Source of the DNA: an uncultured Clostridia bacterium | Lineage (GTDB): Bacteria; Bacillota; Clostridia; Christensenellales; UBA1242 | DNA: 61,895 nt | Direction: 5' to 3' | Assembly (NCBI GenBank): GCA_944362965.1 | Contig: CALVTR010000008.1 | Location: 1-61,895 of the forward strand | Shown: positions 1 to 61,895 of the stretch, piece by piece | Numbering within the stretch: the stretch's first letter is position 1 | Layout of the letters: the number at the start of each line of letters is the position of its first letter | Program-made: the position numbers and the translations under genes | Notes under the pieces: generated by a model | The model's database searches: none | What the model was told of the DNA's origin: nothing | What the model saw: only the letters and a program-made list of their open reading frames with translations

Positions 1-579
1 GTTTTAACAAAACTACAAGAAGAATTAAAAGAAAAGAATAGAGCAATAGACTTTATTCTAAATGCAATGGAAAAAGGAATAATAACAAATTCAACACAAG
101 AAAGACTTATGAAACTTGAAAATGAAAAAGCAATACTAGAAGATAAAGTTGAGTATGAACAAAATCATAAAATAAAACCACTTAAAAAAGAGCAAATTGT
201 AAATTTCTTAAAAGTATATGCAAGAAAGCAATTTGATAACAAAACTGATAAAAACGAGTTCTTTAATAATTTTATTTTGAAAGTATTACTTTATGATGAC
301 AAAATCACAATAGTTTACAACACAAGTTTAAATCCAGCCGAAGAAATATATAGCCGCCCTAATGACGATAATAATGACAACAATAATAGCGATAACGGAA
401 CGACAATTTATAAGAAAGAAATTGAAATTTCTGACGAGGAAAATAAAAAATTGCCGTTTGAGTTCAAACGACAATTGTTTGGCGGAGAGATAGGGATTCG
501 AACCCCAGGAGGCTTTCACCTCAACGGTTTTCAAGACCGCCGCTTTCGACCGCTCAGCCATCTCTCCATATTTAGATAA
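1..579 (+). CDS. Large serine recombinase, C-terminal part (5' truncated by window edge)
   Basis: The reading frame is open from base 1 (VLTKLQEEL...) and keeps the C-terminal coiled-coil and tail typical of large serine recombinases: an 'EKGIITNSTQERL' segment, a charged coiled coil, then 'LKKEQIVNFL' and 'LLYDDKITIVYN'. The catalytic serine domain lies outside the window. Such enzymes catalyse integration and excision of phages and conjugative elements. The frame continues through the terminator and, antisense, through the tRNA-Ser gene to TAA at 577-579, so roughly the last 35 residues (GGEIGIRTPGG...) are translated tRNA complement. The natural stop was probably lost at the junction with the tRNA. 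An element therefore ends at this tRNA and extends left of the window. Family assignment is confident; that the tail is made as protein is not. Confidence 0.85.
   Translation, partial: VLTKLQEELKEKNRAIDFILNAMEKGIITNSTQERLMKLENEKAILEDKVEYEQNHKIKPLKKEQIVNFLKVYARKQFDNKTDKNEFFNNFILKVLLYDDKITIVYNTSLNPAEEIYSRPNDDNNDNNNSDNGTTIYKKEIEISDEENKKLPFEFKRQLFGGEIGIRTPGGFHLNGFQDRRFRPLSHLSIFR
440..475 (-). terminator. Rho-independent terminator of tRNA-Ser
   Basis: On the minus strand a 12-bp stem (arms 450-461 and 464-475, one mismatch, 2-nt loop) is followed by TTTTTTATTTT. It lies immediately downstream of tRNA-Ser, inside the recombinase frame. Confidence 0.75.
480..567 (-). tRNA. tRNA-Ser (anticodon UGA), CCA encoded
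   Basis: The minus strand reads GGAGAGATGGCTGAGCGG... with a 7-bp acceptor stem GGAGAGA/TCTCTCC and an anticodon loop CTTGAAA (anticodon TGA). It has a long class II variable arm, the T-arm GGGTTCGAATCCC, discriminator G and an encoded CCA (480-482 on the plus strand). Its 3' end borders a recombinase gene, consistent with use as an integration site. Confidence 0.97.
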
Positions 580-677
580 CAATATTATTATACACAATTC
601 ATGTGCATTTTTCAAGCGTTTTTTAAATATTTTTTTATTTTTTATCGTCATTTTTCGACAAATTTACCTTTTGTCTA

Positions 678-706
678 TTGAAATCACGCTTTTATGGTGT
701 TATAAT
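678..706 (+). promoter_or_regulatory. Promoter of the metzincin-like gene
   Basis: TTGAAA (678-683), 17-nt spacer, TATAAT (701-706). Transcription would begin near 713, which rules out the longer TTG-initiated frame starting at 671 and supports ATG at 728. Confidence 0.75.
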
Positions 707-727
707 ATTTCTATAAAGTGGGCGGGA

Positions 728-1414
728 ATGATAAAAAAGAGAAAATTATGTAAATTGGCAAATATTGGCTATAACCTTTTAAAGGTTGGAGCTTGTATTG
801 CGATTTGCTTTGATGCCATGTGTTTTGGCAATATTATATTAAACCACAGCGGAGATAAAAGATTTTATAAATCCCTTTTTTATCAAGATGCAAAGCTCGA
901 AACAGGCGGGAATGAAATCCTGGTTATTTTACATGATTTCTCTGATGAGAAAGCATATATTGTTAAACAATCCATTCGAGAGATTGATTATTTATCGGCC
1001 AACCTTAACTATGTATTTGCAGATGAACAGTATATTGAAACAGACCAAGTGTTGAACATATACAATAATTGCGATTTAAGTAACATATCGGCTGCTGGAG
1101 TTTGCGTGTCAAGATTTGACCAAATGACGGCTTCTATAAAGTATCCTTTAACAATAAAACTTGAAAGGGGACTTGTGAATATGGTTGATGAATATGACAA
1201 CAACGTCACACTTTTATCGGCGGTAACTACGCATGAAGTTATGCATACGCTAGGTTTTAATGATTTAAGAACAGACAAGTGGCTTGGGAAGTCGATAATG
1301 TATTGGAATATTGACGATTCAAGTGACAATGGTGTGAACAAGTTGACTGAGAGCGATAAACAGGCAATAATAGACAAATACGGACCTTCCACAGAAGAGA
1401 TTGAAAAAGAATAA
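728..1414 (+). CDS. Membrane-anchored metzincin-like zinc peptidase
   Basis: 228 aa. An N-terminal hydrophobic segment (about residues 10-38) follows a basic start (MIKKRKLCK), so the protein is secreted or membrane-tethered. The catalytic signature HEVMHTLGFND (about residues 169-179) is HExxHxxGxxD, the zinc-binding motif of metzincin/matrixin-like peptidases with Asp as third ligand. A possible Met-turn (SIMYW) follows about 12 residues later. The start was set by the promoter at 678-706; ATG 728 is preceded by a weak GGGCGGGA. It stands alone as a monocistronic gene. Substrate is unknown. The peptidase fold is well supported by the motif, the exact family less so. Confidence 0.7.
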   Translation: MIKKRKLCKLANIGYNLLKVGACIAICFDAMCFGNIILNHSGDKRFYKSLFYQDAKLETGGNEILVILHDFSDEKAYIVKQSIREIDYLSANLNYVFADEQYIETDQVLNIYNNCDLSNISAAGVCVSRFDQMTASIKYPLTIKLERGLVNMVDEYDNNVTLLSAVTTHEVMHTLGFNDLRTDKWLGKSIMYWNIDDSSDNGVNKLTESDKQAIIDKYGPSTEEIEKE

Positions 1415-1503
1415 TAAAAATGCTGTATTGTATTTAAAATAATATACTTATTAGATAGCAAACACTATTTTTAGAAAAATTTTTATGTAATATGAGCTCT
1501 ACA

Positions 1504-1573
1504 AAAAGTAGAGTTTATTTTTTTGTTATTTTATCTGTTAAATTTTTAGGTAACGAAAAGTAGGTTTACTTTT
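1504..1573 (+). promoter_or_regulatory. Paired operator-like inverted repeats before the XRE gene
   Basis: AAAAGTA-N4-TACTTTT (1556-1573) is a perfect 7-bp inverted repeat; a weaker copy, AAAAGTA...TTATTTTT, lies at 1504-1521. They flank the likely promoter (TATATT-like -10 near 1590) of the downstream XRE gene. Autoregulation is inferred. A similar AGTTTACTTTT sequence lies before the XRE repressor gene at 48796. Confidence 0.5.
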
Positions 1574-1614
1574 GTTTGAAAAATATGCTATATTATAGAC
1601 AAAAGGAGATAAAT

Positions 1615-1851
1615 ATGTTTTTGTTTAATAAGAAGCATAAGATTGGAGATACAATCGCAAAGTTAAGAAAAGAAAAGGGGTGGACGCAAGCAGAAATTGC
1701 GGAGAAATTGCAGGTAAGTGATAAGGCGGTTTCTAAGTGGGAATCAAACAAAGGTGAGCCAAGTATAGAATTTTTGCCGAAACTTGCCGAGCTTTTTGAT
1801 GTGAGCCTTGACTATCTTATGACAGGGAAAGAAAAAAAGAGAATGTGGTAA
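1615..1851 (+). CDS. XRE-family HTH transcriptional regulator
   Basis: 78 aa. A canonical XRE helix-turn-helix fills the protein: 'IAKLRKEKGWTQAEIAEKL', 'VSDKAVSKWE', 'PSIEFLPKLAELFDVSLDYL'. ATG 1615 is preceded by AAAGGAGAT at ideal spacing, so the upstream in-frame ATG at 1576 is not used. Its stop overlaps the GTG start of the next gene by 7 nt, so the two are translationally coupled. It probably represses its own operon through the inverted repeats at 1504-1573. Confidence 0.9.
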   Translation: MFLFNKKHKIGDTIAKLRKEKGWTQAEIAEKLQVSDKAVSKWESNKGEPSIEFLPKLAELFDVSLDYLMTGKEKKRMW

Positions 1852-3452
1852 CAATAAGCAGGCTTGAACTTTGTGCTAAGAAAGATGATGTAGAATTATA
1901 TAAAGAATTAAAATTATCTTTAAGCTATAAAGATGAAAACGGCAAAACCATCTTTGACTATGTATTTAAATATGAAAGTAAAGAAGTTTTTAAATATCTT
2001 CTAAATAGTGCCAACTTTGAGCATTATCTAAATGGACATAATCCAGATTTTTATGAAAGTCTCTATTATATGAGAATAAAGTGTGGGGATGTGAAAGTTT
2101 CGCGGGATTTAATTAGGCTAGATTATGAAAAGTCAACTATTAACCATCATCTAGGCGAATATGAGAAGCATATTGGTTATAATGGCTCTCAATATGTCCA
2201 TGTGCCAAGAAAAATCATCAGTGACCGAATTATTGATATGATTTTGTATGATAATAAAATCGACCAATCTATTAAAGAAGCAATGCTGACAAATCACCAT
2301 GAAAAAAATTTTTATTCTCCTGCCTTTTCTTATCCATATCTAGTTCATTATGCAGTTTGCAAAGGTGATTTTAAACTGGTAAAAGAGCTACTTGAAAAAG
2401 CAGTTGAATTTAATCTAGAAAACAAAAGTATAGAATACTATCAAGGTCGTTATATAGGATATGTTGACATTTCAAAAGAAACATTTTTAAAATTGCTTGA
2501 GCAAGAAAAGTATGATTTAATTGAGCTTGCCAATCAATGCAATAAAATATATAAAGAAAAATATTCAAACAACACTTTATACAAAAATGATGCTTTTGTG
2601 TTATCTAATGATGAAATTGAGGCCAACAAGATTAAGCATGATAGAAATTTAAGCCAAAAGGAGAAGGACTTGAAATTATGCTTGCATGATGGCATTTTAA
2701 ATATAGACGAGCTTCTTGCGACTAAAGACTATAAACTTATAAAAGAAAGTATATTTAAATATCCAACAAGTTACATAGAAGTTTTCTATCCACTTTTGCA
2801 GAAGAAAAATTATAGAGAGCTATTTCGTCTTGCCGTTGATATGAACATTGATAGCACTGGCATAAGAAACCAGCAGCTAGATAAATTCTCCGAGTTTGTC
2901 ACTAAAGAATTTTGGACCAACTATAAGTCTGCGTCAACAAGCTGGGAAAAGAAAACGGTTGATGAATTTAAGAAAAGACAAGAGCCTAACATGAAATATT
3001 TTCAAGAGCAAAAACAAATTTCACGTGGACTGTTGAATATAGGTCGAAATCATTTAAAAATTGAAGACTGCATGCAAAAAATTAAAGAAGGTAAAGACAA
3101 AATTCTTGAAAATTTGTCTTTTGAACAAGAGAAAAATAAACTAACAAAGAACCTAACAAAAGATTTCTTTTTAAATGAACTTGAGAAAGGTAATATTGAC
3201 AGAGTTGTTATAAACTTATGCGTTAAACTTGAAGCCATTTTAAAATATCAATATAAACTTGAAGGCGATTTTCAAGAGATGCTTGATAAGTTTTCGGGCA
3301 AAGCAAGTGATACAAATATGACAACACTACTTAATAAACTTAGAATGTTTAGAAACAAAATTGTGCATGCGATGGCGACAGACATTGATATATCAAAAGA
3401 TGAATTGAATAAATGCATTGAATATATTTGCAAATTAGATGATAAGGAGTAG
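1845..3452 (+). CDS. Ankyrin-like repeat protein with C-terminal HEPN-like motif
   Basis: 535 aa, GTG start overlapping the XRE stop. The N-terminal part has ankyrin-like helical repeats (about residues 3-60: 'LCAKKDDVELYKEL', 'NGKTIFDYVFKYESKEVFKYLL'; again around 165-190). The middle is helical and charged. The C-terminal 80 residues are an all-helical domain with RNKIVH (about residues 503-508), matching the Rx4-6H motif of HEPN domains, many of which are RNases in toxin-antitoxin and defence systems; others are catalytically inert. There are no membrane segments. Coupling to an XRE regulator and to the next gene (3-nt gap) suggests a three-gene accessory module. Nuclease function is inference. 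Confidence 0.6.
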   Translation: MVTISRLELCAKKDDVELYKELKLSLSYKDENGKTIFDYVFKYESKEVFKYLLNSANFEHYLNGHNPDFYESLYYMRIKCGDVKVSRDLIRLDYEKSTINHHLGEYEKHIGYNGSQYVHVPRKIISDRIIDMILYDNKIDQSIKEAMLTNHHEKNFYSPAFSYPYLVHYAVCKGDFKLVKELLEKAVEFNLENKSIEYYQGRYIGYVDISKETFLKLLEQEKYDLIELANQCNKIYKEKYSNNTLYKNDAFVLSNDEIEANKIKHDRNLSQKEKDLKLCLHDGILNIDELLATKDYKLIKESIFKYPTSYIEVFYPLLQKKNYRELFRLAVDMNIDSTGIRNQQLDKFSEFVTKEFWTNYKSASTSWEKKTVDEFKKRQEPNMKYFQEQKQISRGLLNIGRNHLKIEDCMQKIKEGKDKILENLSFEQEKNKLTKNLTKDFFLNELEKGNIDRVVINLCVKLEAILKYQYKLEGDFQEMLDKFSGKASDTNMTTLLNKLRMFRNKIVHAMATDIDISKDELNKCIEYICKLDDKE

Positions 3453-3455
3453 ACT

Positions 3456-4238
3456 ATGGATAAATATCAAGAAGTATTGGTTAATGAACGAAGCAAGTTC
3501 TATGTTGTTGCAGAAGACCCAAATGGCAATTTTTGTAATGATTTTTTAGATAAAAACATATCTATTAGAGAATTTAATGCAAAATTGACCGATACTAAAA
3601 GTAAAACTTATAGGAAAGAGTTAAAAATAGATGACGACTTAGAGATTAAGCAACTTGATGATATAAATATAAAAAAATATTTTCTATTTTTGTATAATAA
3701 ATATTTTGAAAACGTGAGATACACTCAAAACAATAAAGTTATAGATGCATATGTTAAAACGCAAGACGATATGACCGCCTTTGGTATAGTGATAGATTTT
3801 GATAATAGAATTGAAAACATAATCATAGAATTTAAATATAATATGGCAGACCCATTGACAGTGAAGTTAGATTTTCAAGAAGCGGATAAAAATGCCTTTT
3901 ATGCAAGAATTGAAAACGCACGGCATGAAGATTTAATCAAAAAACTTTCTATCTCACATTCTTGTGGGCAAGATTTAGTTACAATTAAGTTTCAAAATTG
4001 TAGTGACAATGTGAAATACACAAAGATTAGCTTATTTGATGATAAAAAACTTCTTATGGGAGAATTTAAGGTTGACGAAGGCATGTTTTATAAGTCAATC
4101 ACAAACCTTGCCTATGGAAAATATTATTATAAACTTGCACAGTTTGATTCTCAAAATAAATTGATTGTTGAAAGCGATTTTGTGGAATTTAGACTTTCTG
4201 CACCAAATTATGGTGGGAAAAATCAGGTTTGTAATTAA
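3456..4238 (+). CDS. Hypothetical protein, partner of the ankyrin/HEPN-like gene
   Basis: 260 aa, starting 3 nt after the preceding stop with AAGGAG in place, so it is the third gene of the XRE operon. No family recognised. It is a soluble mixed alpha/beta protein without signal or membrane segment. The C-terminal half has alternating strands ('TIKFQNCSDNVKYTKISLFDDKKLLMGEF', 'YGKYYYKLAQFDSQNKLIVESDFVEF') that read like an Ig or jelly-roll type beta domain. It could be a sensor or a neutralising partner of the HEPN-like protein. Confidence 0.55.
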   Translation: MDKYQEVLVNERSKFYVVAEDPNGNFCNDFLDKNISIREFNAKLTDTKSKTYRKELKIDDDLEIKQLDDINIKKYFLFLYNKYFENVRYTQNNKVIDAYVKTQDDMTAFGIVIDFDNRIENIIIEFKYNMADPLTVKLDFQEADKNAFYARIENARHEDLIKKLSISHSCGQDLVTIKFQNCSDNVKYTKISLFDDKKLLMGEFKVDEGMFYKSITNLAYGKYYYKLAQFDSQNKLIVESDFVEFRLSAPNYGGKNQVCN

Positions 4239-4254
4239 TAGTTGTTTAATATGC

Positions 4255-4320
4255 AATAAAAAATAGTCTTTATAAAAAGTTAGCTATGTTTGCAGACTTT
4301 TTTAAAAGACTATTTTTATT
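4255..4320. terminator. Bidirectional terminator
   Basis: Long inverted repeat around AAATAGTCTTT / AAAGACTATTTTTATT with A and T tracts on both outer sides. It lies between the XRE operon (+) and the convergent broken gene (-). Confidence 0.7.
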
Positions 4321-4341
4321 TATAAAAATTTATCTGTGGAT

Positions 4342-4836
4342 TTATGATCTTTCTACGTCATCATCGCCATCTTCATTTTCGCTTGGTTGTTGATTTTGGC
4401 TATATTGTATTAACTCATTAAAGTCAATTATCGGTTAACCTTGCTTGCAACCTAAACTAAAATATTCAAGGCAACCTTGCCCAAAAACTCTTCCGATTGT
4501 AAACTCAAAATCTCCGTCCTTAATGTTGAAATGAAAATTAGGAAAAACTGATTGCTTGTTTGTAATAGGTTTTGCTTTTCCCGTTTTTTCACAATAAGCC
4601 TCAACTGAATCAATCAGCAGGCTAATAGCTGACGCTTTAACTTGCTCTGCTTGTGATATATCTTTATTATAAGGTAGCATTTGCGAATTAAAATCAGGGT
4701 GTGTTTTTGAAAATTCTTTTAGCCAGTCAATGTAATCCCTGTGGCTGATAATTTTTTTAGCTTTCTCTACTCTAATTTTTAAATTTTCTATTATTTTTTT
4801 AGCAGCAGCTTCACTTCCTTTATTGTATTTAATCAT
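4342..4836 (-). pseudogene. Hypothetical protein interrupted by an in-frame TAA
   Basis: ATG 4836 with AAAGGAGAAA upstream opens a 133-aa frame ending at TAA 4435-4437. The same frame stays open for another 30 codons (PIIDFNELIQ...DGDDDVERS) to TAA 4342-4344, so one nonsense codon splits what looks like a 164-residue protein. The product is soluble and helical at the N-terminus ('AAKKIIENLKIRVEKAKKII'). No family recognised. TTA to TAA (Leu to stop) is a single change that would explain it. Alternatively the tail is a remnant and the 133-aa product is functional. Confidence 0.5.
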
Positions 4837-4944
4837 TTTTTCTCCTTTTTTGCATATACTCCATATTTATTATATTATATATCGTTTTCTATGTCAAGGT
4901 TTTTTATATTTAATTCAAAAGGGCTATTTTTAACTTTAGTAAAT

Positions 4945-7558
4945 TTATTTGTGGCTGTGGTGTTTGATTAAACCGACGGCTTTGCTTATTTCCATAACTA
5001 TGATAGGAACTATTGCTAGCCCTATTGCTATAAGATATGCGTAGTATGGAAGATAAATCATTCCGAATGCAGTAAGCACGCCAGGAACAAAACATACAAA
5101 GCAAATTAAAACGATTGAAATTAAAGTTACAATATTAAGCTTTTTATTTGAGAAAATTCCAATTTTGAAGATTGAATGTTCCGAGCGCATATTGTAGGCG
5201 TGCAAAATTTGAGAAAGGGCAAGGGTAATAAAAGCAAGAGTTCTTCCACCTTCGATGCTGCCACTTATACTTCTTCCTATTACGAAGCCCGCGATTGCAA
5301 GTCCGCCAAACATAACACCTTGTAAGATTATTCGCAGACCATATCCATGAGCAAAAAGACTTTCATTTTTAGGCTTTGGCTTATGCGTCATTATATCTTT
5401 TTCAACATTTTCCATGCCAAGTGCTATAGCTGGCAGGGAGTCGGTGATAAGATTTATCCATAGAAGTTGAATTGAAAGAAATGGTGATTGTCTCCAAATT
5501 AGCATTGTGAAGAAAACCGCAAGCACTTCGCCTATATTCGTTCCAAGCAAGAAGCCAACAACTTTTTTGATATTTGCGTATATTCCGCGACCTTCTTTTA
5601 CCGCATCAACTATGGTTGCAAAGTTATCGTCTGTAAGTGTCATGTCGGCAGCACTTTTGGCAACGTCTGTGCCGGTTATACCCATAGCACAACCAATATC
5701 AGCAGCTTTAAGGGCAGGGGCATCATTGACACCATCGCCGGTCATTGAAACAACTTCACCTTTCTTTTGCCAAGCCTTAACAATGCGGATTTTATTTTCT
5801 GGCGAAACTCTGGCATAAACTGCGATATTTTTGACTTCTCTGTCAAGCTCTTCTTCGCTCATTTCGTCAAGCTCTTTGCCTGTGATTGCACGGTCACCTT
5901 CACAAAGAATACCAAGTTCTTTTGCGATAGCTGATGCAGTTGCAATGTGGTCGCCTGTTATCATGATAGGTTTAATTCCTGCCTGCTTGCAAACTTCAAC
6001 AGCATGCTTAGCTTCAGGTCGGGGGGGTCAATCATTCCAATTAGCCCAAGAAATGTCAAATTATTTTCAAGATTTTCACTTGTTACTTCGCTTGGAATTT
6101 CGTCAAGTTCTTTATAGCCAACGGCAATCACACGCAGTGCATCATTGCTCATTTCGGCATTGGCTTTTTCTGCTTTTTCATAGTCAATTTGAGCGCACTT
6201 TCCAGCCATAACATCAAAGGCACCTTTGACGATTGCGATAGGTTTTCCATCAATCATATTGATTGTTGTCATAAGTTTACGGTCAGAGTCGAAAGGGATT
6301 TCGGCTTGACGGGGATAGAGTTCGTTAAGTTTTCGCTTAGAAGCGCCAACCTTATATGATGCAAGCACAATAGCGGTCTCTGTAGGGTCGCCGATATGTT
6401 GCTCTTTGCCGTCAACAAAATTCACGTCTCCATCAGAACAAAGAGTGCCATAGGCAAGCAGTTTTTTAACATGTTCGTCTGCTGCTGTTGTAAAATCTTG
6501 TAATCCTTCAATTTCTGTGTAAGTTTTAACAAGTGTCATGCGGTTTTGAGTGAGCGTTCCTGTTTTGTCAGAACATATTATTGATGCGCTCCCAAGTGTT
6601 TCAACGGCGGGAAGTCTACGAATTATCGCGTTTTTCTTGACCATACGTTGCACACCAATAGAGAGCACAATAGTAACAATGGCAGGCAGTCCTTCAGGTA
6701 TGGCAGAAACTGCAAGAGATACCGCTGTCATAAACACTTCCATAATTTCCATGCCATCAATAAGTCCAACTATAAATATGATGACGCAGGCGGCAAGTGC
6801 GATAAGTCCAAGATATTTGCCGAGCTTTGCAAGTTTTGCTTGGAGGGGAGTTTTTGTCTCTTTTTCTCCAACAAGCAGTCCTGCAATTTTGCCCATTTCA
6901 GTATTCATGCCCGTGCCTGTCACGATAGCAGTTGCAGTGCCATAGGTTATTGAGCAGCCCGAGAACACCATATTGTCTCTATCTCCAACAGCCGCGTTTT
7001 CAGCTACCACTGCATTTGCATCTTTTTCAGAAGGAACGGATTCTCCTGTCAATGCGGATTCTTCAGATTTTAAATTGACAGATTTGATAAGTCTTGCGTC
7101 AGCAGGAACAAAGTCCCCAGCTTCTAGGTGAATAATGTCGCCAGGCGCAACGTCGTGAGAATTTATCAGTTTTTCTTGACCATCTCGCAAAACTCTCGCA
7201 TGCGGTGCAGACATATTCTGCAGTGCCTCGAGTGCTTTTTCTGCCTTATTTTCTTGAAAACTCCAATAAGAGCGTTCATAATCACAATAAGAAGAATTAG
7301 GGCTGGTTCAATAAATTCTTGTGGCTCTTTTTCAACAATGGCGACAACAAATGAGATAATGGCTGCAATAAGCAAAATTATTATCATAACATCTTTGAAT
7401 TGTTCTAAAAATCGGACAAAAAAACTTTTTTTCTTCTTTTCCTTAAGTTTATTTTTGCCGTATTTTGCAAGCCTTTCTTCAGCCTCCTTGCTGCTAAGCC
7501 CGTTTTCAATATCAGTTTGATATTCTTTTGCAAGATTTTCTATTTCTTCATCTGTCAT
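4945..7558 (-). pseudogene. Calcium-type P2 P-type ATPase, two single-base frameshifts
   Basis: About 871 aa once two missing bases are restored. ATG 7558 has AGGAGT upstream. Fragments in order: cation-ATPase N-terminal domain and TM1-2 (7558-about 7255); actuator domain, TM3-4 with AIPEGLPA, and phosphorylation site SDKTGTLTQN (about 7260-6020); P-domain TGDGVNDAP and the C-terminal membrane bundle (about 6020-4945). Both breaks lie in homopolymers: a T-run near 7257-7261 (4 where 5 are needed, minus strand) and a C-run at 6021-6027 (7 where 8 are needed). Intact, it would pump Ca2+ or similar cations out of the cell. The homopolymer positions make sequencing error as likely as decay. Confidence 0.9.
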
Positions 7559-7632
7559 CTTTAAACTCCTATAGTGTATAAGTAATTATAATATATAAAT
7601 ATTATAACAATATAATTGTCTTTTTATTATGC

Positions 7633-8298
7633 CTAAATATCCTTGCTGTTATTAAAATTTTCATCCGCTAATTTGGTTTTATATCCGCTATTTGTCTCAG
7701 GTCTAAGTGCGTTAGGGTATTGAATATCAGTTTTAATATCGGATACAATTTTTTGTAATTTATTGGAAATTATATAGGGATTTTCAATGTCCCACAAAAC
7801 TTGTGCTTTGTTGTTGCTTGTTATATAGATGTCTCCCACTTTAAGCATTTTATCAATTATTCCAACTTTCAAGTTTATATTTTCAATTTCACTATAATAA
7901 ATATTGTTTATATCAATTCCAATAATTCCGCTTTTTATAATAATTCTACTATTTGTGAAAGCATATTCAAGGTGTTTATATTCTTTATTTGCTGTGATAA
8001 CGTTCTTAAGCCATAGCCAAACAGGAAAAAGGTGGAAGAGAAAAAATACACATAAAAAGATTATTGCTATAGTAGGCAGGGCATCAAAAACGCCAAAACC
8101 TATCATTAAACCAATAAAACTTCCGTCAATAGCAAGCCATATAAGGGCAAGTGGAAGCATTTTTAGGATAGAATTTAAAATATAGGCTTTCTTTTTTGGC
8201 TTTCCACGCCACAGAAGTTGCTCGTCGTCAAGAATGAGCTCTTCTATATTATTTTGGCTTGTGTTGTCATAGAAAAAATTTTCATCATATTTTTTCAT
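7633..8298 (-). CDS. Bacterial PH-domain membrane protein (YdbS/DUF304-like)
   Basis: 221 aa from ATG 8298, chosen over ATG 8310 because GGAG of the first codons sits 8-9 nt upstream as the ribosome site. Two long hydrophobic segments (about residues 40-65 and 70-95) precede a bacterial PH domain recognised by 'LEYAFTNSRIIIKSGIIGIDINNIYYSEIENI' and 'VGDIYI'. The C-terminus is hydrophilic. Members of this family are membrane proteins of largely unknown role. Monocistronic. Confidence 0.75.
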   Translation of the reverse strand: MKKYDENFFYDNTSQNNIEELILDDEQLLWRGKPKKKAYILNSILKMLPLALIWLAIDGSFIGLMIGFGVFDALPTIAIIFLCVFFLFHLFPVWLWLKNVITANKEYKHLEYAFTNSRIIIKSGIIGIDINNIYYSEIENINLKVGIIDKMLKVGDIYITSNNKAQVLWDIENPYIISNKLQKIVSDIKTDIQYPNALRPETNSGYKTKLADENFNNSKDI

Positions 8299-8565
8299 TG
8301 TAATCTCCATTTATAATAGATTTTTTGTTTATTATATAACAAATATACCATAATTTAACTTAAAATAGAAATAAAACGCACAAAAAAGAAATAAAAATTT
8401 CAAAGCTGGAGACAATAAAATAAGCAAAAAAATAAAATAAAAATAAAATCAAAAAAATAAATAAAAAATAAAAAAAAATAAAAAATATTACGAAAAATTA
8501 AGAATTTTGTTAGTAAAAAATAAATTAATGTGTTATACTAAAATTAATTTAAAAGGGGAAAGACT
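8299..8565 (+). promoter_or_regulatory. Intergenic A-rich region with promoter for the AT-hook protein
   Basis: Divergent spacer that is almost pure A/T, with long A-runs on the plus strand (8400-8480). An extended -10 TGTTATACT (TATACT 8534-8539) precedes AAAAGGGGAAAG and ATG 8566. Confidence 0.5.
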
Positions 8566-11232
8566 ATGTTATCATTATTGGCAAGTGTTGACGACACTTT
8601 AAGAACCTTCTTTAATCAGCTAACTGAAGCATTGGGCTTTAATGGCTACCTTGGCTTAGTTTTAGGGGTAGAAGCTTTATTTATCATATTATTTGTGATA
8701 AAATCAGCCTTTTCTTATGAAGCTAGATTAAAAAGAAGTCTAGACAAAGCAAACAAATGGCTATTTAAAAACAAGAAAATTGATGTAAAAAACATCAAGG
8801 ATTTCACAAATATTTTAAAGAAAGGACCAAAACGTTTAATTTACTTTTGGCAACAATACATACTCTATAGAGAAGGAGAGCCTTCCCTTTATCTATCAGA
8901 AGATAATTTGATTGGCAAACCACTTAAAACAAGTTCGTGGGCAAGCAATATAAGAAATTTAGGGATTATCACAGGTGTATGGGCTGTGGTCAGCTTGATT
9001 CTTGGACTTGCATCCCAAATGACTCAAACATTTGGTTTCCAAGCTATAGCTACAGGGCTTGTTCTTCCAGCTCTCGTTGCAATCTTGGGCGTTATTGCAA
9101 TCATAGGTCTTAAAGCAAGAAGAGTTGCAAATCTTGATGATACCTATCATATTTATCATATCTTTATAAGATTTTTGACTAATGCCTGCGTAGACCTTAC
9201 TCCATATCTTGATTTCAACCTTCTATTCACAGAGAAGGAACTTGCTAATGGAAATCCACAACTTCGTGAATACTATGAAGCCAGAGCAAGAAAGATTAAA
9301 GAAGAATTTGAAAATGCTCAGAAGAATGACGTTCCACTTGAGACTTATCAATTTGAAAATGTTGGAGTAGACGGTGCCCTTCTTTTAAATCGCGCCATGA
9401 AGGAAAGCGAAACATATATTTCTAAGAAGAACCAGACACTCTCTCAAATCGCACAGATAGAAGCACAGAAAGATGCGTTAAAAAGAAACTATGAAAATGT
9501 GCAAATGGATTTGCAAAGAAAAATTCAAGCATCTAAAGAAAATATTGATAAATTGATTGAACAACAAGCTTCCACAACCAGCCGTATTGAAGTTGGACTT
9601 TTAAGACAACAACAAGAAAAGGAAGTCAATAAAAGAGCTTCACTTCAAAAAGACTACGACCAAGAAGAAAAGAGATACCTTTTATCTAAGAATGAACTTG
9701 ATAAGGAGATAGAAGAGCTTAAAAAAGATTTGGATGCAGGGCTTGAAGATGTGCAAAAGGGCATGACTGCAGAATATCAAACTTTCTTTGAAAAGGTTAT
9801 GAAGAGTGCATATCAAGTTGCTGAGGCAAAGGTCAAAGACGAAAAGAGTTCCCTTGTCAGCGAAAGAGATAAAAACGAAAATGAGCTTGTCAGCGTTCAA
9901 ACACAAATTAAACGTCTTAAAGACGAAAATGACACTTTAAGAAACAGACTTTCTCAGTATGATGCAAACTATATGAACGAGTCACAGCCAACTGATCAAG
10001 GTTATTATGATGAGCAAGGCAACTATATCTATAGTGACGGCTCTTATCATGACACAAATGGCTTGTTCCATGATGTCGATGGAAAAGTATATAATATGAA
10101 TGGCGAACTTGTTTCACAGGACTATAGCCCAGAAGAACAAGAACAGTTAAAAAGAGAAGCTATAAAGAATGACCAAATCGAGTCATTTGGTGCTTATATC
10201 GACGACAACAATGAAGTTTCGCCTGCAGCTCCAGTTGAAGAGCCAGAAGGGGAAGAACAACCAGATGCTGAAAGTGAAACTGATGCTGCTGAAGAGAGTG
10301 AAGAAGCTCCTGCAGAAGAAGTGGCTGAAACCCCTGCTGAAGAAGTTGAAACGGAAGAGCCACAAGAGAGTGAAGAAAGCCAAGTTTTGGAAGAACCACA
10401 GCCAGAACCAGAAATAGAAGAGCCGGCAGAAGAGCCTAAAGAAGAAATGGTTGAAGAACCAGAAGAGCAACCAAAACAAGAAGAAAAGGTAGAGTCAAAA
10501 GAAGAGACCGCACCTGCAAAGAAACGTGGTCGTCCTAGAAAAACAGTTTCGGCAGACGAGCCAACTACTACCGAGCCAAAGAAACGTGGCAGACCAAGAA
10601 AAACTCAAACAGAAGAGACAGTTTCAACAACAGCTAAGAAGCGTGGTCGACCTGCAAAAACAACAAGCAAAGCAGCAAGCACTGCAAAGTCAAAAACAAC
10701 AAGCACTGCAAAGAAACCTGCTAGTGCGAAGAAAAAAACAACAACTTCATCTGCTGCTAAAAAGTCAACGGCAAAGCCTAAAACAACAGCCAAGACAACT
10801 TCAACAAGTCAAACAGCAAAACGTGGCAGACCTAGAAAAACTACAACTGCCACAGAGCAGGTTGCAACCGAGCCAAAGAAGCGTGGCAGACCAAGAAAGC
10901 AAACTCCAGAAATAAGCGGAAGCTTCCTTGATAAAATCAATGAACTTATCAATCAAGAAGAAAACCGACTTAAGAGCATGAAGGCATATTTTAATTCTGA
11001 GATAGACCAAGCCCTTGAGCCAGAAGAACAAGATAATATAAATCATGAGAAAGATGATATTATGTCTGCTGTTGAAGCGCTCAAAGCACAAGCAGACCAA
11101 GCCAAGTCAAATGGACAATCAGAAGAGCTTTCAAAAATCAATAAGCGTATCGAAGATTTGATTAAGGAGCTTTCAAATATCAATTCAGGCGAAGAAGGTG
11201 GCGAAGGAGCAAATTCAAATACAGCACGTTAA
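8566..11232 (+). CDS. Membrane coiled-coil protein with C-terminal AT-hook array
   Basis: 888 aa. Hydrophobic segments at about residues 25-48 and 130-185 anchor it in the membrane. A coiled coil spans about 290-470 (Q/E/K-rich heptads). A MORN-like Tyr/Gly/Asp repeat ('GYYDEQGNYIYSDGSYHD') covers about 480-520, followed by an acidic Glu/Pro linker (about 545-645). Then come five AT-hooks of the type RGRPRK at about residues 654, 674, 693 (RGRPAK), 753 and 773 in a Lys/Ala/Thr-rich histone-like stretch, and a short helical C-terminus. AT-hooks bind the minor groove of AT-rich DNA, so the layout suggests tethering the chromosome to the membrane. No named homologue recognised. Confidence 0.7.
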   Translation: MLSLLASVDDTLRTFFNQLTEALGFNGYLGLVLGVEALFIILFVIKSAFSYEARLKRSLDKANKWLFKNKKIDVKNIKDFTNILKKGPKRLIYFWQQYILYREGEPSLYLSEDNLIGKPLKTSSWASNIRNLGIITGVWAVVSLILGLASQMTQTFGFQAIATGLVLPALVAILGVIAIIGLKARRVANLDDTYHIYHIFIRFLTNACVDLTPYLDFNLLFTEKELANGNPQLREYYEARARKIKEEFENAQKNDVPLETYQFENVGVDGALLLNRAMKESETYISKKNQTLSQIAQIEAQKDALKRNYENVQMDLQRKIQASKENIDKLIEQQASTTSRIEVGLLRQQQEKEVNKRASLQKDYDQEEKRYLLSKNELDKEIEELKKDLDAGLEDVQKGMTAEYQTFFEKVMKSAYQVAEAKVKDEKSSLVSERDKNENELVSVQTQIKRLKDENDTLRNRLSQYDANYMNESQPTDQGYYDEQGNYIYSDGSYHDTNGLFHDVDGKVYNMNGELVSQDYSPEEQEQLKREAIKNDQIESFGAYIDDNNEVSPAAPVEEPEGEEQPDAESETDAAEESEEAPAEEVAETPAEEVETEEPQESEESQVLEEPQPEPEIEEPAEEPKEEMVEEPEEQPKQEEKVESKEETAPAKKRGRPRKTVSADEPTTTEPKKRGRPRKTQTEETVSTTAKKRGRPAKTTSKAASTAKSKTTSTAKKPASAKKKTTTSSAAKKSTAKPKTTAKTTSTSQTAKRGRPRKTTTATEQVATEPKKRGRPRKQTPEISGSFLDKINELINQEENRLKSMKAYFNSEIDQALEPEEQDNINHEKDDIMSAVEALKAQADQAKSNGQSEELSKINKRIEDLIKELSNINSGEEGGEGANSNTAR

Positions 11233-11241
11233 GTTAATAAT

Positions 11242-11275
11242 AAAAGACAATTCCATAAAAAGAGTTGTCTTTTTT
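11242..11275 (+). terminator. Rho-independent terminator
   Basis: AAAAGACAA / TTGTCTTTT stem followed by T-run, 10 nt after the AT-hook gene stop. Confidence 0.85.
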
Positions 11276-11439
11276 GATTTTTTAAAACAGGTAAAAAATT
11301 TAAATTTTATATATTTGTTTGACTATAAACTTATAATTGTTTAAAATAATAATAGAATATTTTTTATTAGTTAAATGACCATATTTTAAACAATATATAA
11401 TAATCACTAAAATGTATATAATAAATAAGGAGATAGAGT

Positions 11440-13395
11440 ATGGTAAAAGGGAAAAATCTAATTTTAACTTTAACTTTTATGCTATTTATCTTAGGTGCTA
11501 TTCTTTTATCAACTCCAATAGGTTATACTAGGCAAGAAGAAACAAACAACACCGCAGTAGGCGAGCCATCTGTTACATACTCAATAGATTTTAATCTAAA
11601 TGGCGGAAACGATGAGCAATACGAAACAATGACTGTTAGCTTCGGCGATTATATTGAGATAGCGGCTCCAACGCGAAGCGGCTATAAATTTCTTGGGTGG
11701 ATTGCAAGCGGACTTGACACATCAACTGCTAGATTTGGCAATACTAGCCGTGCAATAAACAGCTGGGGTGACAGCTCAACAAAAGTGGCCGCTCAGTATT
11801 TTAAAAACCTTCGCTCCACCGAAGGAACTGTCACTCTGACAGCACAGTGGTCAGCCGTGTCATATGGAATTGAATATGATCTAGCGGGTGGAAATTTCGG
11901 GACATACCATCCAGACTCAGCCGAATTTGACGAGACGGTGATAATATCAAACCCAACTCAAGAAGGTTATGAGTTTGGCGGTTGGAAGGCAGAAAACCTA
12001 TCAACAGCAACCGCAAAGTATGGTTCATCTGAGTAAACAGAGATCTCATGGCAAAACAGCTCAGCTACAGTGTCAAGCGAATATTTCACAAATTTGCAAC
12101 AGGGAGCAGAGACTGTAACACTTTACGCGACATGGCGCAGCAGCACATATACAGTGGTATTCGATGGCAACGGTGCAACAAGCGGCAGTATGGCGAATCA
12201 GACTTTCACATATGGATTATACCAAAATTTGACAGCCAATGCCTTCTCAAGAACGGGACACACCTTTATGGGTTGGGCAACCAATTCAACTGCAACAACG
12301 CCAGACTATATCGATGGGCAAAGTGTTCGAAACCTTACAACAGGAAGCACAGTCACACTGTATGCGGTGTGGGATGCAAATGAATATACTCTTTACTTTG
12401 ACGCCAATGGCGGAACAGTGAGTCCTTCAAATATCACCGTCACATATGGTAAGCCATATGGCTATCACAATGGCGGAGAACTTCCAATTTCAAAAAGACT
12501 TGGGTATTTACTTAGTGGTTGGCAAATTACTAGTGCATCAAGTATTGATTTGCTTGGGTGGAGAGTTGCGTCTGATATCTATGAGTTTGATGAAAGTGTC
12601 ACGCTTGTTGCAGAATGGAATGAAACATGGTATCACTATCGCACAGAACCAGAAGGGAGCGGCACAGTTTCAGATCCTTATATTATAGAAACCCCTAGAA
12701 ACTTAGGTTGGCTGACAAATAGAGTGGCAAATGGTGATACTAGGGCACGTTATGCTGTGTGTAAGCAAGTAGCAAATTTAAATCTATTGATTCCACCAAG
12801 AACAGGAGCATTAATAAAGGAGTGGTATCCAATAGGAACAGAGCAATATCCATTTTCGGGAACTTATTATGGCAATGGCTATAGTATAGATATATTACTA
12901 AATGGAGATAGTGTATCTGTAAAAACTGCGCAATATCAAGAATATACGGGGTTGTTTGGGTATATAAGTAATGCAACTATAACCGGGCTGTATTTAATGA
13001 CGAATAAGCCGGATGGTGAAAGGTATACAGGTGGAGTCGCGGGTTATGCATACGGCTCAACAATAGAAAGCTGCGCTTTATTTACTCAAGAATTTGCGGA
13101 TAATACCACAACACGTGGAGCGATAATAGGATATGGCAGTTATTCAACAATTAGAAATTGCACGGTGTTCGAAGCCACAACTTCCTATGGCAGCTTAGGA
13201 CTTGCTAGTGGCAATGTGACGATAGAAAATTGTGTTTATGTTATAAATGGAAGAAAAGGCTATACAGGCTCAAACTTTAGTGGATTTGTTTTTATAGACA
13301 ACATGAAAGCACCACTGCCGGTTGGTGTATCTTGGCTTGCCGAAGGCGGAGTGCCGGCGTCGCTATCAACAGTTCGCTCATGGGCAAACAGTTAA
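11440..13395 (+). pseudogene. Secreted InlB-repeat surface protein interrupted by in-frame TAA
   Basis: ATG 11440 follows AAGGAGATAGAGT. The frame stops at TAA 12034-12036 (codon 199) but remains open in the same frame to 13395, giving about 651 residues if read through. The N-terminus is a signal peptide/TM. Then come at least four Listeria-Bacteroides (InlB B) repeats with GYKFLGW...LTAQW, GYEFGGW...LYATW, GHTFMGW...LYAVW and a fourth ending LVAEW. The C-terminal part (about 410-620) is a GLUG-like beta-helix ('GLFGYISNATITGLYL', 'ESCALF', 'IRNCTVF'). The stop lies inside the second repeat, where the first repeat has sense codons, so it is a nonsense mutation. A GTG at 12070 could restart the rest without a signal peptide. 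Confidence 0.8.
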
Positions 13396-13440
13396 AATGA
13401 AAAGTTGCTAAAAAATATTGTGATTATTTTGAAAAAAATA

Positions 13441-13477
13441 AAAAATTGCTAAGAGAAAATTCCTAGCAATTTTTTTG
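13441..13477. terminator. Bidirectional terminator between surface protein and rplI
   Basis: AAAAATTGCTA / TAGCAATTTTTTT stem with a 12-nt loop; A-tract on one side, T-tract on the other, between convergent genes. Confidence 0.8.
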
Positions 13478-13528
13478 TTTTATATTCGCTTATTTATATT
13501 TTTTATATCATGTGATAGACTTTAAAGT

Positions 13529-13972
13529 CTACTTTGCCACAATCCTAAGCTCAACTATAGCGCTAACTTCAGGGTGGAGTTTAATATTGATTTTATAACT
13601 TCCTATGGTTTTAAGTGGCTCTTTAAGTTCAATTTTGCGTTTATCTATTTCATAACCTTGTTTATTTAGTGCATCACTTATTTCCTTTGTAGTAACCGAG
13701 CCAAAAGTCTTTCCGTTCTCGCCACATTTAATTTCAATGAGTAGTTTCACAGAAGAAAGCTTTTCAGCCATAGCCTTTGCTGCCTGTTTTTCCATTTCTT
13801 TATGATAGTCAGTGGCAGATTTTTTAGTTTTGTTTTCACTTATTGCACTGTTGTCGGCAATTCTTGCTTTACCTGTTTTTAAAAGAAAGTTTTTTGCATA
13901 ACCATCTGCAACTTCCTTTATTTCACCTTTTTTGCCTGTTCCTTTAACGTCTGTTAGTAATAAAACTTTCAT
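13529..13972 (-). CDS. rplI: 50S ribosomal protein bL9
   Basis: 147 aa, the usual length for bL9. It starts [21 protein letters not shown] and has the conserved '[16 protein letters not shown]' N-terminal RNA-binding domain, a long connecting helix (about residues 45-75), and the C-terminal domain ('[17 protein letters not shown]', '[17 protein letters not shown]'-like). Structural protein of the large subunit near the L1 stalk. ATG 13972 is preceded by AAGGAGAG. It is alone here rather than in an rpsR or dnaB cluster. Confidence 0.97.
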
Positions 13973-14092
13973 TTTCTCTCCTTATGATTTAATTTTATTG
14001 TATTTTGTTTGAAAAGTCAAATGTTTGTCAATAATAAATAAGTAATAAAAGTTAAAATAGTCGCAGCTTTTCGCGGCAAATAAGGAGAAAAT

Positions 14093-14407
14093 ATGGATAT
14101 AAGATGCAGAAAAACAACTTGCCTATATAATGATAGGTTCACATGCAAAGCCAAAGATATACTTGTTAATAACAATGTGATTTGCTCAACATTTCAAAAG
14201 GACGAAAATAAAAAGGATGTCGCTGATATAACCAAGCATCTCTTTGAAAGAGAGCCGGATTTTGCACCACAGCGAGATAGCAAAACCTTAGACATAAAGT
14301 GCAAAGCAAATTGCCTATTCAATCACAATGGCAAATGCGTATCAAATGGCATAACCTTAAATTCAATAAAAGAAAAACCCTATTGCGTCAGTTTTTTAAA
14401 GGATTAA
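14093..14407 (+). CDS. Small cysteine-rich protein, DUF1540-like
   Basis: 104 aa with two similar cysteine modules: CRKTTCLYNDRFTCKAKDI...C near residues 5-38 and CKANCLFNHNGKCVSNGI...C near 70-100. The spacing C-x4-C-x7-C-x(11-14)-C resembles DUF1540 domains of Clostridia, which probably bind a metal. ATG 14093 follows AAGGAGAAAAT. No signal peptide. Function unknown. Confidence 0.65.
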   Translation: MDIRCRKTTCLYNDRFTCKAKDILVNNNVICSTFQKDENKKDVADITKHLFEREPDFAPQRDSKTLDIKCKANCLFNHNGKCVSNGITLNSIKEKPYCVSFLKD

Positions 14408-14450
14408 CTTAACGATTTTTTATGTTATTTATAAAACACTTTTTCCATGC

Positions 14451-14485
14451 TTGCATTTTAAGAAGTTTTAGGCTATAATCTTTGT
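14451..14485 (+). promoter_or_regulatory. Promoter giving a nearly leaderless transcript
   Basis: TTGCAT (14451-14456), exactly 17 nt, TATAAT (14474-14479), then only 6 nt to ATG 14486. There is no Shine-Dalgarno sequence, so the mRNA is probably leaderless. Confidence 0.7.
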
Positions 14486-16105
14486 ATGAAAAAAATTAAG
14501 TTTAAGTCTAGGGAAGTGGTTTCAAAAGCCCCAGAGCCAGAGAATAAGCCCGAAATAAAAAAGGAAGATGTCAAGCTTTCATACAAAGTGTATGGGCAAG
14601 ATTTTTTGCTGAGCGATGCTGACTACATTGATTATTACCGCACGCGAATGAAGATGATGACAATGCGGTTCATGCTTGTGGGGCGTATTGACGACAACGG
14701 TGTATATAGAATAAAGGATGAGATAAAATATGACCTTATAAGTATGCTAAAAGAGATAAGCGACGAAGACGAAGATTATATTCGCGGTGAAGCATACTTT
14801 ATGAAAAAATATTTTTATTTCCAAATTGACATTACCCGCGATGGACTTAAAGCGAAGGCGTCACTATATCTATCAGAGTTTGTAGACGATTTTCTTGATG
14901 ACGAATATATAGTGTCGCATATTGCAGACTTTGAAGACGTTGACGACCAACATTTTGTAAATAAAGTCAAAGAAGCTTACAACTTAAAAGACGTTGCTTT
15001 GAAGAATGATGAACTCAAAATTCCAAACCTTGCCGTGCTTATGCAGGATGAATATGATATAGATAAATATATTGGCGGACTTTATGATATAGCTTCTCAA
15101 ATATACCTTATGCGTATGCTTAAACTGCTTGAAGAGAGTGGTGACCCTGCATGTTTAGACATTATAAAGCGTTATAAAGAACTTTCTGTTGATATAGACG
15201 AGCAAGAGAATGAAGAGTATGAAAGGCGAAATATAAACAAAAACACACGTCTTAAGGCGCTGCTTGATAGGGCAATTGACGAAAAAGGTGGGCTTGATAA
15301 GTTAAATGTAAATAAGGAAAAGCTTAAAAATATCGTTCATGAGATAAATAAGTCAGTGAAGGCTATTGATGGTCTGCAAAAGAACCCTGCAGCTATTGAA
15401 ATTTTAAGACCAGATAGTCCTAAGTCAAGTGGTGGCGGAGCACCTAAGAAGGTTGCGGGAAAGGCTCAAGCAAAGAAGGCAGGAAGTAAAGGGCAGTCTA
15501 GCAAAGCAGACAAAAAGCCTTCAACAAAGAGTGTTGGAAAAGGTCCAACTAAAGAAGAAAAGAAAAAGGAAGAGAAAAAGGATAAAGGTGTTGCATACAC
15601 CGGCAACCCTTATGAAGCAATAGAAGCAAGAAGAAAAGAAGAAGAGAGAAAAAAGGCGGAAGAAAAAAAACGCGCAGAAAGAGAAACAAGTAATAGAAAT
15701 AGAGATAATAATGCTGATACTCGCGACCCTGCAGTTAGACCTAATGATAGAAGAAGAGATGAGAGTGCACAAGGCGAAGAAACGGCGAGTCAAGCTGAGC
15801 CACCTGCTCCAATGCTTGCTTTCGCAGTGGTAGAATTATCAGAAGAAGAAAGTGGGCTAAATAATGCCGAAGGCTCTGCAGCCGCAAATGAAAGTAACGA
15901 AAATGAAGAATTAGAAAATGCCGAAGGTTCTGTATCTACAGCGGAAGAAGGACAAGCACCAGAAAGGGTTGAAAATGTTGAAGTGCCAGAAGAGACGCCG
16001 AATGTTGTGACTGAAGTTAGGGTTAGCAGCTTTGTAACGGAAATTAATATTAGTGAAGTTGGCGGAACTGCTGAGCAATATCCGGATGAGCCAGAAATGG
16101 AATAA
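14486..16105 (+). CDS. Hypothetical protein with charged low-complexity C-terminus
   Basis: 539 aa. The first 260 residues form a globular domain of no recognised family ('KLSYKVYGQDFLLSDADYIDYYRTRMKMMTMRFMLVGRID', then acidic helices with 'YLSEFVDDFLDDEY'). Residues about 270-320 are helical. From about 325 onward it is disordered: a Lys/Ala/Ser-rich basic stretch, a Glu/Lys coiled coil ('EAIEARRKEEERKKAEEKKRAER'), then a Glu/Asn/Ala-rich acidic tail. No membrane segment. The promoter places the start at the first ATG without a ribosome site. The basic-acidic disordered layout is shared with the AT-hook protein at 8566, but there are no AT-hooks here. Confidence 0.6.
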   Translation: MKKIKFKSREVVSKAPEPENKPEIKKEDVKLSYKVYGQDFLLSDADYIDYYRTRMKMMTMRFMLVGRIDDNGVYRIKDEIKYDLISMLKEISDEDEDYIRGEAYFMKKYFYFQIDITRDGLKAKASLYLSEFVDDFLDDEYIVSHIADFEDVDDQHFVNKVKEAYNLKDVALKNDELKIPNLAVLMQDEYDIDKYIGGLYDIASQIYLMRMLKLLEESGDPACLDIIKRYKELSVDIDEQENEEYERRNINKNTRLKALLDRAIDEKGGLDKLNVNKEKLKNIVHEINKSVKAIDGLQKNPAAIEILRPDSPKSSGGGAPKKVAGKAQAKKAGSKGQSSKADKKPSTKSVGKGPTKEEKKKEEKKDKGVAYTGNPYEAIEARRKEEERKKAEEKKRAERETSNRNRDNNADTRDPAVRPNDRRRDESAQGEETASQAEPPAPMLAFAVVELSEEESGLNNAEGSAAANESNENEELENAEGSVSTAEEGQAPERVENVEVPEETPNVVTEVRVSSFVTEINISEVGGTAEQYPDEPEME

Positions 16106-16405
16106 AAAATTATAGAAAATAAATAAAATATTTAAAAAATAATAAAAATAAATTGAAAAAATATTAAAATGCAATTTATAAATTAAAACAAAAATCTCTT
16201 AAATATGCAGTAAATCAGTTTTTGTTTGCTACATAATTAAGAGATTTTTTATTCTTATTATTTTATTATTTTATTATTTTATTATTTTTTAATTTTAAAA
16301 TAATATTTTTTTATTTTAATCTATTTTTATTATTTTTTGTTATATATTTTATTATTTTTAATTTTTAATAAATTCTAAATTATTTTATAATAATATTTTT
16401 TTAAT
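16106..16405. terminator. AT-rich intergenic region with bidirectional terminator
   Basis: AAAATCTCTTAA (16191-16202) pairs with TTAAGAGATTTTTT (16237-16250). The rest (16251-16400) is tandem TTATTT-type A/T repetition with no gene. Confidence 0.7.
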
Positions 16406-17326
16406 TTATCCAAGCAAGAAGCCTTGAATAATCATATCTTCAGCTTCTTCTTGGCTTAGCCCAAGCGTCATGAGTTTTATAAGCTCATCGCCAGCAATCT
16501 TTCCTATGGCGGCTTCATGAATAAGTGAAGCGTTTGAGTCTATTGCGTCTATCATAGGCACAGATACAATACGTGCCTTATTTAAAATGATGCCGTCACA
16601 TTCAACATGACCAAAGCATTGGTTTTTGCCTATTAAGTCTGATTTAAATTCTTGATAAGAAGTATCTTTTGCAACGCTGTGGCTTACAACTTCAACGCGG
16701 CTGTCTTTTCCAAGAAGTTCAACTTTAAATTGAGTTTTTGCTGTTTGCTCGTCAGTTGTCAAAATGTTTTCCTGTATGTGCAGAGTGGCATTGTCATAGA
16801 GTTTTGCACTCGTTTTTCGGACGGTAGATGTCACACCATCAAGCTGCAAGGTTTCCATTTCCATATAAGAATTTTCTCTCATGATAATTTTAGTCACAGG
16901 GTTTAAAATCTTGCCACCGCTTCCGTCACCTTCACCAACGTGCTTTTCAATATATTTAACTTTGGCGTTTGCTCCTATATGGAAAGTGTGGATGCCGTTA
17001 TGCATACTTGTTTTGCAGGTGTTGTTGTGTATTCCGCAGCCAGCAACAATCAACACGTCAGCATCGTGACCGATATAGAAATCGTTGTAAACAAGGTCGC
17101 TTAAACCCCCAACGGTGATTATAACAGGTATATGCACGCTTTTATTTTTAACGTTTGGCTTAACAAAAATATCAATTCCGCTTTTATTTTTTTTTGGTCT
17201 TATATCAATATCTTTTGTTGTATTTCGGACAGCAGCCTGCCCATTTTTGCGAAGATTAAAAGCTCCGCTTGGTATTTTGTGCAGGTCTGCAATCTTTTCA
17301 AGTAATTTTTGCTCTATATTATTCAT
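16406..17326 (-). CDS. smsB: SufB/SufD-like Fe-S assembly scaffold, minimal SMS type
   Basis: 306 aa, much shorter than SufB (about 460) or SufD (about 430). It retains the SufBD beta-helix core: 'GGKILNPVTKIIMRENSYMEMETLQLDGV', 'GHVECDGIILNKARIVSVPMIDAIDSNASLIHEAAIGKI', and the C-terminal 'LMTLGLSQEEAEDMIIQGFL' that is diagnostic of the family. With the ATPase next door it forms the scaffold complex for Fe-S cluster assembly. The two-gene arrangement without SufD, SufS or SufU matches the published minimal SMS (SmsCB) machinery. Its start overlaps the end of smsC by 8 nt. Confidence 0.85.
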   Translation of the reverse strand: MNNIEQKLLEKIADLHKIPSGAFNLRKNGQAAVRNTTKDIDIRPKKNKSGIDIFVKPNVKNKSVHIPVIITVGGLSDLVYNDFYIGHDADVLIVAGCGIHNNTCKTSMHNGIHTFHIGANAKVKYIEKHVGEGDGSGGKILNPVTKIIMRENSYMEMETLQLDGVTSTVRKTSAKLYDNATLHIQENILTTDEQTAKTQFKVELLGKDSRVEVVSHSVAKDTSYQEFKSDLIGKNQCFGHVECDGIILNKARIVSVPMIDAIDSNASLIHEAAIGKIAGDELIKLMTLGLSQEEAEDMIIQGFLLG

Positions 17327-18035
17327 TGTCTTCTCCTTGTAGTTTGTGGCAGGTGCGACTATTTAAAAGTGGAGAGATTTCATTTAGCGAGCCAATTTTC
17401 TCTATCTGACCATCACGAAGCAATATGATAGTATCGGCAATTTCAAGAATTTTCTTTTGATGGCTTACTATGATATTGCATGAATTTTTAAGTGATGTAA
17501 AGATTTTTGTAAGCTGCTCGAAGCTCCATAGGTCAATACCTGCCTCAGGCTCATCAAATATGTTTAGCTTTGAATTGCGTGCTAAAACCATAGCAAGCTC
17601 AATACGTTTAAGTTCACCACCAGAAAGTTTGTCATCAAGCGGTCTGTTGATATATTCTTTTGCACAAAGCCCCACCATAGAAAGATAGTCGCAAAGTTTG
17701 TCAACGGTGTTTTTCTTTCCTGACGCAACGTCAAGAAGCTCTCTCACTTTAAGCCCTTTGAATGTAACAGGTTGTTGAAAGGCATAACTTATTTCAAGCT
17801 TAGCCCGCTCATTTATCGGCATATCTGTTATTTCTTGTCCGTCAAAAAAGATATGCCCACTTGTTGGTTGCAAAATGCCCATGATAATCTTGCTGAGTGT
17901 GGACTTGCCGCTCCCATTAGGACCTGTAATAACGTATATTTTGCCGTCTTCAAATGTGACATTTATATTTTTTAGTATATTGTTTTCATTGTCAGGCTCG
18001 ACAATGTTGTAACTTAAATCTTTTATCTCTAACAT
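17319..18035 (-). CDS. smsC: SufC-like ABC ATPase of minimal Fe-S assembly system
   Basis: 238 aa. Walker A GPNGSGKST (about residues 38-46), Q-loop 'AFQQPV', ABC signature LSGGELKRIELA (about 140-151), Walker B 'LNIFDEPEAGID', H-loop 'IVSHQ'. The 'SGGELKR...EAGID' pattern is that of SufC rather than a transporter ATPase, and no membrane subunit is nearby. ATP binding drives conformational change of the SufB-like scaffold. First gene of the smsCB operon. A cysteine desulfurase is not encoded in this window. Confidence 0.88.
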   Translation of the reverse strand: MLEIKDLSYNIVEPDNENNILKNINVTFEDGKIYVITGPNGSGKSTLSKIIMGILQPTSGHIFFDGQEITDMPINERAKLEISYAFQQPVTFKGLKVRELLDVASGKKNTVDKLCDYLSMVGLCAKEYINRPLDDKLSGGELKRIELAMVLARNSKLNIFDEPEAGIDLWSFEQLTKIFTSLKNSCNIIVSHQKKILEIADTIILLRDGQIEKIGSLNEISPLLNSRTCHKLQGEDNE

Positions 18036-18142
18036 GCCTTGATTATATCATTCGTGCTTTTTATTGTCAAGCAATCTTAGAAGAGATGCAAAGGAGTATC
18101 TTTTTTAAGAGTTAAAGATAAGAAGAGTAGTTGTCTTTTTAT

Positions 18143-18242
18143 GGGGCAAGCGAATGCGTGAAGTTTTGCTAAGAAAATTTCACAAGGACAATTTGATTGT
18201 CCTTAAAAAACTCGCATGCGAGTTTTTGCATTCGCTTGCCCC
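18143..18242. repeat. Fully paired four-way cloverleaf element, copy A (100 nt)
   Basis: P1 is a perfect 15-bp stem, GGGGCAAGCGAATGC at 18143-18157 with its complement at 18228-18242. Inside, with essentially no unpaired bases, sit P2 18158-18183 (GTGAA-TTTT / AAAA-TTCAC), P3 18184-18204 (9 bp, loop TTG) and P4 18206-18227 (10 bp, loop AT). The topology and size match the elements at 18849, 25731 and 37815 while the sequence of most stems differs. Transcribed or not is unknown. Confidence 0.75.
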
Positions 18243-18274
18243 TATTTTCTCAAGCGGTTGCTAAAAGATAGCAC

Positions 18275-18481
18275 TCAAAAGTCAGAGTTTCCAAGTAAAA
18301 AATCGATGCTAACATTAAAATATCTTGCAATTTTGATAAGCATATCAAAACTACATTCACGTTCGCCATTTTCCCAATATGATATAAGCCGCTCGCTGAT
18401 AAATAAGTCATTTGCGAGTTGTTTGCGTGAAATAGCTTTTTCTATTCTAAGTTCTTTTAACCTTTCTTTAAATTTATTCAT
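18275..18481 (-). CDS. XRE-family HTH regulator
   Basis: 68 aa. Single Cro/C1-type domain: 'LKELRIEKAISRKQLANDLFISERLISYWENGE' and 'DMLIKIARYFNVSIDFLLG'. There is no good ribosome site before ATG 18481. Two 13-bp inverted repeats (GAAC-N5-GTTC) just upstream are likely its own operators. It lies between cloverleaf copy A and the repeat-rich leader of the first RHH/LRR locus; whether it controls that locus is unknown. Confidence 0.85.
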   Translation of the reverse strand: MNKFKERLKELRIEKAISRKQLANDLFISERLISYWENGERECSFDMLIKIARYFNVSIDFLLGNSDF

Positions 18482-18493
18482 TTTTAAATTTTA

Positions 18494-18535
18494 GAACAAA
18501 AAGTTCCGAAAAACTCGACATAGAACATTTTGTTC
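18494..18535. promoter_or_regulatory. Two GAAC-N5-GTTC operators
   Basis: GAACAAAAAGTTC (18494-18506) and GAACATTTTGTTC (18523-18535), 29 nt apart centre to centre, immediately upstream of the XRE gene. LexA boxes have a 4-nt gap rather than 5, so XRE autoregulation is the better reading. Confidence 0.6.
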
Positions 18536-18597
18536 CATATAATTTATATAGAAAATTCAAATTTATGTATTAACTTTATAATATTGAGCTTTAAGCA

Positions 18598-18760
18598 GCC
18601 CATAAAGTGGCAGTGATAAACTAGGCGTTATTGATACACTAAACGACAAAAAGCGGATAATCCACTGGAACAAGTAAAAATAGGCGTTATAGATAGAAAA
18701 GACGATAGAAAGTGCCTAAGGCACAAAAATTTTTAAAAAAATTTAAAAAATTTGTTAAAA
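18598..18760. repeat. Hairpin-unit repeat region upstream of RHH copy 1
   Basis: Contains two copies of the unit (A)ACGAYARAAA followed by a short palindrome: GCGGATAATCCAC near 18651 and GTGCCTAAGGCAC near 18711. The palindrome stem varies while pairing is kept. No ORF is supported. Confidence 0.6.
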
Positions 18761-18764
18761 ATGC

Positions 18765-18796
18765 TTGACACGCGTTGCGGGGGGGGTGAGTAAACT
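18765..18796 (+). promoter_or_regulatory. Promoter with G-tract spacer, copy 1
   Basis: TTGACA (18765-18770) and TAAACT (18791-18796) are separated by 20 nt that include eight consecutive G. The spacer is 3 nt longer than optimal and the -10 is degraded, so this copy is probably off or weak compared with copies 2 and 3. Confidence 0.65.
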
Positions 18797-18848
18797 AATA
18801 GCATAAAGATAGACGCGATAGCGGCTATCGCGAGCGGCTTCGCCGCGA

Positions 18849-18937
18849 GAGAAGGCACGAATATTTTTGCTTGCAAAAATATTCAAGAAGGCAAAAATTC
18901 TTGCCTCCCAAAAGGCTAAAGCCTTTTGTGCCTTCTC
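18849..18937 (+). repeat. Four-way cloverleaf element, copy B (89 nt) in RHH leader
   Basis: P1 GAGAAGGCAC / GTGCCTTCTC (18849-18858, 18928-18937). P2 GAATATTTTTGC / GCAAAAATATTC (18859-18884, loop TT). P3 AGGCAA / TTGCCT (18889-18906). P4 AAAAGGC / GCCTTTT (18910-18927, loop TAAA). It lies between promoter and RHH start, so it would be in the 5' leader RNA. Compared with copy D, one P2 pair changes T-A to G-C on both sides. Confidence 0.75.
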
Positions 18938-18991
18938 ACGCCTGCAACAAAGCCCACTTGCAAAGATAAAGAATTAAACATAAGGAGAGAT

Positions 18992-19138
18992 ATGAAAGAA
19001 GAATATATAAGGTATACGCTTAGACTTACCAAAGAGCAGAACGAGCAACTGAAAAACTTAGCCAAGAAAAACGGCTTGACGTCAGCAGCAATGATTCGCT
19101 TTTTGATAATGCAGTTCATAAACAAACCAAATGTTTGA
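18992..19138 (+). CDS. Ribbon-helix-helix small DNA-binding protein, copy 1
   Basis: 48 aa, ATG 18992 with AAGGAGAGAT. The fold pattern is strand RYTLRL, helix A 'TKEQNEQLKNLAKKNG', turn L-T, helix B 'SAAMIRFLIMQFI', as in Arc/CopG-type dimeric repressors. About 80% identical to the copies at 25857 and 37947. All three share the upstream cloverleaf leader and are followed by a secreted LRR gene. It probably binds palindromic operators in the surrounding repeats; the target is inferred. Confidence 0.8.
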   Translation: MKEEYIRYTLRLTKEQNEQLKNLAKKNGLTSAAMIRFLIMQFINKPNV

Positions 19139-19265
19139 CGACTGTCCAATGTGCTGTACTGAAAAGATAAAATTTATTTTCGCTCTCTAATGCTAGTGGA
19201 AAAATCGCACAAGGCTAAGGGACACAAAAGTTGATAATATAAAAATTGAAAAGGAAGGTGACTTT

Positions 19266-20780
19266 ATGAGTTTAAAAATCAAATTGATATCATGTATATC
19301 ACTATTTATGCTTATGATAGGAGTTTTAATCATAGGCGTGTTTGCGGCTACTCAGCAGCAACTTACAATGCAGGGAAGCGTAAGCTTTAACGTTCCTGAT
19401 AAAAGTTTGTATGTGAAAGACGTTAGAATAAAGCAAGATATGGCATCAGAGCCTACATCAATAGATAGTTTTATGCCAGGGTACATAAATGGAGATTTCA
19501 CTTTAGACCTAACAGGAATATCAGATGAAAATAATTATGGATCATTCTCACTATACTTTGATATAATCAACACAACCGACATTCAGTGGACTATAACAAA
19601 AGTAGAACTGCCTACAACACTCACAAATGCAGGTGTGTCAGCAAGTTATAGCGGAGTGATACCAACAAACAATTTGACTGACACAGATGATGATGGCTAT
19701 AAAAACTTTGACGCGTCCACACCAATAGACGACTCGCTTATCTTAACCATCACCGCACCAAACTCCAGTACCATCAACCTTGAAGGAATAGTTATAACAA
19801 TTGATGATTATGTGCTACCAGTAGAAATATCTGTTTATACAAATGATGCAAACTTAGGCACTGTAACAGGTGGTGGAATGGTGACTACAGGTCAAGAAGT
19901 TTCAATTTCTGCTGATTTCACAGGAAGTGCAGATGCTGACTTCCTAGGCTGGAAGACAAATTTAGAAGATGACACTTTTGTTTCAACCTTACCAGAGTAT
20001 ACTTTCACTTGCACTGAAGAATTCCCAACAACCTATTATGCAATATTTGAAGAACCAAATTTATATTTAACTTTTGATAATCTAACAGAAGGAGAGGCTA
20101 GACTTCGTCGTTGTAAAGCAGGTGCAGTAGATATTATTGTTCCATCATCAATATATAGATCATCAGCCGCATATAACGTTACATCAATATATAGTATATT
20201 ATTGTCTAATTCTGGAGCTTTCTATCAAGCACATTCAACCCTTCAAAGTGTTCATTTACCAGAGACTATAACTAGTATTAGTGCTTCTACATTTTCTGGT
20301 TGTAGCGAACTTATAAGTATAACTATACCAGAAGGAGTATTAAGCATAGGAGATTTAGCCTTTTATCAATGTAACGGACTTACAAGTATAACCTTGCCAA
20401 GCAGCTTAACAAGAATTGGTGTTTCTGCTTTTGAGGGGTGCAGCGAACTTACTAAAATAACAATTCTAGGAGAAGTAACAAGTGTTGGGGATTATGCCTT
20501 TTATCAATGCAGCAGCCTTACAAGTATAACCATTCTAGAGAGTATAACAAGTATCGGGTTTGAAACTTTCTCTGGTTGTAGCAACTTAGCAACTATATAT
20601 ATAGAAAATTCAACAATAGCAAATGGAATAACAAGTTCAACATCATATGGGTATTTAACAAATTATGCTGACACACTATATATTAAAGACACAATCACAG
20701 TGACAAGTGTGCCAACTGGCTGGGTTGAAGATACTAGCGGAAGTGACGAAGCTGGTTATGTGAAATATATAAAAGGCTAA
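19266..20780 (+). CDS. Secreted BspA-like LRR surface protein 1
   Basis: 504 aa, GGAAGG before ATG 19266. The N-terminus (MSLKIKLISCISLFMLMIGVL...) is a signal peptide or anchor nearly identical to those at 26624 and 38713. Residues about 30-185 are a beta-rich domain with a DTDDDGYKNFD calcium-loop-like motif. About 190-270 is an InlB-type repeat (FLGW...TTYYAIF). About 285-460 are BspA/LRR_5 repeats with the core 'SITLPSSLTRIGVSAFEGCSELT'. The C-terminus is a short tail without a sortase motif. BspA-like proteins act in adhesion in gut and oral microbes. It lacks the 'TPPTLG...VPAESV' cap present in the other copies. Confidence 0.85.
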   Translation: MSLKIKLISCISLFMLMIGVLIIGVFAATQQQLTMQGSVSFNVPDKSLYVKDVRIKQDMASEPTSIDSFMPGYINGDFTLDLTGISDENNYGSFSLYFDIINTTDIQWTITKVELPTTLTNAGVSASYSGVIPTNNLTDTDDDGYKNFDASTPIDDSLILTITAPNSSTINLEGIVITIDDYVLPVEISVYTNDANLGTVTGGGMVTTGQEVSISADFTGSADADFLGWKTNLEDDTFVSTLPEYTFTCTEEFPTTYYAIFEEPNLYLTFDNLTEGEARLRRCKAGAVDIIVPSSIYRSSAAYNVTSIYSILLSNSGAFYQAHSTLQSVHLPETITSISASTFSGCSELISITIPEGVLSIGDLAFYQCNGLTSITLPSSLTRIGVSAFEGCSELTKITILGEVTSVGDYAFYQCSSLTSITILESITSIGFETFSGCSNLATIYIENSTIANGITSSTSYGYLTNYADTLYIKDTITVTSVPTGWVEDTSGSDEAGYVKYIKG

Positions 20781-20798
20781 AGAAATTATAAGCTATCA

Positions 20799-20838
20799 AA
20801 AAACTAGGGTGATTTTAAAAGCCCTAGTTTTTATTTTT
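20799..20838 (+). terminator. Rho-independent terminator
   Basis: AAAAACTAGGG / CCCTAGTTTTT stem plus T-run after LRR gene 1. Confidence 0.85.
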
Positions 20839-20885
20839 AAAATATTTTTATAGAAAGACAAAAATTATATAATTCAATTAAAAAG

Positions 20886-22490
20886 CTATTTTTTAGAAGA
20901 TGGTGAAAGATTTAATTCTCCTTCCTTATCTATTGTCATATTTTCGCTATTTGGCACAAGTGGAAGCCCTGGCATAAGTGATATTTTCCCAGCAATAACA
21001 ACTATAAAGCCAGCTCCATTTTTAAGTTCTATGTCTCGCACGTGAAGAGTGAAGTTTTGCGGCACGCCGAGCAGTTTATCGTCATCAGAGAGCGAGTATT
21101 GCGTTTTTGCAATGCATATAGGCATATCTTTTGCAAGTTTCTCAAATATTTTTATCTTTTCGACTGCCACAGGTGAGTATTCTACACTTGAAGCCCCATA
21201 TATATTTTTTGCAAGTGACAATATCTTTTCTTTTATAGTATCTTCAATGTTATAAGCAAATTTGAGCGGTGTGTTTTTCTTGTCGCATAGTGCTTTAACC
21301 TTTTTTGCAAGTTCGATGCAACCGTCTCCACCTTCAAGATAAGGAGAAGCAATCTCGGCAGAGCAGGCTATACTTTCGCAAAAGTTTTTTACTTTTTCTA
21401 AATCTGCATTGCTGTCGCCGTCAAACTTATTTATAGCAACTACTGTCTCTTTACCAAAAACCTTTCTAAAATTTTCTATATGTTTTCTAAGATTTTTAAG
21501 TCCGCCATTCAAACTTCCGTCTTGGCTATGAGCTTTCAAAGCCTTGATTGTTGCAACAATCACAACAACACTTGGGTTGAGGTTGTTTAGCCTGCACTTT
21601 AGGTCGATAAACTTTTCGCCGCCAAGATCACCGCCAAAGCCTGCTTCAGTGACAACATAGTCGCCAAGGCTAAGAGCATACTTTGTTGCAATCACCGAGT
21701 TGCAGCCGTGTGCAATATTGGCAAAAGGTCCGCCGTGCACAATGGCAGGTGTGCCTTCAAGCGTCTGCACAAGGTTAGGCTTTACTGCATCTTTTAAAAG
21801 TATAGCCATGGCATCTTGCGCCTTTAAGTCCCTGGCAAAAATAGGCTTTCCGTCCTTTGAAAAGGCAACTAAAATATTGCCAAGCCTTTGTTTTAAGTCT
21901 TCAAGGTCATTTGCAAGGCAAAGAATTGCCATAATCTCACTTGCCGCCGTGATAACAAAGCTATCTTTTCTTTCAACATTGTTTTTAAGTTTCTCTTGAG
22001 AAATGGTTATCTCTCGTAGAGCCCTATCGTTCATGTCCATACACCTGTGGAAAAGAATTTTGTTTTCATCAATATTAAGTGCGTTGCCGTGGAATAGGTG
22101 ATTGTCAATAAGGGCACAAAGCAGGTTGTTTGCCGATGTTATCGCGTGAAAGTCGCCTGTGAAATGCAGATTTATATCGTCACTAGGGGTAAGTGATGCC
22201 TTGCCGCCGCCTGTTGCCCCGCCTTTAACGCCAAAGACAGGTCCAAGTGATGGTTCTCTCAACGCAAGCACAGCATTTAAGCCAAGTTTTCTCATGCCGT
22301 CAGCAAGCCCTATAGAAATTGTGGTCTTGCCTTCTCCATACTTTGTTGGATTTATTGCCGAAACAAGAATTAACTTACCCTTAGGCTCTACCTTTTCCAG
22401 CTTAATCTTAGCTTTGTAGTTGCCATAAAGCTCTATATTTTCTTCATTTAGTCCGATTTTTTTTGCTATATCAATTATTTTTTCTGTCAT
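20886..22490 (-). CDS. fhs: Formate--tetrahydrofolate ligase
   Basis: 534 aa from ATG 22490, which has AGGAGATAAA upstream; an in-frame earlier codon at 22535 lacks a ribosome site. Key motifs: P-loop-like 'KYGEGKTTISIGLADGM', 'REPSLGPVFGVKGGATGGG', 'INLHFTGDFHAITSANNLL', 'FANIAHGCNSV', 'EAGFGGDLGGEKF'. It makes 10-formyl-THF from formate, ATP and THF in the cytoplasm, feeding one-carbon metabolism. Monocistronic; other folate genes are not adjacent. Slightly shorter than the usual 555 aa. Confidence 0.97.
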   Translation of the reverse strand: MTEKIIDIAKKIGLNEENIELYGNYKAKIKLEKVEPKGKLILVSAINPTKYGEGKTTISIGLADGMRKLGLNAVLALREPSLGPVFGVKGGATGGGKASLTPSDDINLHFTGDFHAITSANNLLCALIDNHLFHGNALNIDENKILFHRCMDMNDRALREITISQEKLKNNVERKDSFVITAASEIMAILCLANDLEDLKQRLGNILVAFSKDGKPIFARDLKAQDAMAILLKDAVKPNLVQTLEGTPAIVHGGPFANIAHGCNSVIATKYALSLGDYVVTEAGFGGDLGGEKFIDLKCRLNNLNPSVVVIVATIKALKAHSQDGSLNGGLKNLRKHIENFRKVFGKETVVAINKFDGDSNADLEKVKNFCESIACSAEIASPYLEGGDGCIELAKKVKALCDKKNTPLKFAYNIEDTIKEKILSLAKNIYGASSVEYSPVAVEKIKIFEKLAKDMPICIAKTQYSLSDDDKLLGVPQNFTLHVRDIELKNGAGFIVVIAGKISLMPGLPLVPNSENMTIDKEGELNLSPSSKK

Positions 22491-22642
22491 TTTATCTCCT
22501 AAATAATATTTTATCACAATAAAAGAAAATTGCAAAATGATATAATGCCCGCATTTGTCGCTTTCTATAATTAAAATAGGTTAAATTATTTTTATTTAAA
22601 AAATTATTTTTCAAACCTGCAAAAATGTGATATTATATTGTT

Positions 22643-23596
22643 ATGAACATGACGGACATTATTTTTCAGGCTAAAGCCTATCAGCTTATATGCCAAGAGA
22701 TTGCAAAGGGAACGCTTGCAAAGGCTGTGCTTATTATTTCTAAGGACAGCGTTTATGGCTATGAATTTGCAAAAATGGTGGCAGTTTCTCTTCTTAATAA
22801 TGGACAGCAGTTAAAAAACGAAAACTTCACTCGTGTTGAAATAGGCTCACACCCAGACGTTAAAACCTATCCACAAAAAGATAAACTTCTTGTAAGCGAT
22901 AGCGAAGAGATTGTGCTTGAAAGTTATGCTCTTCCTGTGCTTGCCGACAAAAAGATTTTTATTATCAAAGACTTTGACAACTCTATGGAAGCGGCGCAAA
23001 ACAAGCTTCTTAAAATACTAGAAGAGCCGCCGCATAACGTCTATTTTATTCTGACTTGTTCAAACTCAAACCTTGTGCTTCCAACGATAAGGTCAAGGTG
23101 TAATAAGTATGAGCTTGCAAAACTTTCGCAAGAGCTAATTGAAAAATATTTGCAAGGCAAAGACAACGCATCTCTTATCACTAGTCTTAGTGACGGCTAT
23201 ATTGGAAGAGCGGAGTTTTTATCTAAATTTAAAAATCTTCAACATCTCTTTGATAGCGTAGTTTCAGTGCTAACAAAGATGAAAACAAGCAAGCAAGTTC
23301 TTTTGTTTTCAAAAAATCTTTTGATGTATAAAGATAATTTCAGTCTTTTGATAGAAATCTTGTCACTTGCACTTGAAGATTTGCTTATCTTAAAAAGTGG
23401 TGGAAGCAATGTCCGCTTGCAGACAGTGAAACAAGATTTGATAAATGTGCAAGGCGAGTATAGCATAAGAGCTATTTGTGAAATTCAAAGTTTGCTTGAC
23501 AAGGCTGTGAAAGAGCAGTCTTACAACGGCAACGTCACACTTATAATAGAAAATTTATTGTTGAATATTTTGGAGGTTAAATTTATATGCAAGTAG
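22643..23596 (+). CDS. holB: DNA polymerase III delta' subunit (HolB-like)
   Basis: 317 aa. AAA+ clamp-loader subunit: 'HPDVKTYPQ', 'IVLESYALPVLADKKIFIIKDFDNSMEAAQNKLLKILEEPP', 'TIRSRC'. The Walker A is degenerate, as is normal for delta'. Synteny with ricT and trmN6 downstream is the Bacillota holB-yaaT-yabB arrangement. Extended -10 TGATATTAT (22628-22636) ends 6 nt before ATG 22643 and there is no Shine-Dalgarno sequence, so the message is probably leaderless. It overlaps ricT by 10 nt. Confidence 0.88.
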   Translation: MNMTDIIFQAKAYQLICQEIAKGTLAKAVLIISKDSVYGYEFAKMVAVSLLNNGQQLKNENFTRVEIGSHPDVKTYPQKDKLLVSDSEEIVLESYALPVLADKKIFIIKDFDNSMEAAQNKLLKILEEPPHNVYFILTCSNSNLVLPTIRSRCNKYELAKLSQELIEKYLQGKDNASLITSLSDGYIGRAEFLSKFKNLQHLFDSVVSVLTKMKTSKQVLLFSKNLLMYKDNFSLLIEILSLALEDLLILKSGGSNVRLQTVKQDLINVQGEYSIRAICEIQSLLDKAVKEQSYNGNVTLIIENLLLNILEVKFICK

Positions 23597-24393
23597 AAGT
23601 AGTTTCAGCAAAATTCCATAATGGTAGCCATAGCTATTCATTCAGTCCTAATGGACTTGACCTTCATCTGAATGATATGGTGATTGTGGAAACTGAAAAA
23701 GGCAAAGATATAGTTAAAATTGTTAAAGAAAAGGAACTTATTGACGAAGAAAAGTTGCCAGAGCCACTTAAAAATGTGTTAAAGGTGGCGGACGAGAAAG
23801 ATATTGCTATGGCGGAAGAGAACTATAAAAAGGCAGAAGCACTACTTCCGGAAGTTAAGGAAATTGTTAAAGAAGAAGGGCTTGAAATGAAGGTTATCAA
23901 TGTTGAGTGCAACTATAACTTCTCAAGGCTGACAATAAACTTTACCGCTGACAATAGGGTGGACTTCCGTGACCTTGTCAAAAAACTTGCCGATAAGTTT
24001 AAAACAAGGATTGAACTTCGTCAGATTGGACCACGTGACACCACAAGAATTTTAGGTGGGTATGGGCCATGCGGGCTTGAGTGCTGTTGCCATAAAGGGT
24101 TTGGCATAAATGACCATATCTCTATAAAAATGGCAAAAAATCAGGGGCTTAGTTTAAACCCGAACAGCATAAGCGGGCTTTGTGGGAAAATGCTTTGCTG
24201 TCTTGCCTATGAAAATCAATACTATGTTGACGTGCTTAAACTTATGCCTAAGGTTAATAGTGTGGTCAGCACTCCTGATGGGCAGGGCAAGGTTATGTAT
24301 AACGACCTTTTGAAACAAACTGTCACGGTTAAGTATGAAGATGAAGAATTTAGCGAGCTTAAGGAATACCCGCTTTCGGAAATTAAATTTTAA
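23587..24393 (+). CDS. ricT: PSP1-domain regulator RicT (YaaT)
   Basis: 268 aa. PSP1 C-terminal domain with 'TRIELRQIGPRDTTRILGGYGPCGLECCC' and 'ISGLCGKMLCCLAYE'. The cysteine cluster is the one that binds Fe-S clusters in RicT of Bacillus, where the RicAFT complex supports mRNA processing by RNase Y and phosphorelay events. GGAGG precedes ATG 23587. Overlaps holB. YabA, usually found between ricT and trmN6, is missing here. Confidence 0.92.
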   Translation: MQVEVVSAKFHNGSHSYSFSPNGLDLHLNDMVIVETEKGKDIVKIVKEKELIDEEKLPEPLKNVLKVADEKDIAMAEENYKKAEALLPEVKEIVKEEGLEMKVINVECNYNFSRLTINFTADNRVDFRDLVKKLADKFKTRIELRQIGPRDTTRILGGYGPCGLECCCHKGFGINDHISIKMAKNQGLSLNPNSISGLCGKMLCCLAYENQYYVDVLKLMPKVNSVVSTPDGQGKVMYNDLLKQTVTVKYEDEEFSELKEYPLSEIKF

Positions 24394-24586
24394 AGAACAC
24401 TTATAAAAGTCTTCTTTAAAATTTTTGAAAAAACCTTAGGGTTTTTCACGCTCGCTTGAAAAGCGAGCATTTCCGAAAGCGGCATTCCTTTTAAGCTCGC
24501 CATGTTTTCAAGCGGATTTATTATATGGTGCATTTGTCATTTAGTTATATCTATAAAAATATAGTTTGTCATGAAAGGAGTAATTT
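24394..24586. other. Spacer with hairpins between ricT and trmN6
   Basis: Contains AAAACCTTAGGGTTTTT (about 24430) and GCTCGCTTGAAAAGCGAGC (about 24450) hairpins. They may attenuate or process the operon message. This is the place where yabA is usually found. Confidence 0.4.
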
Positions 24587-25324
24587 ATGAAGGTTGAAAT
24601 TTTAAAAGATGAAAGGGTGGAAGATTTACAATGTGAAGGGCTTAAGATTATTCAAAATAAAAACTTTTATACCTTCACGTCAGACTCTGTGATACTTGCC
24701 AACTTTATAAAACTTAAGAAAACTGATAGATGTGTGGAAATTGGCACAGGTTGTGGCGTTATTTCAGTGCTTTTAAGTGCAAAAACGCAATTTGATAAGA
24801 TTTATGCCTTTGAACTACAAGACGAGATGGCTCGTCTTGCTGAAAAGAATGTGCTTTTAAATGACCTTCAAGATAAGATATCAGTTATCAGCGATGATGC
24901 CAGAAATTTCAAACAATATTTTCCACAAGAGTCCTTTGATGTGGTCTTTTCAAATCCGCCTTATATGCATTCAAGGTCGCCAAGAAATGCAAATCCTGTT
25001 GTTGATAAAGCTCGCCATGATGTAAGCCTTCCACTAAATGACCTTTGCTCCACCGCATATAGTATGTTAAAATTTGGTGGAAAATTCTATGTGGTTTACA
25101 CCGCAACGCGTTCAGCCGAACTAATTTATGCCCTTATGCAAAACAACCTAGAGCCTAAAAGAATGTTTTTCACAGAGAACGGTAAAGGCAAGGTTGTGCT
25201 TGTTGTGATTGAAACTGTCAAGGGTGGCAAGCATGGCGTTGAAGTTTTGCCGCAGCTTGAAACAAATGATTTAAACGGCGAATATCTAAAGGTTTTGCAC
25301 ACAAAATTTTTAAAAAGAGATTAA
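24587..25324 (+). CDS. trmN6: tRNA1(Val) adenine-N6 methyltransferase-like (TrmN6/YabB)
   Basis: 245 aa. SAM-dependent N6-adenine methyltransferase: 'FTSDSVILANFIKLKKTDRCVEIGTGCGVISVLLS' (motif I) and the catalytic NPPY with 'NPPYMHSRS' (about residue 125). 'ANPVVDKARHDVSLPLNDLC' is characteristic of the YfiC/YabB group that modifies A37 of tRNA. GAAAGGAG lies before ATG 24587. Position after ricT supports the assignment. Confidence 0.85.
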   Translation: MKVEILKDERVEDLQCEGLKIIQNKNFYTFTSDSVILANFIKLKKTDRCVEIGTGCGVISVLLSAKTQFDKIYAFELQDEMARLAEKNVLLNDLQDKISVISDDARNFKQYFPQESFDVVFSNPPYMHSRSPRNANPVVDKARHDVSLPLNDLCSTAYSMLKFGGKFYVVYTATRSAELIYALMQNNLEPKRMFFTENGKGKVVLVVIETVKGGKHGVEVLPQLETNDLNGEYLKVLHTKFLKRD

Positions 25325-25372
25325 TATATTTTAATAAAAATTGAATAGAAAAATATAATCAAATAATTTAAT

Positions 25373-25416
25373 AAAACAAGAGATTACGAAGTTTATTTTA
25401 AGTCTCTTGTTTTTTT
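25373..25416 (+). terminator. Rho-independent terminator of the holB operon
   Basis: AAACAAGAGA / TCTCTTGTTTTTTT, about 50 nt after the trmN6 stop. Confidence 0.8.
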
Positions 25417-25730
25417 ATGCACTTATCCACATAAAGAAGCTATCCACAAAAGGTAAAAAAACAAAAAAGTTATCAATAGTGGAACAAACAAAATTTGCAT
25501 TATAGATACATAAAACGACAGAAAGCGGATAATCCGCAAAATTTTTCAAAAAAATTTTTAAAAAATGCTTAAAATTTGTTGACAAGGGTTGCGGAGGGGG
25601 TATACTAATAGCAAAAGATGGACATACTATGTCCATCGCGAGCGGCTTTGCCGCAGAGAGCGGAAACGAAGTTTGAGTTTCTGACTTGCCATGTCGGACA
25701 GTCGTCAAACATTTGGTTTGCCGCGAGTGT
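25417..25730. repeat. Repeat-rich leader of RHH copy 2
   Basis: Carries the ACGACAGAAA unit with palindrome GCGGATAATCCGC (about 25512-25533), the hairpin GATGGACAT-ACT-ATGTCCATC (about 25618-25640), GCGGC-TTT-GCCGC, and CAAAC-ATTTG-GTTTG (25706-25720). These are the same classes of unit as in the other two loci. No ORF is supported. Confidence 0.65.
25579..25606 (+). promoter_or_regulatory. Promoter with G-rich spacer, copy 2
   Basis: TTGACA (25579-25584), 16-nt spacer ending in GGAGGGGG, TATACT (25601-25606). The G-run is interrupted by A and shorter than in the other copies. Confidence 0.75.
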
Positions 25731-25815
25731 GAGAAGACATGTGCATTTTTTCAAAATGAACAAGAAGGCAAAAGTCTTTGCCTTCTGAAAGGCTTATCAG
25801 CCTTTATGCCTTCTC
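25731..25815 (+). repeat. Four-way cloverleaf element, copy C (85 nt)
   Basis: P1 extends to 19 positions (25722-25740 with 25806-25824; one T-G wobble, one A-C mismatch). P2 25741-25761 GTGCATTTT/AAAATGAAC. P3 25763-25786 is a perfect 10-bp AGAAGGCAAA/TTTGCCTTCT. P4 25788-25805 AAAGGC/GCCTTT. Only isolated bases are unpaired. It sits 41 nt before the RHH start. Confidence 0.75.
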
Positions 25816-25856
25816 GCACTCGCGACAAAACTCGCTCGCAAAATGGGTAGGAGAAT

Positions 25857-26000
25857 ATGAAAGACGAATATATGAGATATACACTTAGGCTAACCAAAGA
25901 GCAGAATGAGCAACTAAAAAACCTAGCCAAGAAAAACGGCTTGACGACCGTCTCAATGATAAGGTTTTTGATTATGCAGGAATTGAATAAACAAACTTAG
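25857..26000 (+). CDS. Ribbon-helix-helix protein, copy 2
   Basis: 47 aa (MKDEYMRYTLRLTKEQNE... to ...QELNKQT), ATG 25857 with TAGGAGAAT. Same RHH layout as the copy at 18992; the C-terminus is shared with copy 3 rather than copy 1. It is short and easily missed by gene callers. It is followed by 620 nt of hairpin repeats and then LRR gene 2. Confidence 0.8.
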   Translation: MKDEYMRYTLRLTKEQNEQLKNLAKKNGLTTVSMIRFLIMQELNKQT

Positions 26001-26470
26001 TTTGCACAAGCCTAACGCTTGGCGGTTGTCCGACAGGGTGAATTGAAAATAAAAACTTTATTCCCGCTCTCTTGGAACTAATAAACTTGAAGTTATGAAT
26101 GTTCTAGACGATAAAAAGTGGCTAAGCCACCAAACCAAATGTTTGACGACTATCCGGCAGAGTGTTTTGCGAAAATAAACTTTATCACCGCTCTCGTAAA
26201 CTTAGTTTCTCGCCAAGCGTCTGGCTTAGAGAGCGGGCGGATTATCCGCTTTCTATCGTATGGCTTGTCTATAATGCTAAGTTTTATCAGTTCCAAGAGA
26301 GCGGTGGCAAAATTTATTCTTTAAACTCAATCTGCCGGATAGTGATGCAAACTAAGTTTGCCGGACAATCGTCGAACATATGGTTAAAGAGAGCGGAAAC
26401 AAAGACTATTCTTTCATGTCACTTTATCGGATAGTCGCCAAGCGTCAGGCTTGAAAAATCGGGTAGTGAT
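26001..26470. repeat. Mosaic of hairpin units in both orientations
   Basis: Includes GTGGCTAAGCCAC (about 26119), CAAAC-CAAAT-GTTTG (26131-26145), CAAGC-GTCTG-GCTTA (26214-26228) and CAAGC-GTCAG-GCTTG (26439-26453). An inverted copy of a 76-nt module lies at 26229-26304, bounded by GAGAGCGG. The phrase 'TATCCGGCAGAGTG...GAAAATAAACTTTAT..CCGCTCTC' recurs. ORF-like stretches here are by-products of the repeats. Confidence 0.65.
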
Positions 26471-26471
26471 T

Positions 26472-26490
26472 TGACGGCATCGTGCCGTCA
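26472..26490. promoter_or_regulatory. Palindrome TGACGGCA-TCG-TGCCGTCA
   Basis: Perfect 8-bp inverted repeat 134 nt before LRR gene 2, followed by a TATAGT/GTGTGGCT stretch at about 26519-26530 that may be its -10. A near copy (one mismatch) precedes LRR gene 3 at 38199-38217. Likely operator; the binding protein is unknown. Confidence 0.5.
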
Positions 26491-26623
26491 CCACTGAGAT
26501 AGACTTTATTAAATATGCTATAGTGTGGCTGTAAAATGCAAAATCTGAGCAATTTTGCATAAAACAACAACGTTTAATCAAACTAAAGAAAAACTCAAAA
26601 TTTAATGGAAGGAGAATAAAGTT

Positions 26624-28147
26624 ATGAGTTTAAAAGTCAAATTAATTTCATGTATATCACTATTTATGCTTATGATAGGGGTGCTAATCATAGGCATGTT
26701 TGCAGCAACGCAACAACAACTTACAATGAAAGGTAGCGTAAGCTTTGTTGTGCCTGATAAGAGTCTGTATGTGAAAGAAGTTAGGATAAAGCAAGACATG
26801 GTATCAGAGCCTGAGAGTATAAGCAGTTTTATGCCAGGATACATAAATGGTGAGTTTAACTTGGATTTGACAGGAATAACCGACGTCAACACCTATGGCT
26901 CTTTTACCTTGTATTTTGATATTATAAACACAACAGAAAGCTATTGGCAAATAGCGGACGTGGATTTAGGAGACCTAACAAATGACGGTGTGTCAGAAGA
27001 GCATGGTGGAATAGTAAGAGTGAATGAATTAATAGACACGGATGATGATGGCTATAAAAACTTTGACCCTTCAACTCCAATAGACGGCACACTGACTTTA
27101 ACAATCATAGCACCAAATGTAGACGCAGACAATCCTGTTGTTTTAGATGGAATAGTTTTCACAATAAATGTATTTACACCACCAATGGTTGAGACAATAG
27201 TAGTAGGGCAAACAGCTACCGGAGAGATGCTAGGCACAGCTGAAAGTGGAGGCTATGCAATGGTTGGAGAAGAAGTCACCTTGCATGCAGGCTTTACAGG
27301 CAATGCAGATGCCGATTTCTTAGGTTGGAGAGCAGGAAGTGAAACAGGAGAACTTGTATCAACTCTTACAGACTATAACTTCACCTTCACAGAGAATTCA
27401 CCAACAACCTATTATGCAATATTTGAAACAGCAAATAGTAATTTGACATATCGTTATACCACTTCATCAGGCACAGCAAGTGTATCAGATTGCGTTACAA
27501 GTGCAACTGAAGTAACAATCTCATCAGCAATATATAGAACTTCCCGTTTACCTTATGAATTTAGTGTGACAAGTATAGGTGATGGTGCTTTCAATGGTTG
27601 CACTAGTTTAACAAATATAACAATTCCATCAAGCGTGACAAGTATAGGCAGTGGTGCTTTCTCTAGTTGTAGTGAACTTGAAGCAATAATAGTAGAAGAA
27701 GGAAATACAGTATATCATAGTGATGGGAATTGCTTAATAGAAACGGCAAGTGGAACGCTTATTGTAGGTTGCAAAAATTCAGTAATGCCAACAGATGGAA
27801 GTGTGACAAGTATAGGTGAAAGTGCTTTCTCTGGTTGCAGTGGACTCACAAGTATAGCAATTCCAAACAGTGTGACAAGTATAGGTAATTCTGCTTTCTA
27901 TGGTTGCAGTAGTTTAACAAGTATAGAAATTCCAGATAGCGTGACAAGTATAGGAGCTCAAGCTTTCTATGGTTGCAGTGGGTTAAGAACAATAATAATC
28001 AATGCGATAGAACCGCCGACACTTGGAAGCAGCGCAATAGATACCAGATATGTAACAGAAATTCTTGTTCCTGCAGAGAGTGTTGCAGATTATCAGAGTG
28101 CAAGTGGTTGGGCAGATTTTGCAGATATAATTTCTGCTATTGCATAA
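26624..28147 (+). CDS. Secreted BspA-like LRR surface protein 2
   Basis: 507 aa, GAAGGAGAA before ATG 26624. Signal/anchor at residues about 5-28; the N-terminal beta domain, DTDDDGYKNFD loop and FLGW...TTYYAIF repeat are closely related to protein 1. The LRR block has repeats 'SIEIPDSVTSIGAQAFYGCSGL'. It ends in a cap 'IIINAIEPPTLGSSAIDTRYVTEILVPAESVADYQSASGWADFADIISAI' that recurs in protein 3 and, diverged, in the integrative element's LRR protein. Codons in the LRRs are repetitive (GTGACAAGTATAGG), favouring recombination between copies. Confidence 0.87.
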   Translation: MSLKVKLISCISLFMLMIGVLIIGMFAATQQQLTMKGSVSFVVPDKSLYVKEVRIKQDMVSEPESISSFMPGYINGEFNLDLTGITDVNTYGSFTLYFDIINTTESYWQIADVDLGDLTNDGVSEEHGGIVRVNELIDTDDDGYKNFDPSTPIDGTLTLTIIAPNVDADNPVVLDGIVFTINVFTPPMVETIVVGQTATGEMLGTAESGGYAMVGEEVTLHAGFTGNADADFLGWRAGSETGELVSTLTDYNFTFTENSPTTYYAIFETANSNLTYRYTTSSGTASVSDCVTSATEVTISSAIYRTSRLPYEFSVTSIGDGAFNGCTSLTNITIPSSVTSIGSGAFSSCSELEAIIVEEGNTVYHSDGNCLIETASGTLIVGCKNSVMPTDGSVTSIGESAFSGCSGLTSIAIPNSVTSIGNSAFYGCSSLTSIEIPDSVTSIGAQAFYGCSGLRTIIINAIEPPTLGSSAIDTRYVTEILVPAESVADYQSASGWADFADIISAIA

Positions 28148-28454
28148 AACTAAATATATTTAAAATAAATAAAAATAAAAAAATCTTCTATTTTTTTGGG
28201 GTGAACTTCATTAATATAGGAGATTTTTTTGATTAAAGTGCTTATAAATTTCCTTACTTCATTTAAGATAATTTTAAGGTGGGCTTTTTCTGCCTAGCAT
28301 ATGATAAAAATATTATTTTGCTTAATAAAAATTTTAAATAATTTATTTTTTTCAAAATTGAATTGATTTTGAGTAAAAAATATTACAAAATTTTGCGTTT
28401 ATATATTGACTAAAAGTTTGAGAAGTGACATAATATATACAAAGGAGAAATGGT
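28148..28454 (+). promoter_or_regulatory. Terminator of LRR gene 2 and promoter of the next gene
   Basis: The stem AAAAAATCTTCTAT / ATAGGAGATTTTTTT (28178-28230) terminates transcription. TTGACT (28406-28411), 17 nt, CATAAT (28429-28434) and AAAGGAG (28441-28447) start the 28455 gene. The rest is featureless A/T. Confidence 0.7.
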
Positions 28455-28688
28455 ATGAAGAGTTTTGTAAGAGCTATGGATAACCTTCCACTTATCGTAA
28501 AAATTATCTTGGCATTGCCTATGATAGATATCGTATGGGTGGTATATAGACTTATAAAGTCAATAAGCAATGAAAATGTTTTAGGCATTGTGCTTGGTGT
28601 TTTGCTTTTATTTATTGGTATTCCATTTTTATGGCTTATTGATATAATCACACTCATTATCAACAATAATGTTTTGTGGTTTGACTAA
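28455..28688 (+). CDS. Small two-helix membrane protein
   Basis: 77 aa. Two hydrophobic segments (about residues 13-33 and 42-70) with 'LPLIVKIILALPMIDIVWVVYRLIKSI' resembling small uncharacterised membrane proteins of gut Bacillota. Own promoter and AAAGGAG. Function unknown. Confidence 0.65.
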   Translation: MKSFVRAMDNLPLIVKIILALPMIDIVWVVYRLIKSISNENVLGIVLGVLLLFIGIPFLWLIDIITLIINNNVLWFD

Positions 28689-28710
28689 AAAGGCTACAAA
28701 TTAAGCAAAG

Positions 28711-28740
28711 ATAAGAAGGCAAAAGCTCTTCTTATTTTTT
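28711..28740 (+). terminator. Rho-independent terminator
   Basis: ATAAGAAG / CTTCTTAT with T-run following. Confidence 0.8.
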
Positions 28741-28878
28741 ATTGTAAAAATTTTTGTAAATTAGATAAAAATGTGTATAATAATTATAGATAAAGACAAA
28801 ATTTTACATATTTAGATGTGATAAAACTATCCACAAGGCAAAATTAAACTTAGCAATACATATTAAAAGGAGATACTT

Positions 28879-29625
28879 ATGAATAATCTTTATGGGCCAT
28901 TTGATTATGATGACGATGACGACGATGACGATTTTGATGATGACGAAGATTTTGACGATGACGACGATGATGACGACGGTTGGAACGGGCATTTTGGAGA
29001 AGATGATGGCTTAGACGATGATGACGACGACAAAGACGACGATGATGACAATGACGAAGACGATGATAAAGACGAAGACAAAGATGACGATGGCGAAGGT
29101 GATGGCTTTGGGGAAGATATAGGCGATGGCTTTGGAGACGAGCAAAATCCAGATGGAACGGACGCAGATAACCCCGACGACGAAGATGGGAAAAAGAAGA
29201 AAAAGAGAAAAAATGACGATGAGGACGTTGACGTTGAAGGCAAAGGTGAGTTTGGCGGTGAGAATAAAAGAATTGAAAAGGCAATAAAGAGAAACGCAAA
29301 TACATTTACAACATGGGCAGGAATGCTAGCGGTTGGAAATCACCCAGTTGCAACATGTCCTAGTTGCCATAGGAAATCAATCTATATGAGCAAGACCGCA
29401 ACCGATTTGCTAACCTTTGGGCTTGGTGCAATGATTATTGGTGTGGGATTTAGGTTTGTTTTCTTCTGTATGAATAATTATGATGAATGCAAATATAGTT
29501 ATCAAAATGGGAAGTGTTTTTTCTCAGAAACCGCAAAACCTACATTTGAAAGTGGGGCAAGAAACTATCCTTTAGCCATGTTTAGAAATTGTGACAAAAA
29601 ATCTGTAAAAAAGAAAAAGAGATAG
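28879..29625 (+). CDS. Poly-aspartate protein with zinc-ribbon-like motif and membrane segment
   Basis: 248 aa, AAAAGGAGA before ATG 28879. Residues about 9-125 are an extreme acidic tract (runs of up to eight Asp, few other residues), then KKKKKRK. The ordered C-terminal part has CPSCHRKS (half zinc ribbon, about residue 168), a hydrophobic helix 'LLTFGLGAMIIGVGFRFVFF' and further Cys residues, ending KKKKR. The acidic tract could bind Ca2+ or interact with basic partners. No family recognised. GA(C/T) repeats make the gene prone to slippage. Confidence 0.65.
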   Translation: MNNLYGPFDYDDDDDDDDFDDDEDFDDDDDDDDGWNGHFGEDDGLDDDDDDKDDDDDNDEDDDKDEDKDDDGEGDGFGEDIGDGFGDEQNPDGTDADNPDDEDGKKKKKRKNDDEDVDVEGKGEFGGENKRIEKAIKRNANTFTTWAGMLAVGNHPVATCPSCHRKSIYMSKTATDLLTFGLGAMIIGVGFRFVFFCMNNYDECKYSYQNGKCFFSETAKPTFESGARNYPLAMFRNCDKKSVKKKKR

Positions 29626-29667
29626 AAAAAAGATAACGGCTTAAAAAGTGGTCGTTATCTTTTTTTT
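29626..29667. terminator. Terminator between convergent genes
   Basis: AAAAAAGATAACG / CGTTATCTTTTTTTT; symmetric enough to serve both strands. Confidence 0.8.
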
Positions 29668-29709
29668 AAAAATAAAATACTTACGTTTTATTTTTGCTTT
29701 AATTTTTAC

Positions 29710-31197
29710 TTAACTTTCATAAAGATTGTTATTTAAAAACACAGGCTCGCAAGTGATATTTATGCCAAGTTTTTTAAGTGTCTGCTCTTCTGCTGGGCTT
29801 AAGATGTATGTGCAGTGTGCCTCGCAGCCGCTTAGGGCTTCAAGTTTTTTGATTGCCTTCTTTGCTTTTTGATTGTTATGTGATGAAATAGAAAGGGCTA
29901 TAAGCACATCGTCAAGTGTTAGCACGCTGCTTGTTGCGTGAAGATACTGCGTTCTAAGCTTGGTGATAGGAAGGAGTATATCGTCTGAGATTATGTCAAA
30001 ATCATCTCCCATTCCTGCAAGAGTGCGGAGTGCGTTCAAGACAACTGCTGCACTTGCTGACACAATCTTTTTATTCTTTCCGTATACGATTTCACCATTT
30101 GGCAGCTGGAGAGCAACGCATGGATAGCCACAAGATTTGCTCATTTTTTTAGATTTTCCCACAACGGCAAGGTAGTCAGGAGTGAGTTCAAGTTCTGCCA
30201 TAAGATATTTTGTTCTCTCAACTGTATCAAAAGATGCTTGTCCGCGTTTGTAATCACATTCTGATTTTAAATAGCGTCTTACAACTTCCTTTTTTGCCGC
30301 CTTTTCAACAACAGCCTCATTTGTTATTGCACTTGCCACCATATTGACACCCATGTCAGTTGGAGATTTATATATTTCCTTGCCTGTGATTTTTTTGAGT
30401 ATATTTTTAAGCACAGGGAAAACTTCAATATCTCTGTTATAGTTGACTGAAAGAATGCCATATTCACTGAAGTGATATGGGTCTATTTGATTGATATCTT
30501 TAAGGTCAGCAGTTGCGGATTCATAGGCGATATTGAGTGGGTGTTTAAGCGGAAGATTCCACACAGGGAAGGTCTCAAATTTTGCATAGCCTGCCTTTAT
30601 TCCATGCTTATAGTCGTGATACATTTGACTTAAGCAGGTTGCAAGTTTTCCGCTTGATGGACCGGGTGCTGTGACAACAACAAGTGGTCTTGTGGTTTCA
30701 ATATATGGGTTTGCACCATAGCCTTCGTCAGAAACAATAACATCAACTTCACTAGGATAGCCTTTAGTGTAGCGATGAAAGTATACCTTCTCGCCGTGTT
30801 GCTCAAGTTTTTGTGCAAATTTTGTTGCACTTGATTGACCTTTATATAAGGTTATAACAATGGAAGAAACATAAAGCCCAAGTGCCCTTAAGTTGTCAAT
30901 CAGCCTGAGCATTTCGTTGTCGTAGCTTAGCCCTAGGTCCGCTCTAACTCTATTTTTTTCAATGTCGTTTGCTGATATACAGAAGATTATTTCAACATGT
31001 TCCTTAAGCTTTGTAAGCAGTTTTGTTTTAATATTAGGGTCAAAGCCAGGCAAAACTCTAGCCGCATGCAGATCGTCAAACAGCTTGCCGCCAAACTCTA
31101 GATAAAGTTTGTTGTTAAACATCTTAATTCGCTCAAGTATCTTTTCACTTTGAAGTTTAATATAAAGATCATTGTCAAATCCTATTTCTTTGCTCAT
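29710..31197 (-). CDS. DUF1846 family protein
   Basis: 495 aa, the usual family length. Conserved start 'IGFDNDLYIKLQSEKILERIKMFNNKLYLEFGGKLFDDLHAARVLPGFDPN', 'VTAPGPSSGKLATCLSQMYHD' (nucleotide-binding-like) and 'DMGVNMVASAI'. Widespread in Bacillota; structures exist but the reaction is unknown. ATG 31197 overlaps the stop of the glycosyltransferase (ATGA), so both are one operon. Confidence 0.9.
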   Translation of the reverse strand: MSKEIGFDNDLYIKLQSEKILERIKMFNNKLYLEFGGKLFDDLHAARVLPGFDPNIKTKLLTKLKEHVEIIFCISANDIEKNRVRADLGLSYDNEMLRLIDNLRALGLYVSSIVITLYKGQSSATKFAQKLEQHGEKVYFHRYTKGYPSEVDVIVSDEGYGANPYIETTRPLVVVTAPGPSSGKLATCLSQMYHDYKHGIKAGYAKFETFPVWNLPLKHPLNIAYESATADLKDINQIDPYHFSEYGILSVNYNRDIEVFPVLKNILKKITGKEIYKSPTDMGVNMVASAITNEAVVEKAAKKEVVRRYLKSECDYKRGQASFDTVERTKYLMAELELTPDYLAVVGKSKKMSKSCGYPCVALQLPNGEIVYGKNKKIVSASAAVVLNALRTLAGMGDDFDIISDDILLPITKLRTQYLHATSSVLTLDDVLIALSISSHNNQKAKKAIKKLEALSGCEAHCTYILSPAEEQTLKKLGINITCEPVFLNNNLYES

Positions 31198-32384
31198 TTT
31201 TGTTTCTCCTTTGCTTTTTTATTTTGTTCAATCATTGTAACAATAATATTATAGATTTCATCAGCACTCTTGTCCCATGTTCTATAGAGCTCAGTGCGAA
31301 CGTTCTTGCTTATTTTGCTATAAAGTTCTTCGTCGGTGAGTGCATCTAAGATGAGTTTTGCATACAGATTTTTGTCATCTTTTGAAATATAGCCTGTCTC
31401 GTTGTCAATTATTCCAGAGGCAGCACCAGTGCTATCTAAAAAGACAGTTGGCGTGCCTTGCGATGCAGCTTCAATTTTTACAATTCCGTCTGTATCGTAT
31501 TTTGATGGGAATAAGAATAAATCACTTCGAGCATAGATTGCTTTTAGAAGTTCTTTATCAGTAATCTTTCCTGTGAAAATAACAAACTTTTCAAGCCCAA
31601 GCTCCATTGCCTTCTTTTTAAAATACTCTTCATCATTTCCACAGCCCACAATCAGCATTTTGAAGTTTTGAAAATCATTTTTTAAAACTTGAAGTGATTC
31701 AAGTATAAAATCTATATTCTTAAGCTTATTTAGCCGTCCGACATAAAGTAGTATTTTTTCACCAGGTGATAGCTTGAATTTTTCATTGACAACTTTGCAC
31801 GCTTTTTCGCTGTCACTCACTGGCGTCATATCAGTTGCATTATGCACAACTGTGATAGGCGGCTTTAATTTATAGTCATTTTTAAAAAGGTCTCGCGTAT
31901 ATTCATTGACGGCTATGGCAAAGTCGCATTTATTAAAATTTTTCAAGAATGTTTTTAACAATATTTTTGTAAGTAGTTTTGAATGTGTTGCGTTATATAT
32001 GTCTCGTTTATATTGTGAGTGAAGATGGCAAAGGGCGGGGATGTGGTGTTTTTTCGCATATTTGATTGCAGCACCTGCCATATATGTTGGCGAGTGGCAG
32101 TAGACAAGGTCTAACTTGCTGTTTTTTAACTCTTTTTTGAATTTTTTGTCAAAAAAGGGCATAGGAAGGTCATAATCTAGCGATCCAAGTGGGCGAGATT
32201 TAGAACGAACCACTTTATAAGGGTGTTCTATTGTGTCTTCAGTCTCACCTGACATCTTAACTGTAAACACTGTTATATCAAGCCTGTCCTTCAGCGTTCT
32301 AGCCAGATTATCAACCACTGTTATAACGCCGTCAACCATAGGATAAAAAGCATCTATAAAAATTCCGATCTTATATTTGTCCAT
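31194..32384 (-). CDS. Family 4 glycosyltransferase, probably lipid-linked
   Basis: 396 aa GT-B enzyme: N-terminal 'KIGIFIDAFYPMVDGVITVVDNLA', acceptor-side 'CHSPTYMAGAAIKYAKK', C-terminal UDP-sugar site 'ILLYVGRLNKLKNIDFILESL' and 'YDTDGIVKIEAASQGTPTVF' (conserved acidic pair). This subgroup includes diacylglycerol glucosyltransferases, so membrane glycolipid synthesis is likely; the sugar and acceptor cannot be read from sequence. The co-transcribed DUF1846 gene follows. Confidence 0.8.
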   Translation of the reverse strand: MDKYKIGIFIDAFYPMVDGVITVVDNLARTLKDRLDITVFTVKMSGETEDTIEHPYKVVRSKSRPLGSLDYDLPMPFFDKKFKKELKNSKLDLVYCHSPTYMAGAAIKYAKKHHIPALCHLHSQYKRDIYNATHSKLLTKILLKTFLKNFNKCDFAIAVNEYTRDLFKNDYKLKPPITVVHNATDMTPVSDSEKACKVVNEKFKLSPGEKILLYVGRLNKLKNIDFILESLQVLKNDFQNFKMLIVGCGNDEEYFKKKAMELGLEKFVIFTGKITDKELLKAIYARSDLFLFPSKYDTDGIVKIEAASQGTPTVFLDSTGAASGIIDNETGYISKDDKNLYAKLILDALTDEELYSKISKNVRTELYRTWDKSADEIYNIIVTMIEQNKKAKEKQK

Positions 32385-32535
32385 GAAAAATCCTCTTTAA
32401 TAAGTATAGTAATTTTTAGGATTTTTTCATAGTAATTTTATAATTTTGTCAATATTTTTTATAATGTTTTGCTCTTTTTCATAAAGTATGCTAAAATACT
32501 ATGGAACAATTTTAATAACATTTAAGGAGTATATA

Positions 32536-33408
32536 ATGAGTAAAATAGCAATAGTAACAGACAGCAATGCAGGAATTTCACAAAAGAAAGCACAGGAACT
32601 AGGCTGTGTTTATGTTATTCCTATGCCATTTACAATAGACGGAGAAGAGTATTTTGAAGATATAAACCTGTCGCAAGAAGAGTTCTATCAAAAACTCACA
32701 AATGATGCAGATATCTCAACATCTCAGCCAGCTATTGGCGGTATCACAGAACTATGGGACAGGCTTTTAAAAAGTTATGACTATATTTTGCATATTCCTA
32801 TGTCTAGTGCACTTAGTATGTCCTGCGAGACTGCTAAGAATTTTGCAAAGGACTATAATGGCAAGGTGCTTGTTGTTGACAATAAAAGGATTTCAGTCAC
32901 ACAAAAGCAATCTGTTCTTGATGCTTTAACACTTATAAAGCAAGGTAAGACCGCACAAGAGATTTATGAAGTTTTAGTTGAAACTGCAGCTGATTCAAGC
33001 ATATATATCATGGTTGACACGCTTAAATATCTTAAGAAGGGTGGAAGGGTCACACCAGCGGCTGCCGCTATAGGAACAGTGCTTGGAATCAAACCTGTTC
33101 TTCAAATTCAAGGTGGCAAACTTGACAGCTTTGCAAAGGTGAGAAGTGAAAAAGTTGCAAAAAATAAGATGATTGAAGCAGTTAAAAACGACCTTAAAAC
33201 ACGCTTTAAAGAATATTATGAAAATGGTGAAATGGAGCTTTTTATGGCTTACACAAATTGCCATGACAAGATTATGCAGTTTACAGAAGAAGTAAAAAAG
33301 GCTTTTCCTGATGTCACACTTACGCACATTGACCCGCTTTCACTCAGTGTATCATGTCATATCGGCAGTGGTGCAATCGCCATTGCTTGTTGCAGAGTTT
33401 TGAAATAA
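32536..33408 (+). CDS. DegV family fatty-acid-binding protein
   Basis: 290 aa from ATG 32536 (TTAAGGAGTATATA upstream); the earlier codon at 32488 lies within the promoter (TAAAAT). 'KIAIVTDSNAGISQKKAQELG', 'SQPAIGGITELWDRLL', 'IPMSSALSMSCETAKNFA', 'DTLKYLKKGGRVTPAAAAIGTVLGIKPVLQ' and C-terminal 'HIGSGAIAIAC' define DegV/FakB-type proteins that bind a fatty acid. FakB partners with the kinase FakA, which is not in this window. Followed 12 nt later by an SDR gene, so likely one operon. Confidence 0.92.
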   Translation: MSKIAIVTDSNAGISQKKAQELGCVYVIPMPFTIDGEEYFEDINLSQEEFYQKLTNDADISTSQPAIGGITELWDRLLKSYDYILHIPMSSALSMSCETAKNFAKDYNGKVLVVDNKRISVTQKQSVLDALTLIKQGKTAQEIYEVLVETAADSSIYIMVDTLKYLKKGGRVTPAAAAIGTVLGIKPVLQIQGGKLDSFAKVRSEKVAKNKMIEAVKNDLKTRFKEYYENGEMELFMAYTNCHDKIMQFTEEVKKAFPDVTLTHIDPLSLSVSCHIGSGAIAIACCRVLK

Positions 33409-33420
33409 AAAAGGTGAAAT

Positions 33421-34227
33421 ATGAAAAATAAACTTAAGGGCAAGGTTGCCGTTATAACAGGTGCAAGCAGCGGTATAGGCTTTTCAATAGCAAAGTATTT
33501 TAATAAATATGGTATCATTGTCTATGATATATCAAGAACAATAAAAGAGCATTCCGAAATTAAGTCTGCTTGCAGCTGTGATGTCAATGCCACCGAGAAG
33601 ATTGACAATATTTTGAAAGAAATATTTGAAAAAGAAAAACATATTGATATCTTTGTAAACAATGCAGGTTTTGGTATTGCTGGAGCGATTGAAAACGCAA
33701 AACCTGAGAATATCTATGCTATCACAAACACCAATCTTGCTGCCGTTATGGCGCTAAGCGGACTGGCTGTTAAATATCTAAAGGCGAGCGGTGGTGGAAA
33801 TATAATCAACATCTCATCAGTTGGCGGCGTTATACCACTTCCTGTGCAAGCTGCTTATAGTGCAACAAAGGCAGGCGTTGAAGTCTTTTCACGCGCTCTT
33901 GCAAATGAAGTCAAACCTTATAAGATTAAGGTCACCACAATCTTGCCAGGCGACACAAAAACTTCCTTCACATCTTCAAGAATAATTGACAACGAGGGCA
34001 ACACAAAAGAGCAAGAGAAGATTGCAAAATCCATTAAAAAGGTTGAAAAAGACGAACAAACAGGAAAAAGTCCAGACACGGTGGGCAGGGCGGCTGTTAA
34101 AATTTTGAAAAAGAAAAACCCGCCACTAAGAAAGACCATAGGCTTTTTCTATAAATGCGCAGTATTTCTTCCAAGGATTTTGTCAACTAAACTTGTAAAT
34201 TATATAGTTAGAAAATTGTATCTATAA
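33421..34227 (+). CDS. Short-chain dehydrogenase/reductase
   Basis: 268 aa. Rossmann motif GASSGIGFSI (TGxxxGxG, about residue 14), NNAG (about 80), catalytic S...YSATK (Ser about 139, Tyr about 152, Lys about 156) and 'LPGDTKTSF'. NAD(P)-dependent oxidoreductase with unknown substrate. AAGGTG before ATG 33421. The pairing with DegV and the long basic, hydrophobic C-terminus (FFYKCAVFLPRIL) would fit a lipid-related, membrane-associated role (inference). Confidence 0.88.
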   Translation: MKNKLKGKVAVITGASSGIGFSIAKYFNKYGIIVYDISRTIKEHSEIKSACSCDVNATEKIDNILKEIFEKEKHIDIFVNNAGFGIAGAIENAKPENIYAITNTNLAAVMALSGLAVKYLKASGGGNIINISSVGGVIPLPVQAAYSATKAGVEVFSRALANEVKPYKIKVTTILPGDTKTSFTSSRIIDNEGNTKEQEKIAKSIKKVEKDEQTGKSPDTVGRAAVKILKKKNPPLRKTIGFFYKCAVFLPRILSTKLVNYIVRKLYL

Positions 34228-34260
34228 TAAAAATTTTAAATTTTATTTTAGATTTAAAAT

Positions 34261-34309
34261 AAAAAACTTTATCTTATAAACCTATCGTTTAATTTGATAA
34301 AGCTTTTTT
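34261..34309. terminator. Bidirectional terminator
   Basis: AAAAAACTTTATC / GATAAAGCTTTTTT between convergent SDR and yitT genes. Confidence 0.75.
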
Positions 34310-34311
34310 CT

Positions 34312-35352
34312 TTATTCGGATTTTTTATAGCAAAGATATTTCTTTTTTCTTTTTAGTATTTTTTCTTTTGTGACCTTTGTTTTTATTGAATATTTATTTT
34401 TTGTTTTTAAAATATTTTTGGCATTTGTAACCTTATGTTTAAATATAGAAGCTTCCATCATAAAGTTGCCATCGCCTAAAGTTTCTGAAACAGCTGAAGA
34501 AAAAACAAAAGCGTTTTCATCAATCTCTTTGATAAGTTTTTTCATTTCGTGGGCTTGTCCTTTCGGAATAAGTGAAAGAAGCATTGCTTTTTCCTTGTGA
34601 GAGAACATCCCTTCTGCATCAATTTTAGTCACTCCGCGATGGAATTTATTTAAAATAGCTTCTGCAACTTCTTTATCTTTGTCGCAAATAATATAGAAAG
34701 ACACCACGCGTTTTGAGTCGTCAAGCACAAGATTAGTTGCCATAGAACTTATAATTGTCATAATAAGTGCATAAAGACCAATATATAAACTTCCCGTTGA
34801 GATAACACTTAAAACAATAACTACTGCATTTATGCCGAGCAGGCAATAGCCTGTTTTAATTGCAGGGAAAAACTTGTTAATAAGTGCACCTAGAACATCG
34901 CTTCCGCCAGTAGAGCCACCATATCGCAGTGCAAGCCCAATAGTCAGTCCCATTATCATACCACCAACGATACAATAAAGAAGTAGGTCGGCATTTTCAA
35001 CATCCGCAAGTCCAGGTATTGCTCCAAATTGCATGCTGAGTGTATAACAACCTATTCCAACACCTGATAGAATAAGAAACTTCCAACCAAAAACCTTAAG
35101 AGCAACAGCAAATAAAATAACGTTGATAACAAGATAGATGACGGATGTTGGTATGTTTATGTCACCCATTAAAAACAAATTATGCACAACTAAAGAAAAG
35201 CCTGAAATGCCCGTAGGGATTATTCCAACGGACTCAAAAAATGTTTTAAAAGCAGTGCCACCTAAAAGTCCAGCAAAGGCAATAATAAGAATTTGCATAA
35301 TAAATTTGGCAACATTTTTATTTATTTTTTTATTTTTCGTTTTATTATTCAT
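34312..35352 (-). CDS. YitT family membrane protein (DUF161/DUF2179)
   Basis: 346 aa. Five to six hydrophobic segments ('IIAFAGLLGGTAFKTFFESVGIIPTGISG', 'YGGSTGGSDVLGALINKFFP'), then the cytoplasmic DUF2179 domain 'RVVSFYIICDKDKEVAEAILNKFHRGVTKIDAEGMFSHKEKAMLLSLIPK'. Putative transporter of unknown substrate. A very basic tail (LKRKKKYLCYKKSE) extends beyond the usual end. Own AT-rich promoter region; weak ribosome site. Confidence 0.88.
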   Translation of the reverse strand: MNNKTKNKKINKNVAKFIMQILIIAFAGLLGGTAFKTFFESVGIIPTGISGFSLVVHNLFLMGDINIPTSVIYLVINVILFAVALKVFGWKFLILSGVGIGCYTLSMQFGAIPGLADVENADLLLYCIVGGMIMGLTIGLALRYGGSTGGSDVLGALINKFFPAIKTGYCLLGINAVVIVLSVISTGSLYIGLYALIMTIISSMATNLVLDDSKRVVSFYIICDKDKEVAEAILNKFHRGVTKIDAEGMFSHKEKAMLLSLIPKGQAHEMKKLIKEIDENAFVFSSAVSETLGDGNFMMEASIFKHKVTNAKNILKTKNKYSIKTKVTKEKILKRKKKYLCYKKSE

Positions 35353-35482
35353 AATTAAGAATATATCATTTTTTATAAATTTTTAAAAATAAATTAGCAA
35401 TTTTTTTATTATTTTTGATAATTTTTTGATATTTATTTTAATTTATTGACTTATTTTTTAAATTATTGTATACCTTATATAT

Positions 35483-36406
35483 ATGGAAAAGTGTTTGTTT
35501 ATTTATAATCCACTAAGTGGCAAGGGAAAGGTTGCCAAAAATGAGAGCAGGATTGTCAAGATGCTTGAAAGTAAATTTATTGTTGACGTGCACCGCTCAA
35601 AATATAGTGGTAATATTGGAGAAGTAGTCAGTGAAAAAGGGGATGGCTACGATATCATTGTCATCTCCGGCGGCGATGGCACATTGAATGAAGCGATAAA
35701 TAGTATTGCACGACTTGAAAAAAGAGTAAAAATTGGCTATATCCCTGCAGGAACAGTGAATGACGTTGCTCATAGTTTGGGAATACCGCGCAGCATAAAA
35801 AAGGCAGTCCAAAATATTCTTGACGGGCAGGAATTTAAGCATGATATTTTCAGAATGAATGATAGATTCGGCATCTATGTATGTTGCTCAGGGCTCTTCA
35901 CCGAAACAAGTTATGCAACCGACCAAAACCAAAAGAAGAAGATTGGCAAGGTCGCCTATGCGCTTTATGGGGCAAAAAAAATTTTCACAACGCCTGCTGT
36001 TAAATTGAAACTTAACTATGATGGTGGCGAGATTGAAGGTAAATATGCACTTATGCTTATTTTAAACTCAAAGAGCGTTGCCGGCTTTAAAGTAAATAGA
36101 CATGCTGAACTAAACGACGGGCTTGTTGACGTTGTTTTAATCAAAACAAATAAAGATAAGGTGAATTTTCCTGCCGTTTGCCGTGTTGCAAAATTTTTTC
36201 TAAAAGGTGTTGAGCATAAATATAACAAAAATATTCAACATTTGCAACTTGATAAATTTAGAATTGAAACCCAGTCAGATACTATCATAAACCTTGATGG
36301 AGAAAAGATAGGAAAGGGTAGTTTTGATTTTGAAGTTATAAAAGAAGGGGTAACGATAATTGTGCCTAATTTGAAAAAATTGACTAAAAAAGTTGAAAAT
36401 ATTTGA
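35483..36406 (+). CDS. Diacylglycerol kinase family lipid kinase (YegS/DgkB-like)
   Basis: 307 aa. 'FIYNPLSGKGKV', 'ISGGDGTLNEAINSI' (the GGDGTxNE catalytic loop), 'GYIPAGTVNDVAHSLGIPR' and C-terminal 'INLDGEKIG'. ATP-dependent phosphorylation of diacylglycerol or a related lipid at the membrane. TTGACT-N17-TATACC (35469-35474) ends 8 nt before ATG 35483 and there is no ribosome site: a third probably leaderless gene. Confidence 0.9.
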   Translation: MEKCLFIYNPLSGKGKVAKNESRIVKMLESKFIVDVHRSKYSGNIGEVVSEKGDGYDIIVISGGDGTLNEAINSIARLEKRVKIGYIPAGTVNDVAHSLGIPRSIKKAVQNILDGQEFKHDIFRMNDRFGIYVCCSGLFTETSYATDQNQKKKIGKVAYALYGAKKIFTTPAVKLKLNYDGGEIEGKYALMLILNSKSVAGFKVNRHAELNDGLVDVVLIKTNKDKVNFPAVCRVAKFFLKGVEHKYNKNIQHLQLDKFRIETQSDTIINLDGEKIGKGSFDFEVIKEGVTIIVPNLKKLTKKVENI

Positions 36407-36447
36407 TTTTTTAGGTAAATTTTTATAAATTTTCGCATTTTTAAATC

Positions 36448-36482
36448 AAAAAAGCTGAGATTTTTTACTCAGCTTTATTTTT
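36448..36482. terminator. Terminator overlapping the merR 3' end
   Basis: AAAAAAGCTGAG / CTCAGCTTT stem with A and T tracts, between convergent lipid kinase and MerR genes; the MerR stop lies inside it. Confidence 0.75.
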
Positions 36483-36929
36483 TGTCATTTTGTGCAAGGT
36501 ATCAATATATTCATTTGCGTCATGCTTAAAAGAATAAATAGGGTCAGCATCTATCGATTTTGCATTTTCAATTTTTAGTAAATCTTGATAGATGGCAAGT
36601 TTGAAATTGATGCGTTTTGTGCTGTCATTCAAAAATTCAATCTGTGCTTTTATATCAGCCTTTAATTTTTGCAACATTTGATATCGCTCGTTAAGTGTGC
36701 TGTCGCCTTGCTTGCATAGGGCGATATATTTTGCAATATCAGCTATTTTCATTCCGCATTGCTTTAAACACTCAATGGTCAAAAGCCATTCTATATCTTC
36801 ATCCTTAAATTGCCGAGTTCCTGACGCAGTTTTCTCCACAAATGGAAGCAAGCCTTCTTTATCATAATATCTAAGTGTTGAAGCCGGCACACCTAAAACC
36901 TTTGATATTGTTTGAATAGAGTATCTCAT
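36465..36929 (-). CDS. MerR family regulator, AdhR/NmlR-like
   Basis: 154 aa. N-terminal winged helix 'YSIQTISKVLGVPASTLRYYDKEGLLPFVEKT', then 'WLLTIECLKQCGMKIADIAKYIALCKQGDSTLNERYQML', which is typical of the AdhR/NmlR group that senses aldehydes or electrophiles, and a dimerisation coiled coil. AAGGA before ATG 36929. The only visible promoter with a matching MerR dyad is that of the hydrolase at 45665, a candidate target. Effector unknown. Confidence 0.85.
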   Translation of the reverse strand: MRYSIQTISKVLGVPASTLRYYDKEGLLPFVEKTASGTRQFKDEDIEWLLTIECLKQCGMKIADIAKYIALCKQGDSTLNERYQMLQKLKADIKAQIEFLNDSTKRINFKLAIYQDLLKIENAKSIDADPIYSFKHDANEYIDTLHKMTKNKAE

Positions 36930-37009
36930 AAAAATAAATCCTTTTTCTTTATTTAAACTTAACTTTAATCTTTATTAGTATATCAAACAAAACAAATTCC
37001 TGTCAAATA

Positions 37010-37293
37010 AAACGAACCTAACGCTCGGCGGCAAACTTAGTTTGCATCAACGTCCGGCAGTGTGAGAATAAGAGACAAACTATATTTCCGCTCTCTTGGA
37101 ACTGATAAGCTTAACATTATAGACAAACTACACGATAGGAAGCGGATAATCCGCCCGCTCTCTTGGAACTCAAAAACTCAGTTTATAGACACACTGGACG
37201 ATAATATGCGGATAATTCGCCAAACCTAGTTTGCATCATTGTCCGGCAGAGCGAGTTGGTAGTATAAACTTTAACACCACTCTTATGTAAATC
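37010..37293. repeat. Hairpin-module repeats upstream of RHH copy 3
   Basis: Contains CAAAC-TTA-GTTTG (about 37026), the direct 75-nt module 37088-37162 bounded by CCGCTCTC, a second partial module, GCGGATAATTCGC (about 37200) and CAAAC-CTA-GTTTG (about 37222). The module is the reverse complement of 26229-26304 with scattered differences. No ORF is supported. Confidence 0.65.
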
Positions 37294-37590
37294 GCAAAAT
37301 CCACCCCTTGCGGGTCCTTATTAAGACAAAAATTTAGAAAATTTTTGCCTGGGGTGGAAAGGGAGTTTTAACCCACAAAGTCAGAGACTTTGCGGGAACC
37401 CAAGTTGGGAGGAAAACTGAAGCAATAGCTATTAATCTTGAGAGCGGAGAAAGAGTTTAATCTTAGGCTTGATTTGCCGGACAATCGCCAAGCATTTGGC
37501 TTGTGCCCGCGTTCTCCATTCTAGGAGTTCGAAAAAATTAAAAGTCCAAACCCTTTAATTTTTTCGAAAATGTTTTGGTGTTACCCCAAT
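37294..37590 (+). other. Structured element related to the LRR-3 leader, copy 1
   Basis: Order: ACCCCTTGCGGGT hairpin, AAATTT-type hairpin, GGGGTGGAAAGGGAG, CCCACAAAGT-CAGAG-ACTTTGCGGG, CCCAAGTTGGGAGG, a CAAGC-ATTTG-GCTTG unit (37489-37503), then a 13-bp stem CGAAAAAATTAAA / TTTAATTTTTTCG, then TTTTGGTGTTACCCCAATATA. The same order recurs at 38335-38698 directly before LRR gene 3. Confidence 0.65.
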
Positions 37591-37656
37591 ATAAACGACA
37601 AAAAGTGGCTAAGCCACAAAAAATTTAAAATTTTTTAAAAAATTTGTTAAATTTGC

Positions 37657-37686
37657 TTGACGTGGGTTGCTGGGGGGGGGTATACT
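37657..37686 (+). promoter_or_regulatory. Promoter with poly-G spacer, copy 3
   Basis: TTGACG (37657-37662), 18-nt spacer ending in nine consecutive G, TATACT (37681-37686). Closest of the long G-tract copies to functional spacing. Confidence 0.7.
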
Positions 37687-37814
37687 AATAGCATAAAGAT
37701 AGACGCGGCAAGCGGCTATCGCGAGCGGGCGGCAGACCGCTGACGCGGGAGTGAAAAGTGAAGAATGAAAAGTGAAAAGAGCATGCGGGAAATGATGCAA
37801 ACTGAGTTTGCCGC

Positions 37815-37903
37815 GAGAAGGCACGAATAGTTTTGCTTGCAAAACTATTCAAGAAGGCAAAAGTCTTTGCCTTCTAAAAAACTTACAGTTTTTGTGCCTT
37901 CTC
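37815..37903 (+). repeat. Four-way cloverleaf element, copy D (89 nt)
   Basis: P1 GAGAAGGCAC / GTGCCTTCTC (37815-37824, 37894-37903). P2 GAATAGTTTTGC / GCAAAACTATTC (37825-37850). P3 AGAAGGCAAA / TTTGCCTTCT (37852-37875). P4 AAAAAC / GTTTTT (37877-37893). Relative to copy B, P2 has one compensated pair change and P4 two (GGC/GCC becomes AAC/GTT). Confidence 0.75.
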
Positions 37904-37946
37904 GCTTAGTCAAAGCCCGCTCTCTCGCAAAATGGGCAGGAGGAAT

Positions 37947-38090
37947 ATGAAAGACGATTATATAAGGTATACGCTGCGGCTTACAAAAGAGCAGAGCGAG
38001 CAACTGAAAAATCTCGCCAAGAAAAACGGCTTATCAACCGTCTCAATGATAAGGTTTTTAATTATGCAAGAAATCAACAAGCAAACTTAA
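37947..38090 (+). CDS. Ribbon-helix-helix protein, copy 3
   Basis: 47 aa (MKDDYIRYTLRLTKEQSE... to ...QEINKQT), ATG 37947 with GCAGGAGGAAT, the best ribosome site of the three. Same RHH fold. Many differences from copies 1 and 2 are at silent or conservative positions, which implies selection on the protein. Confidence 0.82.
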   Translation: MKDDYIRYTLRLTKEQSEQLKNLAKKNGLSTVSMIRFLIMQEINKQT

Positions 38091-38334
38091 TTTCATGCCA
38101 AGCATAAGGCTTAGAGAGCGTAAATAAAATTTAAAACTTTTAGATATGCTTAATCGGACAGCCGTCGAACATTTGGTTCGAAAAATCGGGTCGTGATTTG
38201 ACGCCATTGTGCCGTCACCTCTGTGACATAGGGATTACAAAAGTGTTAAAATGTGGCTAAGATATGCAAAAAGGTCAAAATTTGCATAGAAAACGAGAGA
38301 AAACCCATACTAGAAACAAAAATGGACTTGCAAA
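38091..38334. repeat. Hairpin units and palindrome downstream of RHH copy 3
   Basis: CAAGC-ATAAG-GCTTA (38099-38113), CGAAC-ATTTG-GTTCG (38166-38180) and an imperfect TGACGCCA-TTG-TGCCGTCA palindrome (38199-38217). A TTAAAAT -10-like sequence lies near 38246. This matches the arrangement before LRR gene 2. Confidence 0.6.
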
Positions 38335-38698
38335 ATCACCCCTTGCGGGTCCAAACACTAAAATAAGTTCACCCCTTGCGGGTCCAAACTTTACCCACAA
38401 AATCAAAGATTTTGCGGGAGCCCAAAAGACGAAATTTACAGAGTAAATTTCTAGGGGGTGGAAAGGGAGCTTTAACCCACAAAGTTAGAGACTTTGCGGG
38501 AACCCAAGCTGGGAGGAAAACCAAAATTTTATCTGTTAGGTTAGAGAGCGGAGATAAAACTTGAAATTTAGATGCACTTAATCGGACAGTCGCCAAGCGT
38601 CAGGCTTGTGTCAGCGTTCTCCGTAGTGAGTTAGACAAAAGTTGAAGGTTGAACCCTTAAACTTTTGTCTAAAAAATTTTGGTGTTACCCCAATATAA
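38335..38698 (+). other. Long structured 5' leader of LRR gene 3
   Basis: Two ACCCCTTGCGGGT hairpins (about 38339 and 38373), CCCACAAAATC-AAA-GATTTTGCGGG (about 38394), GGGGTGGAAAGGGAG, CCCACAAAGT-TAGAG-ACTTTGCGGG (about 38478), and CAAGC-GTCAG-GCTTG (38594-38608). Then a 3' stem AGACAAAAGTT / AACTTTTGTCT (about 38632-38672), and TTTTGGTGTTACCCCAATATA ending 15 nt before ATG. Stem sequences differ from the 37294 copy but pairing is kept, so an RNA structure is likely. Confidence 0.65.
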
Positions 38699-38712
38699 AA
38701 GGAGAATAAAAT

Positions 38713-40875
38713 ATGAGTTTAAAAGTAAAATTAATTTCAATGGTATCACTACTTATGCTTATGCTAGGTGTTTTAATCATAGGTGTGTATGCAGCTACGC
38801 AAACAATAAATCTTAGGGGTAGTGTGGAGTTTGATATTGGCGACACAAGCCTATATATAAGAGATATACGTGTGCAGACAGAGCCAACGGGTTCGGCTGA
38901 GACTATAGACGATTTTATTCCGGGTTACACAAATCAGTCAATAGACCTTAACTTAGGCACAATTCAATCAAACAGCGGCTCAGTCAATGTATACTTTGAT
39001 TTTGTGAATACCACGTCAACAGCTTATTCTGCAACAGCCACAGGCGGAAGCGGCGTTGTCTTATCCACAGATGGAATAATATATAATTATCAAGTGCCAA
39101 CAACGGAAGTCACAACAGCCGATATTTCAGGCACAATAACTTTAACAATACAGTTTACAGGTGGCACAGCTGGTAATGTTGATTTAGATGGAATAGAAAT
39201 ATCAATAGAAGAGTATGATTTAACAGAATACTCAGACTTTGCTTTTGGTATTACGTCAGATAGCACAGGGGAAATTGTCGGTTATACAGGTGCAGAGACT
39301 AATGTTGAAATACCTGAAAGTTTCTATATAATGACAATGGATACAGGAGTCGAAGGTTATACTAAAACATTTGAAAGTATGGAAGAGTTTTCAACCTTTA
39401 TGAATGGGCAATACACTCAATATATATTGTCAGCAGGATATTATTATGTGACAACTCCAATATCAGAACGCACATTTGTGAGAGACTTTAATTCGTATAT
39501 GGAAACATTGATAGGAATGGCAGGCGGAGATACAGCACAATTATTCCCAGTGACATTGGAAGCAACTAATTTTGAAATAACTTATTCAGATATTGCATCA
39601 TTGGTTGGAGATGCTCAAACTGATTTCTTAATATCACTATATGATAGGTTACGTTATGAACTCATGACAGGTGAAGTGAGCGAAGTAATTATAGAATTTA
39701 ATAGCGGTGAAAGGTTTGAAATAGATGCTTCAAATGTAAATGTAATAGATGATGAAATACTTGCAAGCGTAGGAGCAAACAGTATTCCTATAAATGTTAG
39801 CTACTCAAGTTTAAAAAATTTCTATGTTGAAGGCGATGACTACCTTGTGACTAGCATAGGCTCCAGAGCTTTTTATAGAAATACAAATATAGCAAGGGTT
39901 ACGATTCCAAATAGTGTAACAAGTATAGGTAGTAAAGCTTTTTATAATTGCGATAGTTTAACAAGTATAACAATCCCAGATAGTGTGATAAGTATAGGCG
40001 AACAAGCTTTCTATAGTTGTGATGGTTTAGAATATAACGTAGATGACTATGGAGTAAGTTATTTAGGGAATGATAATAACCAATATTTATATCTTGTAGA
40101 TGCACCAACAACATTAACAAGTTACACTATAAAAGATACTTGTAAGCTTATAGGTGAATGGGGTTTCTCTAGTTGCAGTAGTTTAACAAGTATAGAAATT
40201 CCAGAAGGAGTGACAATTATAGGAGATGGTGTTTTTTATGGGTGCGATGGACTTGAAACAATAACAGTAGCAGAAGGTAATAAAAATTATGTAAGTGTAG
40301 ACGGGGTATTGTTTGATATAGATATGGAAACAATAATGGCATATCCAGCAGGTAAAACAGATGTTACTTATATAATTCCTGAAACTGTGACAAGTATAGG
40401 GACTAGTGCTTTTTCTAGTTGTAGTAGTTTTACAAGTATAACAATTCCAGCAAGTGTGACAAGTATAGGTGAACTGGCTTTCAATGGTTGTAGTAATTTA
40501 ACAAATGTGAATTTTTTGGAAAATAGTCTATTGACAAGTATAGGGCAAGCTGCTTTTCAAGATTGCAGTAGCTTAACAAGTATAGGAATCCCAGATAGTG
40601 TAATAAGTATTGACGGTTTTGCATTCAATGGTTGTAGTATGTTAGCAAGCATAACAATTCCAGAAGGTGTGACAAGTATAGGACAAGCTGCTTTTCAAAA
40701 TTGCAATAGCTTAACAAGTATAACAATCAATGCAACAACACCGCCGACACTTGGAAGCGATGCAATAGAGACCAGATATGTAACAGAAATTCTTGTTCCT
40801 GCGGGGAGTGTTGATGCATATAAAGCAGCAAGTGGTTGGGCAGATTTTGCAGATATAATTTCTGCTATTGTTTAG
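38713..40875 (+). CDS. Secreted BspA-like LRR surface protein 3
   Basis: 720 aa, AAAAGGAGAATAAAAT before ATG 38713. Same signal/anchor as proteins 1 and 2. The N-terminal beta domain (about 30-180) lacks the DTDDDG loop. Residues about 180-375 form a domain not present in proteins 1 and 2 ('EIPESFYIMTMDTG...FYVEGDDYLVTSIGSRAFYRN') whose end resembles the element protein at 54406. LRR_5 repeats span about 380-670, and the cap 'ITINATTPPTLGSDAIETRYVTEILVPAGSVDAYKAASGWADFADIISAI' is shared with protein 2. Surface adhesin or host-interaction role expected. Confidence 0.87.
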   Translation: MSLKVKLISMVSLLMLMLGVLIIGVYAATQTINLRGSVEFDIGDTSLYIRDIRVQTEPTGSAETIDDFIPGYTNQSIDLNLGTIQSNSGSVNVYFDFVNTTSTAYSATATGGSGVVLSTDGIIYNYQVPTTEVTTADISGTITLTIQFTGGTAGNVDLDGIEISIEEYDLTEYSDFAFGITSDSTGEIVGYTGAETNVEIPESFYIMTMDTGVEGYTKTFESMEEFSTFMNGQYTQYILSAGYYYVTTPISERTFVRDFNSYMETLIGMAGGDTAQLFPVTLEATNFEITYSDIASLVGDAQTDFLISLYDRLRYELMTGEVSEVIIEFNSGERFEIDASNVNVIDDEILASVGANSIPINVSYSSLKNFYVEGDDYLVTSIGSRAFYRNTNIARVTIPNSVTSIGSKAFYNCDSLTSITIPDSVISIGEQAFYSCDGLEYNVDDYGVSYLGNDNNQYLYLVDAPTTLTSYTIKDTCKLIGEWGFSSCSSLTSIEIPEGVTIIGDGVFYGCDGLETITVAEGNKNYVSVDGVLFDIDMETIMAYPAGKTDVTYIIPETVTSIGTSAFSSCSSFTSITIPASVTSIGELAFNGCSNLTNVNFLENSLLTSIGQAAFQDCSSLTSIGIPDSVISIDGFAFNGCSMLASITIPEGVTSIGQAAFQNCNSLTSITINATTPPTLGSDAIETRYVTEILVPAGSVDAYKAASGWADFADIISAIV

Positions 40876-40913
40876 TAGAAAAATAATCAAATAAAGAATC
40901 TTTTATAAAACAC

Positions 40914-40966
40914 AAAAAATCTCTTATGTTCGCAAGGGCTTTGCGAGAAAGCATAAGAGATTTTTT
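40914..40966 (+). terminator. Rho-independent terminator of LRR gene 3
   Basis: AAAAAATCTCTTATG / CATAAGAGATTTTTT with an inner TTCGCAA/TTTGCGAG helix. Confidence 0.85.
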
Positions 40967-41100
40967 ATAGTTACATAAGGCAGTTTTTAAAATAAGTTAA
41001 TCTTAGTTTAGATAGTTTTTAAGTTGTGCTGATTGTCTATAAAGGCTGTTAATAAAACTAATAGATATAATTGGTTAAAGATAAAGTGTAGTTTTTCCTG

Positions 41101-41133
41101 CCAAGCTTTTGTCATAAAAGGCTTGGCTTTTTT
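41101..41133 (+). terminator. Terminator or attenuator upstream of uppP
   Basis: CCAAGC-TTTT-GTCAT-AAAA-GGCTTGG followed by CTTTTTT, 25 nt before the uppP start. There is no gene between the LRR-3 terminator and this hairpin, so it may act as a leader attenuator. Confidence 0.55.
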
Positions 41134-41157
41134 GTATATTAGTTGAAAGGGGGACAA

Positions 41158-41919
41158 GTGGAGATATTTATTTTGTGTCTGCTGGGGTTGGTGCAAGGGC
41201 TTTGCGAATTTTTGCCTATCTCGTCAAGCGGGCATCTTGTGCTTTTGTCGCAGCTTTTTGGAGTGGAAGACTCGCTTTTTGTCAGCATAGTGCTCCATAT
41301 GGCAACACTCCTTGCCGTGCTTGTGGTTTTCAGAAAAGATATATGGCAAATGATTAAGCATCCGTTTTCTGCCGAGAGCATGAACATTGTTATTGCCACT
41401 ATTCCAACTTGTATAATCGTTTTGATTTTAATGCCCATTGTTGATGCATCCTTTGGCGGAAGCTATCTTGCTTTTTCCTTTTTGATAAGTGCCTGCCTTT
41501 TGCTATTTTCACAAAATTTTGCAAAGAAAAAAGCAATTCAAGGCACTTTTACTCGTAAAAATGCACTTATTATGGGTATTGCACAGGGGCTTGCGGTATT
41601 TCCGGGAATTTCACGTTCTGGCACAACAATCTGTGCAGGGCTGCTAAGCGGTGGAGATAAAAAAGAATGTGCAAAGTTCTCTTTTTTGATGAGCGTGCCA
41701 ATCATCATCCTTTCAATGATAATGGAGATTGTCAAAATATCTCTTGGCGGGCAGACGATAGCGGTGAGCCCAATCGGCATGATACTAAGCTTTTTGATAG
41801 CTTTCTTAGTGGGCATACTTTCAATCAAAGTTATGATAAAGCTCACCGAGAAGGCTAATTTCAAGTGGTTTAGCATATATCTCTTTGCACTTGCCGTTAT
41901 AACAATTTTTGTGATTTAA
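41158..41919 (+). CDS. uppP: Undecaprenyl-diphosphate phosphatase
   Basis: 253 aa from GTG 41158, placed 6 nt after AAAGGGGGA; the in-frame TTG at 41143 would overlap that ribosome site. Multi-pass membrane enzyme of the BacA family: 'GLVQGLCEFLPISSSGHLVL' and 'GIAQGLAVFPGISRSGTTICAGLL' carry the two catalytic (E..PISSSGH / PGxSRSG) loops. Recycles the lipid carrier for cell-wall synthesis and confers bacitracin tolerance. Confidence 0.95.
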   Translation: MEIFILCLLGLVQGLCEFLPISSSGHLVLLSQLFGVEDSLFVSIVLHMATLLAVLVVFRKDIWQMIKHPFSAESMNIVIATIPTCIIVLILMPIVDASFGGSYLAFSFLISACLLLFSQNFAKKKAIQGTFTRKNALIMGIAQGLAVFPGISRSGTTICAGLLSGGDKKECAKFSFLMSVPIIILSMIMEIVKISLGGQTIAVSPIGMILSFLIAFLVGILSIKVMIKLTEKANFKWFSIYLFALAVITIFVI

Positions 41920-41993
41920 GTTTGTTACCTTATGCCTTATGGCAGTTTAGCATAATTTAAAATTTATTTTTATATGATAAAAGGGTGAATAAT

Positions 41994-44633
41994 TTGAGTG
42001 ATTTTCATTGCAAAAGTATAAAGGAATGTATAACACACCTTAACAGCTCGACAAACGGACTTAGCGAAGATGAGGCTAAGGCTCGTGCGTCTTCCATGCC
42101 AAAAACTGAAAATAATTATAAAAAGCATGGCATAGTCAGCAAGTTTTTTGAGCAATTTTTTGACCTTATGATAATAATCTTGCTTTTTGCCTCAGCGGTT
42201 TCTATCGTTATTGGTATCATAGAAGGCTCGTCAAGTGAAATAATTGACGGCTGCATCATTCTTTTTATTGTGCTTATGAATGCCATCTTTGGCGTAGTCC
42301 AGGAGTATAAAGCAGAAAAGTCACTTGAAGCGCTCAGCAAACTGACTGAGCCTGAAACCTTTGTAAGACGCGGTGGACAGCTTATAAAAATCAATACAAA
42401 TAACCTTGTGCTTGGTGATGTCGTGTCGCTAGAAGCGGGTGCGATTGTTCCTGCAGATTTAAGACTTATTGAATCGCACCAACTTCAAATAGACGAAGCT
42501 TCTCTTACTGGCGAGAGCCATGCGATTTCAAAGGACGCCGAAAGTCTATGCTCGGCTTCTGCTCCAATAGGTGAGCGAAAAAACATGGCATACAAAGGCA
42601 CAGTTGTCACAAACGGGCGTGGTTATGGACTAGTGGCAGCAATAGGTGAAAGCACCGAGCTTGGTAAGATAGAAAGGGCTATCAAAGATAATCAAAAAGA
42701 GCTGACGCCGCTGCAAAAATCCATCAAAGACGTTGGAAAAATTCTTACCTATCTTGTGCTTGGGGTGGCGGTTTTAACCTTTATCATAGAAATTTGCATC
42801 AACCCCGCAAATATTATGGACGCCTTTCTCACGTCTGTTGCCATATCAGTTGCGGCAATCCCTGAAAGTATGCCCGCGGTGATAACAATCATCATGAGTC
42901 TTGGCGTTGCACGTCTTGCCAAGCAGCGTGCAATTGTTAAACGTATGCACTCGGTTGAAACGCTGGGTTGCTGTGATGTTATATGCTCTGACAAAACGGG
43001 CACAATCACGCAAAACAAGATGGCTGTCACATTAATATTCTTTGACGGCAAACTGCAAGAGAAAAAATTTGTTTGTGATAAAAATATGTTGCCTTTCATA
43101 AAATGTGCTCTTGCCTGCAATGACACGTCGCTTAGCAAGGGGAAAATTTTAGGCGACCCAACTGAAGTGGCACTCACCGAGTTTTGTGCGAAGCAGAAAT
43201 TCAACAAATTTGATTATGATAAAATTCTCAAGCGAATAGACGAACTGCCATTTGACTCCAACCGCAAGATGATGAGCGTTTTGATTGATGATGACGGGCA
43301 AAATATAATGTATACTAAGGGTGCACTTGACCGCATTTTGAACGCTTGCGAATATATATTGCAGGACGGCAAGGTTGTGCCGCTTTCAGCTGAAGCAAAA
43401 TCACAGATTTTTAAGGCTAATGACACGATGTCAAGCGGAGCATTAAGGGTGCTTGCTCTTGCCTGCAAACAGGTGAAAGACAGAAGTGATTTTAAAGAAG
43501 ATGGGCTGGTATTTTTAGGGCTTGCAGGCATGATAGACCCACCACGCAAAGAGATTAAAGACGCGGTGAAAAAATGTAAGCGTGCAGGTATGAAACCTGT
43601 TATGATAACGGGAGACTATAGCCAAACAGCCTTTGCAATAGCCAAAGAGATAGGTCTTGCAAGCGATTTTTCACAGGTGATAACGGGTAGCGAAATTGCA
43701 AAGATGAGTGATAGAGAGTTTCAGAACGCAATAGAAAGATATTCAGTTTTTGCTCGTGTCAGTCCAGAAGATAAGGTGCGAATAGTGGAAGCGCTTAAGG
43801 CAAAAGGTCATGTGGTTGCCATGACGGGTGACGGCGTAAATGACGCACCTTCACTTAAGAAGGCAAATATTGGCATAGGCATGGGAATAACAGGCACTGA
43901 TGTTGCCAAAGAAGTCAGCGACCTTATCATAACTGATGACAACTTTGCGACCATAGTTGTGGCTGTGGAAGAAGGGCGAAAAATCTATCAAAACATACAA
44001 AAAACAGTCAAATTTTTGTTCTCGGCAAATTTGGCAGAGCTGTTCTCACTTTTTATTGTCACGCTGCTGTTTCCACAATATATTTTCCTTTTCCCTGTCC
44101 AAATTCTCTTTGTCAACTTGATAACCGACTCACTGCCAGCCATAGCACTTGGCGTTGAAAAACCAGAGCGTGACCTTATGGACATTCCGCCACGCGACCC
44201 AAAGAAAGGACTTTTCTCAAATGGCATAGGTTGGTCGATAGTAATTTTAGGGCTTTTCCAAACTCTCTTTGTTGTGCTAGCTTACGTGATAGGTATTCTT
44301 TGCTACAACGAAGGCATTGCAGTAACTATGTCCTTCTACACTCTCAACATAATTCAAATGTTCTATCTTGCGTCAATGCGAACAAACTCCAGCATTTTCA
44401 AGTCAAAACCATTTGAAAACAAGTTTTTCTTGCTTGCGGTTGCCTTCTGTTTTGTTTTGATTGGGCTGTTTGCTTTCACGCCACTTCAGTCGCTTCTCAA
44501 TTTGAGAACATTAAATCTGACGCAATGGCTTATTATATTCGGCTTTTCATTTGCCATGCTTATTGTAAGTGAAATTTATAAAGTGATAGAAAAAAGAATC
44601 CTTGCAAAGAAATCTTTAAAAATAAAAAAATAA
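41994..44633 (+). CDS. Cation-transporting P-type ATPase (P2, calcium type)
   Basis: About 879 aa. TTG 41994 sits 8 nt after AAGGG; GTG 41985 is the alternative and adds three residues. Motifs: cation-ATPase N-domain, actuator TGES ('EASLTGESHAISKDA'), 'AIPESMPAVITI' in TM4 (PES instead of PEG), phosphorylation site CSDKTGTITQNKM, 'MTGDGVNDAPSLKKANIGIGMGITGTDVAKE', C-terminal six-helix bundle. Intact paralogue of the frameshifted pump at 4945-7558, which could explain tolerance of that lesion. Ion specificity is likely Ca2+. Confidence 0.92.
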   Translation: MSDFHCKSIKECITHLNSSTNGLSEDEAKARASSMPKTENNYKKHGIVSKFFEQFFDLMIIILLFASAVSIVIGIIEGSSSEIIDGCIILFIVLMNAIFGVVQEYKAEKSLEALSKLTEPETFVRRGGQLIKINTNNLVLGDVVSLEAGAIVPADLRLIESHQLQIDEASLTGESHAISKDAESLCSASAPIGERKNMAYKGTVVTNGRGYGLVAAIGESTELGKIERAIKDNQKELTPLQKSIKDVGKILTYLVLGVAVLTFIIEICINPANIMDAFLTSVAISVAAIPESMPAVITIIMSLGVARLAKQRAIVKRMHSVETLGCCDVICSDKTGTITQNKMAVTLIFFDGKLQEKKFVCDKNMLPFIKCALACNDTSLSKGKILGDPTEVALTEFCAKQKFNKFDYDKILKRIDELPFDSNRKMMSVLIDDDGQNIMYTKGALDRILNACEYILQDGKVVPLSAEAKSQIFKANDTMSSGALRVLALACKQVKDRSDFKEDGLVFLGLAGMIDPPRKEIKDAVKKCKRAGMKPVMITGDYSQTAFAIAKEIGLASDFSQVITGSEIAKMSDREFQNAIERYSVFARVSPEDKVRIVEALKAKGHVVAMTGDGVNDAPSLKKANIGIGMGITGTDVAKEVSDLIITDDNFATIVVAVEEGRKIYQNIQKTVKFLFSANLAELFSLFIVTLLFPQYIFLFPVQILFVNLITDSLPAIALGVEKPERDLMDIPPRDPKKGLFSNGIGWSIVILGLFQTLFVVLAYVIGILCYNEGIAVTMSFYTLNIIQMFYLASMRTNSSIFKSKPFENKFFLLAVAFCFVLIGLFAFTPLQSLLNLRTLNLTQWLIIFGFSFAMLIVSEIYKVIEKRILAKKSLKIKK

Positions 44634-44691
44634 ATAAAATAAAAAATAATTAGAAAAAATTAAATAATAATTGAAAAAATGATAAAAAATC

Positions 44692-44732
44692 AAAAAATCT
44701 CTTTAAAATAATAAAAAAGAGATTTTTTATTT
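44692..44732 (+). terminator. Rho-independent terminator
   Basis: AAAAAATCTCTTT / AAAGAGATTTTTTATTTTT, after the ATPase gene. Confidence 0.8.
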
Positions 44733-44776
44733 TTTTAATTTTATTTTTTATGTTAAAATTTGCTAAGGAGAAAAAT

Positions 44777-45565
44777 ATGATAAATAAATATAAAGATTTA
44801 GTTATAGACCACTATAACAATTATGAAGAAGATGAAAGATTCAACAGAAAGACGCAATATGTGGAATTTTTCACAACCATGCATTATATAGAAAAATATT
44901 TGAAGAAGGGTATGAAGATACTTGAAATAGGTGCCGGCACAGGTAGATATTCAATAACTCTTGCAAAAATGGGCTATGATGTAACAGCGGTTGAGCTTAC
45001 ATCAAAAAATCTTGAAATTATGAAGAAAAACGCAGAAGGAATAAAAAATATCACTTGCCTGCAAGGAGATTGCCTTGAACTTGATATGCTTCAAAATGAC
45101 ACCTTTGACCTTGTTTTAAACTTAGGACCAATGTATCATCTATATACACAAGAAGACAAAGACAGGGCAATAAGTGAAACACTTCGTGTTTGCAAAAGCG
45201 GCGGAGTGTGCATATTTGCCTACCTTACTCATGCATCTATCGTGTGGGGTTATGGCGTAAGAAAGGGTAAGCTTGCAAACCTTGAATATTGCCTTGAAGA
45301 TGACGGTAAGATAACTGATACGCCAGAAGAGATATTCACATCTTACTATATTGAAGATTTTAAAAAGCAATTTGACGGCACGGATACAACTTTTATAGCT
45401 AGCGTCGCAACTGATGCAATTTTTCCAATGATGCGCGATTATATAGATGATAAGATGGATGAAAAAGAGTTCAATATTCTACTCAAGTGGCATCTTGCAA
45501 CCTGTGAACGCCTTGACCAGCAAGGATACAGCTCTCACATGATTTATATTTGCAAAAAGAACTAA
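44777..45565 (+). CDS. Class I SAM-dependent methyltransferase
   Basis: 262 aa from ATG 44777 (TAAGGAGAAAAAT), preferred over the upstream codon at 44750, which lies before the ribosome site. Motif I 'KILEIGAGTGRYSITLAKMGYDVTAVE' (about residues 45-70), motif 'DLVLNLGPMYHL', 'LRVCKSGGVCIFAYL'. Substrate not deducible; small-molecule methylation is the usual guess for this subfamily. Confidence 0.85.
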   Translation: MINKYKDLVIDHYNNYEEDERFNRKTQYVEFFTTMHYIEKYLKKGMKILEIGAGTGRYSITLAKMGYDVTAVELTSKNLEIMKKNAEGIKNITCLQGDCLELDMLQNDTFDLVLNLGPMYHLYTQEDKDRAISETLRVCKSGGVCIFAYLTHASIVWGYGVRKGKLANLEYCLEDDGKITDTPEEIFTSYYIEDFKKQFDGTDTTFIASVATDAIFPMMRDYIDDKMDEKEFNILLKWHLATCERLDQQGYSSHMIYICKKN

Positions 45566-45613
45566 TAAATTTTAAAACATAACAAAAATTTTTTTTAAAT
45601 TTGTGTTTTTTGC

Positions 45614-45644
45614 TTGACTTAAAGTTTACTTTAAGTGTTATCAT
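45614..45644 (+). promoter_or_regulatory. MerR-type promoter with 18-bp palindrome
   Basis: TTGACT (45614-45619) and TATCAT (45639-45644) are separated by 19 nt, the overlong spacer typical of MerR-activated promoters. The perfect dyad CTTAAAGT-TT-ACTTTAAG (45618-45635) fills the spacer, as in AdhR/NmlR-type boxes. Confidence 0.75.
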
Positions 45645-45664
45645 GTGCGTGAAAAGGGGGTTCT

Positions 45665-46606
45665 ATGATAGGTTATATAACAAAATTAAGTGACAAAATT
45701 CAAAGAGATCATGTCAGGTTTAAAAATAGATATGGACTTGCTGTTGCAGGCGACCTTTACTACGATAAAAACATTGACAAGGCAAAGAAATATCCAGCAA
45801 TAATTGTTGGAGCACCATATGGCGGGGTTAAAGAGCAAGGACCATGCGTCTATGCAGGGGAACTTGCAAAACGCGGCTTTGTGGTTTTGACTTTTGACCA
45901 ATCTTTTATGGGTGAAAGTGGTGGAGAGCCAAGAAATGTCTCATCACCAGATATCTTTGTTGAAAACTTTTCAGCCTGTGTTGACTTTTTAGGTCTGCAA
46001 AACTTTGTTGACAGAGAAAAGATAGGCGTTATCGGCATATGCGGCTCTGGCGGTTTTGCACTCTCAGCCGCACAGGTGGACACAAGAATCAAAGCGGTTG
46101 CAACTTGCAGTATGTATGATATGACGGTTGCAAGCAGACTTGGCATGGACAAACAAGCGGTTCAAGCAGGAAAAGAACGTCTGTCAAAACAACGTTGGGT
46201 TGATGCGGAGAACGGCTATCCTGAGTATATTCCATCTTTCCCAGAAGAGCCTATAGACAAAGTGCCAGCTGAGCTTACCGAGCCAACGGCAGAGTGGTTT
46301 AGGTTCTATGCTTTAAAGCGTGGACATCATCCATATGCACGTGGCGGTTTCACCACAACAAGCAATATGGCGTTTATGAATTTTAAGCTACTTAACTATA
46401 TTGACGAGATATCGCCACGACCAATACTTTTTGTAGTAGGTGACAGAGCACATTCAAAATTCTTTAGCGAAGATGCGTATAAAATGGCAAAAGAGCCTAA
46501 GGAGCTTTATATTGTCAAAGATGCTGAACATATTGACCTTTACGACCGCACTGACCGAATACCATTTGACAAACTTGAAAAATTTTTCAAAGATAATTTA
46601 AAATAA
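45665..46606 (+). CDS. Alpha/beta hydrolase (dienelactone-hydrolase-like)
   Basis: 313 aa, AAAAGGGGG before ATG 45665. 'AIIVGAPYGGVKEQGPCVYAGELAKRGFVVLTFDQSFMGESGG' precedes the nucleophile elbow GICGSGG (Cys/Ser region, about residue 123); 'ILFVVGDRAHSKFF' and 'AEHIDLYD' provide the acid and His. Cytoplasmic hydrolase of unknown substrate. The promoter suggests induction by an AdhR/NmlR-type MerR protein responding to reactive electrophiles. Confidence 0.82.
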   Translation: MIGYITKLSDKIQRDHVRFKNRYGLAVAGDLYYDKNIDKAKKYPAIIVGAPYGGVKEQGPCVYAGELAKRGFVVLTFDQSFMGESGGEPRNVSSPDIFVENFSACVDFLGLQNFVDREKIGVIGICGSGGFALSAAQVDTRIKAVATCSMYDMTVASRLGMDKQAVQAGKERLSKQRWVDAENGYPEYIPSFPEEPIDKVPAELTEPTAEWFRFYALKRGHHPYARGGFTTTSNMAFMNFKLLNYIDEISPRPILFVVGDRAHSKFFSEDAYKMAKEPKELYIVKDAEHIDLYDRTDRIPFDKLEKFFKDNLK

Positions 46607-46872
46607 ATCACATAAAAGTTTTTAAATAAATAAAATACTATCACTAGAATAGGTAAAATAAATGTATTTTGCCTATTTTTTTATTCAAAAATAAAAAAGT
46701 GCTTGCAAAGAGCAAGGCAAATATGTATAATAAAGAAGTATCAAAATTTATTTGATAGTGATATAATAATTCTGTATTTGTGCGGTTTTATGCGGTTTTA
46801 TTTTTTTAATTTAAATTAAAAAGATATAATCACTATACACAAAGAAAACAAACTATCAAAAAAATAAGGCAT
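46607..46872 (+). terminator. Intergenic region with terminator (46648-46684)
   Basis: AATAGGTAAAATA / TATTTTGCCTATT stem plus T-run ends the hydrolase transcript. The remaining bases up to the tRNA genes are A/T-rich and likely contain the tRNA promoter. Confidence 0.7.
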
Positions 46873-46990
46873 GAGGATATGGCGGAACCGGGTTCCCTTG
46901 CAATACATTATTGCAAGGGTGGTCTTAGCAGACGCGCATGGATTTAAATCCAGCTTAATCAAAAATTGATTAAAGTCTGCCTATCCGCCA
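46873..46990 (+). pseudogene. tRNA-Leu(UAA)-like relic with D-loop insertion and no T-arm
   Basis: Starts GGATATGGCGGAA and ends TATCCGCCA like a leucine tRNA, with GCAGACGCG and an intact anticodon arm GCATGGATTTAAATCCAGC (anticodon TAA) and a long variable arm TTAATC/GATTAA. A 10-bp hairpin CCCTTGCAAT/ATTGCAAGGG is inserted in the D-loop, and the T stem-loop expected after the variable arm is missing. Unlikely to make a normal tRNA. Confidence 0.55.
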
Positions 46991-47013
46991 AATAAAATTA
47001 AAATTTAAGATAT

Positions 47014-47097
<84 letters not shown>

Positions 47098-47171
47098 GTG
47101 GCTATATGTCTTATAAATAAAGGCGTATAGCTTTTTTTATTATATTTGTCAAATCTTAAAAATTAGTCAAT

Positions 47172-47226
47172 TTGACCAATTTTAACAAAAATTTAGCCTA
47201 AAAAGTTTGGTCAGGACTTTGGTCAA
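47172..47226. promoter_or_regulatory. Left arm-type integrase binding repeats
   Basis: TTGACCAA (47172-47179, inverted), AGTTTGGTCA (47204-47213) and CTTTGGTCAA (47217-47226). The same decamers occur near attR at 61500-61541. Confidence 0.65.
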
Positions 47227-47230
47227 ATGG

Positions 47231-48220
47231 CTAATTTAAATTATATAAATTATTATATAATTTAAGAATTTTGTCCTTGCTTAACCCATAGTCTATATCA
47301 ATGTAATTGTCTTTAGTTATTCCTGCTGTAGTGTGTCCCATCTCTCTTGAGATTATGAGTGGGTCTTTCCCTAAATAAAAACAGTTAGTAGCAAATGTAT
47401 GCCTGCATGTAACCAGGCTTCCATTTATTCCTAGAAATTTTAAAAATGCTTTGAAATGATCAGCAAGAAGCTCGTTGGCGTATGAATGGAAAATGTCCAG
47501 GTTATCGGTAACTAATTTCTTGGCGTCTTCACTTAGCTTAATTTTTTTGTATCGAACTTCTCTATCTCTACCTTTTAAATTTCGAATAGTTAAAATGTTC
47601 TTGCTATCAATGCAATTTTCTATATTTTTAAAATCTATTTCATTTTTCCTAATTCCCGTAATTAAGAAAAATAGAATAATAGGCTCAAATGGCTTACCTT
47701 TCAAATTGTCCAGGATTGTTTTTTGTTGCTCGTAGGTAAAAGCAGGTTTTGACTTATATTTTTGATTTTTATAAACAATCGTGTTGAAAGGGTTGTAATT
47801 TATAAGTCTTTCAAGCGTGGCATATTTAAAAAATGCTTTAAGCTGAACAACAAGTTTGTCTTTGGTTCGGTTATTTTCAACATTTGCCAAAAATTCCAGG
47901 ATAGCGTCCTTGTTAAGTTTTTTGATGCTAGTATTGTGAATTGGGCTTAGTTTTCTTCGTAATATTTGAAAGTCATCTCGAGTAGTATCAGCAATAAAAG
48001 GTTCTTTGTTCTGTTTATACCATTTGTCCCAACACTCAATAAATGTTTGTGGCGTTTTTGAGTAGGGGTTTGTTATTTTGCTTTTTAGTTGCCGTATTTT
48101 CTCATTTAATTTTTTATAACATTCAATTTGAGTTTTTCCATAAACTTCAATGCTAGTTCCGAAAATTTGCTTTCTACCAACATATCTTTTTTCAGTTGGT
48201 CTATAATAAATATTTTTCAT
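47231..48220 (-). CDS. Tyrosine recombinase (site-specific integrase)
   Basis: 329 aa from ATG 48220, 8 nt after AGGAG; the GTG at 48226 is too close to it. N-terminal arm-binding region (KRYVGRKQIFGTSIEVYGKTQIECYKKLNEKI), SAM-like core-binding domain (about 75-165), and C-terminal catalytic domain with R...K...HxxR...H/Y: 'FLITGIRKNEI', 'CRHTFATNCF', 'REMGHTTAGITKDNYI' (Tyr nucleophile). Catalyses integration into tRNA-Leu and excision. Points toward attL, the usual arrangement. Confidence 0.93.
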   Translation of the reverse strand: MKNIYYRPTEKRYVGRKQIFGTSIEVYGKTQIECYKKLNEKIRQLKSKITNPYSKTPQTFIECWDKWYKQNKEPFIADTTRDDFQILRRKLSPIHNTSIKKLNKDAILEFLANVENNRTKDKLVVQLKAFFKYATLERLINYNPFNTIVYKNQKYKSKPAFTYEQQKTILDNLKGKPFEPIILFFLITGIRKNEIDFKNIENCIDSKNILTIRNLKGRDREVRYKKIKLSEDAKKLVTDNLDIFHSYANELLADHFKAFLKFLGINGSLVTCRHTFATNCFYLGKDPLIISREMGHTTAGITKDNYIDIDYGLSKDKILKLYNNLYNLN

Positions 48221-48226
48221 CTCCAC

Positions 48227-48451
48227 ATCTCCTTTTGGTTTTGATATGGAAATTTGACGGCTATGATTGTCTTTTGTGTTTAAAACAATGATTTTTTCTC
48301 TCCTGTGCTTGGCTATTTCATCTTCAGCTTCGGCGTAGCCAATAAGGACTAAAAGTTTTTGTTTTGTTTGAAGCGAGCTGTCCGCAGCTGCAGAAGCTGA
48401 TACGAGCAGCTCTTCAAGCGTTTTTTATATTTTCCATAAATTACTCCTTTA
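48227..48451. other. Spacer with 19-bp repeat also found inverted near attR
   Basis: GGAAATTTGACGGCTATGA at 48248-48266 has an exact reverse complement at 61539-61557. The remainder (48300-48420) encodes no supported gene and includes a GCAGCTGC-type palindromic stretch near 48383. Confidence 0.55.
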
Positions 48452-48796
48452 TCATTTGTTCAATTTTTCCATAACTTCGTTGATAGGCTTGTTGGCAAGT
48501 TTAGCTACAAAACCTATAGCAATCAAGGTTTCATCGTCATTTAGGTCCTTAATCATGCCGATTAGTTCTTTTTTCTTGTCTGACAAACTGTCAGCAAAGA
48601 TTAGGTTCTTGTTTTGCCGTCCGCACAAATAGTCTAAAGAAACGTCAAAGAAGTCGGCGATTTTGATGAGTGTTTCAATGTTGGGTTCTGCCTTTCCTTC
48701 CTGATATTTATAAATAGAAGCTCTGGAAACATTTAACAATGCAGCCATTTGTTGCTGTTGTATTCCTTTTTCTTGCATAAGTTCTTTTAATTTCAT
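48452..48796 (-). CDS. XRE-family repressor of the element
   Basis: 114 aa. N-terminal Cro/C1 HTH 'LKELMQEKGIQQQQMAALLNVSRASIYKYQEGKAEPNIETLIKIADFFDVSLDYL', then a helical C-terminal region, probably for dimerisation. AGGAGG before ATG 48796. Divergent from the gene at 48959 across an operator-bearing promoter region, which is the layout of a lysogeny-type switch. Confidence 0.88.
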   Translation of the reverse strand: MKLKELMQEKGIQQQQMAALLNVSRASIYKYQEGKAEPNIETLIKIADFFDVSLDYLCGRQNKNLIFADSLSDKKKELIGMIKDLNDDETLIAIGFVAKLANKPINEVMEKLNK

Positions 48797-48847
48797 AATT
48801 GCCTCCTACGAAAAGTTTACTTTTTTTATGCAATTAAACAACTTATA

Positions 48848-48918
48848 GCAACTTTTAGTAAAAAATTATAAAAAAAGTTGCATTTTCTCTTGACAATGCC
48901 ACTTTTAGTATTTATAAT
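48848..48918 (+). promoter_or_regulatory. Rightward promoter and operators of the switch
   Basis: TTGACA (48890-48895), 17 nt, TATAAT (48913-48918), consensus strength. CAACTTTTAGTA (48848-48859) and CCACTTTTAGTA (48899-48910, between -35 and -10) are probable repressor sites. GCAACCAATAGTTGC lies just downstream. Confidence 0.75.
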
Positions 48919-48958
48919 AATTAAAAATGCAACCAATAGTTGCATAAAAGGAGCGATT

Positions 48959-49189
48959 ATGTTAGGTTTTAAAACAATGTTAGAAGCAACAGACAAAATT
49001 CCTATCAATCCTGATGGAAGTGTGAAACTACCAGGAGTTCAAGGGTTTATAAAAACTATCGGTAAAGATAAAGAAGATCTTACACTTGCTATGTATTTGG
49101 CTTATATGACTGGTTATTATGGAGAACATAAAAGGCAATTAAGAAAAGGAAAAGTTGGATTAGATATCTACGAAGTTATGGGGCAATAA
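48959..49189 (+). CDS. Hypothetical protein, first gene of the rightward operon
   Basis: 76 aa, AAAGGAGCG before ATG 48959; upstream in-frame codons lie inside the promoter. Soluble, 'GFKTMLEATDKIPINPDGSVKLPGVQGFIKTIGKDKEDLTLAMYLAYMTGYYG'. No family recognised. Its position opposite the repressor suggests an early regulatory role such as a Cro- or antirepressor-like function. Confidence 0.6.
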   Translation: MLGFKTMLEATDKIPINPDGSVKLPGVQGFIKTIGKDKEDLTLAMYLAYMTGYYGEHKRQLRKGKVGLDIYEVMGQ

Positions 49190-49214
49190 AAAATCACCCC
49201 GAAGGGTGATAAAA
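49190..49214. terminator. Hairpin between convergent genes
   Basis: ATCACCC-CGAA-GGGTGAT flanked by short A-runs. Confidence 0.6.
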
Positions 49215-49215
49215 A

Positions 49216-49557
49216 CTACTTTTTCTTTTTAGCTTTAGATTTCGTAGTTTTTTGAGATTTGTTAGACGCCTGTCTGTTAGCAATAGAAACTGAACTTTCA
49301 ACCATTCCAGTTTTCTTTGTATTGTTGGAGCCGATATTTACATATTTTTTTGAGTGGTCATATACAGGCTTAGAATTGTTTTCAGAATCAATTTTAATAC
49401 TTTCATCTTTTGCGGCGATTTGTCCAGATATTTTAATAAGACGCTTTTTCTCTTCTTTGTCGTAGTATTTCCCAGATTCAATCAATTCCTTTTCTGTTGA
49501 TAGCTCGGCAGAAACTTTCGCACTATGAACTCTTCTTATCCTAGTAAATAAATTCAC
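49216..49557 (-). CDS. Basic hypothetical protein
   Basis: 113 aa from GTG 49557, 7 nt after AAAGGAG; longer TTG start at 49596 overlaps that site. Charged helical middle (KELIESGKYYDKEEKKRLIKISGQIAAKDESI), then a Ser/Lys-rich tail ending SKAKKKK. No signal or membrane segment. Possibly nucleic-acid binding because of its charge. Opposite in direction to the surrounding genes. Confidence 0.5.
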   Translation of the reverse strand: MNLFTRIRRVHSAKVSAELSTEKELIESGKYYDKEEKKRLIKISGQIAAKDESIKIDSENNSKPVYDHSKKYVNIGSNNTKKTGMVESSVSIANRQASNKSQKTTKSKAKKKK

Positions 49558-49676
49558 TTGTCTTCTCCTTTGTAAGATTTTGATAACATAAGGCAATCGA
49601 CATGCCGTTCAATAGTTATCATACCAGTATAACAAATTTATTTGTAAAAGGCACAAATTCGACAAACTTCGCAAGT

Positions 49677-49727
49677 AGCCCTGACGAGTCTTTGAAAATT
49701 AAGACGAAACACCGCAAGGTGTCGGCT
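49677..49727 (+). ncRNA. Type I hammerhead ribozyme
   Basis: Complete core: stem I AGCC (49677-49680) pairs GGCT (49724-49727); CTGACGA (49681-49687); stem II GTCTT/AAGAC (49688-49692, 49701-49705) with an 8-nt loop; GAAA (49706-49709); stem III CACC/GGTG (49710-49721) with GCAA tetraloop; cleavage triplet GUC at 49721-49723. Predicted self-cleavage between 49723 and 49724 leaves a 24-nt leader with AAGGAG for the gene at 49748. Confidence 0.93.
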
Positions 49728-49747
49728 ATAAGCCAAGGAGTAAAGTT

Positions 49748-50002
49748 ATGCAACTAATCACAGCATTAGGTAAAGTAGATTTGCCAGATAGTTATGCTGA
49801 TGAGTATAAAGAAATGACTGATATTGAGTTGTTGGAAGAATTAGTGAGGCAAGATACTACTGATGATGGTTTTCTTGATCCAATATTAGTTTCAATTTTA
49901 ATTGATAAGAAATTGTTATTCAAAGGCGAAAGATTGAGTGATATTCAAGCAAAAATTCAAAATTTAAAGGAGCAAAAATTATGTTTGAAAAACCTAAATT
50001 AA
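49748..50002 (+). CDS. Hypothetical acidic protein downstream of the hammerhead
   Basis: 84 aa. CAAGGAG before ATG 49748. Helical, acidic ('YADEYKEMTDIELLEELVRQDTTDDGFLDPILVSILIDKKLLFKGERLSDIQAKIQNLKEQK'). No family recognised. Overlaps the next gene by 22 nt, so it belongs to the same operon (49748-51305). Confidence 0.6.
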   Translation: MQLITALGKVDLPDSYADEYKEMTDIELLEELVRQDTTDDGFLDPILVSILIDKKLLFKGERLSDIQAKIQNLKEQKLCLKNLN

Positions 50003-50244
50003 ATAAAAGCCAGGTTGGTGAGCTAAAAGAAATGTTTTTAGAAAATGAAATAGGCATTGAAGAATTACCGCAACATGTTCTTGCCGAGTTGTTAAGGGCT
50101 GCGGTCGAAAAGATTGACGATCTTGAGAACGGCGGCGAATATGACGAACGCGACTGGGCTGACAGCCAATTTGACAAAGAGTGCATAATTGAAGAGCTTT
50201 TCAAAGAACTTGAAACAAAAATCAAAAACGGTCTTTATGAATAG
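49981..50244 (+). CDS. Hypothetical acidic helical protein
   Basis: 87 aa. AAAGGAG before ATG 49981. 'SQVGELKEMFLENEIGIEELPQHVLAELLRAAVEKIDDLENGGEYDERDWADSQFDKECIIEELFKELE' predicts a mostly helical, strongly acidic protein. No family recognised. Operon member. Confidence 0.6.
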   Translation: MFEKPKLNKSQVGELKEMFLENEIGIEELPQHVLAELLRAAVEKIDDLENGGEYDERDWADSQFDKECIIEELFKELETKIKNGLYE

Positions 50245-50253
50245 GAGTTGATT

Positions 50254-50538
50254 ATGATTATAGTTTTACCTACAACAAGTCAACTGAACATTGTTGACAA
50301 TAAAAACTTAATAGAACGGAACACACCATGTGAAGAAATGACCAAGTCATTTTTTACTTCGCATGGTGTTTTTTGCTTCACTTATTTGCAAAAAGGACAG
50401 CGTTGCAGCTTATGGTCAGGGAATATTGAAAAATTGCTATTGCTATTTTTCACTATCAAAAACGTATCGAATAAAGAGTTGATTTTCTTCCCAACAGACA
50501 GTGACGAAGTGATCACAATATTTCGGGGGATAAAATGA
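50254..50538 (+). CDS. Hypothetical protein
   Basis: 94 aa. ATG 50254, 6 nt after AGGAG (a TTG at 50248 is too close to it). Beta-rich; 'TPCEEMTKSFFTSHGVFCFTYLQKGQRCSLWSGNIEKLLLLFFTIKNVSNKELIFFPTDSDE'. No signal. Its stop overlaps the next start (ATGA), so translation is coupled to the winged-helix protein. Confidence 0.55.
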   Translation: MIIVLPTTSQLNIVDNKNLIERNTPCEEMTKSFFTSHGVFCFTYLQKGQRCSLWSGNIEKLLLLFFTIKNVSNKELIFFPTDSDEVITIFRGIK

Positions 50539-51305
50539 AAAATAAAAGTTTTTATGTTTCAATTCCTAGAATTGTACTGCTATCAAAACTGCTTACTGAC
50601 GAAGAGAAAATTCTCTATGCCGTTTTAACGTTATGTGTTATTCCTGAGAAAAATTATTGCAATATCACAAATGCCGAACTTGCTAAAGCTCTTAACACAT
50701 CTGAGCGAACAATTTCGTCAAGGTTAGAGTCAATGCAAAAGAAAGGTTTTGTACATTTAACTATGAACAATCATTTACATAGGCGTTTGGTTTTCTTGAG
50801 AACTCCACTTAAAGAAGGAACCTTTGAACAACCGCCAACAGAAGAAGAGTTAGAACCTAAAAAGAAGCTGTTGCTTGAAGCTTTCAAAAAAGCAACAATC
50901 CTTGGCAATATTGATTTTGAAACGCTCATGCAAAGGTTTATAGATTCACCTTATCTTGCTGAAGTTAAAAATTGCGACACGCAATTTGCATTGAACGAAG
51001 AGCAACTGATGTTTCTAGCTGATTTTAAAAAATCTTATCCAGGAAAGAAGATAGACGCACAGCTTGCCTATTATAATAACGTCAACTTAGAAAACTTAGC
51101 AAAGACCATTAAAGAAAGCGAGTTTTTGTCAACAAACGACAATTTATCGCTTAAGTGGGTTTTAGAAAATAGCGAAGATATTATTGCTGGAAAATATAAA
51201 GATTATGGCGTAAGCCTTGAATTTAAGGCGAACTTCAAGGGCAGGACGTATGCTCCAGGTGAGTTGAATAAATATTTCCAAAACATCGACGAAATCGAAA
51301 TTTAA
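50535..51305 (+). CDS. Winged-helix protein, possible replication initiator
   Basis: 256 aa. The N-terminal 'SFYVSIPRIVLLSKLLTDEEKILYAVLTLCVIPEKNYCNITNAELAKALNTSERTISSRLESMQKKGFVHL' is a winged helix of the type in plasmid and phage initiators (RepA_N, DnaD-like). The C-terminal half is helical with no recognised catalytic motif. No rolling-circle Rep motifs (HUH) are visible. As the largest gene of the early operon it is the best candidate for the element's replication protein; a transcriptional regulator is the alternative. Confidence 0.6.
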   Translation: MKNKSFYVSIPRIVLLSKLLTDEEKILYAVLTLCVIPEKNYCNITNAELAKALNTSERTISSRLESMQKKGFVHLTMNNHLHRRLVFLRTPLKEGTFEQPPTEEELEPKKKLLLEAFKKATILGNIDFETLMQRFIDSPYLAEVKNCDTQFALNEEQLMFLADFKKSYPGKKIDAQLAYYNNVNLENLAKTIKESEFLSTNDNLSLKWVLENSEDIIAGKYKDYGVSLEFKANFKGRTYAPGELNKYFQNIDEIEI

Positions 51306-51324
51306 TAAAAGGGGGTTTAAAGAC

Positions 51325-51435
51325 ATGGAAAGTATTTTGAGATACGTTGAATGGTGTAAGAAAAACAATCTTAAACCGAGTAATGCAGATAACATTTTTG
51401 CATATTCAAAACTTTGCCGTAATGAAACGGCTTAA
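51325..51435 (+). CDS. Small ORF, 36 aa
   Basis: MESILRYVEWCKKNNL... ending CRNETA; AAAAGGGGG stands 9 nt before ATG 51325, as strong as the neighbours' sites. It fills the gap between two genes transcribed the same way. Function unknown. Confidence 0.5.
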   Translation: MESILRYVEWCKKNNLKPSNADNIFAYSKLCRNETA

Positions 51436-51447
51436 AAGGGGGAAATC

Positions 51448-51759
51448 ATGAGAAACAAAACAACAAATAAAGCAGCAGTTGCTTTCACTTCAATAGTATG
51501 TTTTGTCTTTTTTGTAGCTTTAGTTTTCATTGTCACATCACTAGTTATGGCTTCAGTCAATGACCGCTCACTAGTTGATGAGTGGAAATCATGGGGCACT
51601 GAAGTTGAAGAAGTTGTTGATGACACAACTGATGAAACAGATGACACAACAGATGATGAAGAAATTGACGACAGCTTTGATATTGTGGTTGATGACAAAG
51701 TAGAAGGTGTTGTTCAAAACTTAGCCAACAATTATTCAAATGTAGTGATTGTAGCTTAA
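51448..51759 (+). CDS. Small single-pass membrane protein with acidic tail
   Basis: 103 aa. AAAAGGGGGAAATC before ATG 51448. Residues about 10-34 are a hydrophobic helix or signal peptide, followed by an Asp/Glu/Thr-rich stretch and a short hydrophobic C-terminus. A hairpin follows. In size and position (before larger secreted proteins, after the replication-type gene) it occupies the place of a coat or structural protein gene in filamentous phages, but its charge layout does not match known major coat proteins. Confidence 0.55.
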   Translation: MRNKTTNKAAVAFTSIVCFVFFVALVFIVTSLVMASVNDRSLVDEWKSWGTEVEEVVDDTTDETDDTTDDEEIDDSFDIVVDDKVEGVVQNLANNYSNVVIVA

Positions 51760-51771
51760 ATTTAAAAGTCG

Positions 51772-51805
51772 AAAGAGTCAAGAATATTTTAAATTTTGAC
51801 TCTTT
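51772..51805 (+). terminator. Hairpin after the small membrane protein gene
   Basis: AAAGAGTCAA / TTGACTCTTT, followed by AATTTAAA. The T-run is weak, so it is more likely an attenuator or mRNA-stabilising hairpin. Confidence 0.5.
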
Positions 51806-51824
51806 AATTTAAAGGGAAAATAAA

Positions 51825-53165
51825 ATGTCAATTGGTAAGAAAATAGGAATAGCGTTTGGTGTTTTAATTTTAATTCTTTGTCTTGGAATATGTTGTTGGT
51901 ATTTTTATTTGCTTGAGTATGGCGATAAGAAAATGACTTCATCTACTATCAATGTTGGAACTTTAACCCCAGCGGATAATTCTCAAGCAAGCAAATATGT
52001 GCTAACTATAGACTATAAATCAAACGTAAATAAAAATGGGCTTGAAATGTTTGATTTAAAATTAAGTTATTTTACTGATGAAAATAGAGAACACATCTAC
52101 TCTCAAGGCGTTCAATATGTTGCAAACACAGTGGACGATTCAATTGAGTGGGTTGATTATGATAGTTACCTAACATATTTAAGTAATGTTGTAGAAAATT
52201 CTGATGGATATGTTTTAGATGATTTAGAAAGTTACTTTGATTTTTTAAATAGAAATGGTGCTATCTCTTCATATCAATTACATAAGTCAGGAGCTTTATT
52301 TTGGCAAAAAGAATATATAGCAGCATACTTCAATCCTTTTGTTGATAGTTTAAAAACTTCAAAATATAGTTATCAATCACTTGATGATTTTGATAGCATA
52401 GGCTCAACAAATCCAATAAATGAAGAATCATACTTTTTATTGCAAACAGGAGAAGATGAGTATGTATATATGCAATTCAAAGGTGATAACTATCTTAAGT
52501 GGGAAGACTTTAAAAATGCTGATGATTTCCTGGGTGATTCTAGAAAAATAGGAAGCTCTGGAAAAACAAATTATTACAACAATAATAGCATTGATTTTCT
52601 TGCATATCAACTTTATCAAAGTGTTCAAAGCCTGCCAGCAGGAACTAATGGTGCTTATGTTTTTGAATTTGGTGAAGATATGTTTAAATTTTTTGAAGTA
52701 AATACTGACGGTTCATTTGGTGCTGAAATATCAGCAGAAGATACTGACCTAGTTATCAATAAGCTTAAATCTTACTACACAATTTACGTCACAGTATCTG
52801 CCAATGGTGCAAGAAACAGCAATGACTCAATGTTTGGGCTTCTTCATGGTAGTTCTTCATATTCAATAGACGGCTCGGGTTCTGAGTCAGGAGACTACTT
52901 TCAAGGTCGAACTATTATTGATTGCGACGTGTATGACTTTGATTTGGTATTACTTACTAATAATTCCTATGGACTTAAATTAAAACAAAGCTTTATTGAC
53001 GAGTATTTGCCTTATGCTAATGATATTTACATTTCAGTCAATATTGATGTTTCAATAATTGAAGCTGCAGGCTATAGGTATTCAGGAATATTGCCAGATA
53101 GTGGGCTTAGTTATTTCAACGTGCTTGAGACAAACGAAATAAATGCAGATAAGGAGGTGGCATAA
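51825..53165 (+). CDS. Membrane-anchored extracellular protein
   Basis: 446 aa. AAAGGG before ATG 51825. N-terminal TM (about residues 8-30, GIAFGVLILILCLGICCWYFY), the rest extracellular, beta-rich, with many Tyr/Asn/Ser. No recognised domain and no cell-wall sorting motif. Its stop overlaps the next ATG (TAATG), so both are translated together. Candidate structural or adsorption protein of the element. Confidence 0.6.
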   Translation: MSIGKKIGIAFGVLILILCLGICCWYFYLLEYGDKKMTSSTINVGTLTPADNSQASKYVLTIDYKSNVNKNGLEMFDLKLSYFTDENREHIYSQGVQYVANTVDDSIEWVDYDSYLTYLSNVVENSDGYVLDDLESYFDFLNRNGAISSYQLHKSGALFWQKEYIAAYFNPFVDSLKTSKYSYQSLDDFDSIGSTNPINEESYFLLQTGEDEYVYMQFKGDNYLKWEDFKNADDFLGDSRKIGSSGKTNYYNNNSIDFLAYQLYQSVQSLPAGTNGAYVFEFGEDMFKFFEVNTDGSFGAEISAEDTDLVINKLKSYYTIYVTVSANGARNSNDSMFGLLHGSSSYSIDGSGSESGDYFQGRTIIDCDVYDFDLVLLTNNSYGLKLKQSFIDEYLPYANDIYISVNIDVSIIEAAGYRYSGILPDSGLSYFNVLETNEINADKEVA

Positions 53166-54394
53166 TGTTTTCACTTTTATTTGATAGTGGCTTTTGGTAT
53201 GACCTAATCTTTATTGTGCTGATTGGATTTATTATCTTTCTTTGTTTCAAGTATCCAAATTCAAGAGTATATGTATTCTCATTTTTAGGTATTGTGTTCG
53301 TTGGCTTCACGGCTTATTGTGGTATACAATTAAATTTCTATTATTCGGCTGAAGGTGGTGTTTGGGGCTATATCAATGGTCTTATTGACAACAACACAGC
53401 AACAACCGAAGTGACTGACACGATAAAATACTCTCTTGAAAATATAGTTCTTACTCAAAATCCAGACGGAAGTTTCTCAGCAACAATTTATAGTGACGAT
53501 AAATTTGAACTTAAACAAGATACGTCTTATGGCGTTTATGTAAATGATGAACCATGCACACAAGTTGACTTTTCAAGCAATTTCGTTCGTGCGGAATATC
53601 GTTATGCTTTTTTAGACAATGACCTTGAAGTATTGATGGACGACACACTTCAATTTAACATAGCTTTTTATGAGAATAGTTCATCATTTACTTTAACTAC
53701 ACACGGCGGGCAAGAAGCAGTAGATTATTGGAACAAATACTTTTCAAGAAATAACCTAGTTGTTGAAGTTAAGCCAACAGATTACACAAAAGATAATCAA
53801 CTTACTATAAATGGCTCTTATGACGAGTATGTCACTCTTAACTATTATGTTGACGATGAGATTAAATATACAAATATATATCTTCCAGGTTATCATGTAA
53901 CATCAATGCCAATACCTGCAGATAGTGAAAATAAACTTTTTGCTTATTGGGCAAATAAAGAAGGTGAAAAGGTTGATGAATTAACAATCACGCAAGACAC
54001 TGATTTATATGCAGTTTTTACTGAAACTTTGGTCGTTTTGGACACCCCTAAAGAAATAACTTTATTTGCTGATTATCATACTTCTGTTGACGAAACAATA
54101 AATCTTAATGATTATGTTGATGTGGATTTGACGGGCAAAAATATTACAGTAGACCTTAATCTTCAAATTCAAAATAGCGTTGGGGAAATGTATTATGTCG
54201 AAAATCTTAAATTCACAGATAGCACTCATCTTGACGCTATAGATAGATATGGGGATTGGCTTGATGTTGATTTGTCAAATTCAAACTTAAAGTTGTATTG
54301 CTCAAGTTACACCAATAATTCGGGCACAAGCAATCAAATTCAGTGGCTTGTGGTAACTATAAACAATATAACTGTTACTACATTAAGTAACTAA
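53165..54394 (+). CDS. Membrane-anchored protein with InlB-like repeat
   Basis: 409 aa. AAGGAGGTGGC before ATG 53165. Two N-terminal TM helices (about 12-30 and 36-58). Extracellular part with beta domains and one InlB-like repeat ending 'LFAYWANKEGEKVDELTITQDTDLYAVF' (about residues 258-287), a module also used by the host surface proteins. Operon with 51825 and 54406. Confidence 0.65.
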   Translation: MFSLLFDSGFWYDLIFIVLIGFIIFLCFKYPNSRVYVFSFLGIVFVGFTAYCGIQLNFYYSAEGGVWGYINGLIDNNTATTEVTDTIKYSLENIVLTQNPDGSFSATIYSDDKFELKQDTSYGVYVNDEPCTQVDFSSNFVRAEYRYAFLDNDLEVLMDDTLQFNIAFYENSSSFTLTTHGGQEAVDYWNKYFSRNNLVVEVKPTDYTKDNQLTINGSYDEYVTLNYYVDDEIKYTNIYLPGYHVTSMPIPADSENKLFAYWANKEGEKVDELTITQDTDLYAVFTETLVVLDTPKEITLFADYHTSVDETINLNDYVDVDLTGKNITVDLNLQIQNSVGEMYYVENLKFTDSTHLDAIDRYGDWLDVDLSNSNLKLYCSSYTNNSGTSNQIQWLVVTINNITVTTLSN

Positions 54395-54405
54395 AAGGAG
54401 AGAAC

Positions 54406-55500
54406 ATGAAAAAATTTATAAAATCATTTTTAATAACGTTAGGTGTTATTGTATTTGTTCTAGCTGCAGGCTTTGGAATAACCTATGCAGTAGACAAAGA
54501 TTTTGCACTTGATTTGCTCGATAAGATAGGCATACAAATAGAGCAACCTGTTGAGCAACCTGATGACGAAACTCCAGGCGGAGACATAGAGGTTCCAGGA
54601 GAAGACATAGAAATCCCAGGAGAAGATACAGGCGAGACAGAAGAGCCTGAGAATCCAGATGACAGCGAAGAACCTGACGACACAGAAACATACATTTGCA
54701 ACGTTTCAGACTATGAGTTTGACGGTAATACTATCACGGCTTACAATGGAGACGATAAATATATTCAAATACCATCTTCTTATTCAATTTCAGGTACAGA
54801 AATGGTTAAAATGACTTTTGATGAAATGGAATTTCAAGAGTATTTAATGATGAACTTTGAAGATATTACATACCCGATAACAATCACAGACGCCAATAGT
54901 GAGCAATATACCTTAAATAGCGAGATGGATGTTTTTGAAAATCAAGATATAGTATACCCTGTCTCTTTAGATGTCGAAAAACCTATTTTTGTTGAAGGTA
55001 ATGACTATCAAGTTTCAAGTGTTGGCGGCTTTGCTTTTTCTAGAAATGAAAATATAGAGGGCGTTATTATGCCAAATACAATTAAACAAATATTAGAAGA
55101 GGCTTTTTATGGATGCAGTAATTTATCTATTATAGAATTTTCTAATAAATTAGAGATTATAGCTCGCAGTGCTTTTGCTTTTAATTCTGCGATTATATCT
55201 ATAAATCTTCCAGCAAGTTTAACAAAGATTGAAGATACTGCTTTTTTTAATTGCAACGGTCTTACAAGTATAACTATTCCAGAAATCGTAGCAAGTATCG
55301 GTGAGCGGGCTTTCCAAGAATGCAGCAGTCTTGAAAGTATAACAATCAATGCAACAACACCGCCAACGCTTGGAAGAAATGTAATGCCAAGCAATGTAAA
55401 AATCATCTATGTCCCAGCAGAGTCCGTAGAAGCATACAAAGCTGCATGGTCTGATTACGCCGATAAAATTTACTCAATAGAGGAACTCAAAATTGCGTAA
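54406..55500 (+). CDS. Element-encoded secreted LRR (BspA-like) protein
   Basis: 364 aa. AAAAGGAGAG before ATG 54406. Signal/TM at about 7-28, a Glu/Pro/Asp/Gly linker (about 45-95), a beta domain ending 'PIFVEGNDYQVSSVGGFAFSRNENI', three or four LRR_5 repeats ('SITIPEIVASIGERAFQECSSL') and the cap 'TINATTPPTLG...IYVPAESVEAYKAAWSDYADKI'. The pre-LRR segment and cap are recognisably related to the chromosomal LRR protein at 38713. Candidate receptor-binding or host-modifying protein. Confidence 0.75.
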   Translation: MKKFIKSFLITLGVIVFVLAAGFGITYAVDKDFALDLLDKIGIQIEQPVEQPDDETPGGDIEVPGEDIEIPGEDTGETEEPENPDDSEEPDDTETYICNVSDYEFDGNTITAYNGDDKYIQIPSSYSISGTEMVKMTFDEMEFQEYLMMNFEDITYPITITDANSEQYTLNSEMDVFENQDIVYPVSLDVEKPIFVEGNDYQVSSVGGFAFSRNENIEGVIMPNTIKQILEEAFYGCSNLSIIEFSNKLEIIARSAFAFNSAIISINLPASLTKIEDTAFFNCNGLTSITIPEIVASIGERAFQECSSLESITINATTPPTLGRNVMPSNVKIIYVPAESVEAYKAAWSDYADKIYSIEELKIA

Positions 55501-56032
55501 GTTAAAAGCCATAAAAATAGCAACCTATGTACTATTTGTTTTAGCCTTAATCATAGCAATAAGCTTTATTTCGTTAGATTTAAAGCTTACTGCTCATGCC
55601 TTGCCGTACAAAGCTCCTGAAGATATGGAAATAGAATATGACATAACTAGACCTCCAAATATTAGTTATCAGAGTTTAACGGACGAAATCAACGATTTGT
55701 TTGATAGTCCAAGCTATAAGCTTGAATTTACTACATTTTCAGGAGCCGTTAAAGGCAAGTGTAATCTATGGACGAGAACAATACAGTTGCAAGAGAATTT
55801 AAATTATGAATACTACACATTTTGCTTAACGCATGAGCTTGTGCATTTAACGGAGTTTAACTTGCAGGAACGATACACAAACCTAACAACATTTTACACA
55901 TTATACAACAGTGGTAATGATTATTTTCAAAACATAGCCCTATACTTTGCTGACCTAGACCTAAATGGAGCATTTAGCGAAGAATATAGCTTTGTTGGTT
56001 ATTTAGATATTCAAATATTACATCAAGAATAA
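55493..56032 (+). CDS. Membrane-anchored protein with HExxH zinc-peptidase motif
   Basis: 179 aa. TTG 55493 follows AGAGGA and overlaps the LRR gene by 8 nt. TM at about 9-30. HELVH (about residue 121) in 'LTHELVHLTEFNLQERY' matches the zinc-peptidase HExxH motif. Small secreted peptidases of mobile elements can act on the cell wall or surface proteins; the substrate here is unknown. A third ligand was not identified. Confidence 0.6.
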   Translation: MRKLKAIKIATYVLFVLALIIAISFISLDLKLTAHALPYKAPEDMEIEYDITRPPNISYQSLTDEINDLFDSPSYKLEFTTFSGAVKGKCNLWTRTIQLQENLNYEYYTFCLTHELVHLTEFNLQERYTNLTTFYTLYNSGNDYFQNIALYFADLDLNGAFSEEYSFVGYLDIQILHQE

Positions 56033-56076
56033 AAAATTTAAATAAAAAACAAAAATTTAAAAATTAGGGGGGATTT

Positions 56077-56310
56077 ATGAAGAAAAACATAAAAAACACA
56101 CAAAAAACAATAAAAAAGGCTAAAAATACGCCTAAAACGGCAACAAGGACAAGCTCGGCTAATAAGTCAAGACAAACAGCCAAAGTGCCACAGAAACAAA
56201 ATAACAAGGTCAATTTTTCAGCTAGCAATGCAAAAACATCTACAAAAACAAAATCAGCACCAAAAACTAAACGTAAGGTTAAGGCAATAACGCTTTATTA
56301 TGACCTATAG
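56077..56310 (+). CDS. Small, very basic protein, copy 1
   Basis: 77 aa, about one third Lys/Arg, low complexity (Lys, Thr, Ala, Asn), ending KVKAITLYYDL. TAGGGGGGAT before ATG 56077. Nearly identical to the gene at 56950, including the upstream region and the first 30 codons. The charge suggests binding to DNA or RNA. Each copy heads a transcript with a different following gene. Confidence 0.6.
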   Translation: MKKNIKNTQKTIKKAKNTPKTATRTSSANKSRQTAKVPQKQNNKVNFSASNAKTSTKTKSAPKTKRKVKAITLYYDL

Positions 56311-56319
56311 GGAGAAATA

Positions 56320-56766
56320 ATGTCTAAGCAAAAAAATATATCTAAAAAGGTTCCAAATGGAAGAACTTTGCAAACTAGAGATGAATATTTAGGTAGTGGT
56401 AAAGGCAAGAAGAATATTAAGCCAGATCATCCAAACTCAAATGACCTATATAGAAGAGTTGGTGTTGTTGATAGCAACAATCAAAATGAACTTGCTGTAA
56501 TTAAATTGGGAACTAAAGGACGTCATTCTTTAGAGAGTTATTTGACCGGGAAAAGTAAATATAACGCTTATATCGAAATTGAAGACAACAAAGGAAATAG
56601 AATAAAAATTGATGGTGTTAAGTTTGTTGAAAATTCAACTAATAGAGATATAAGCAAAAAAGATGTTATAGAAATGAAGAAAAAAGCTTTAAAAAATAAA
56701 GAAACATCATCACGACTAAGGAAGGAGAACAAACAAGCTTTACATAAATTAAAAAATAGAACATAA
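56320..56766 (+). CDS. Hypothetical cargo gene after basic copy 1
   Basis: 148 aa, GGGAGAAATA before ATG 56320, 9 nt after the basic gene. Basic, with a beta-rich middle ('NDLYRRVGVVDSNNQNELAVIKLGTKGRHSLESYLTGKSKYNAYIEIEDNKGNRIKIDGVKFVEN') and helical, Lys-rich C-terminus. No family recognised. The middle resembles toxin-type globular folds only superficially. Confidence 0.5.
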   Translation: MSKQKNISKKVPNGRTLQTRDEYLGSGKGKKNIKPDHPNSNDLYRRVGVVDSNNQNELAVIKLGTKGRHSLESYLTGKSKYNAYIEIEDNKGNRIKIDGVKFVENSTNRDISKKDVIEMKKKALKNKETSSRLRKENKQALHKLKNRT

Positions 56767-56949
56767 AAAAGAACTCAGTTACCTGAGTTCAACATCCTGT
56801 AATGGGCGTCCCCATTCAGCGTCATGGCGTTTCAGCCAAGTTAATTATAAGAGCGACTTATAATTAAAAATCAATCTTGTTGATTCATTATTAGTATAGC
56901 AAATTAAATCAAAAATTGCAACAATAATTTTAAAATTTAAGGGGGATTT
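56767..56949 (+). terminator. Structured spacer between cargo units
   Basis: GAACTCAG-TTAC-CTGAGTTC (56771-56790), AATGGG-CGT-CCCCATT (about 56801-56816) and TTAATTATAA-GAGCGAC-TTATAATTAA (about 56841-56867). Acts at least as a transcript boundary before the second basic gene. Confidence 0.55.
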
Positions 56950-57183
56950 ATGAAGAAAAACATAAAAAACACACAAAAAACAATAAAAAAGGCTAAAAAT
57001 ACGCCTAAAACGGCAACAAGGACAAGCTCGACTAATAAGTCAAGACAAACGGCTAAAGTATCACAGAAGTCAAATAGCAAGGTCAATTTTTCAGCAAATA
57101 AAGCAAAAACACCTGCAAGAACGAAATCAGCACCAAAAACTAAACGTAAGGTTAAGGCAATAACGCTTTATTATGACCTATAG
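56950..57183 (+). CDS. Small, very basic protein, copy 2
   Basis: 77 aa, the tandem duplicate of 56077-56310, about 85% identical, with identical TLYYDL ending and the same AGGGGGAT ribosome site. Differences cluster in the middle (VSQKSNSK... instead of VPQKQNNK...). Followed 9 nt later by a different gene, so the duplication unit is the basic gene plus its leader. Confidence 0.6.
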   Translation: MKKNIKNTQKTIKKAKNTPKTATRTSSTNKSRQTAKVSQKSNSKVNFSANKAKTPARTKSAPKTKRKVKAITLYYDL

Positions 57184-57192
57184 GGGGACAGC

Positions 57193-57546
57193 ATGAAAAT
57201 ATATAGCAACGCTCATAAAAAAGCCCTTGAATTAAAAAATAACATGGACAATATCACAAGGGAGCATGAGAAATTTCTTGAAAAGGCAGAAAAACAAAAT
57301 TGGAACAAATCTTTTGATGCAGTAGAAGCTGGGTTTAATCGTGCAGAAGATGAAGCTTATGCAAAATATTACAATCATATGCACCGCTCATTGTCTTTAA
57401 CTAAAGATGATACTACTTTCCTTGATAAAAAATACAAGGAAGGCTTTGCAGATGAAAAATATATAAATGATATGTTTAGGTTAAAAGCAAAAAAGCAAAA
57501 GAAGGTGCAACATGGACATAAACAAATCAAGAGAAAATCTAGATAG
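57193..57546 (+). CDS. Hypothetical helical protein after basic copy 2
   Basis: 117 aa, TAGGGGGACAGC before ATG 57193. Almost entirely helical and charged ('AHKKALELKNNMDNITREHEKFLEKAEKQNW', 'GFNRAEDEAYAKYYNHMH'), ends in KSR. No family recognised. Overlaps the next gene by 35 nt. Confidence 0.55.
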   Translation: MKIYSNAHKKALELKNNMDNITREHEKFLEKAEKQNWNKSFDAVEAGFNRAEDEAYAKYYNHMHRSLSLTKDDTTFLDKKYKEGFADEKYINDMFRLKAKKQKKVQHGHKQIKRKSR

Positions 57547-57889
57547 AAAAAAGGAAAATATTCAAAAAGGAGAATTCCCTTCAGAGTTTCCTTTTTGGGC
57601 TAGGTTAAAGATAGGGAAGAAACGTACGACTCTTGTAATTGATGAAGATATAGCTTTCAATAAGAAAAAGAATAAATTTGAAGAAGGATTTGTAAATAGA
57701 GAGGCAACACATACCTATAAAAAGGAATATGAAGAAATATTTCCGAATCCTGATCCTAACGATGATAGCCCTATGTATTTAAGAAGACCAACAAAAAAGC
57801 CCAAACGATTGTTTGAGCCACACAATAAAAAGTTAGATATGCCACAACATTTAAAAGATAGATATAGCAAAAATAATAACAAAAAATAA
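57512..57889 (+). CDS. Hypothetical basic protein
   Basis: 125 aa; AGAAGGTGCAAC before ATG 57512. Contains 'RKKENIQKGEFPSEFPFWARLKIGKKRTTLVIDEDIAFN' and a Pro/Lys-rich C-terminus ending KNNNKK. Start lies inside the preceding gene in another frame, so translational coupling is likely. No family recognised. Confidence 0.5.
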   Translation: MDINKSRENLDRKKENIQKGEFPSEFPFWARLKIGKKRTTLVIDEDIAFNKKKNKFEEGFVNREATHTYKKEYEEIFPNPDPNDDSPMYLRRPTKKPKRLFEPHNKKLDMPQHLKDRYSKNNNKK

Positions 57890-58123
57890 AAAAAGAATTA
57901 CAATTCCGGCCTTTCGCCTATGCCTTATAAATAAGGTCAATGTAATTCTATATAAAATATACCACAAAAAGATATTTATGTCAATACTTTTTGCAAAATA
58001 AAAAAGATGAGATACCGGTAAAAGTTAAACTAATCCGTTCCTATCAACCATCTTTTCATTAATAGTATATCAAAAAAGATTAAAAAATGCAATGATTTTA
58101 TAAAAAAATTAGGGGGATTAAAT
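57890..58123 (+). terminator. Two structured hairpins, no gene
   Basis: AGAATTACA...TGTAATTCT (about 57894-57950) enclosing CCTTAT/ATAAGG, and AAAAGATG...CATCTTTT (about 58005-58058). The rest is A/T-rich, ending in TTAGGGGGATT, the ribosome site of the next gene. Confidence 0.55.
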
Positions 58124-58585
58124 ATGGATAAGGTTATAAAAAATTTTGTGGAAAAAGACGGAAACAAAATAACGATAGTTAAATCAGATAATGGTAGATA
58201 TTTTAACGAATATACAGCTCATGGAGCTGGAGCAGGTCCTTTTAAAACTTTAAAAGATGCTGAAAAAATGTTGCATAAACATAGACCTACAGCAAAACTT
58301 CAAAGAAACATTAAGGATTTAGTAACAAAGAATGTAGATAGATTAAGACTAGGAGAAACAACTTGTGTAATCAGAGATAAAATCACAGGAAAGGAAAGAC
58401 TAGCAGAAGGATCCGTAGTAAGAGTTCCATATAAACCTACTGCTACAGCAAAAGATAAGAAAAAGTATGGTAAAAATATGGTTTATGTCATCTATAGAGA
58501 TGGTGAAGAAATAGTTTCATATAGACAAAAAGCTAATCAAGTTTCTACTAGAAGAAATGTAAAAATTAAAACAAAAATAAAATAG
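58124..58585 (+). CDS. Hypothetical basic protein
   Basis: 153 aa, TTAGGGGGATT before ATG 58124, same leader style as the basic genes. 'KNFVEKDGNKITIVKSDNGRYFNEYTAHGAGAGPFKTLKDAEKMLHKHRP' looks like a small alpha/beta domain; C-terminus very basic. No family recognised. Directly precedes the ATPase gene (12 nt). Confidence 0.55.
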   Translation: MDKVIKNFVEKDGNKITIVKSDNGRYFNEYTAHGAGAGPFKTLKDAEKMLHKHRPTAKLQRNIKDLVTKNVDRLRLGETTCVIRDKITGKERLAEGSVVRVPYKPTATAKDKKKYGKNMVYVIYRDGEEIVSYRQKANQVSTRRNVKIKTKIK

Positions 58586-58597
58586 GACAAGCTGCAA

Positions 58598-59602
58598 ATG
58601 TTTGAAAAAGGGAAAAAGGAATTTTTTAGGTATAAAGGCAAAAAATTGCCAGTATACGACAAAATAGAAGAAATGCTAGCGGATGGGCTGTTTTCACGCA
58701 CGGAAGTTATCATAATATGGGGCAAGAGAAGGACGGGGAAAAGTTCTCTTGCAGGCAAGTTCATGAGCGAATTTATGCGGCCAGAGATAGCTAAACAAGA
58801 CGTCGAAGTCTCTAGGCAAATATGTGACAAATTAAACGAAGCAGGCTACTCAATCCGTCCACCCAGCGATCATACAGTTTTTTGTGATACATTTTTTGAA
58901 ACAAAAGGTTTTATGAGAAAATCAAATTCAGCATATCAATTTAACTTTGTTGGCTTCGGCTTGCCTAATGAGATTCACTCCACGTCTTTAATATGCCCCA
59001 GTGGACGATATTTTTCAGATGAAACACAAGATTTGTTTGACAGTCATCTTGGAGCTTTGCCAACATTTGTAACGAAGGCAATAGAACTTTCAGGGCAATA
59101 TAAGTTATTCTTATGTTTTATAGCTCAGCGTCCAATGCGTATACATAAAGATATTCGAGACCTAGCCATATTTATTGAAGTTGTAGGTATGGTGAACGAA
59201 TATAGCAAATATGGCTATTTATTAGCGTCATATTGGGTTTGCAATATAATCTATGACAATTCTCAGCTTGAAAGTTATTTGTCTAGTAAAGATGAAGAAC
59301 TTATAGATAAACAAGTTGTTTTTAAATATCGTGGCAATATATTTAACTGTTATGATACTAACTACTTTATTCCAATGTTTGTTCGTGGTAAAGAGAATGA
59401 AGGTTTAACACTTATTAAAACTACCAGGACGAACTATTCAGCTGCATATTTTAAAGAATACTTTGAAAATCGTGTGGTTGATATACCTGAAACTTACCGT
59501 GGCAAAAAGCCAAAGGAAAAAGCAAAAAAGGAAGAAAAAGAGAAAAATAAAGATAAGGAGCAAAAGGAAGATGAGCGAAATGACGGAAAAGCGACAACGT
59601 AG
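58598..59602 (+). CDS. Zot/FtsK-like P-loop ATPase
   Basis: 334 aa. Walker A GKRRTGKS (residues 42-49), Walker B-like 'GRYFSDETQ' (136-144) and a sensor-like 'FIAQRPMRIHKDIRDLA' (174-190). This order matches Zot/pI-type ATPases (IDEAQ ... QHP..ID..VR.LV) that export filamentous phage DNA, and more broadly the FtsK/HerA family. No TM segment is apparent, unlike classical pI. The C-terminus is a Lys/Glu coiled coil. It overlaps the next gene by 32 nt. Packaging or DNA-transfer role inferred. Confidence 0.7.
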   Translation: MFEKGKKEFFRYKGKKLPVYDKIEEMLADGLFSRTEVIIIWGKRRTGKSSLAGKFMSEFMRPEIAKQDVEVSRQICDKLNEAGYSIRPPSDHTVFCDTFFETKGFMRKSNSAYQFNFVGFGLPNEIHSTSLICPSGRYFSDETQDLFDSHLGALPTFVTKAIELSGQYKLFLCFIAQRPMRIHKDIRDLAIFIEVVGMVNEYSKYGYLLASYWVCNIIYDNSQLESYLSSKDEELIDKQVVFKYRGNIFNCYDTNYFIPMFVRGKENEGLTLIKTTRTNYSAAYFKEYFENRVVDIPETYRGKKPKEKAKKEEKEKNKDKEQKEDERNDGKATT

Positions 59603-60044
59603 TTTTGAAGAGCTGCGAACAAAGGCTGATTATTTCGAAGAGATAAACAGCCTAGCTGCATTAGCTTCTGAATTAGCAGGTGCTAATGATAAAACAGTGA
59701 AATGTATTGAAGAAGTTATTCAACTTGTTATGCAGGCTTTTAAAAAGAAAGAAAAATACGTATTAGCCATTTCAAGTAAGTGGAGAAGACGTCAAGGTTT
59801 ATTTTCAAAGATACGTGATACTTTAATCGAACGCCAGGAAAATAAGCGTTTAAAGCAGGAACTTGAAAATGAAAAGCTCATCAAAGAGCTTGAGTCCTAT
59901 AGAAATAAGGCGGAAATTGACGTAGAACCGGAAGTTGAAGAGACGCAGAGTGCAGACAGCAATTCTTCTTTATTAGCCATAAAATCTTCTACAGAAGTGT
60001 CTGTAGAAGATAACGGAAGTGAAACTGAAGTGCTCGAATTTTAG
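59571..60044 (+). CDS. Hypothetical coiled-coil protein
   Basis: 157 aa from ATG 59571 (GGAGCAAAAGGAAG upstream); the longer frame upstream only shadows the ATPase. Helical, with 'RQENKRLKQELENEKLIKELESYRNKAE' coiled coil and an acidic tail. Overlap with the ATPase suggests the two products work together. No family recognised. Its last codons form the 5' arm of the large hairpin at 60040. Confidence 0.55.
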   Translation: MSEMTEKRQRSFEELRTKADYFEEINSLAALASELAGANDKTVKCIEEVIQLVMQAFKKKEKYVLAISSKWRRRQGLFSKIRDTLIERQENKRLKQELENEKLIKELESYRNKAEIDVEPEVEETQSADSNSSLLAIKSSTEVSVEDNGSETEVLEF

Positions 60045-60148
60045 AATTATCAAAAGAAAATCATGAAACAAACACATATAGTGATAAACGCCGAAAGCGA
60101 AGCGGGCGTTTTCACTATGTGTTGAGAAATGATTTTGATAATTCTAAA
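60040..60148. other. Large imperfect hairpin, about 109 nt
   Basis: Arms TTAGAATTATCAAAA / TTTTGATAATTCTAAA, AATCAT / ATGATT, CAACACATA-like / TATGTGTTG, and AAACGCC / GGGCGTTT pair across a short GC-rich loop. It is too long and lacks a T-run for a simple terminator. Packaging signal, replication origin or RNA-stabilising structure are options. Confidence 0.6.
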
Positions 60149-60289
60149 TAGAGCATGAGATGGAACAATTTATATAATAAAACCTTATATCAAAACGCGT
60201 CAGCGTTTTGCGATTGCGTTTTCGCAAATGCAATTTACACAAATTTTTTAATTTTTTATTTTTAAAATTTTTTAAAAATGGAGTGGAAT
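60149..60289. other. Non-coding segment with secondary hairpins
   Basis: AAACGC-GTCA-GCGTTT (about 60195-60210) and TTGC...GCAA stems, then an A/T-rich stretch with AAAATTTTTTAAAAA. Origin-like composition next to the large hairpin. Confidence 0.45.
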
Positions 60290-60547
60290 ATGTATAGAGA
60301 GTGTATTTCAAAAAATGAATTTATAGCTATTAAAAATTATGCAATACGCATAAAAGACATAGTATTATTTGATGTAAATCCTAAAAATAAAACTATTAAA
60401 GTAACGTTACGAAATGGTACTAAACTAAAAGCAAAATTTAAGTCAAAAATAGAATTTAATGTTTGTTTGGATTCCGTTTTTCAAACCATATCAGTAATAG
60501 ATTATCATCATCCGTTAGAATTTTTTAATAGGGGGTGGAATGTATGA
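60290..60547 (+). CDS. Hypothetical small protein
   Basis: 85 aa from ATG 60290, with GGAG 6 nt upstream (ATG 60278 would contain that site). Beta-rich, basic ('IKDIVLFDVNPKNKTIKVTLRNGTKLKAKFKSKIEFNVCLDSVFQTISVI'). No family recognised. Its 3' end overlaps the ATG of the next gene by 4 nt. Confidence 0.55.
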   Translation: MYRECISKNEFIAIKNYAIRIKDIVLFDVNPKNKTIKVTLRNGTKLKAKFKSKIEFNVCLDSVFQTISVIDYHHPLEFFNRGWNV

Positions 60548-60720
60548 CGCACAAAGAAATGCTTAAAGCGTTATTGCAGCAAGACAATGTTGATCAAAAG
60601 ACGCTTGCAAAGAAGATAGGCGTGTCGCCGTCTCAAATAACGCGTTGGCTTGCTTATGCTGAGCCTAGACTTGTACATTTTCGCAAAATTGAAGAATTAT
60701 ACAAGCAAATGGTCGGCTAG
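60544..60720 (+). CDS. Small HTH DNA-binding protein
   Basis: 58 aa from ATG 60544 (GGGGGTGG upstream). 'MLKALLQQDNVDQKTLAKKIGVSPSQITRWLAYAEPRLVHFRKIEELYKQM' is a Cro/C1-like or MerR-like HTH without a dimerisation tail. Late in the element near attR. Possible regulator of excision. Confidence 0.7.
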   Translation: MTHKEMLKALLQQDNVDQKTLAKKIGVSPSQITRWLAYAEPRLVHFRKIEELYKQMVG

Positions 60721-60823
60721 AATGAGCTGTAATCGATTTTTAAAAATATTTTTTGCGAAAAATCTGGCAAAAGTGCAATTTTTCTTTAAAAGAATTGCTT
60801 ATGCCTTTATATAGGGGGTTAAA

Positions 60824-61069
60824 ATGGGTCTTAGTGTATATAACCAGGTTGACAATAAAAAATACTTCAGCATTTCAACCATAAATAAGCTGACATTGGA
60901 AGAAAAAGGCATAAATCTACCAATATCTCAATTCAAAGCTATAGTCAGAAAAAGCCCACCACATATGAGTATAGCAACGGGTTCAGATAGAATAATGGGA
61001 CGCTGCAGACGAACTAACATCTATAGGTATGACGATTTTCTTTATTTAGCTGAGAAAAAGCAGGGGTGA
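60824..61069 (+). CDS. Hypothetical protein, possible excisionase-like
   Basis: 81 aa, TAGGGGGTT before ATG 60824. Basic C-terminal half 'FKAIVRKSPPHMSIATGSDRIMGRCRRTNIYRYDDFLYLAEKK' reads like a small winged-helix DNA-binding domain. Last gene before attR; small basic proteins in this position are often recombination directionality factors. No family match recognised. Confidence 0.5.
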   Translation: MGLSVYNQVDNKKYFSISTINKLTLEEKGINLPISQFKAIVRKSPPHMSIATGSDRIMGRCRRTNIYRYDDFLYLAEKKQG

Positions 61070-61592
61070 GCCAATGTAAAATATCAAATTTTTATTTAAA
61101 TTTAACAATAATTTTTTTAAAAACAGCAGATTTTGATCAAAAAAAGGTATATGCAATGTGCTATGCCTTTTTATTTTGTCTAAAAGCGGGTGAAGAAAAC
61201 TGCTAGCGATATAGCAAAATATTTCTACCACTAAAAGAAAAGTAGCAAAAGAAAATTATCCATATAGTTTATCTAAATACATATTTTTATTCATAGAGAA
61301 AAAATAATTACTAAGTTCTATTAAAATAAAAATATTATTATATATAATATATAATATACTTAATATTATACATGTTTGAAAAGGCGGAAGGAATAAAAAG
61401 AAAGTTTCAGCTATGTTACCATGTTCGAGTTTGTCATCATACAAACTGATAAAAGGGCGACCAAGTCGCCCGGCTAATAAAAGAAAAAATTATAAAAATA
61501 GTTTGGTCACATACAAAGTGCTTTGGTCAAAAGTTTGGTCATAGCCGTCAAATTTCCTTTATTTTAAATGTCTACAATAATTGGTGCGGAGC
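61070..61592. other. Right-end non-coding region of the element
   Basis: A/T-rich without a supported gene. Contains a minus-strand terminator-like hairpin GGGCGAC/GTCGCCC with TTTTA (61455-61471). Also holds three integrase arm repeats (61500-61541) and the inverted copy of the 19-bp left-end repeat (61539-61557). Confidence 0.6.
61500..61557. promoter_or_regulatory. Right arm-type integrase sites and 19-bp inverted repeat
   Basis: AGTTTGGTCA (61500-61509), CTTTGGTCAA (61521-61530), AGTTTGGTCA (61532-61541), identical to the left-end decamers. TCATAGCCGTCAAATTTCC (61539-61557) is the exact reverse complement of 48248-48266. Confidence 0.7.
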
Positions 61593-61645
61593 ATTTAGGT
61601 TCCAGTGGGAAACCGTGCAGGTTCAACTCCTGTTAGCCGCACCAA
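61593..61645 (+). repeat. attR: 53-bp direct repeat of tRNA-Leu 3' part
   Basis: Exact copy of 47045-47097 without the 5' half of the tRNA, marking the right boundary of the element. Confidence 0.93.
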
Positions 61646-61690
61646 ACAAAAATAATCCGAACCGATAGGCGAGGATTATTTTTGTTTGTA
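61645..61690 (+). terminator. Original tRNA-Leu terminator displaced by the insertion
   Basis: AACAAAAATAATCC (61645-61658) pairs with GGATTATTTTTGTTT (61673-61687), ending in T-rich sequence. Before integration it would have followed tRNA-Leu directly. The bases from here to 61820 hold no gene. Confidence 0.75.
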
Positions 61691-61820
61691 CTCTTATTTC
61701 TTATTTTTTCGTTTTTCATTTTTCTTTTAATTTCGGATTATTTTTGAAATAAGAAAGAAGAAAGAAAAAAAGTTATAGGGTATTTAAAGCTAAATTCAAA
61801 ACCATATTTCTATTTTTATT

Positions 61821-61848
61821 TTGAAACTTGATAATTGTATGATATAAT
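61821..61848 (+). promoter_or_regulatory. Promoter of the gene at the right edge
   Basis: TTGAAA (61821-61826), 16 nt, TATAAT (61843-61848). Confidence 0.7.
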
Positions 61849-61877
61849 TGTTTTACAGTTAAAGAGGTAAATTTAAT

Positions 61878-61895
61878 ATGAAAGTTATTGTAGAT
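61878..61895 (+). CDS. Start of a gene cut off by the window edge
   Basis: AAAGAGG precedes ATG 61878; only MKVIVD is visible. The promoter and ribosome site make it a real start, but the product cannot be identified. Confidence 0.6.

What the first reader, a model, noticed from the sequence alone, without database searches (positions are those of the whole stretch)
18143..37903. Family of fully paired four-way cloverleaf elements with covarying stems
Four elements (18143-18242, 18849-18937, 25731-25815, 37815-37903) each have a closing stem P1 and three hairpins P2-P4 packed with almost no unpaired nucleotides, a Holliday-junction-like layout. Between copies the stems differ but stay paired: P2 T-A in copy B is G-C in copy D, P4 GGC/GCC becomes AAC/GTT, and P1 of copy A (15 bp) is unrelated in sequence. 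Three of the four sit in the leader of an RHH gene, 40-55 nt before its start. Pairing and covariation are read from the sequence. Function is inference: an RNA switch read by the RHH protein, a DNA cruciform for a junction-resolving enzyme, or a selfish hairpin family. I know of no described class that matches.
Basis: partly seen in the sequence, partly recalled or inferred. Interest (0 to 1): 0.87.

Follow-up and report, generated by a model that had tools for sequence, protein, structure and literature searches.

The report
Four-armed DNA elements between bacterial genes
This small-genome Clostridia bacterium and a related species carry dozens of short stretches between genes that can each fold into a cross with four paired arms; the arms change sequence over time yet stay paired, which suggests that the cell uses the shape itself, although what it is used for is unknown.

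Summary
The four cloverleafs are real, and a fifth lies at 24361-24490. They belong to a large class: a sequence-blind scan kept 61 in 607 kb of the host genome and 40 in 739 kb of a sister species, none in shuffled copies. In 60 longer stretches of the two genomes, 58 of 62 branched elements have exactly three hairpins plus a closing stem. In 15 of 18 one-to-one syntenic slots the sister species also has a cloverleaf. Stems are 76% identical, loops 46%, intergenic flanks 51%. Changed pairs are mostly double Watson-Crick changes (47, against 15 wobbles, 4 mismatches). One class matches in 38 of 112 genomes of the genus; 43 copies give covariation 0.764 against 0.177 shuffled. G-U pairs are about 1.7% and no commoner on the sense strand, which argues for a constraint on DNA rather than RNA. 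The RHH link is incidental. No U-tract, no Rfam family, no Y1 transposase in the two richest genomes, no published match in eight searches. Best reading: intergenic DNA elements selected for a four-way-junction shape. The function is inferred; an old single-strand mobile element is the main rival.

The parts
18143..18242 (-). Copy A, 'GCGAATG' class; P1 15 bp, three hairpins (strand = family orientation)
   Evidence: orthologous cloverleaf in the sister species, L205:7546-7648
18849..18937 (-). Copy B, 'AGAAGGCA' class, between a promoter-like site and an RHH gene
   Evidence: same slot in the sister species holds another class, L205:8381-8473
24361..24490 (-). Fifth copy (not in the finding), 'GGAAGT' class; its left end overlaps the end of the PSP1-family ORF 23587-24393
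   Evidence: (69.8 bits); ortholog L205:13700-13836
25722..25824 (-). Copy C, 'AGAAGGCA' class, P1 18 bp with a mismatch; not among the R1 matches
37813..37905 (-). Copy D, 'AGAAGGCA' class
18992..19138 (+). RHH-like 48-aa ORF (RHH_1 21.2 bits, cut-off 20.5)
   Evidence: incidental neighbour
25857..26000 (+). RHH-like 47-aa ORF, by likeness to the first; no Pfam family over its cut-off
   Evidence: incidental neighbour
37947..38090 (+). RHH-like 47-aa ORF, by likeness to the first
   Evidence: incidental neighbour
18765..18796 (+). promoter-like TTGACA / TAAACT (spacing 20) of the leader with copy B
   Evidence: consensus match only
25579..25606 (+). promoter-like TTGACA / TATACT of the leader with copy C
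   Evidence: consensus match only
37657..37686 (+). promoter-like TTGACG / TATACT of the leader with copy D
   Evidence: consensus match only

Best explanation
The elements are intergenic DNA elements whose selected feature is a shape: one strand can fold, with almost no unpaired bases, into a closing stem and three hairpins, that is, a four-way (Holliday-junction-like) junction. Shown (by computation): the architecture, the copy number, dispersal among unrelated intergenic sites, persistence at syntenic sites in a sister species, conserved and compensated stems with free loops, and nearly Watson-Crick-only pairing without sense-strand preference. Inferred: that the fold forms in the cell, on the lagging-strand template or under negative supercoiling, and that a junction-binding or junction-processing host protein reads it, perhaps as a nucleoid or supercoiling site or a recombination or replication mark. 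Which protein is not known.
For: 61 elements kept in 607,387 b of own stretches (about a quarter of that sequence was chosen for likeness to copy D or is the window), 40 in 739,178 b of G041, none in shuffles (5 unlike hits removed). Scan and two models together give 75 distinct places in the own genome. A stricter, composition-independent filter: 13 in 387 kb own, 36 in 739 kb G041, 3 in 332 kb and 1 in 383 kb of other congeners, 0 in 80 kb of eight order relatives, 0 in 100 kb of E. coli. Exactly three hairpins in 58 of 62 branched elements of 60 own and G041 stretches, two in 4, more in 0. 15 one-to-one ortholog pairs: 512 of 578 aligned pairs unchanged, 30 double transitions, 17 double transversions, 15 wobbles, 4 mismatches. 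Stem identity 0.76, loop and junction 0.46, flank mean 0.51, shuffled baseline 0.41. 43-sequence alignment of the GGAAGT class: 98.0% of cells paired, 32 of 33 pairs with double change, covariation 0.764 against 0.177. G-U 1.7% of pairs; 45 sense against 54 antisense in 65 codirectional elements (p 0.42). Gene arrangement around elements like that of other gaps (p 0.31).
Against: No in vivo or in vitro data: the fold is predicted. The alignment for one search was fitted to the model structure, and ortholog arms were defined by folding, which favours paired states. In the GGAAGT class the element lies antisense to codirectional genes in 22 of 26 cases (14 of 17 after collapsing orthologs and a duplicate by hand), and codirectional gaps with an element hold fewer terminator-like sites outside it (5 of 31 against 88 of 194, though masking shortens them). 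Either could mean a link to transcription or replication. No junction protein was found to track the elements: RuvC is in all 20 genomes tested. Three of 18 one-to-one slots lack a cloverleaf. Strict cloverleafs are rare in most other congeners sampled.
Confidence: 0.48

Rival explanations
1. An old family of non-autonomous mobile elements that moved as folded single-stranded DNA, like REP/TnpA_REP or IS200/IS605 ends, and now mostly sits still; the folded arms were the recognition site of an enzyme since lost in the richest genomes.
For: Element-limited similarity at unrelated sites (L131:1553 and L132:9779, 82% over 109 bp). Shared consensus over many loci and 38 of 112 congeners. Orientation bias with gene direction and GC skew, as expected for lagging-strand targeting (established for IS608-like elements). 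Nearly the same cloverleaf in different flanks and different cloverleafs in one slot. Y1_Tnp matches in 6 of 10 element-rich and 2 of 10 element-poor congeners (Fisher p 0.17), a lean in this direction.
Against: Y1_Tnp has no match in the two richest genomes, G000 and G067, nor in G077 (11 matches to R2) and G093. No convincing cargo-bearing copy among 8 hits in own and G041 stretches. Stems are conserved above flanks and compensated in slots kept between species, which a dead element would not show.
Confidence: 0.28
2. A transcribed RNA structure, for example an intercistronic mRNA stabiliser, decay barrier or unusual terminator.
For: Orientation bias of one class; fewer terminator-like sites beside elements in codirectional gaps; a few copies in promoter-like leaders.
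Against: G-U 45 sense against 54 antisense and about 1.7% overall; divergent gaps also hold elements (17 of 94); no U-run at the sense 3' end; no Rfam family over its threshold at an element.
Confidence: 0.15
3. A mutational by-product: template switching at quasi-palindromes keeps turning arms into perfect palindromes without selection.
For: 17 of 47 double changes are transversions; some arms differ heavily between orthologs while staying paired (lowest pair identity 0.44).
Against: Exactly three hairpins in 58 of 62; stems evolve more slowly than loops and flanks, whereas correction alone should not slow them; sequence consensus by arm.
Confidence: 0.07
4. An RNA switch in the leader of the RHH gene, read by the RHH protein.
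For: B, C, D and the element of L049 sit just before an RHH ORF.
Against: 2 of 6 RHH genes have none within 500 nt upstream (L056, L059); the other elements have no RHH gene by the motif search; one slot holds different arm sequences; no RNA-strand signature.
Confidence: 0.02

Closest known systems
REP / BIME palindromes with TnpA_REP (recalled; PMC3733652 and PMC8266576 seen as search listing and start of abstract)
   Same: Dispersed, intergenic, palindromic, many copies per genome
   Different: REPs are small palindromes of 20-40 bp; here 85-134 b in the own genome, four-armed, sequence largely free, and no Y1 transposase in the richest genomes
MITEs (recalled)
   Same: Terminal inverted repeat (P1), no coding capacity, dispersed
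   Different: The inside is also fully paired into three hairpins; no parent element or target duplication found; most slots kept between two species
Integron attC sites and other sites recognised as folded single-stranded DNA (recalled)
   Same: Function through a DNA fold rather than sequence; strand-specific orientation
   Different: attC is one imperfect hairpin with extrahelical bases; here four nearly perfect arms. No integrase was searched for
Inverted terminal repeats of AAV (recalled)
   Same: Branched, fully paired DNA terminus
   Different: Three-way, at virus ends; here four-way, chromosomal, intergenic
Structured cis-regulatory RNAs of Rfam
   Same: Covarying stems, some copies in leaders
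   Different: No Rfam family over its threshold at an element; nearly Watson-Crick only, no sense-strand G-U preference

Membership tests
REP with TnpA_REP | Y1 (HUH) transposase of the REP-associated type in the genome | tested here: not met
   PF01797: 0 matches in G000 and G067. Over 20 congeners 8 match, 6 of 10 element-rich and 2 of 10 element-poor, so a past link is not excluded
REP with TnpA_REP | 20-40 bp small palindrome | tested here: not met
   own elements are 85-134 b and four-armed
MITE | terminal inverted repeats, no coding sequence | tested here: met
   P1 10-33 bp in the own elements; between genes, apart from some mechanically called ORFs
MITE | target-site duplication and empty sites | tested here: inconclusive
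   three of 18 one-to-one slots lack a cloverleaf, but the alignments show decayed or doubtful sequence, no clean empty site; duplications not tested
MITE | parent transposon with the same ends | tested here: inconclusive
   search for distant arms with cargo in own and G041 stretches gave 8 hits, none convincing; only parts of the genomes searched
integron attC | integron integrase and a cassette array | not tested
   no integrase family was searched
intrinsic terminator | U-run after the hairpin on the sense strand | tested here: not met
   12 nt downstream: A 0.42, T 0.31, n 34
structured cis-regulatory RNA | pairing tolerated as G-U on the transcribed strand | tested here: not met
   45 G-U in the sense folds (2906 pairs) against 54 in the antisense folds, 65 elements
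structured cis-regulatory RNA | match to a described family | tested here: not met
   Rfam 15 on the window and 14 loci; at elements only two sub-threshold microRNA matches in L053
Holliday-junction-like DNA | four helices meeting with few unpaired bases | tested here: met
   predicted only: 0-3 unpaired junction bases in 102 of 112 elements
Holliday-junction-like DNA | junction forms in DNA in the cell and is bound by a junction protein | not testable with these tools
   needs cruciform mapping and binding assays

The most novel reading that the evidence does not exclude
A class of chromosomal elements defined by DNA shape rather than sequence: some 75-100 ready-made four-way junctions per genome, held by selection through compensatory Watson-Crick changes at the DNA level, and read by a junction-binding protein to organise, mark or recombine the chromosome.
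Probability: 0.3. Interest if true: 0.93.

Novelty: categorically new. Interest (0 to 1): 0.82.

Why it matters
Compensatory evolution is the classic sign of functional RNA; here it appears without the G-U signature of an RNA strand, so it points to selection on a folded DNA shape in a bacterial chromosome, repeated at dozens of sites. That would make the question whether cruciforms have standing roles in cells directly testable, with natural decayed, swapped and compensated variants at hand. It also warns that covariation tests can flag DNA elements as RNA.

Tried and rejected
RHH-linked RNA switch: rejected because 57 of 61 own elements have no RHH gene directly behind them by the motif search and G-U shows no sense bias. 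Terminator: no U-run. Loss of the palindrome nuclease SbcD as the permissive cause: the own genome has a sub-cut-off SbcD match like many congeners, so no special loss shown. Y1 transposase: absent from the richest genomes, though commoner among rich than poor ones (6 of 10 against 2 of 10, p 0.17). Cargo-bearing parent element. Phage or plasmid relatives by blastn: one element against each collection, no match. RuvC: in all 20, uninformative. RNAalifold on a mixed MAFFT alignment failed (only P4 recovered) because palindromic arms misalign; models were built from subsets with a hand-written structure. Model R1 finds only 7 of 112 congeners, against 38 for R2. One search read the third RHH ORF in a wrong frame (37949), corrected to 37947; one search likewise used wrong frames for two proteins and was replaced.

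Dropped before counts: four own hits unlike the class (L050:375, L060:2637, L052:2379, L120:2296) and one G041 hit that looks like tRNA genes (L218:16719). Loose settings also give coincidental hits: 5 in 100 kb of E. coli, 1 in 80 kb of order relatives; none passes the stricter filter. Two order genomes and four class genomes outside the genus match R2 weakly; of these loci five show no cloverleaf by scan and two only a poor one under looser settings. Within the genus 23 of 24 R2 loci examined fold as cloverleafs, L269 does not.

After the filing check I mended the Y1 result (it leans with element richness) and the claim of wholly replaced arms (still aligns 58% of pairs in that arm); for the first I moved 0.02-0.03 of confidence from the best explanation to the mobile-element rival.

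Literature: eight searches of the PMC library, of which I saw listings and starts of abstracts; passages of PMC13155455 and PMC2267715. None described a four-armed class, but most subscription papers are not held.
Full report
What was checked. The window is contig C8 of a 1.37 Mb genome. The four elements of the finding fold as a closing stem with three hairpins on both strands and also with DNA parameters. A mechanical scan of the window on both strands found them without being told, plus a fifth at 24361-24490. At those loose settings the window also gave some poor hits, and three shuffled windows gave 7, 6 and 8, none below -28.2 kcal/mol.

How many there are. A search with 37600-38300 gave 86 matches in the own genome. 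Of 31 stretches around such matches 28 hold one or more cloverleafs, many with arms unlike those in the window. Twenty further own stretches, most chosen without regard to the elements and a few placed near model hits, gave 17 hits in 387 kb, 16 after dropping one unlike hit; shuffles of the 40 stretches then scanned gave 0. Over all own stretches 65 hits, 61 after dropping four, lie in 607,387 b; G041 has 41, 40 after dropping one, in 739,178 b, several of its stretches having been chosen by model hits; shuffles of all 92 gave 0. Models R1 and R2 give 59 distinct places in the own genome; with the scan hits the total is 75. With a filter on perfection rather than energy: own 13 in 387 kb, G041 36 in 739 kb, congener stretches chosen by weak hits 3 in 332 kb, other congeners 1 in 383 kb (in G082, which R1 had pointed to), order relatives 0 in 80 kb, E. 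coli 0 in 100 kb.

The architecture is specific. When branched elements of any arm number were allowed, 60 own and G041 stretches gave 4 with two hairpins, 58 with three and none with more. Other congeners and order relatives gave 17, 11, 3 and 1 for two, three, four and five hairpins in 796 kb.

Where they sit. Most lie between genes. Some fall inside or overlap mechanically called ORFs, mostly short ones; the longest is 415 aa at L047, where the start may be called too early; this was not resolved. Their gene arrangement (65 codirectional, 12 convergent, 17 divergent) does not differ from that of other gaps of 150 b or more (212, 66, 58). A motif search found six RHH genes in the own stretches, four with a cloverleaf directly in front (window B, C, D; L049), two with the nearest one upstream over 500 nt away (L056, L059). 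In the RHH slot and in related promoter leaders without RHH, the same position holds cloverleafs of different classes. So the RHH gene looks like an incidental neighbour. The genes further downstream in the window, at 19266, 26624 and 38713, encode BspA-type leucine-rich-repeat proteins.

A sister species. The RHH alignment found one named relative in the GTDB collection, 'uncultured Clostridia bacterium isolate BRZ_CF__bin29'. It is G041, evidently the same as G067 of the same genus (identical hits). Twenty-two own elements have a tight two-sided syntenic place in the fetched part of G041, and 19 of these hold a cloverleaf; four of the 19 point to the one RHH slot, which leaves 15 of 18 one-to-one slots. 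Of the other three, L119:12017 faces decayed sequence, L134:11009 faces poorly aligned sequence, and L040:2693 maps to a doubtful place. The reverse count is 16 of 17; the exception faces L059, which has a larger nested structure.

How they change. In the 15 pairs 512 of 578 aligned stem pairs are unchanged. Of 66 changed ones 47 are double Watson-Crick changes (30 transitions, 17 transversions), 15 involve a wobble and 4 a mismatch. Stem bases are 76% identical, loops and junctions 46%; whole elements average 71%, intergenic flanks 51%, shuffled flanks 41%. Stems are thus constrained and loops are not. Some arms have changed heavily: in L119:4587 against L203:14094 the closing stem and P4 are the same, while P2 reads as a very different hairpin, although the pair-by-pair alignment still finds 58% of its aligned pairs the same.

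Across the genus. The class with closing stem CGGAAGT, a GC-rich first hairpin and an AAAATTTTTAA last hairpin (model R2) matches in 38 of 112 genomes of the genus, the own included, in 6 of 151 order genomes of which four are of the genus, and in 7 of 291 class genomes of which three are of the genus. The outside matches show no cloverleaf, or only a poor one under looser settings. Alignment A11 (43 sequences) has 98.0% of 1394 cells paired, double changes in 32 of 33 pairs, and covariation 0.764 against 0.177 (sd 0.010) in shuffles; slid controls reach at most 0.132. The alignment was fitted to the model, so the percentage leans towards it.

DNA or RNA. Wobble pairs are 84 of 4907 in 112 oriented elements (1.7%). 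In 65 elements between codirectional genes there are 45 G-U pairs in the sense folds and 54 in the antisense folds (binomial p 0.42). An RNA under selection should tolerate G-U on its own strand (established knowledge); a DNA fold should not care. With divergent gaps also occupied and no U-run at the sense end, this argues for DNA.

Against a simple reading. The GGAAGT class is strand-biased: opposite to its codirectional genes in 22 of 26, 14 of 17 after I collapsed orthologs and a duplicate by hand (one-sided p 0.006), and similarly against GC skew (26 of 32 in one sense, orthologs not collapsed). Class and orientation were defined after seeing the data. The other classes show no clear bias (GCGAATG 13 same, 12 opposite; AGAAGGCA 2 and 6; rest 7 and 5). 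Codirectional gaps with elements hold fewer terminator-like sites (5 of 31 against 88 of 194; p 0.003), though masking leaves less sequence. The bias may reflect replication direction, an insertion preference for one strand, or transcription; these were not separated.

Mechanism. Most likely the element is kept because one strand can fold into a four-way junction that a protein recognises. The main rival is an old single-strand mobile element. Element-limited similarity at unrelated sites fits it, and Y1 transposase matches lean towards element-rich congeners (6 of 10 against 2 of 10, p 0.17); but the two richest genomes lack Y1, no parent element and no clean empty site was found, and stem conservation in fixed slots speaks for a present role.

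Known classes. No Rfam family reaches its threshold at an element (two sub-threshold microRNA matches in L053), and blastn of one element each finds nothing in the phage and plasmid collections. Eight literature searches gave no description of four-armed intergenic elements. REP palindromes, MITEs and attC sites were compared from memory and from starts of abstracts; each fails or lacks a defining feature, or was not tested (see membership test).

Noticed in passing
window 25695, 26135, 26362, 37478, 38155, 38583, 19127; L035:2500-2990: Degenerate short repeats around CGGACAGTCGTCAAACATTTGG, often followed by GAGCGG...ATAAAGTTT, near the leucine-rich-repeat genes.
   Followed up: partly
window 19266-20780, 26624-28147, 38713-40875: Three BspA-type leucine-rich-repeat genes; the regions before them share promoter-like sites, leader and repeats with many other places of the genome.
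   Followed up: no
L129:5328-5459, L189:2239-2366, L059:3212-3647: Cloverleafs whose middle hairpin carries an insertion or a nested structure; in L129 and L189 it is syntenic between two species.
   Followed up: partly
L119:4587-4678 and L203:14094-14187: Orthologous elements with the same closing stem and P4 but a strongly different P2 hairpin (58% of aligned P2 pairs the same).
   Followed up: partly
L050:375-480, L060:2637-2742, L120:2296-2400: Another repeat of about 105 bases (GCATTAGCGGTTAGCCGTTAGGCGTG...) that folds with a 17-bp hairpin; not of the cloverleaf class.
   Followed up: no
L236:439-560, L240:13539-13669: In two other congeners, elements with similar closing stems (GGGAAGAT...) and one very long arm.
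   Followed up: no
L289-L294: Y1-type transposase matches, several cut short or with stops, in 6 of 10 element-rich and 2 of 10 element-poor congeners, but not in the two richest genomes.
   Followed up: partly
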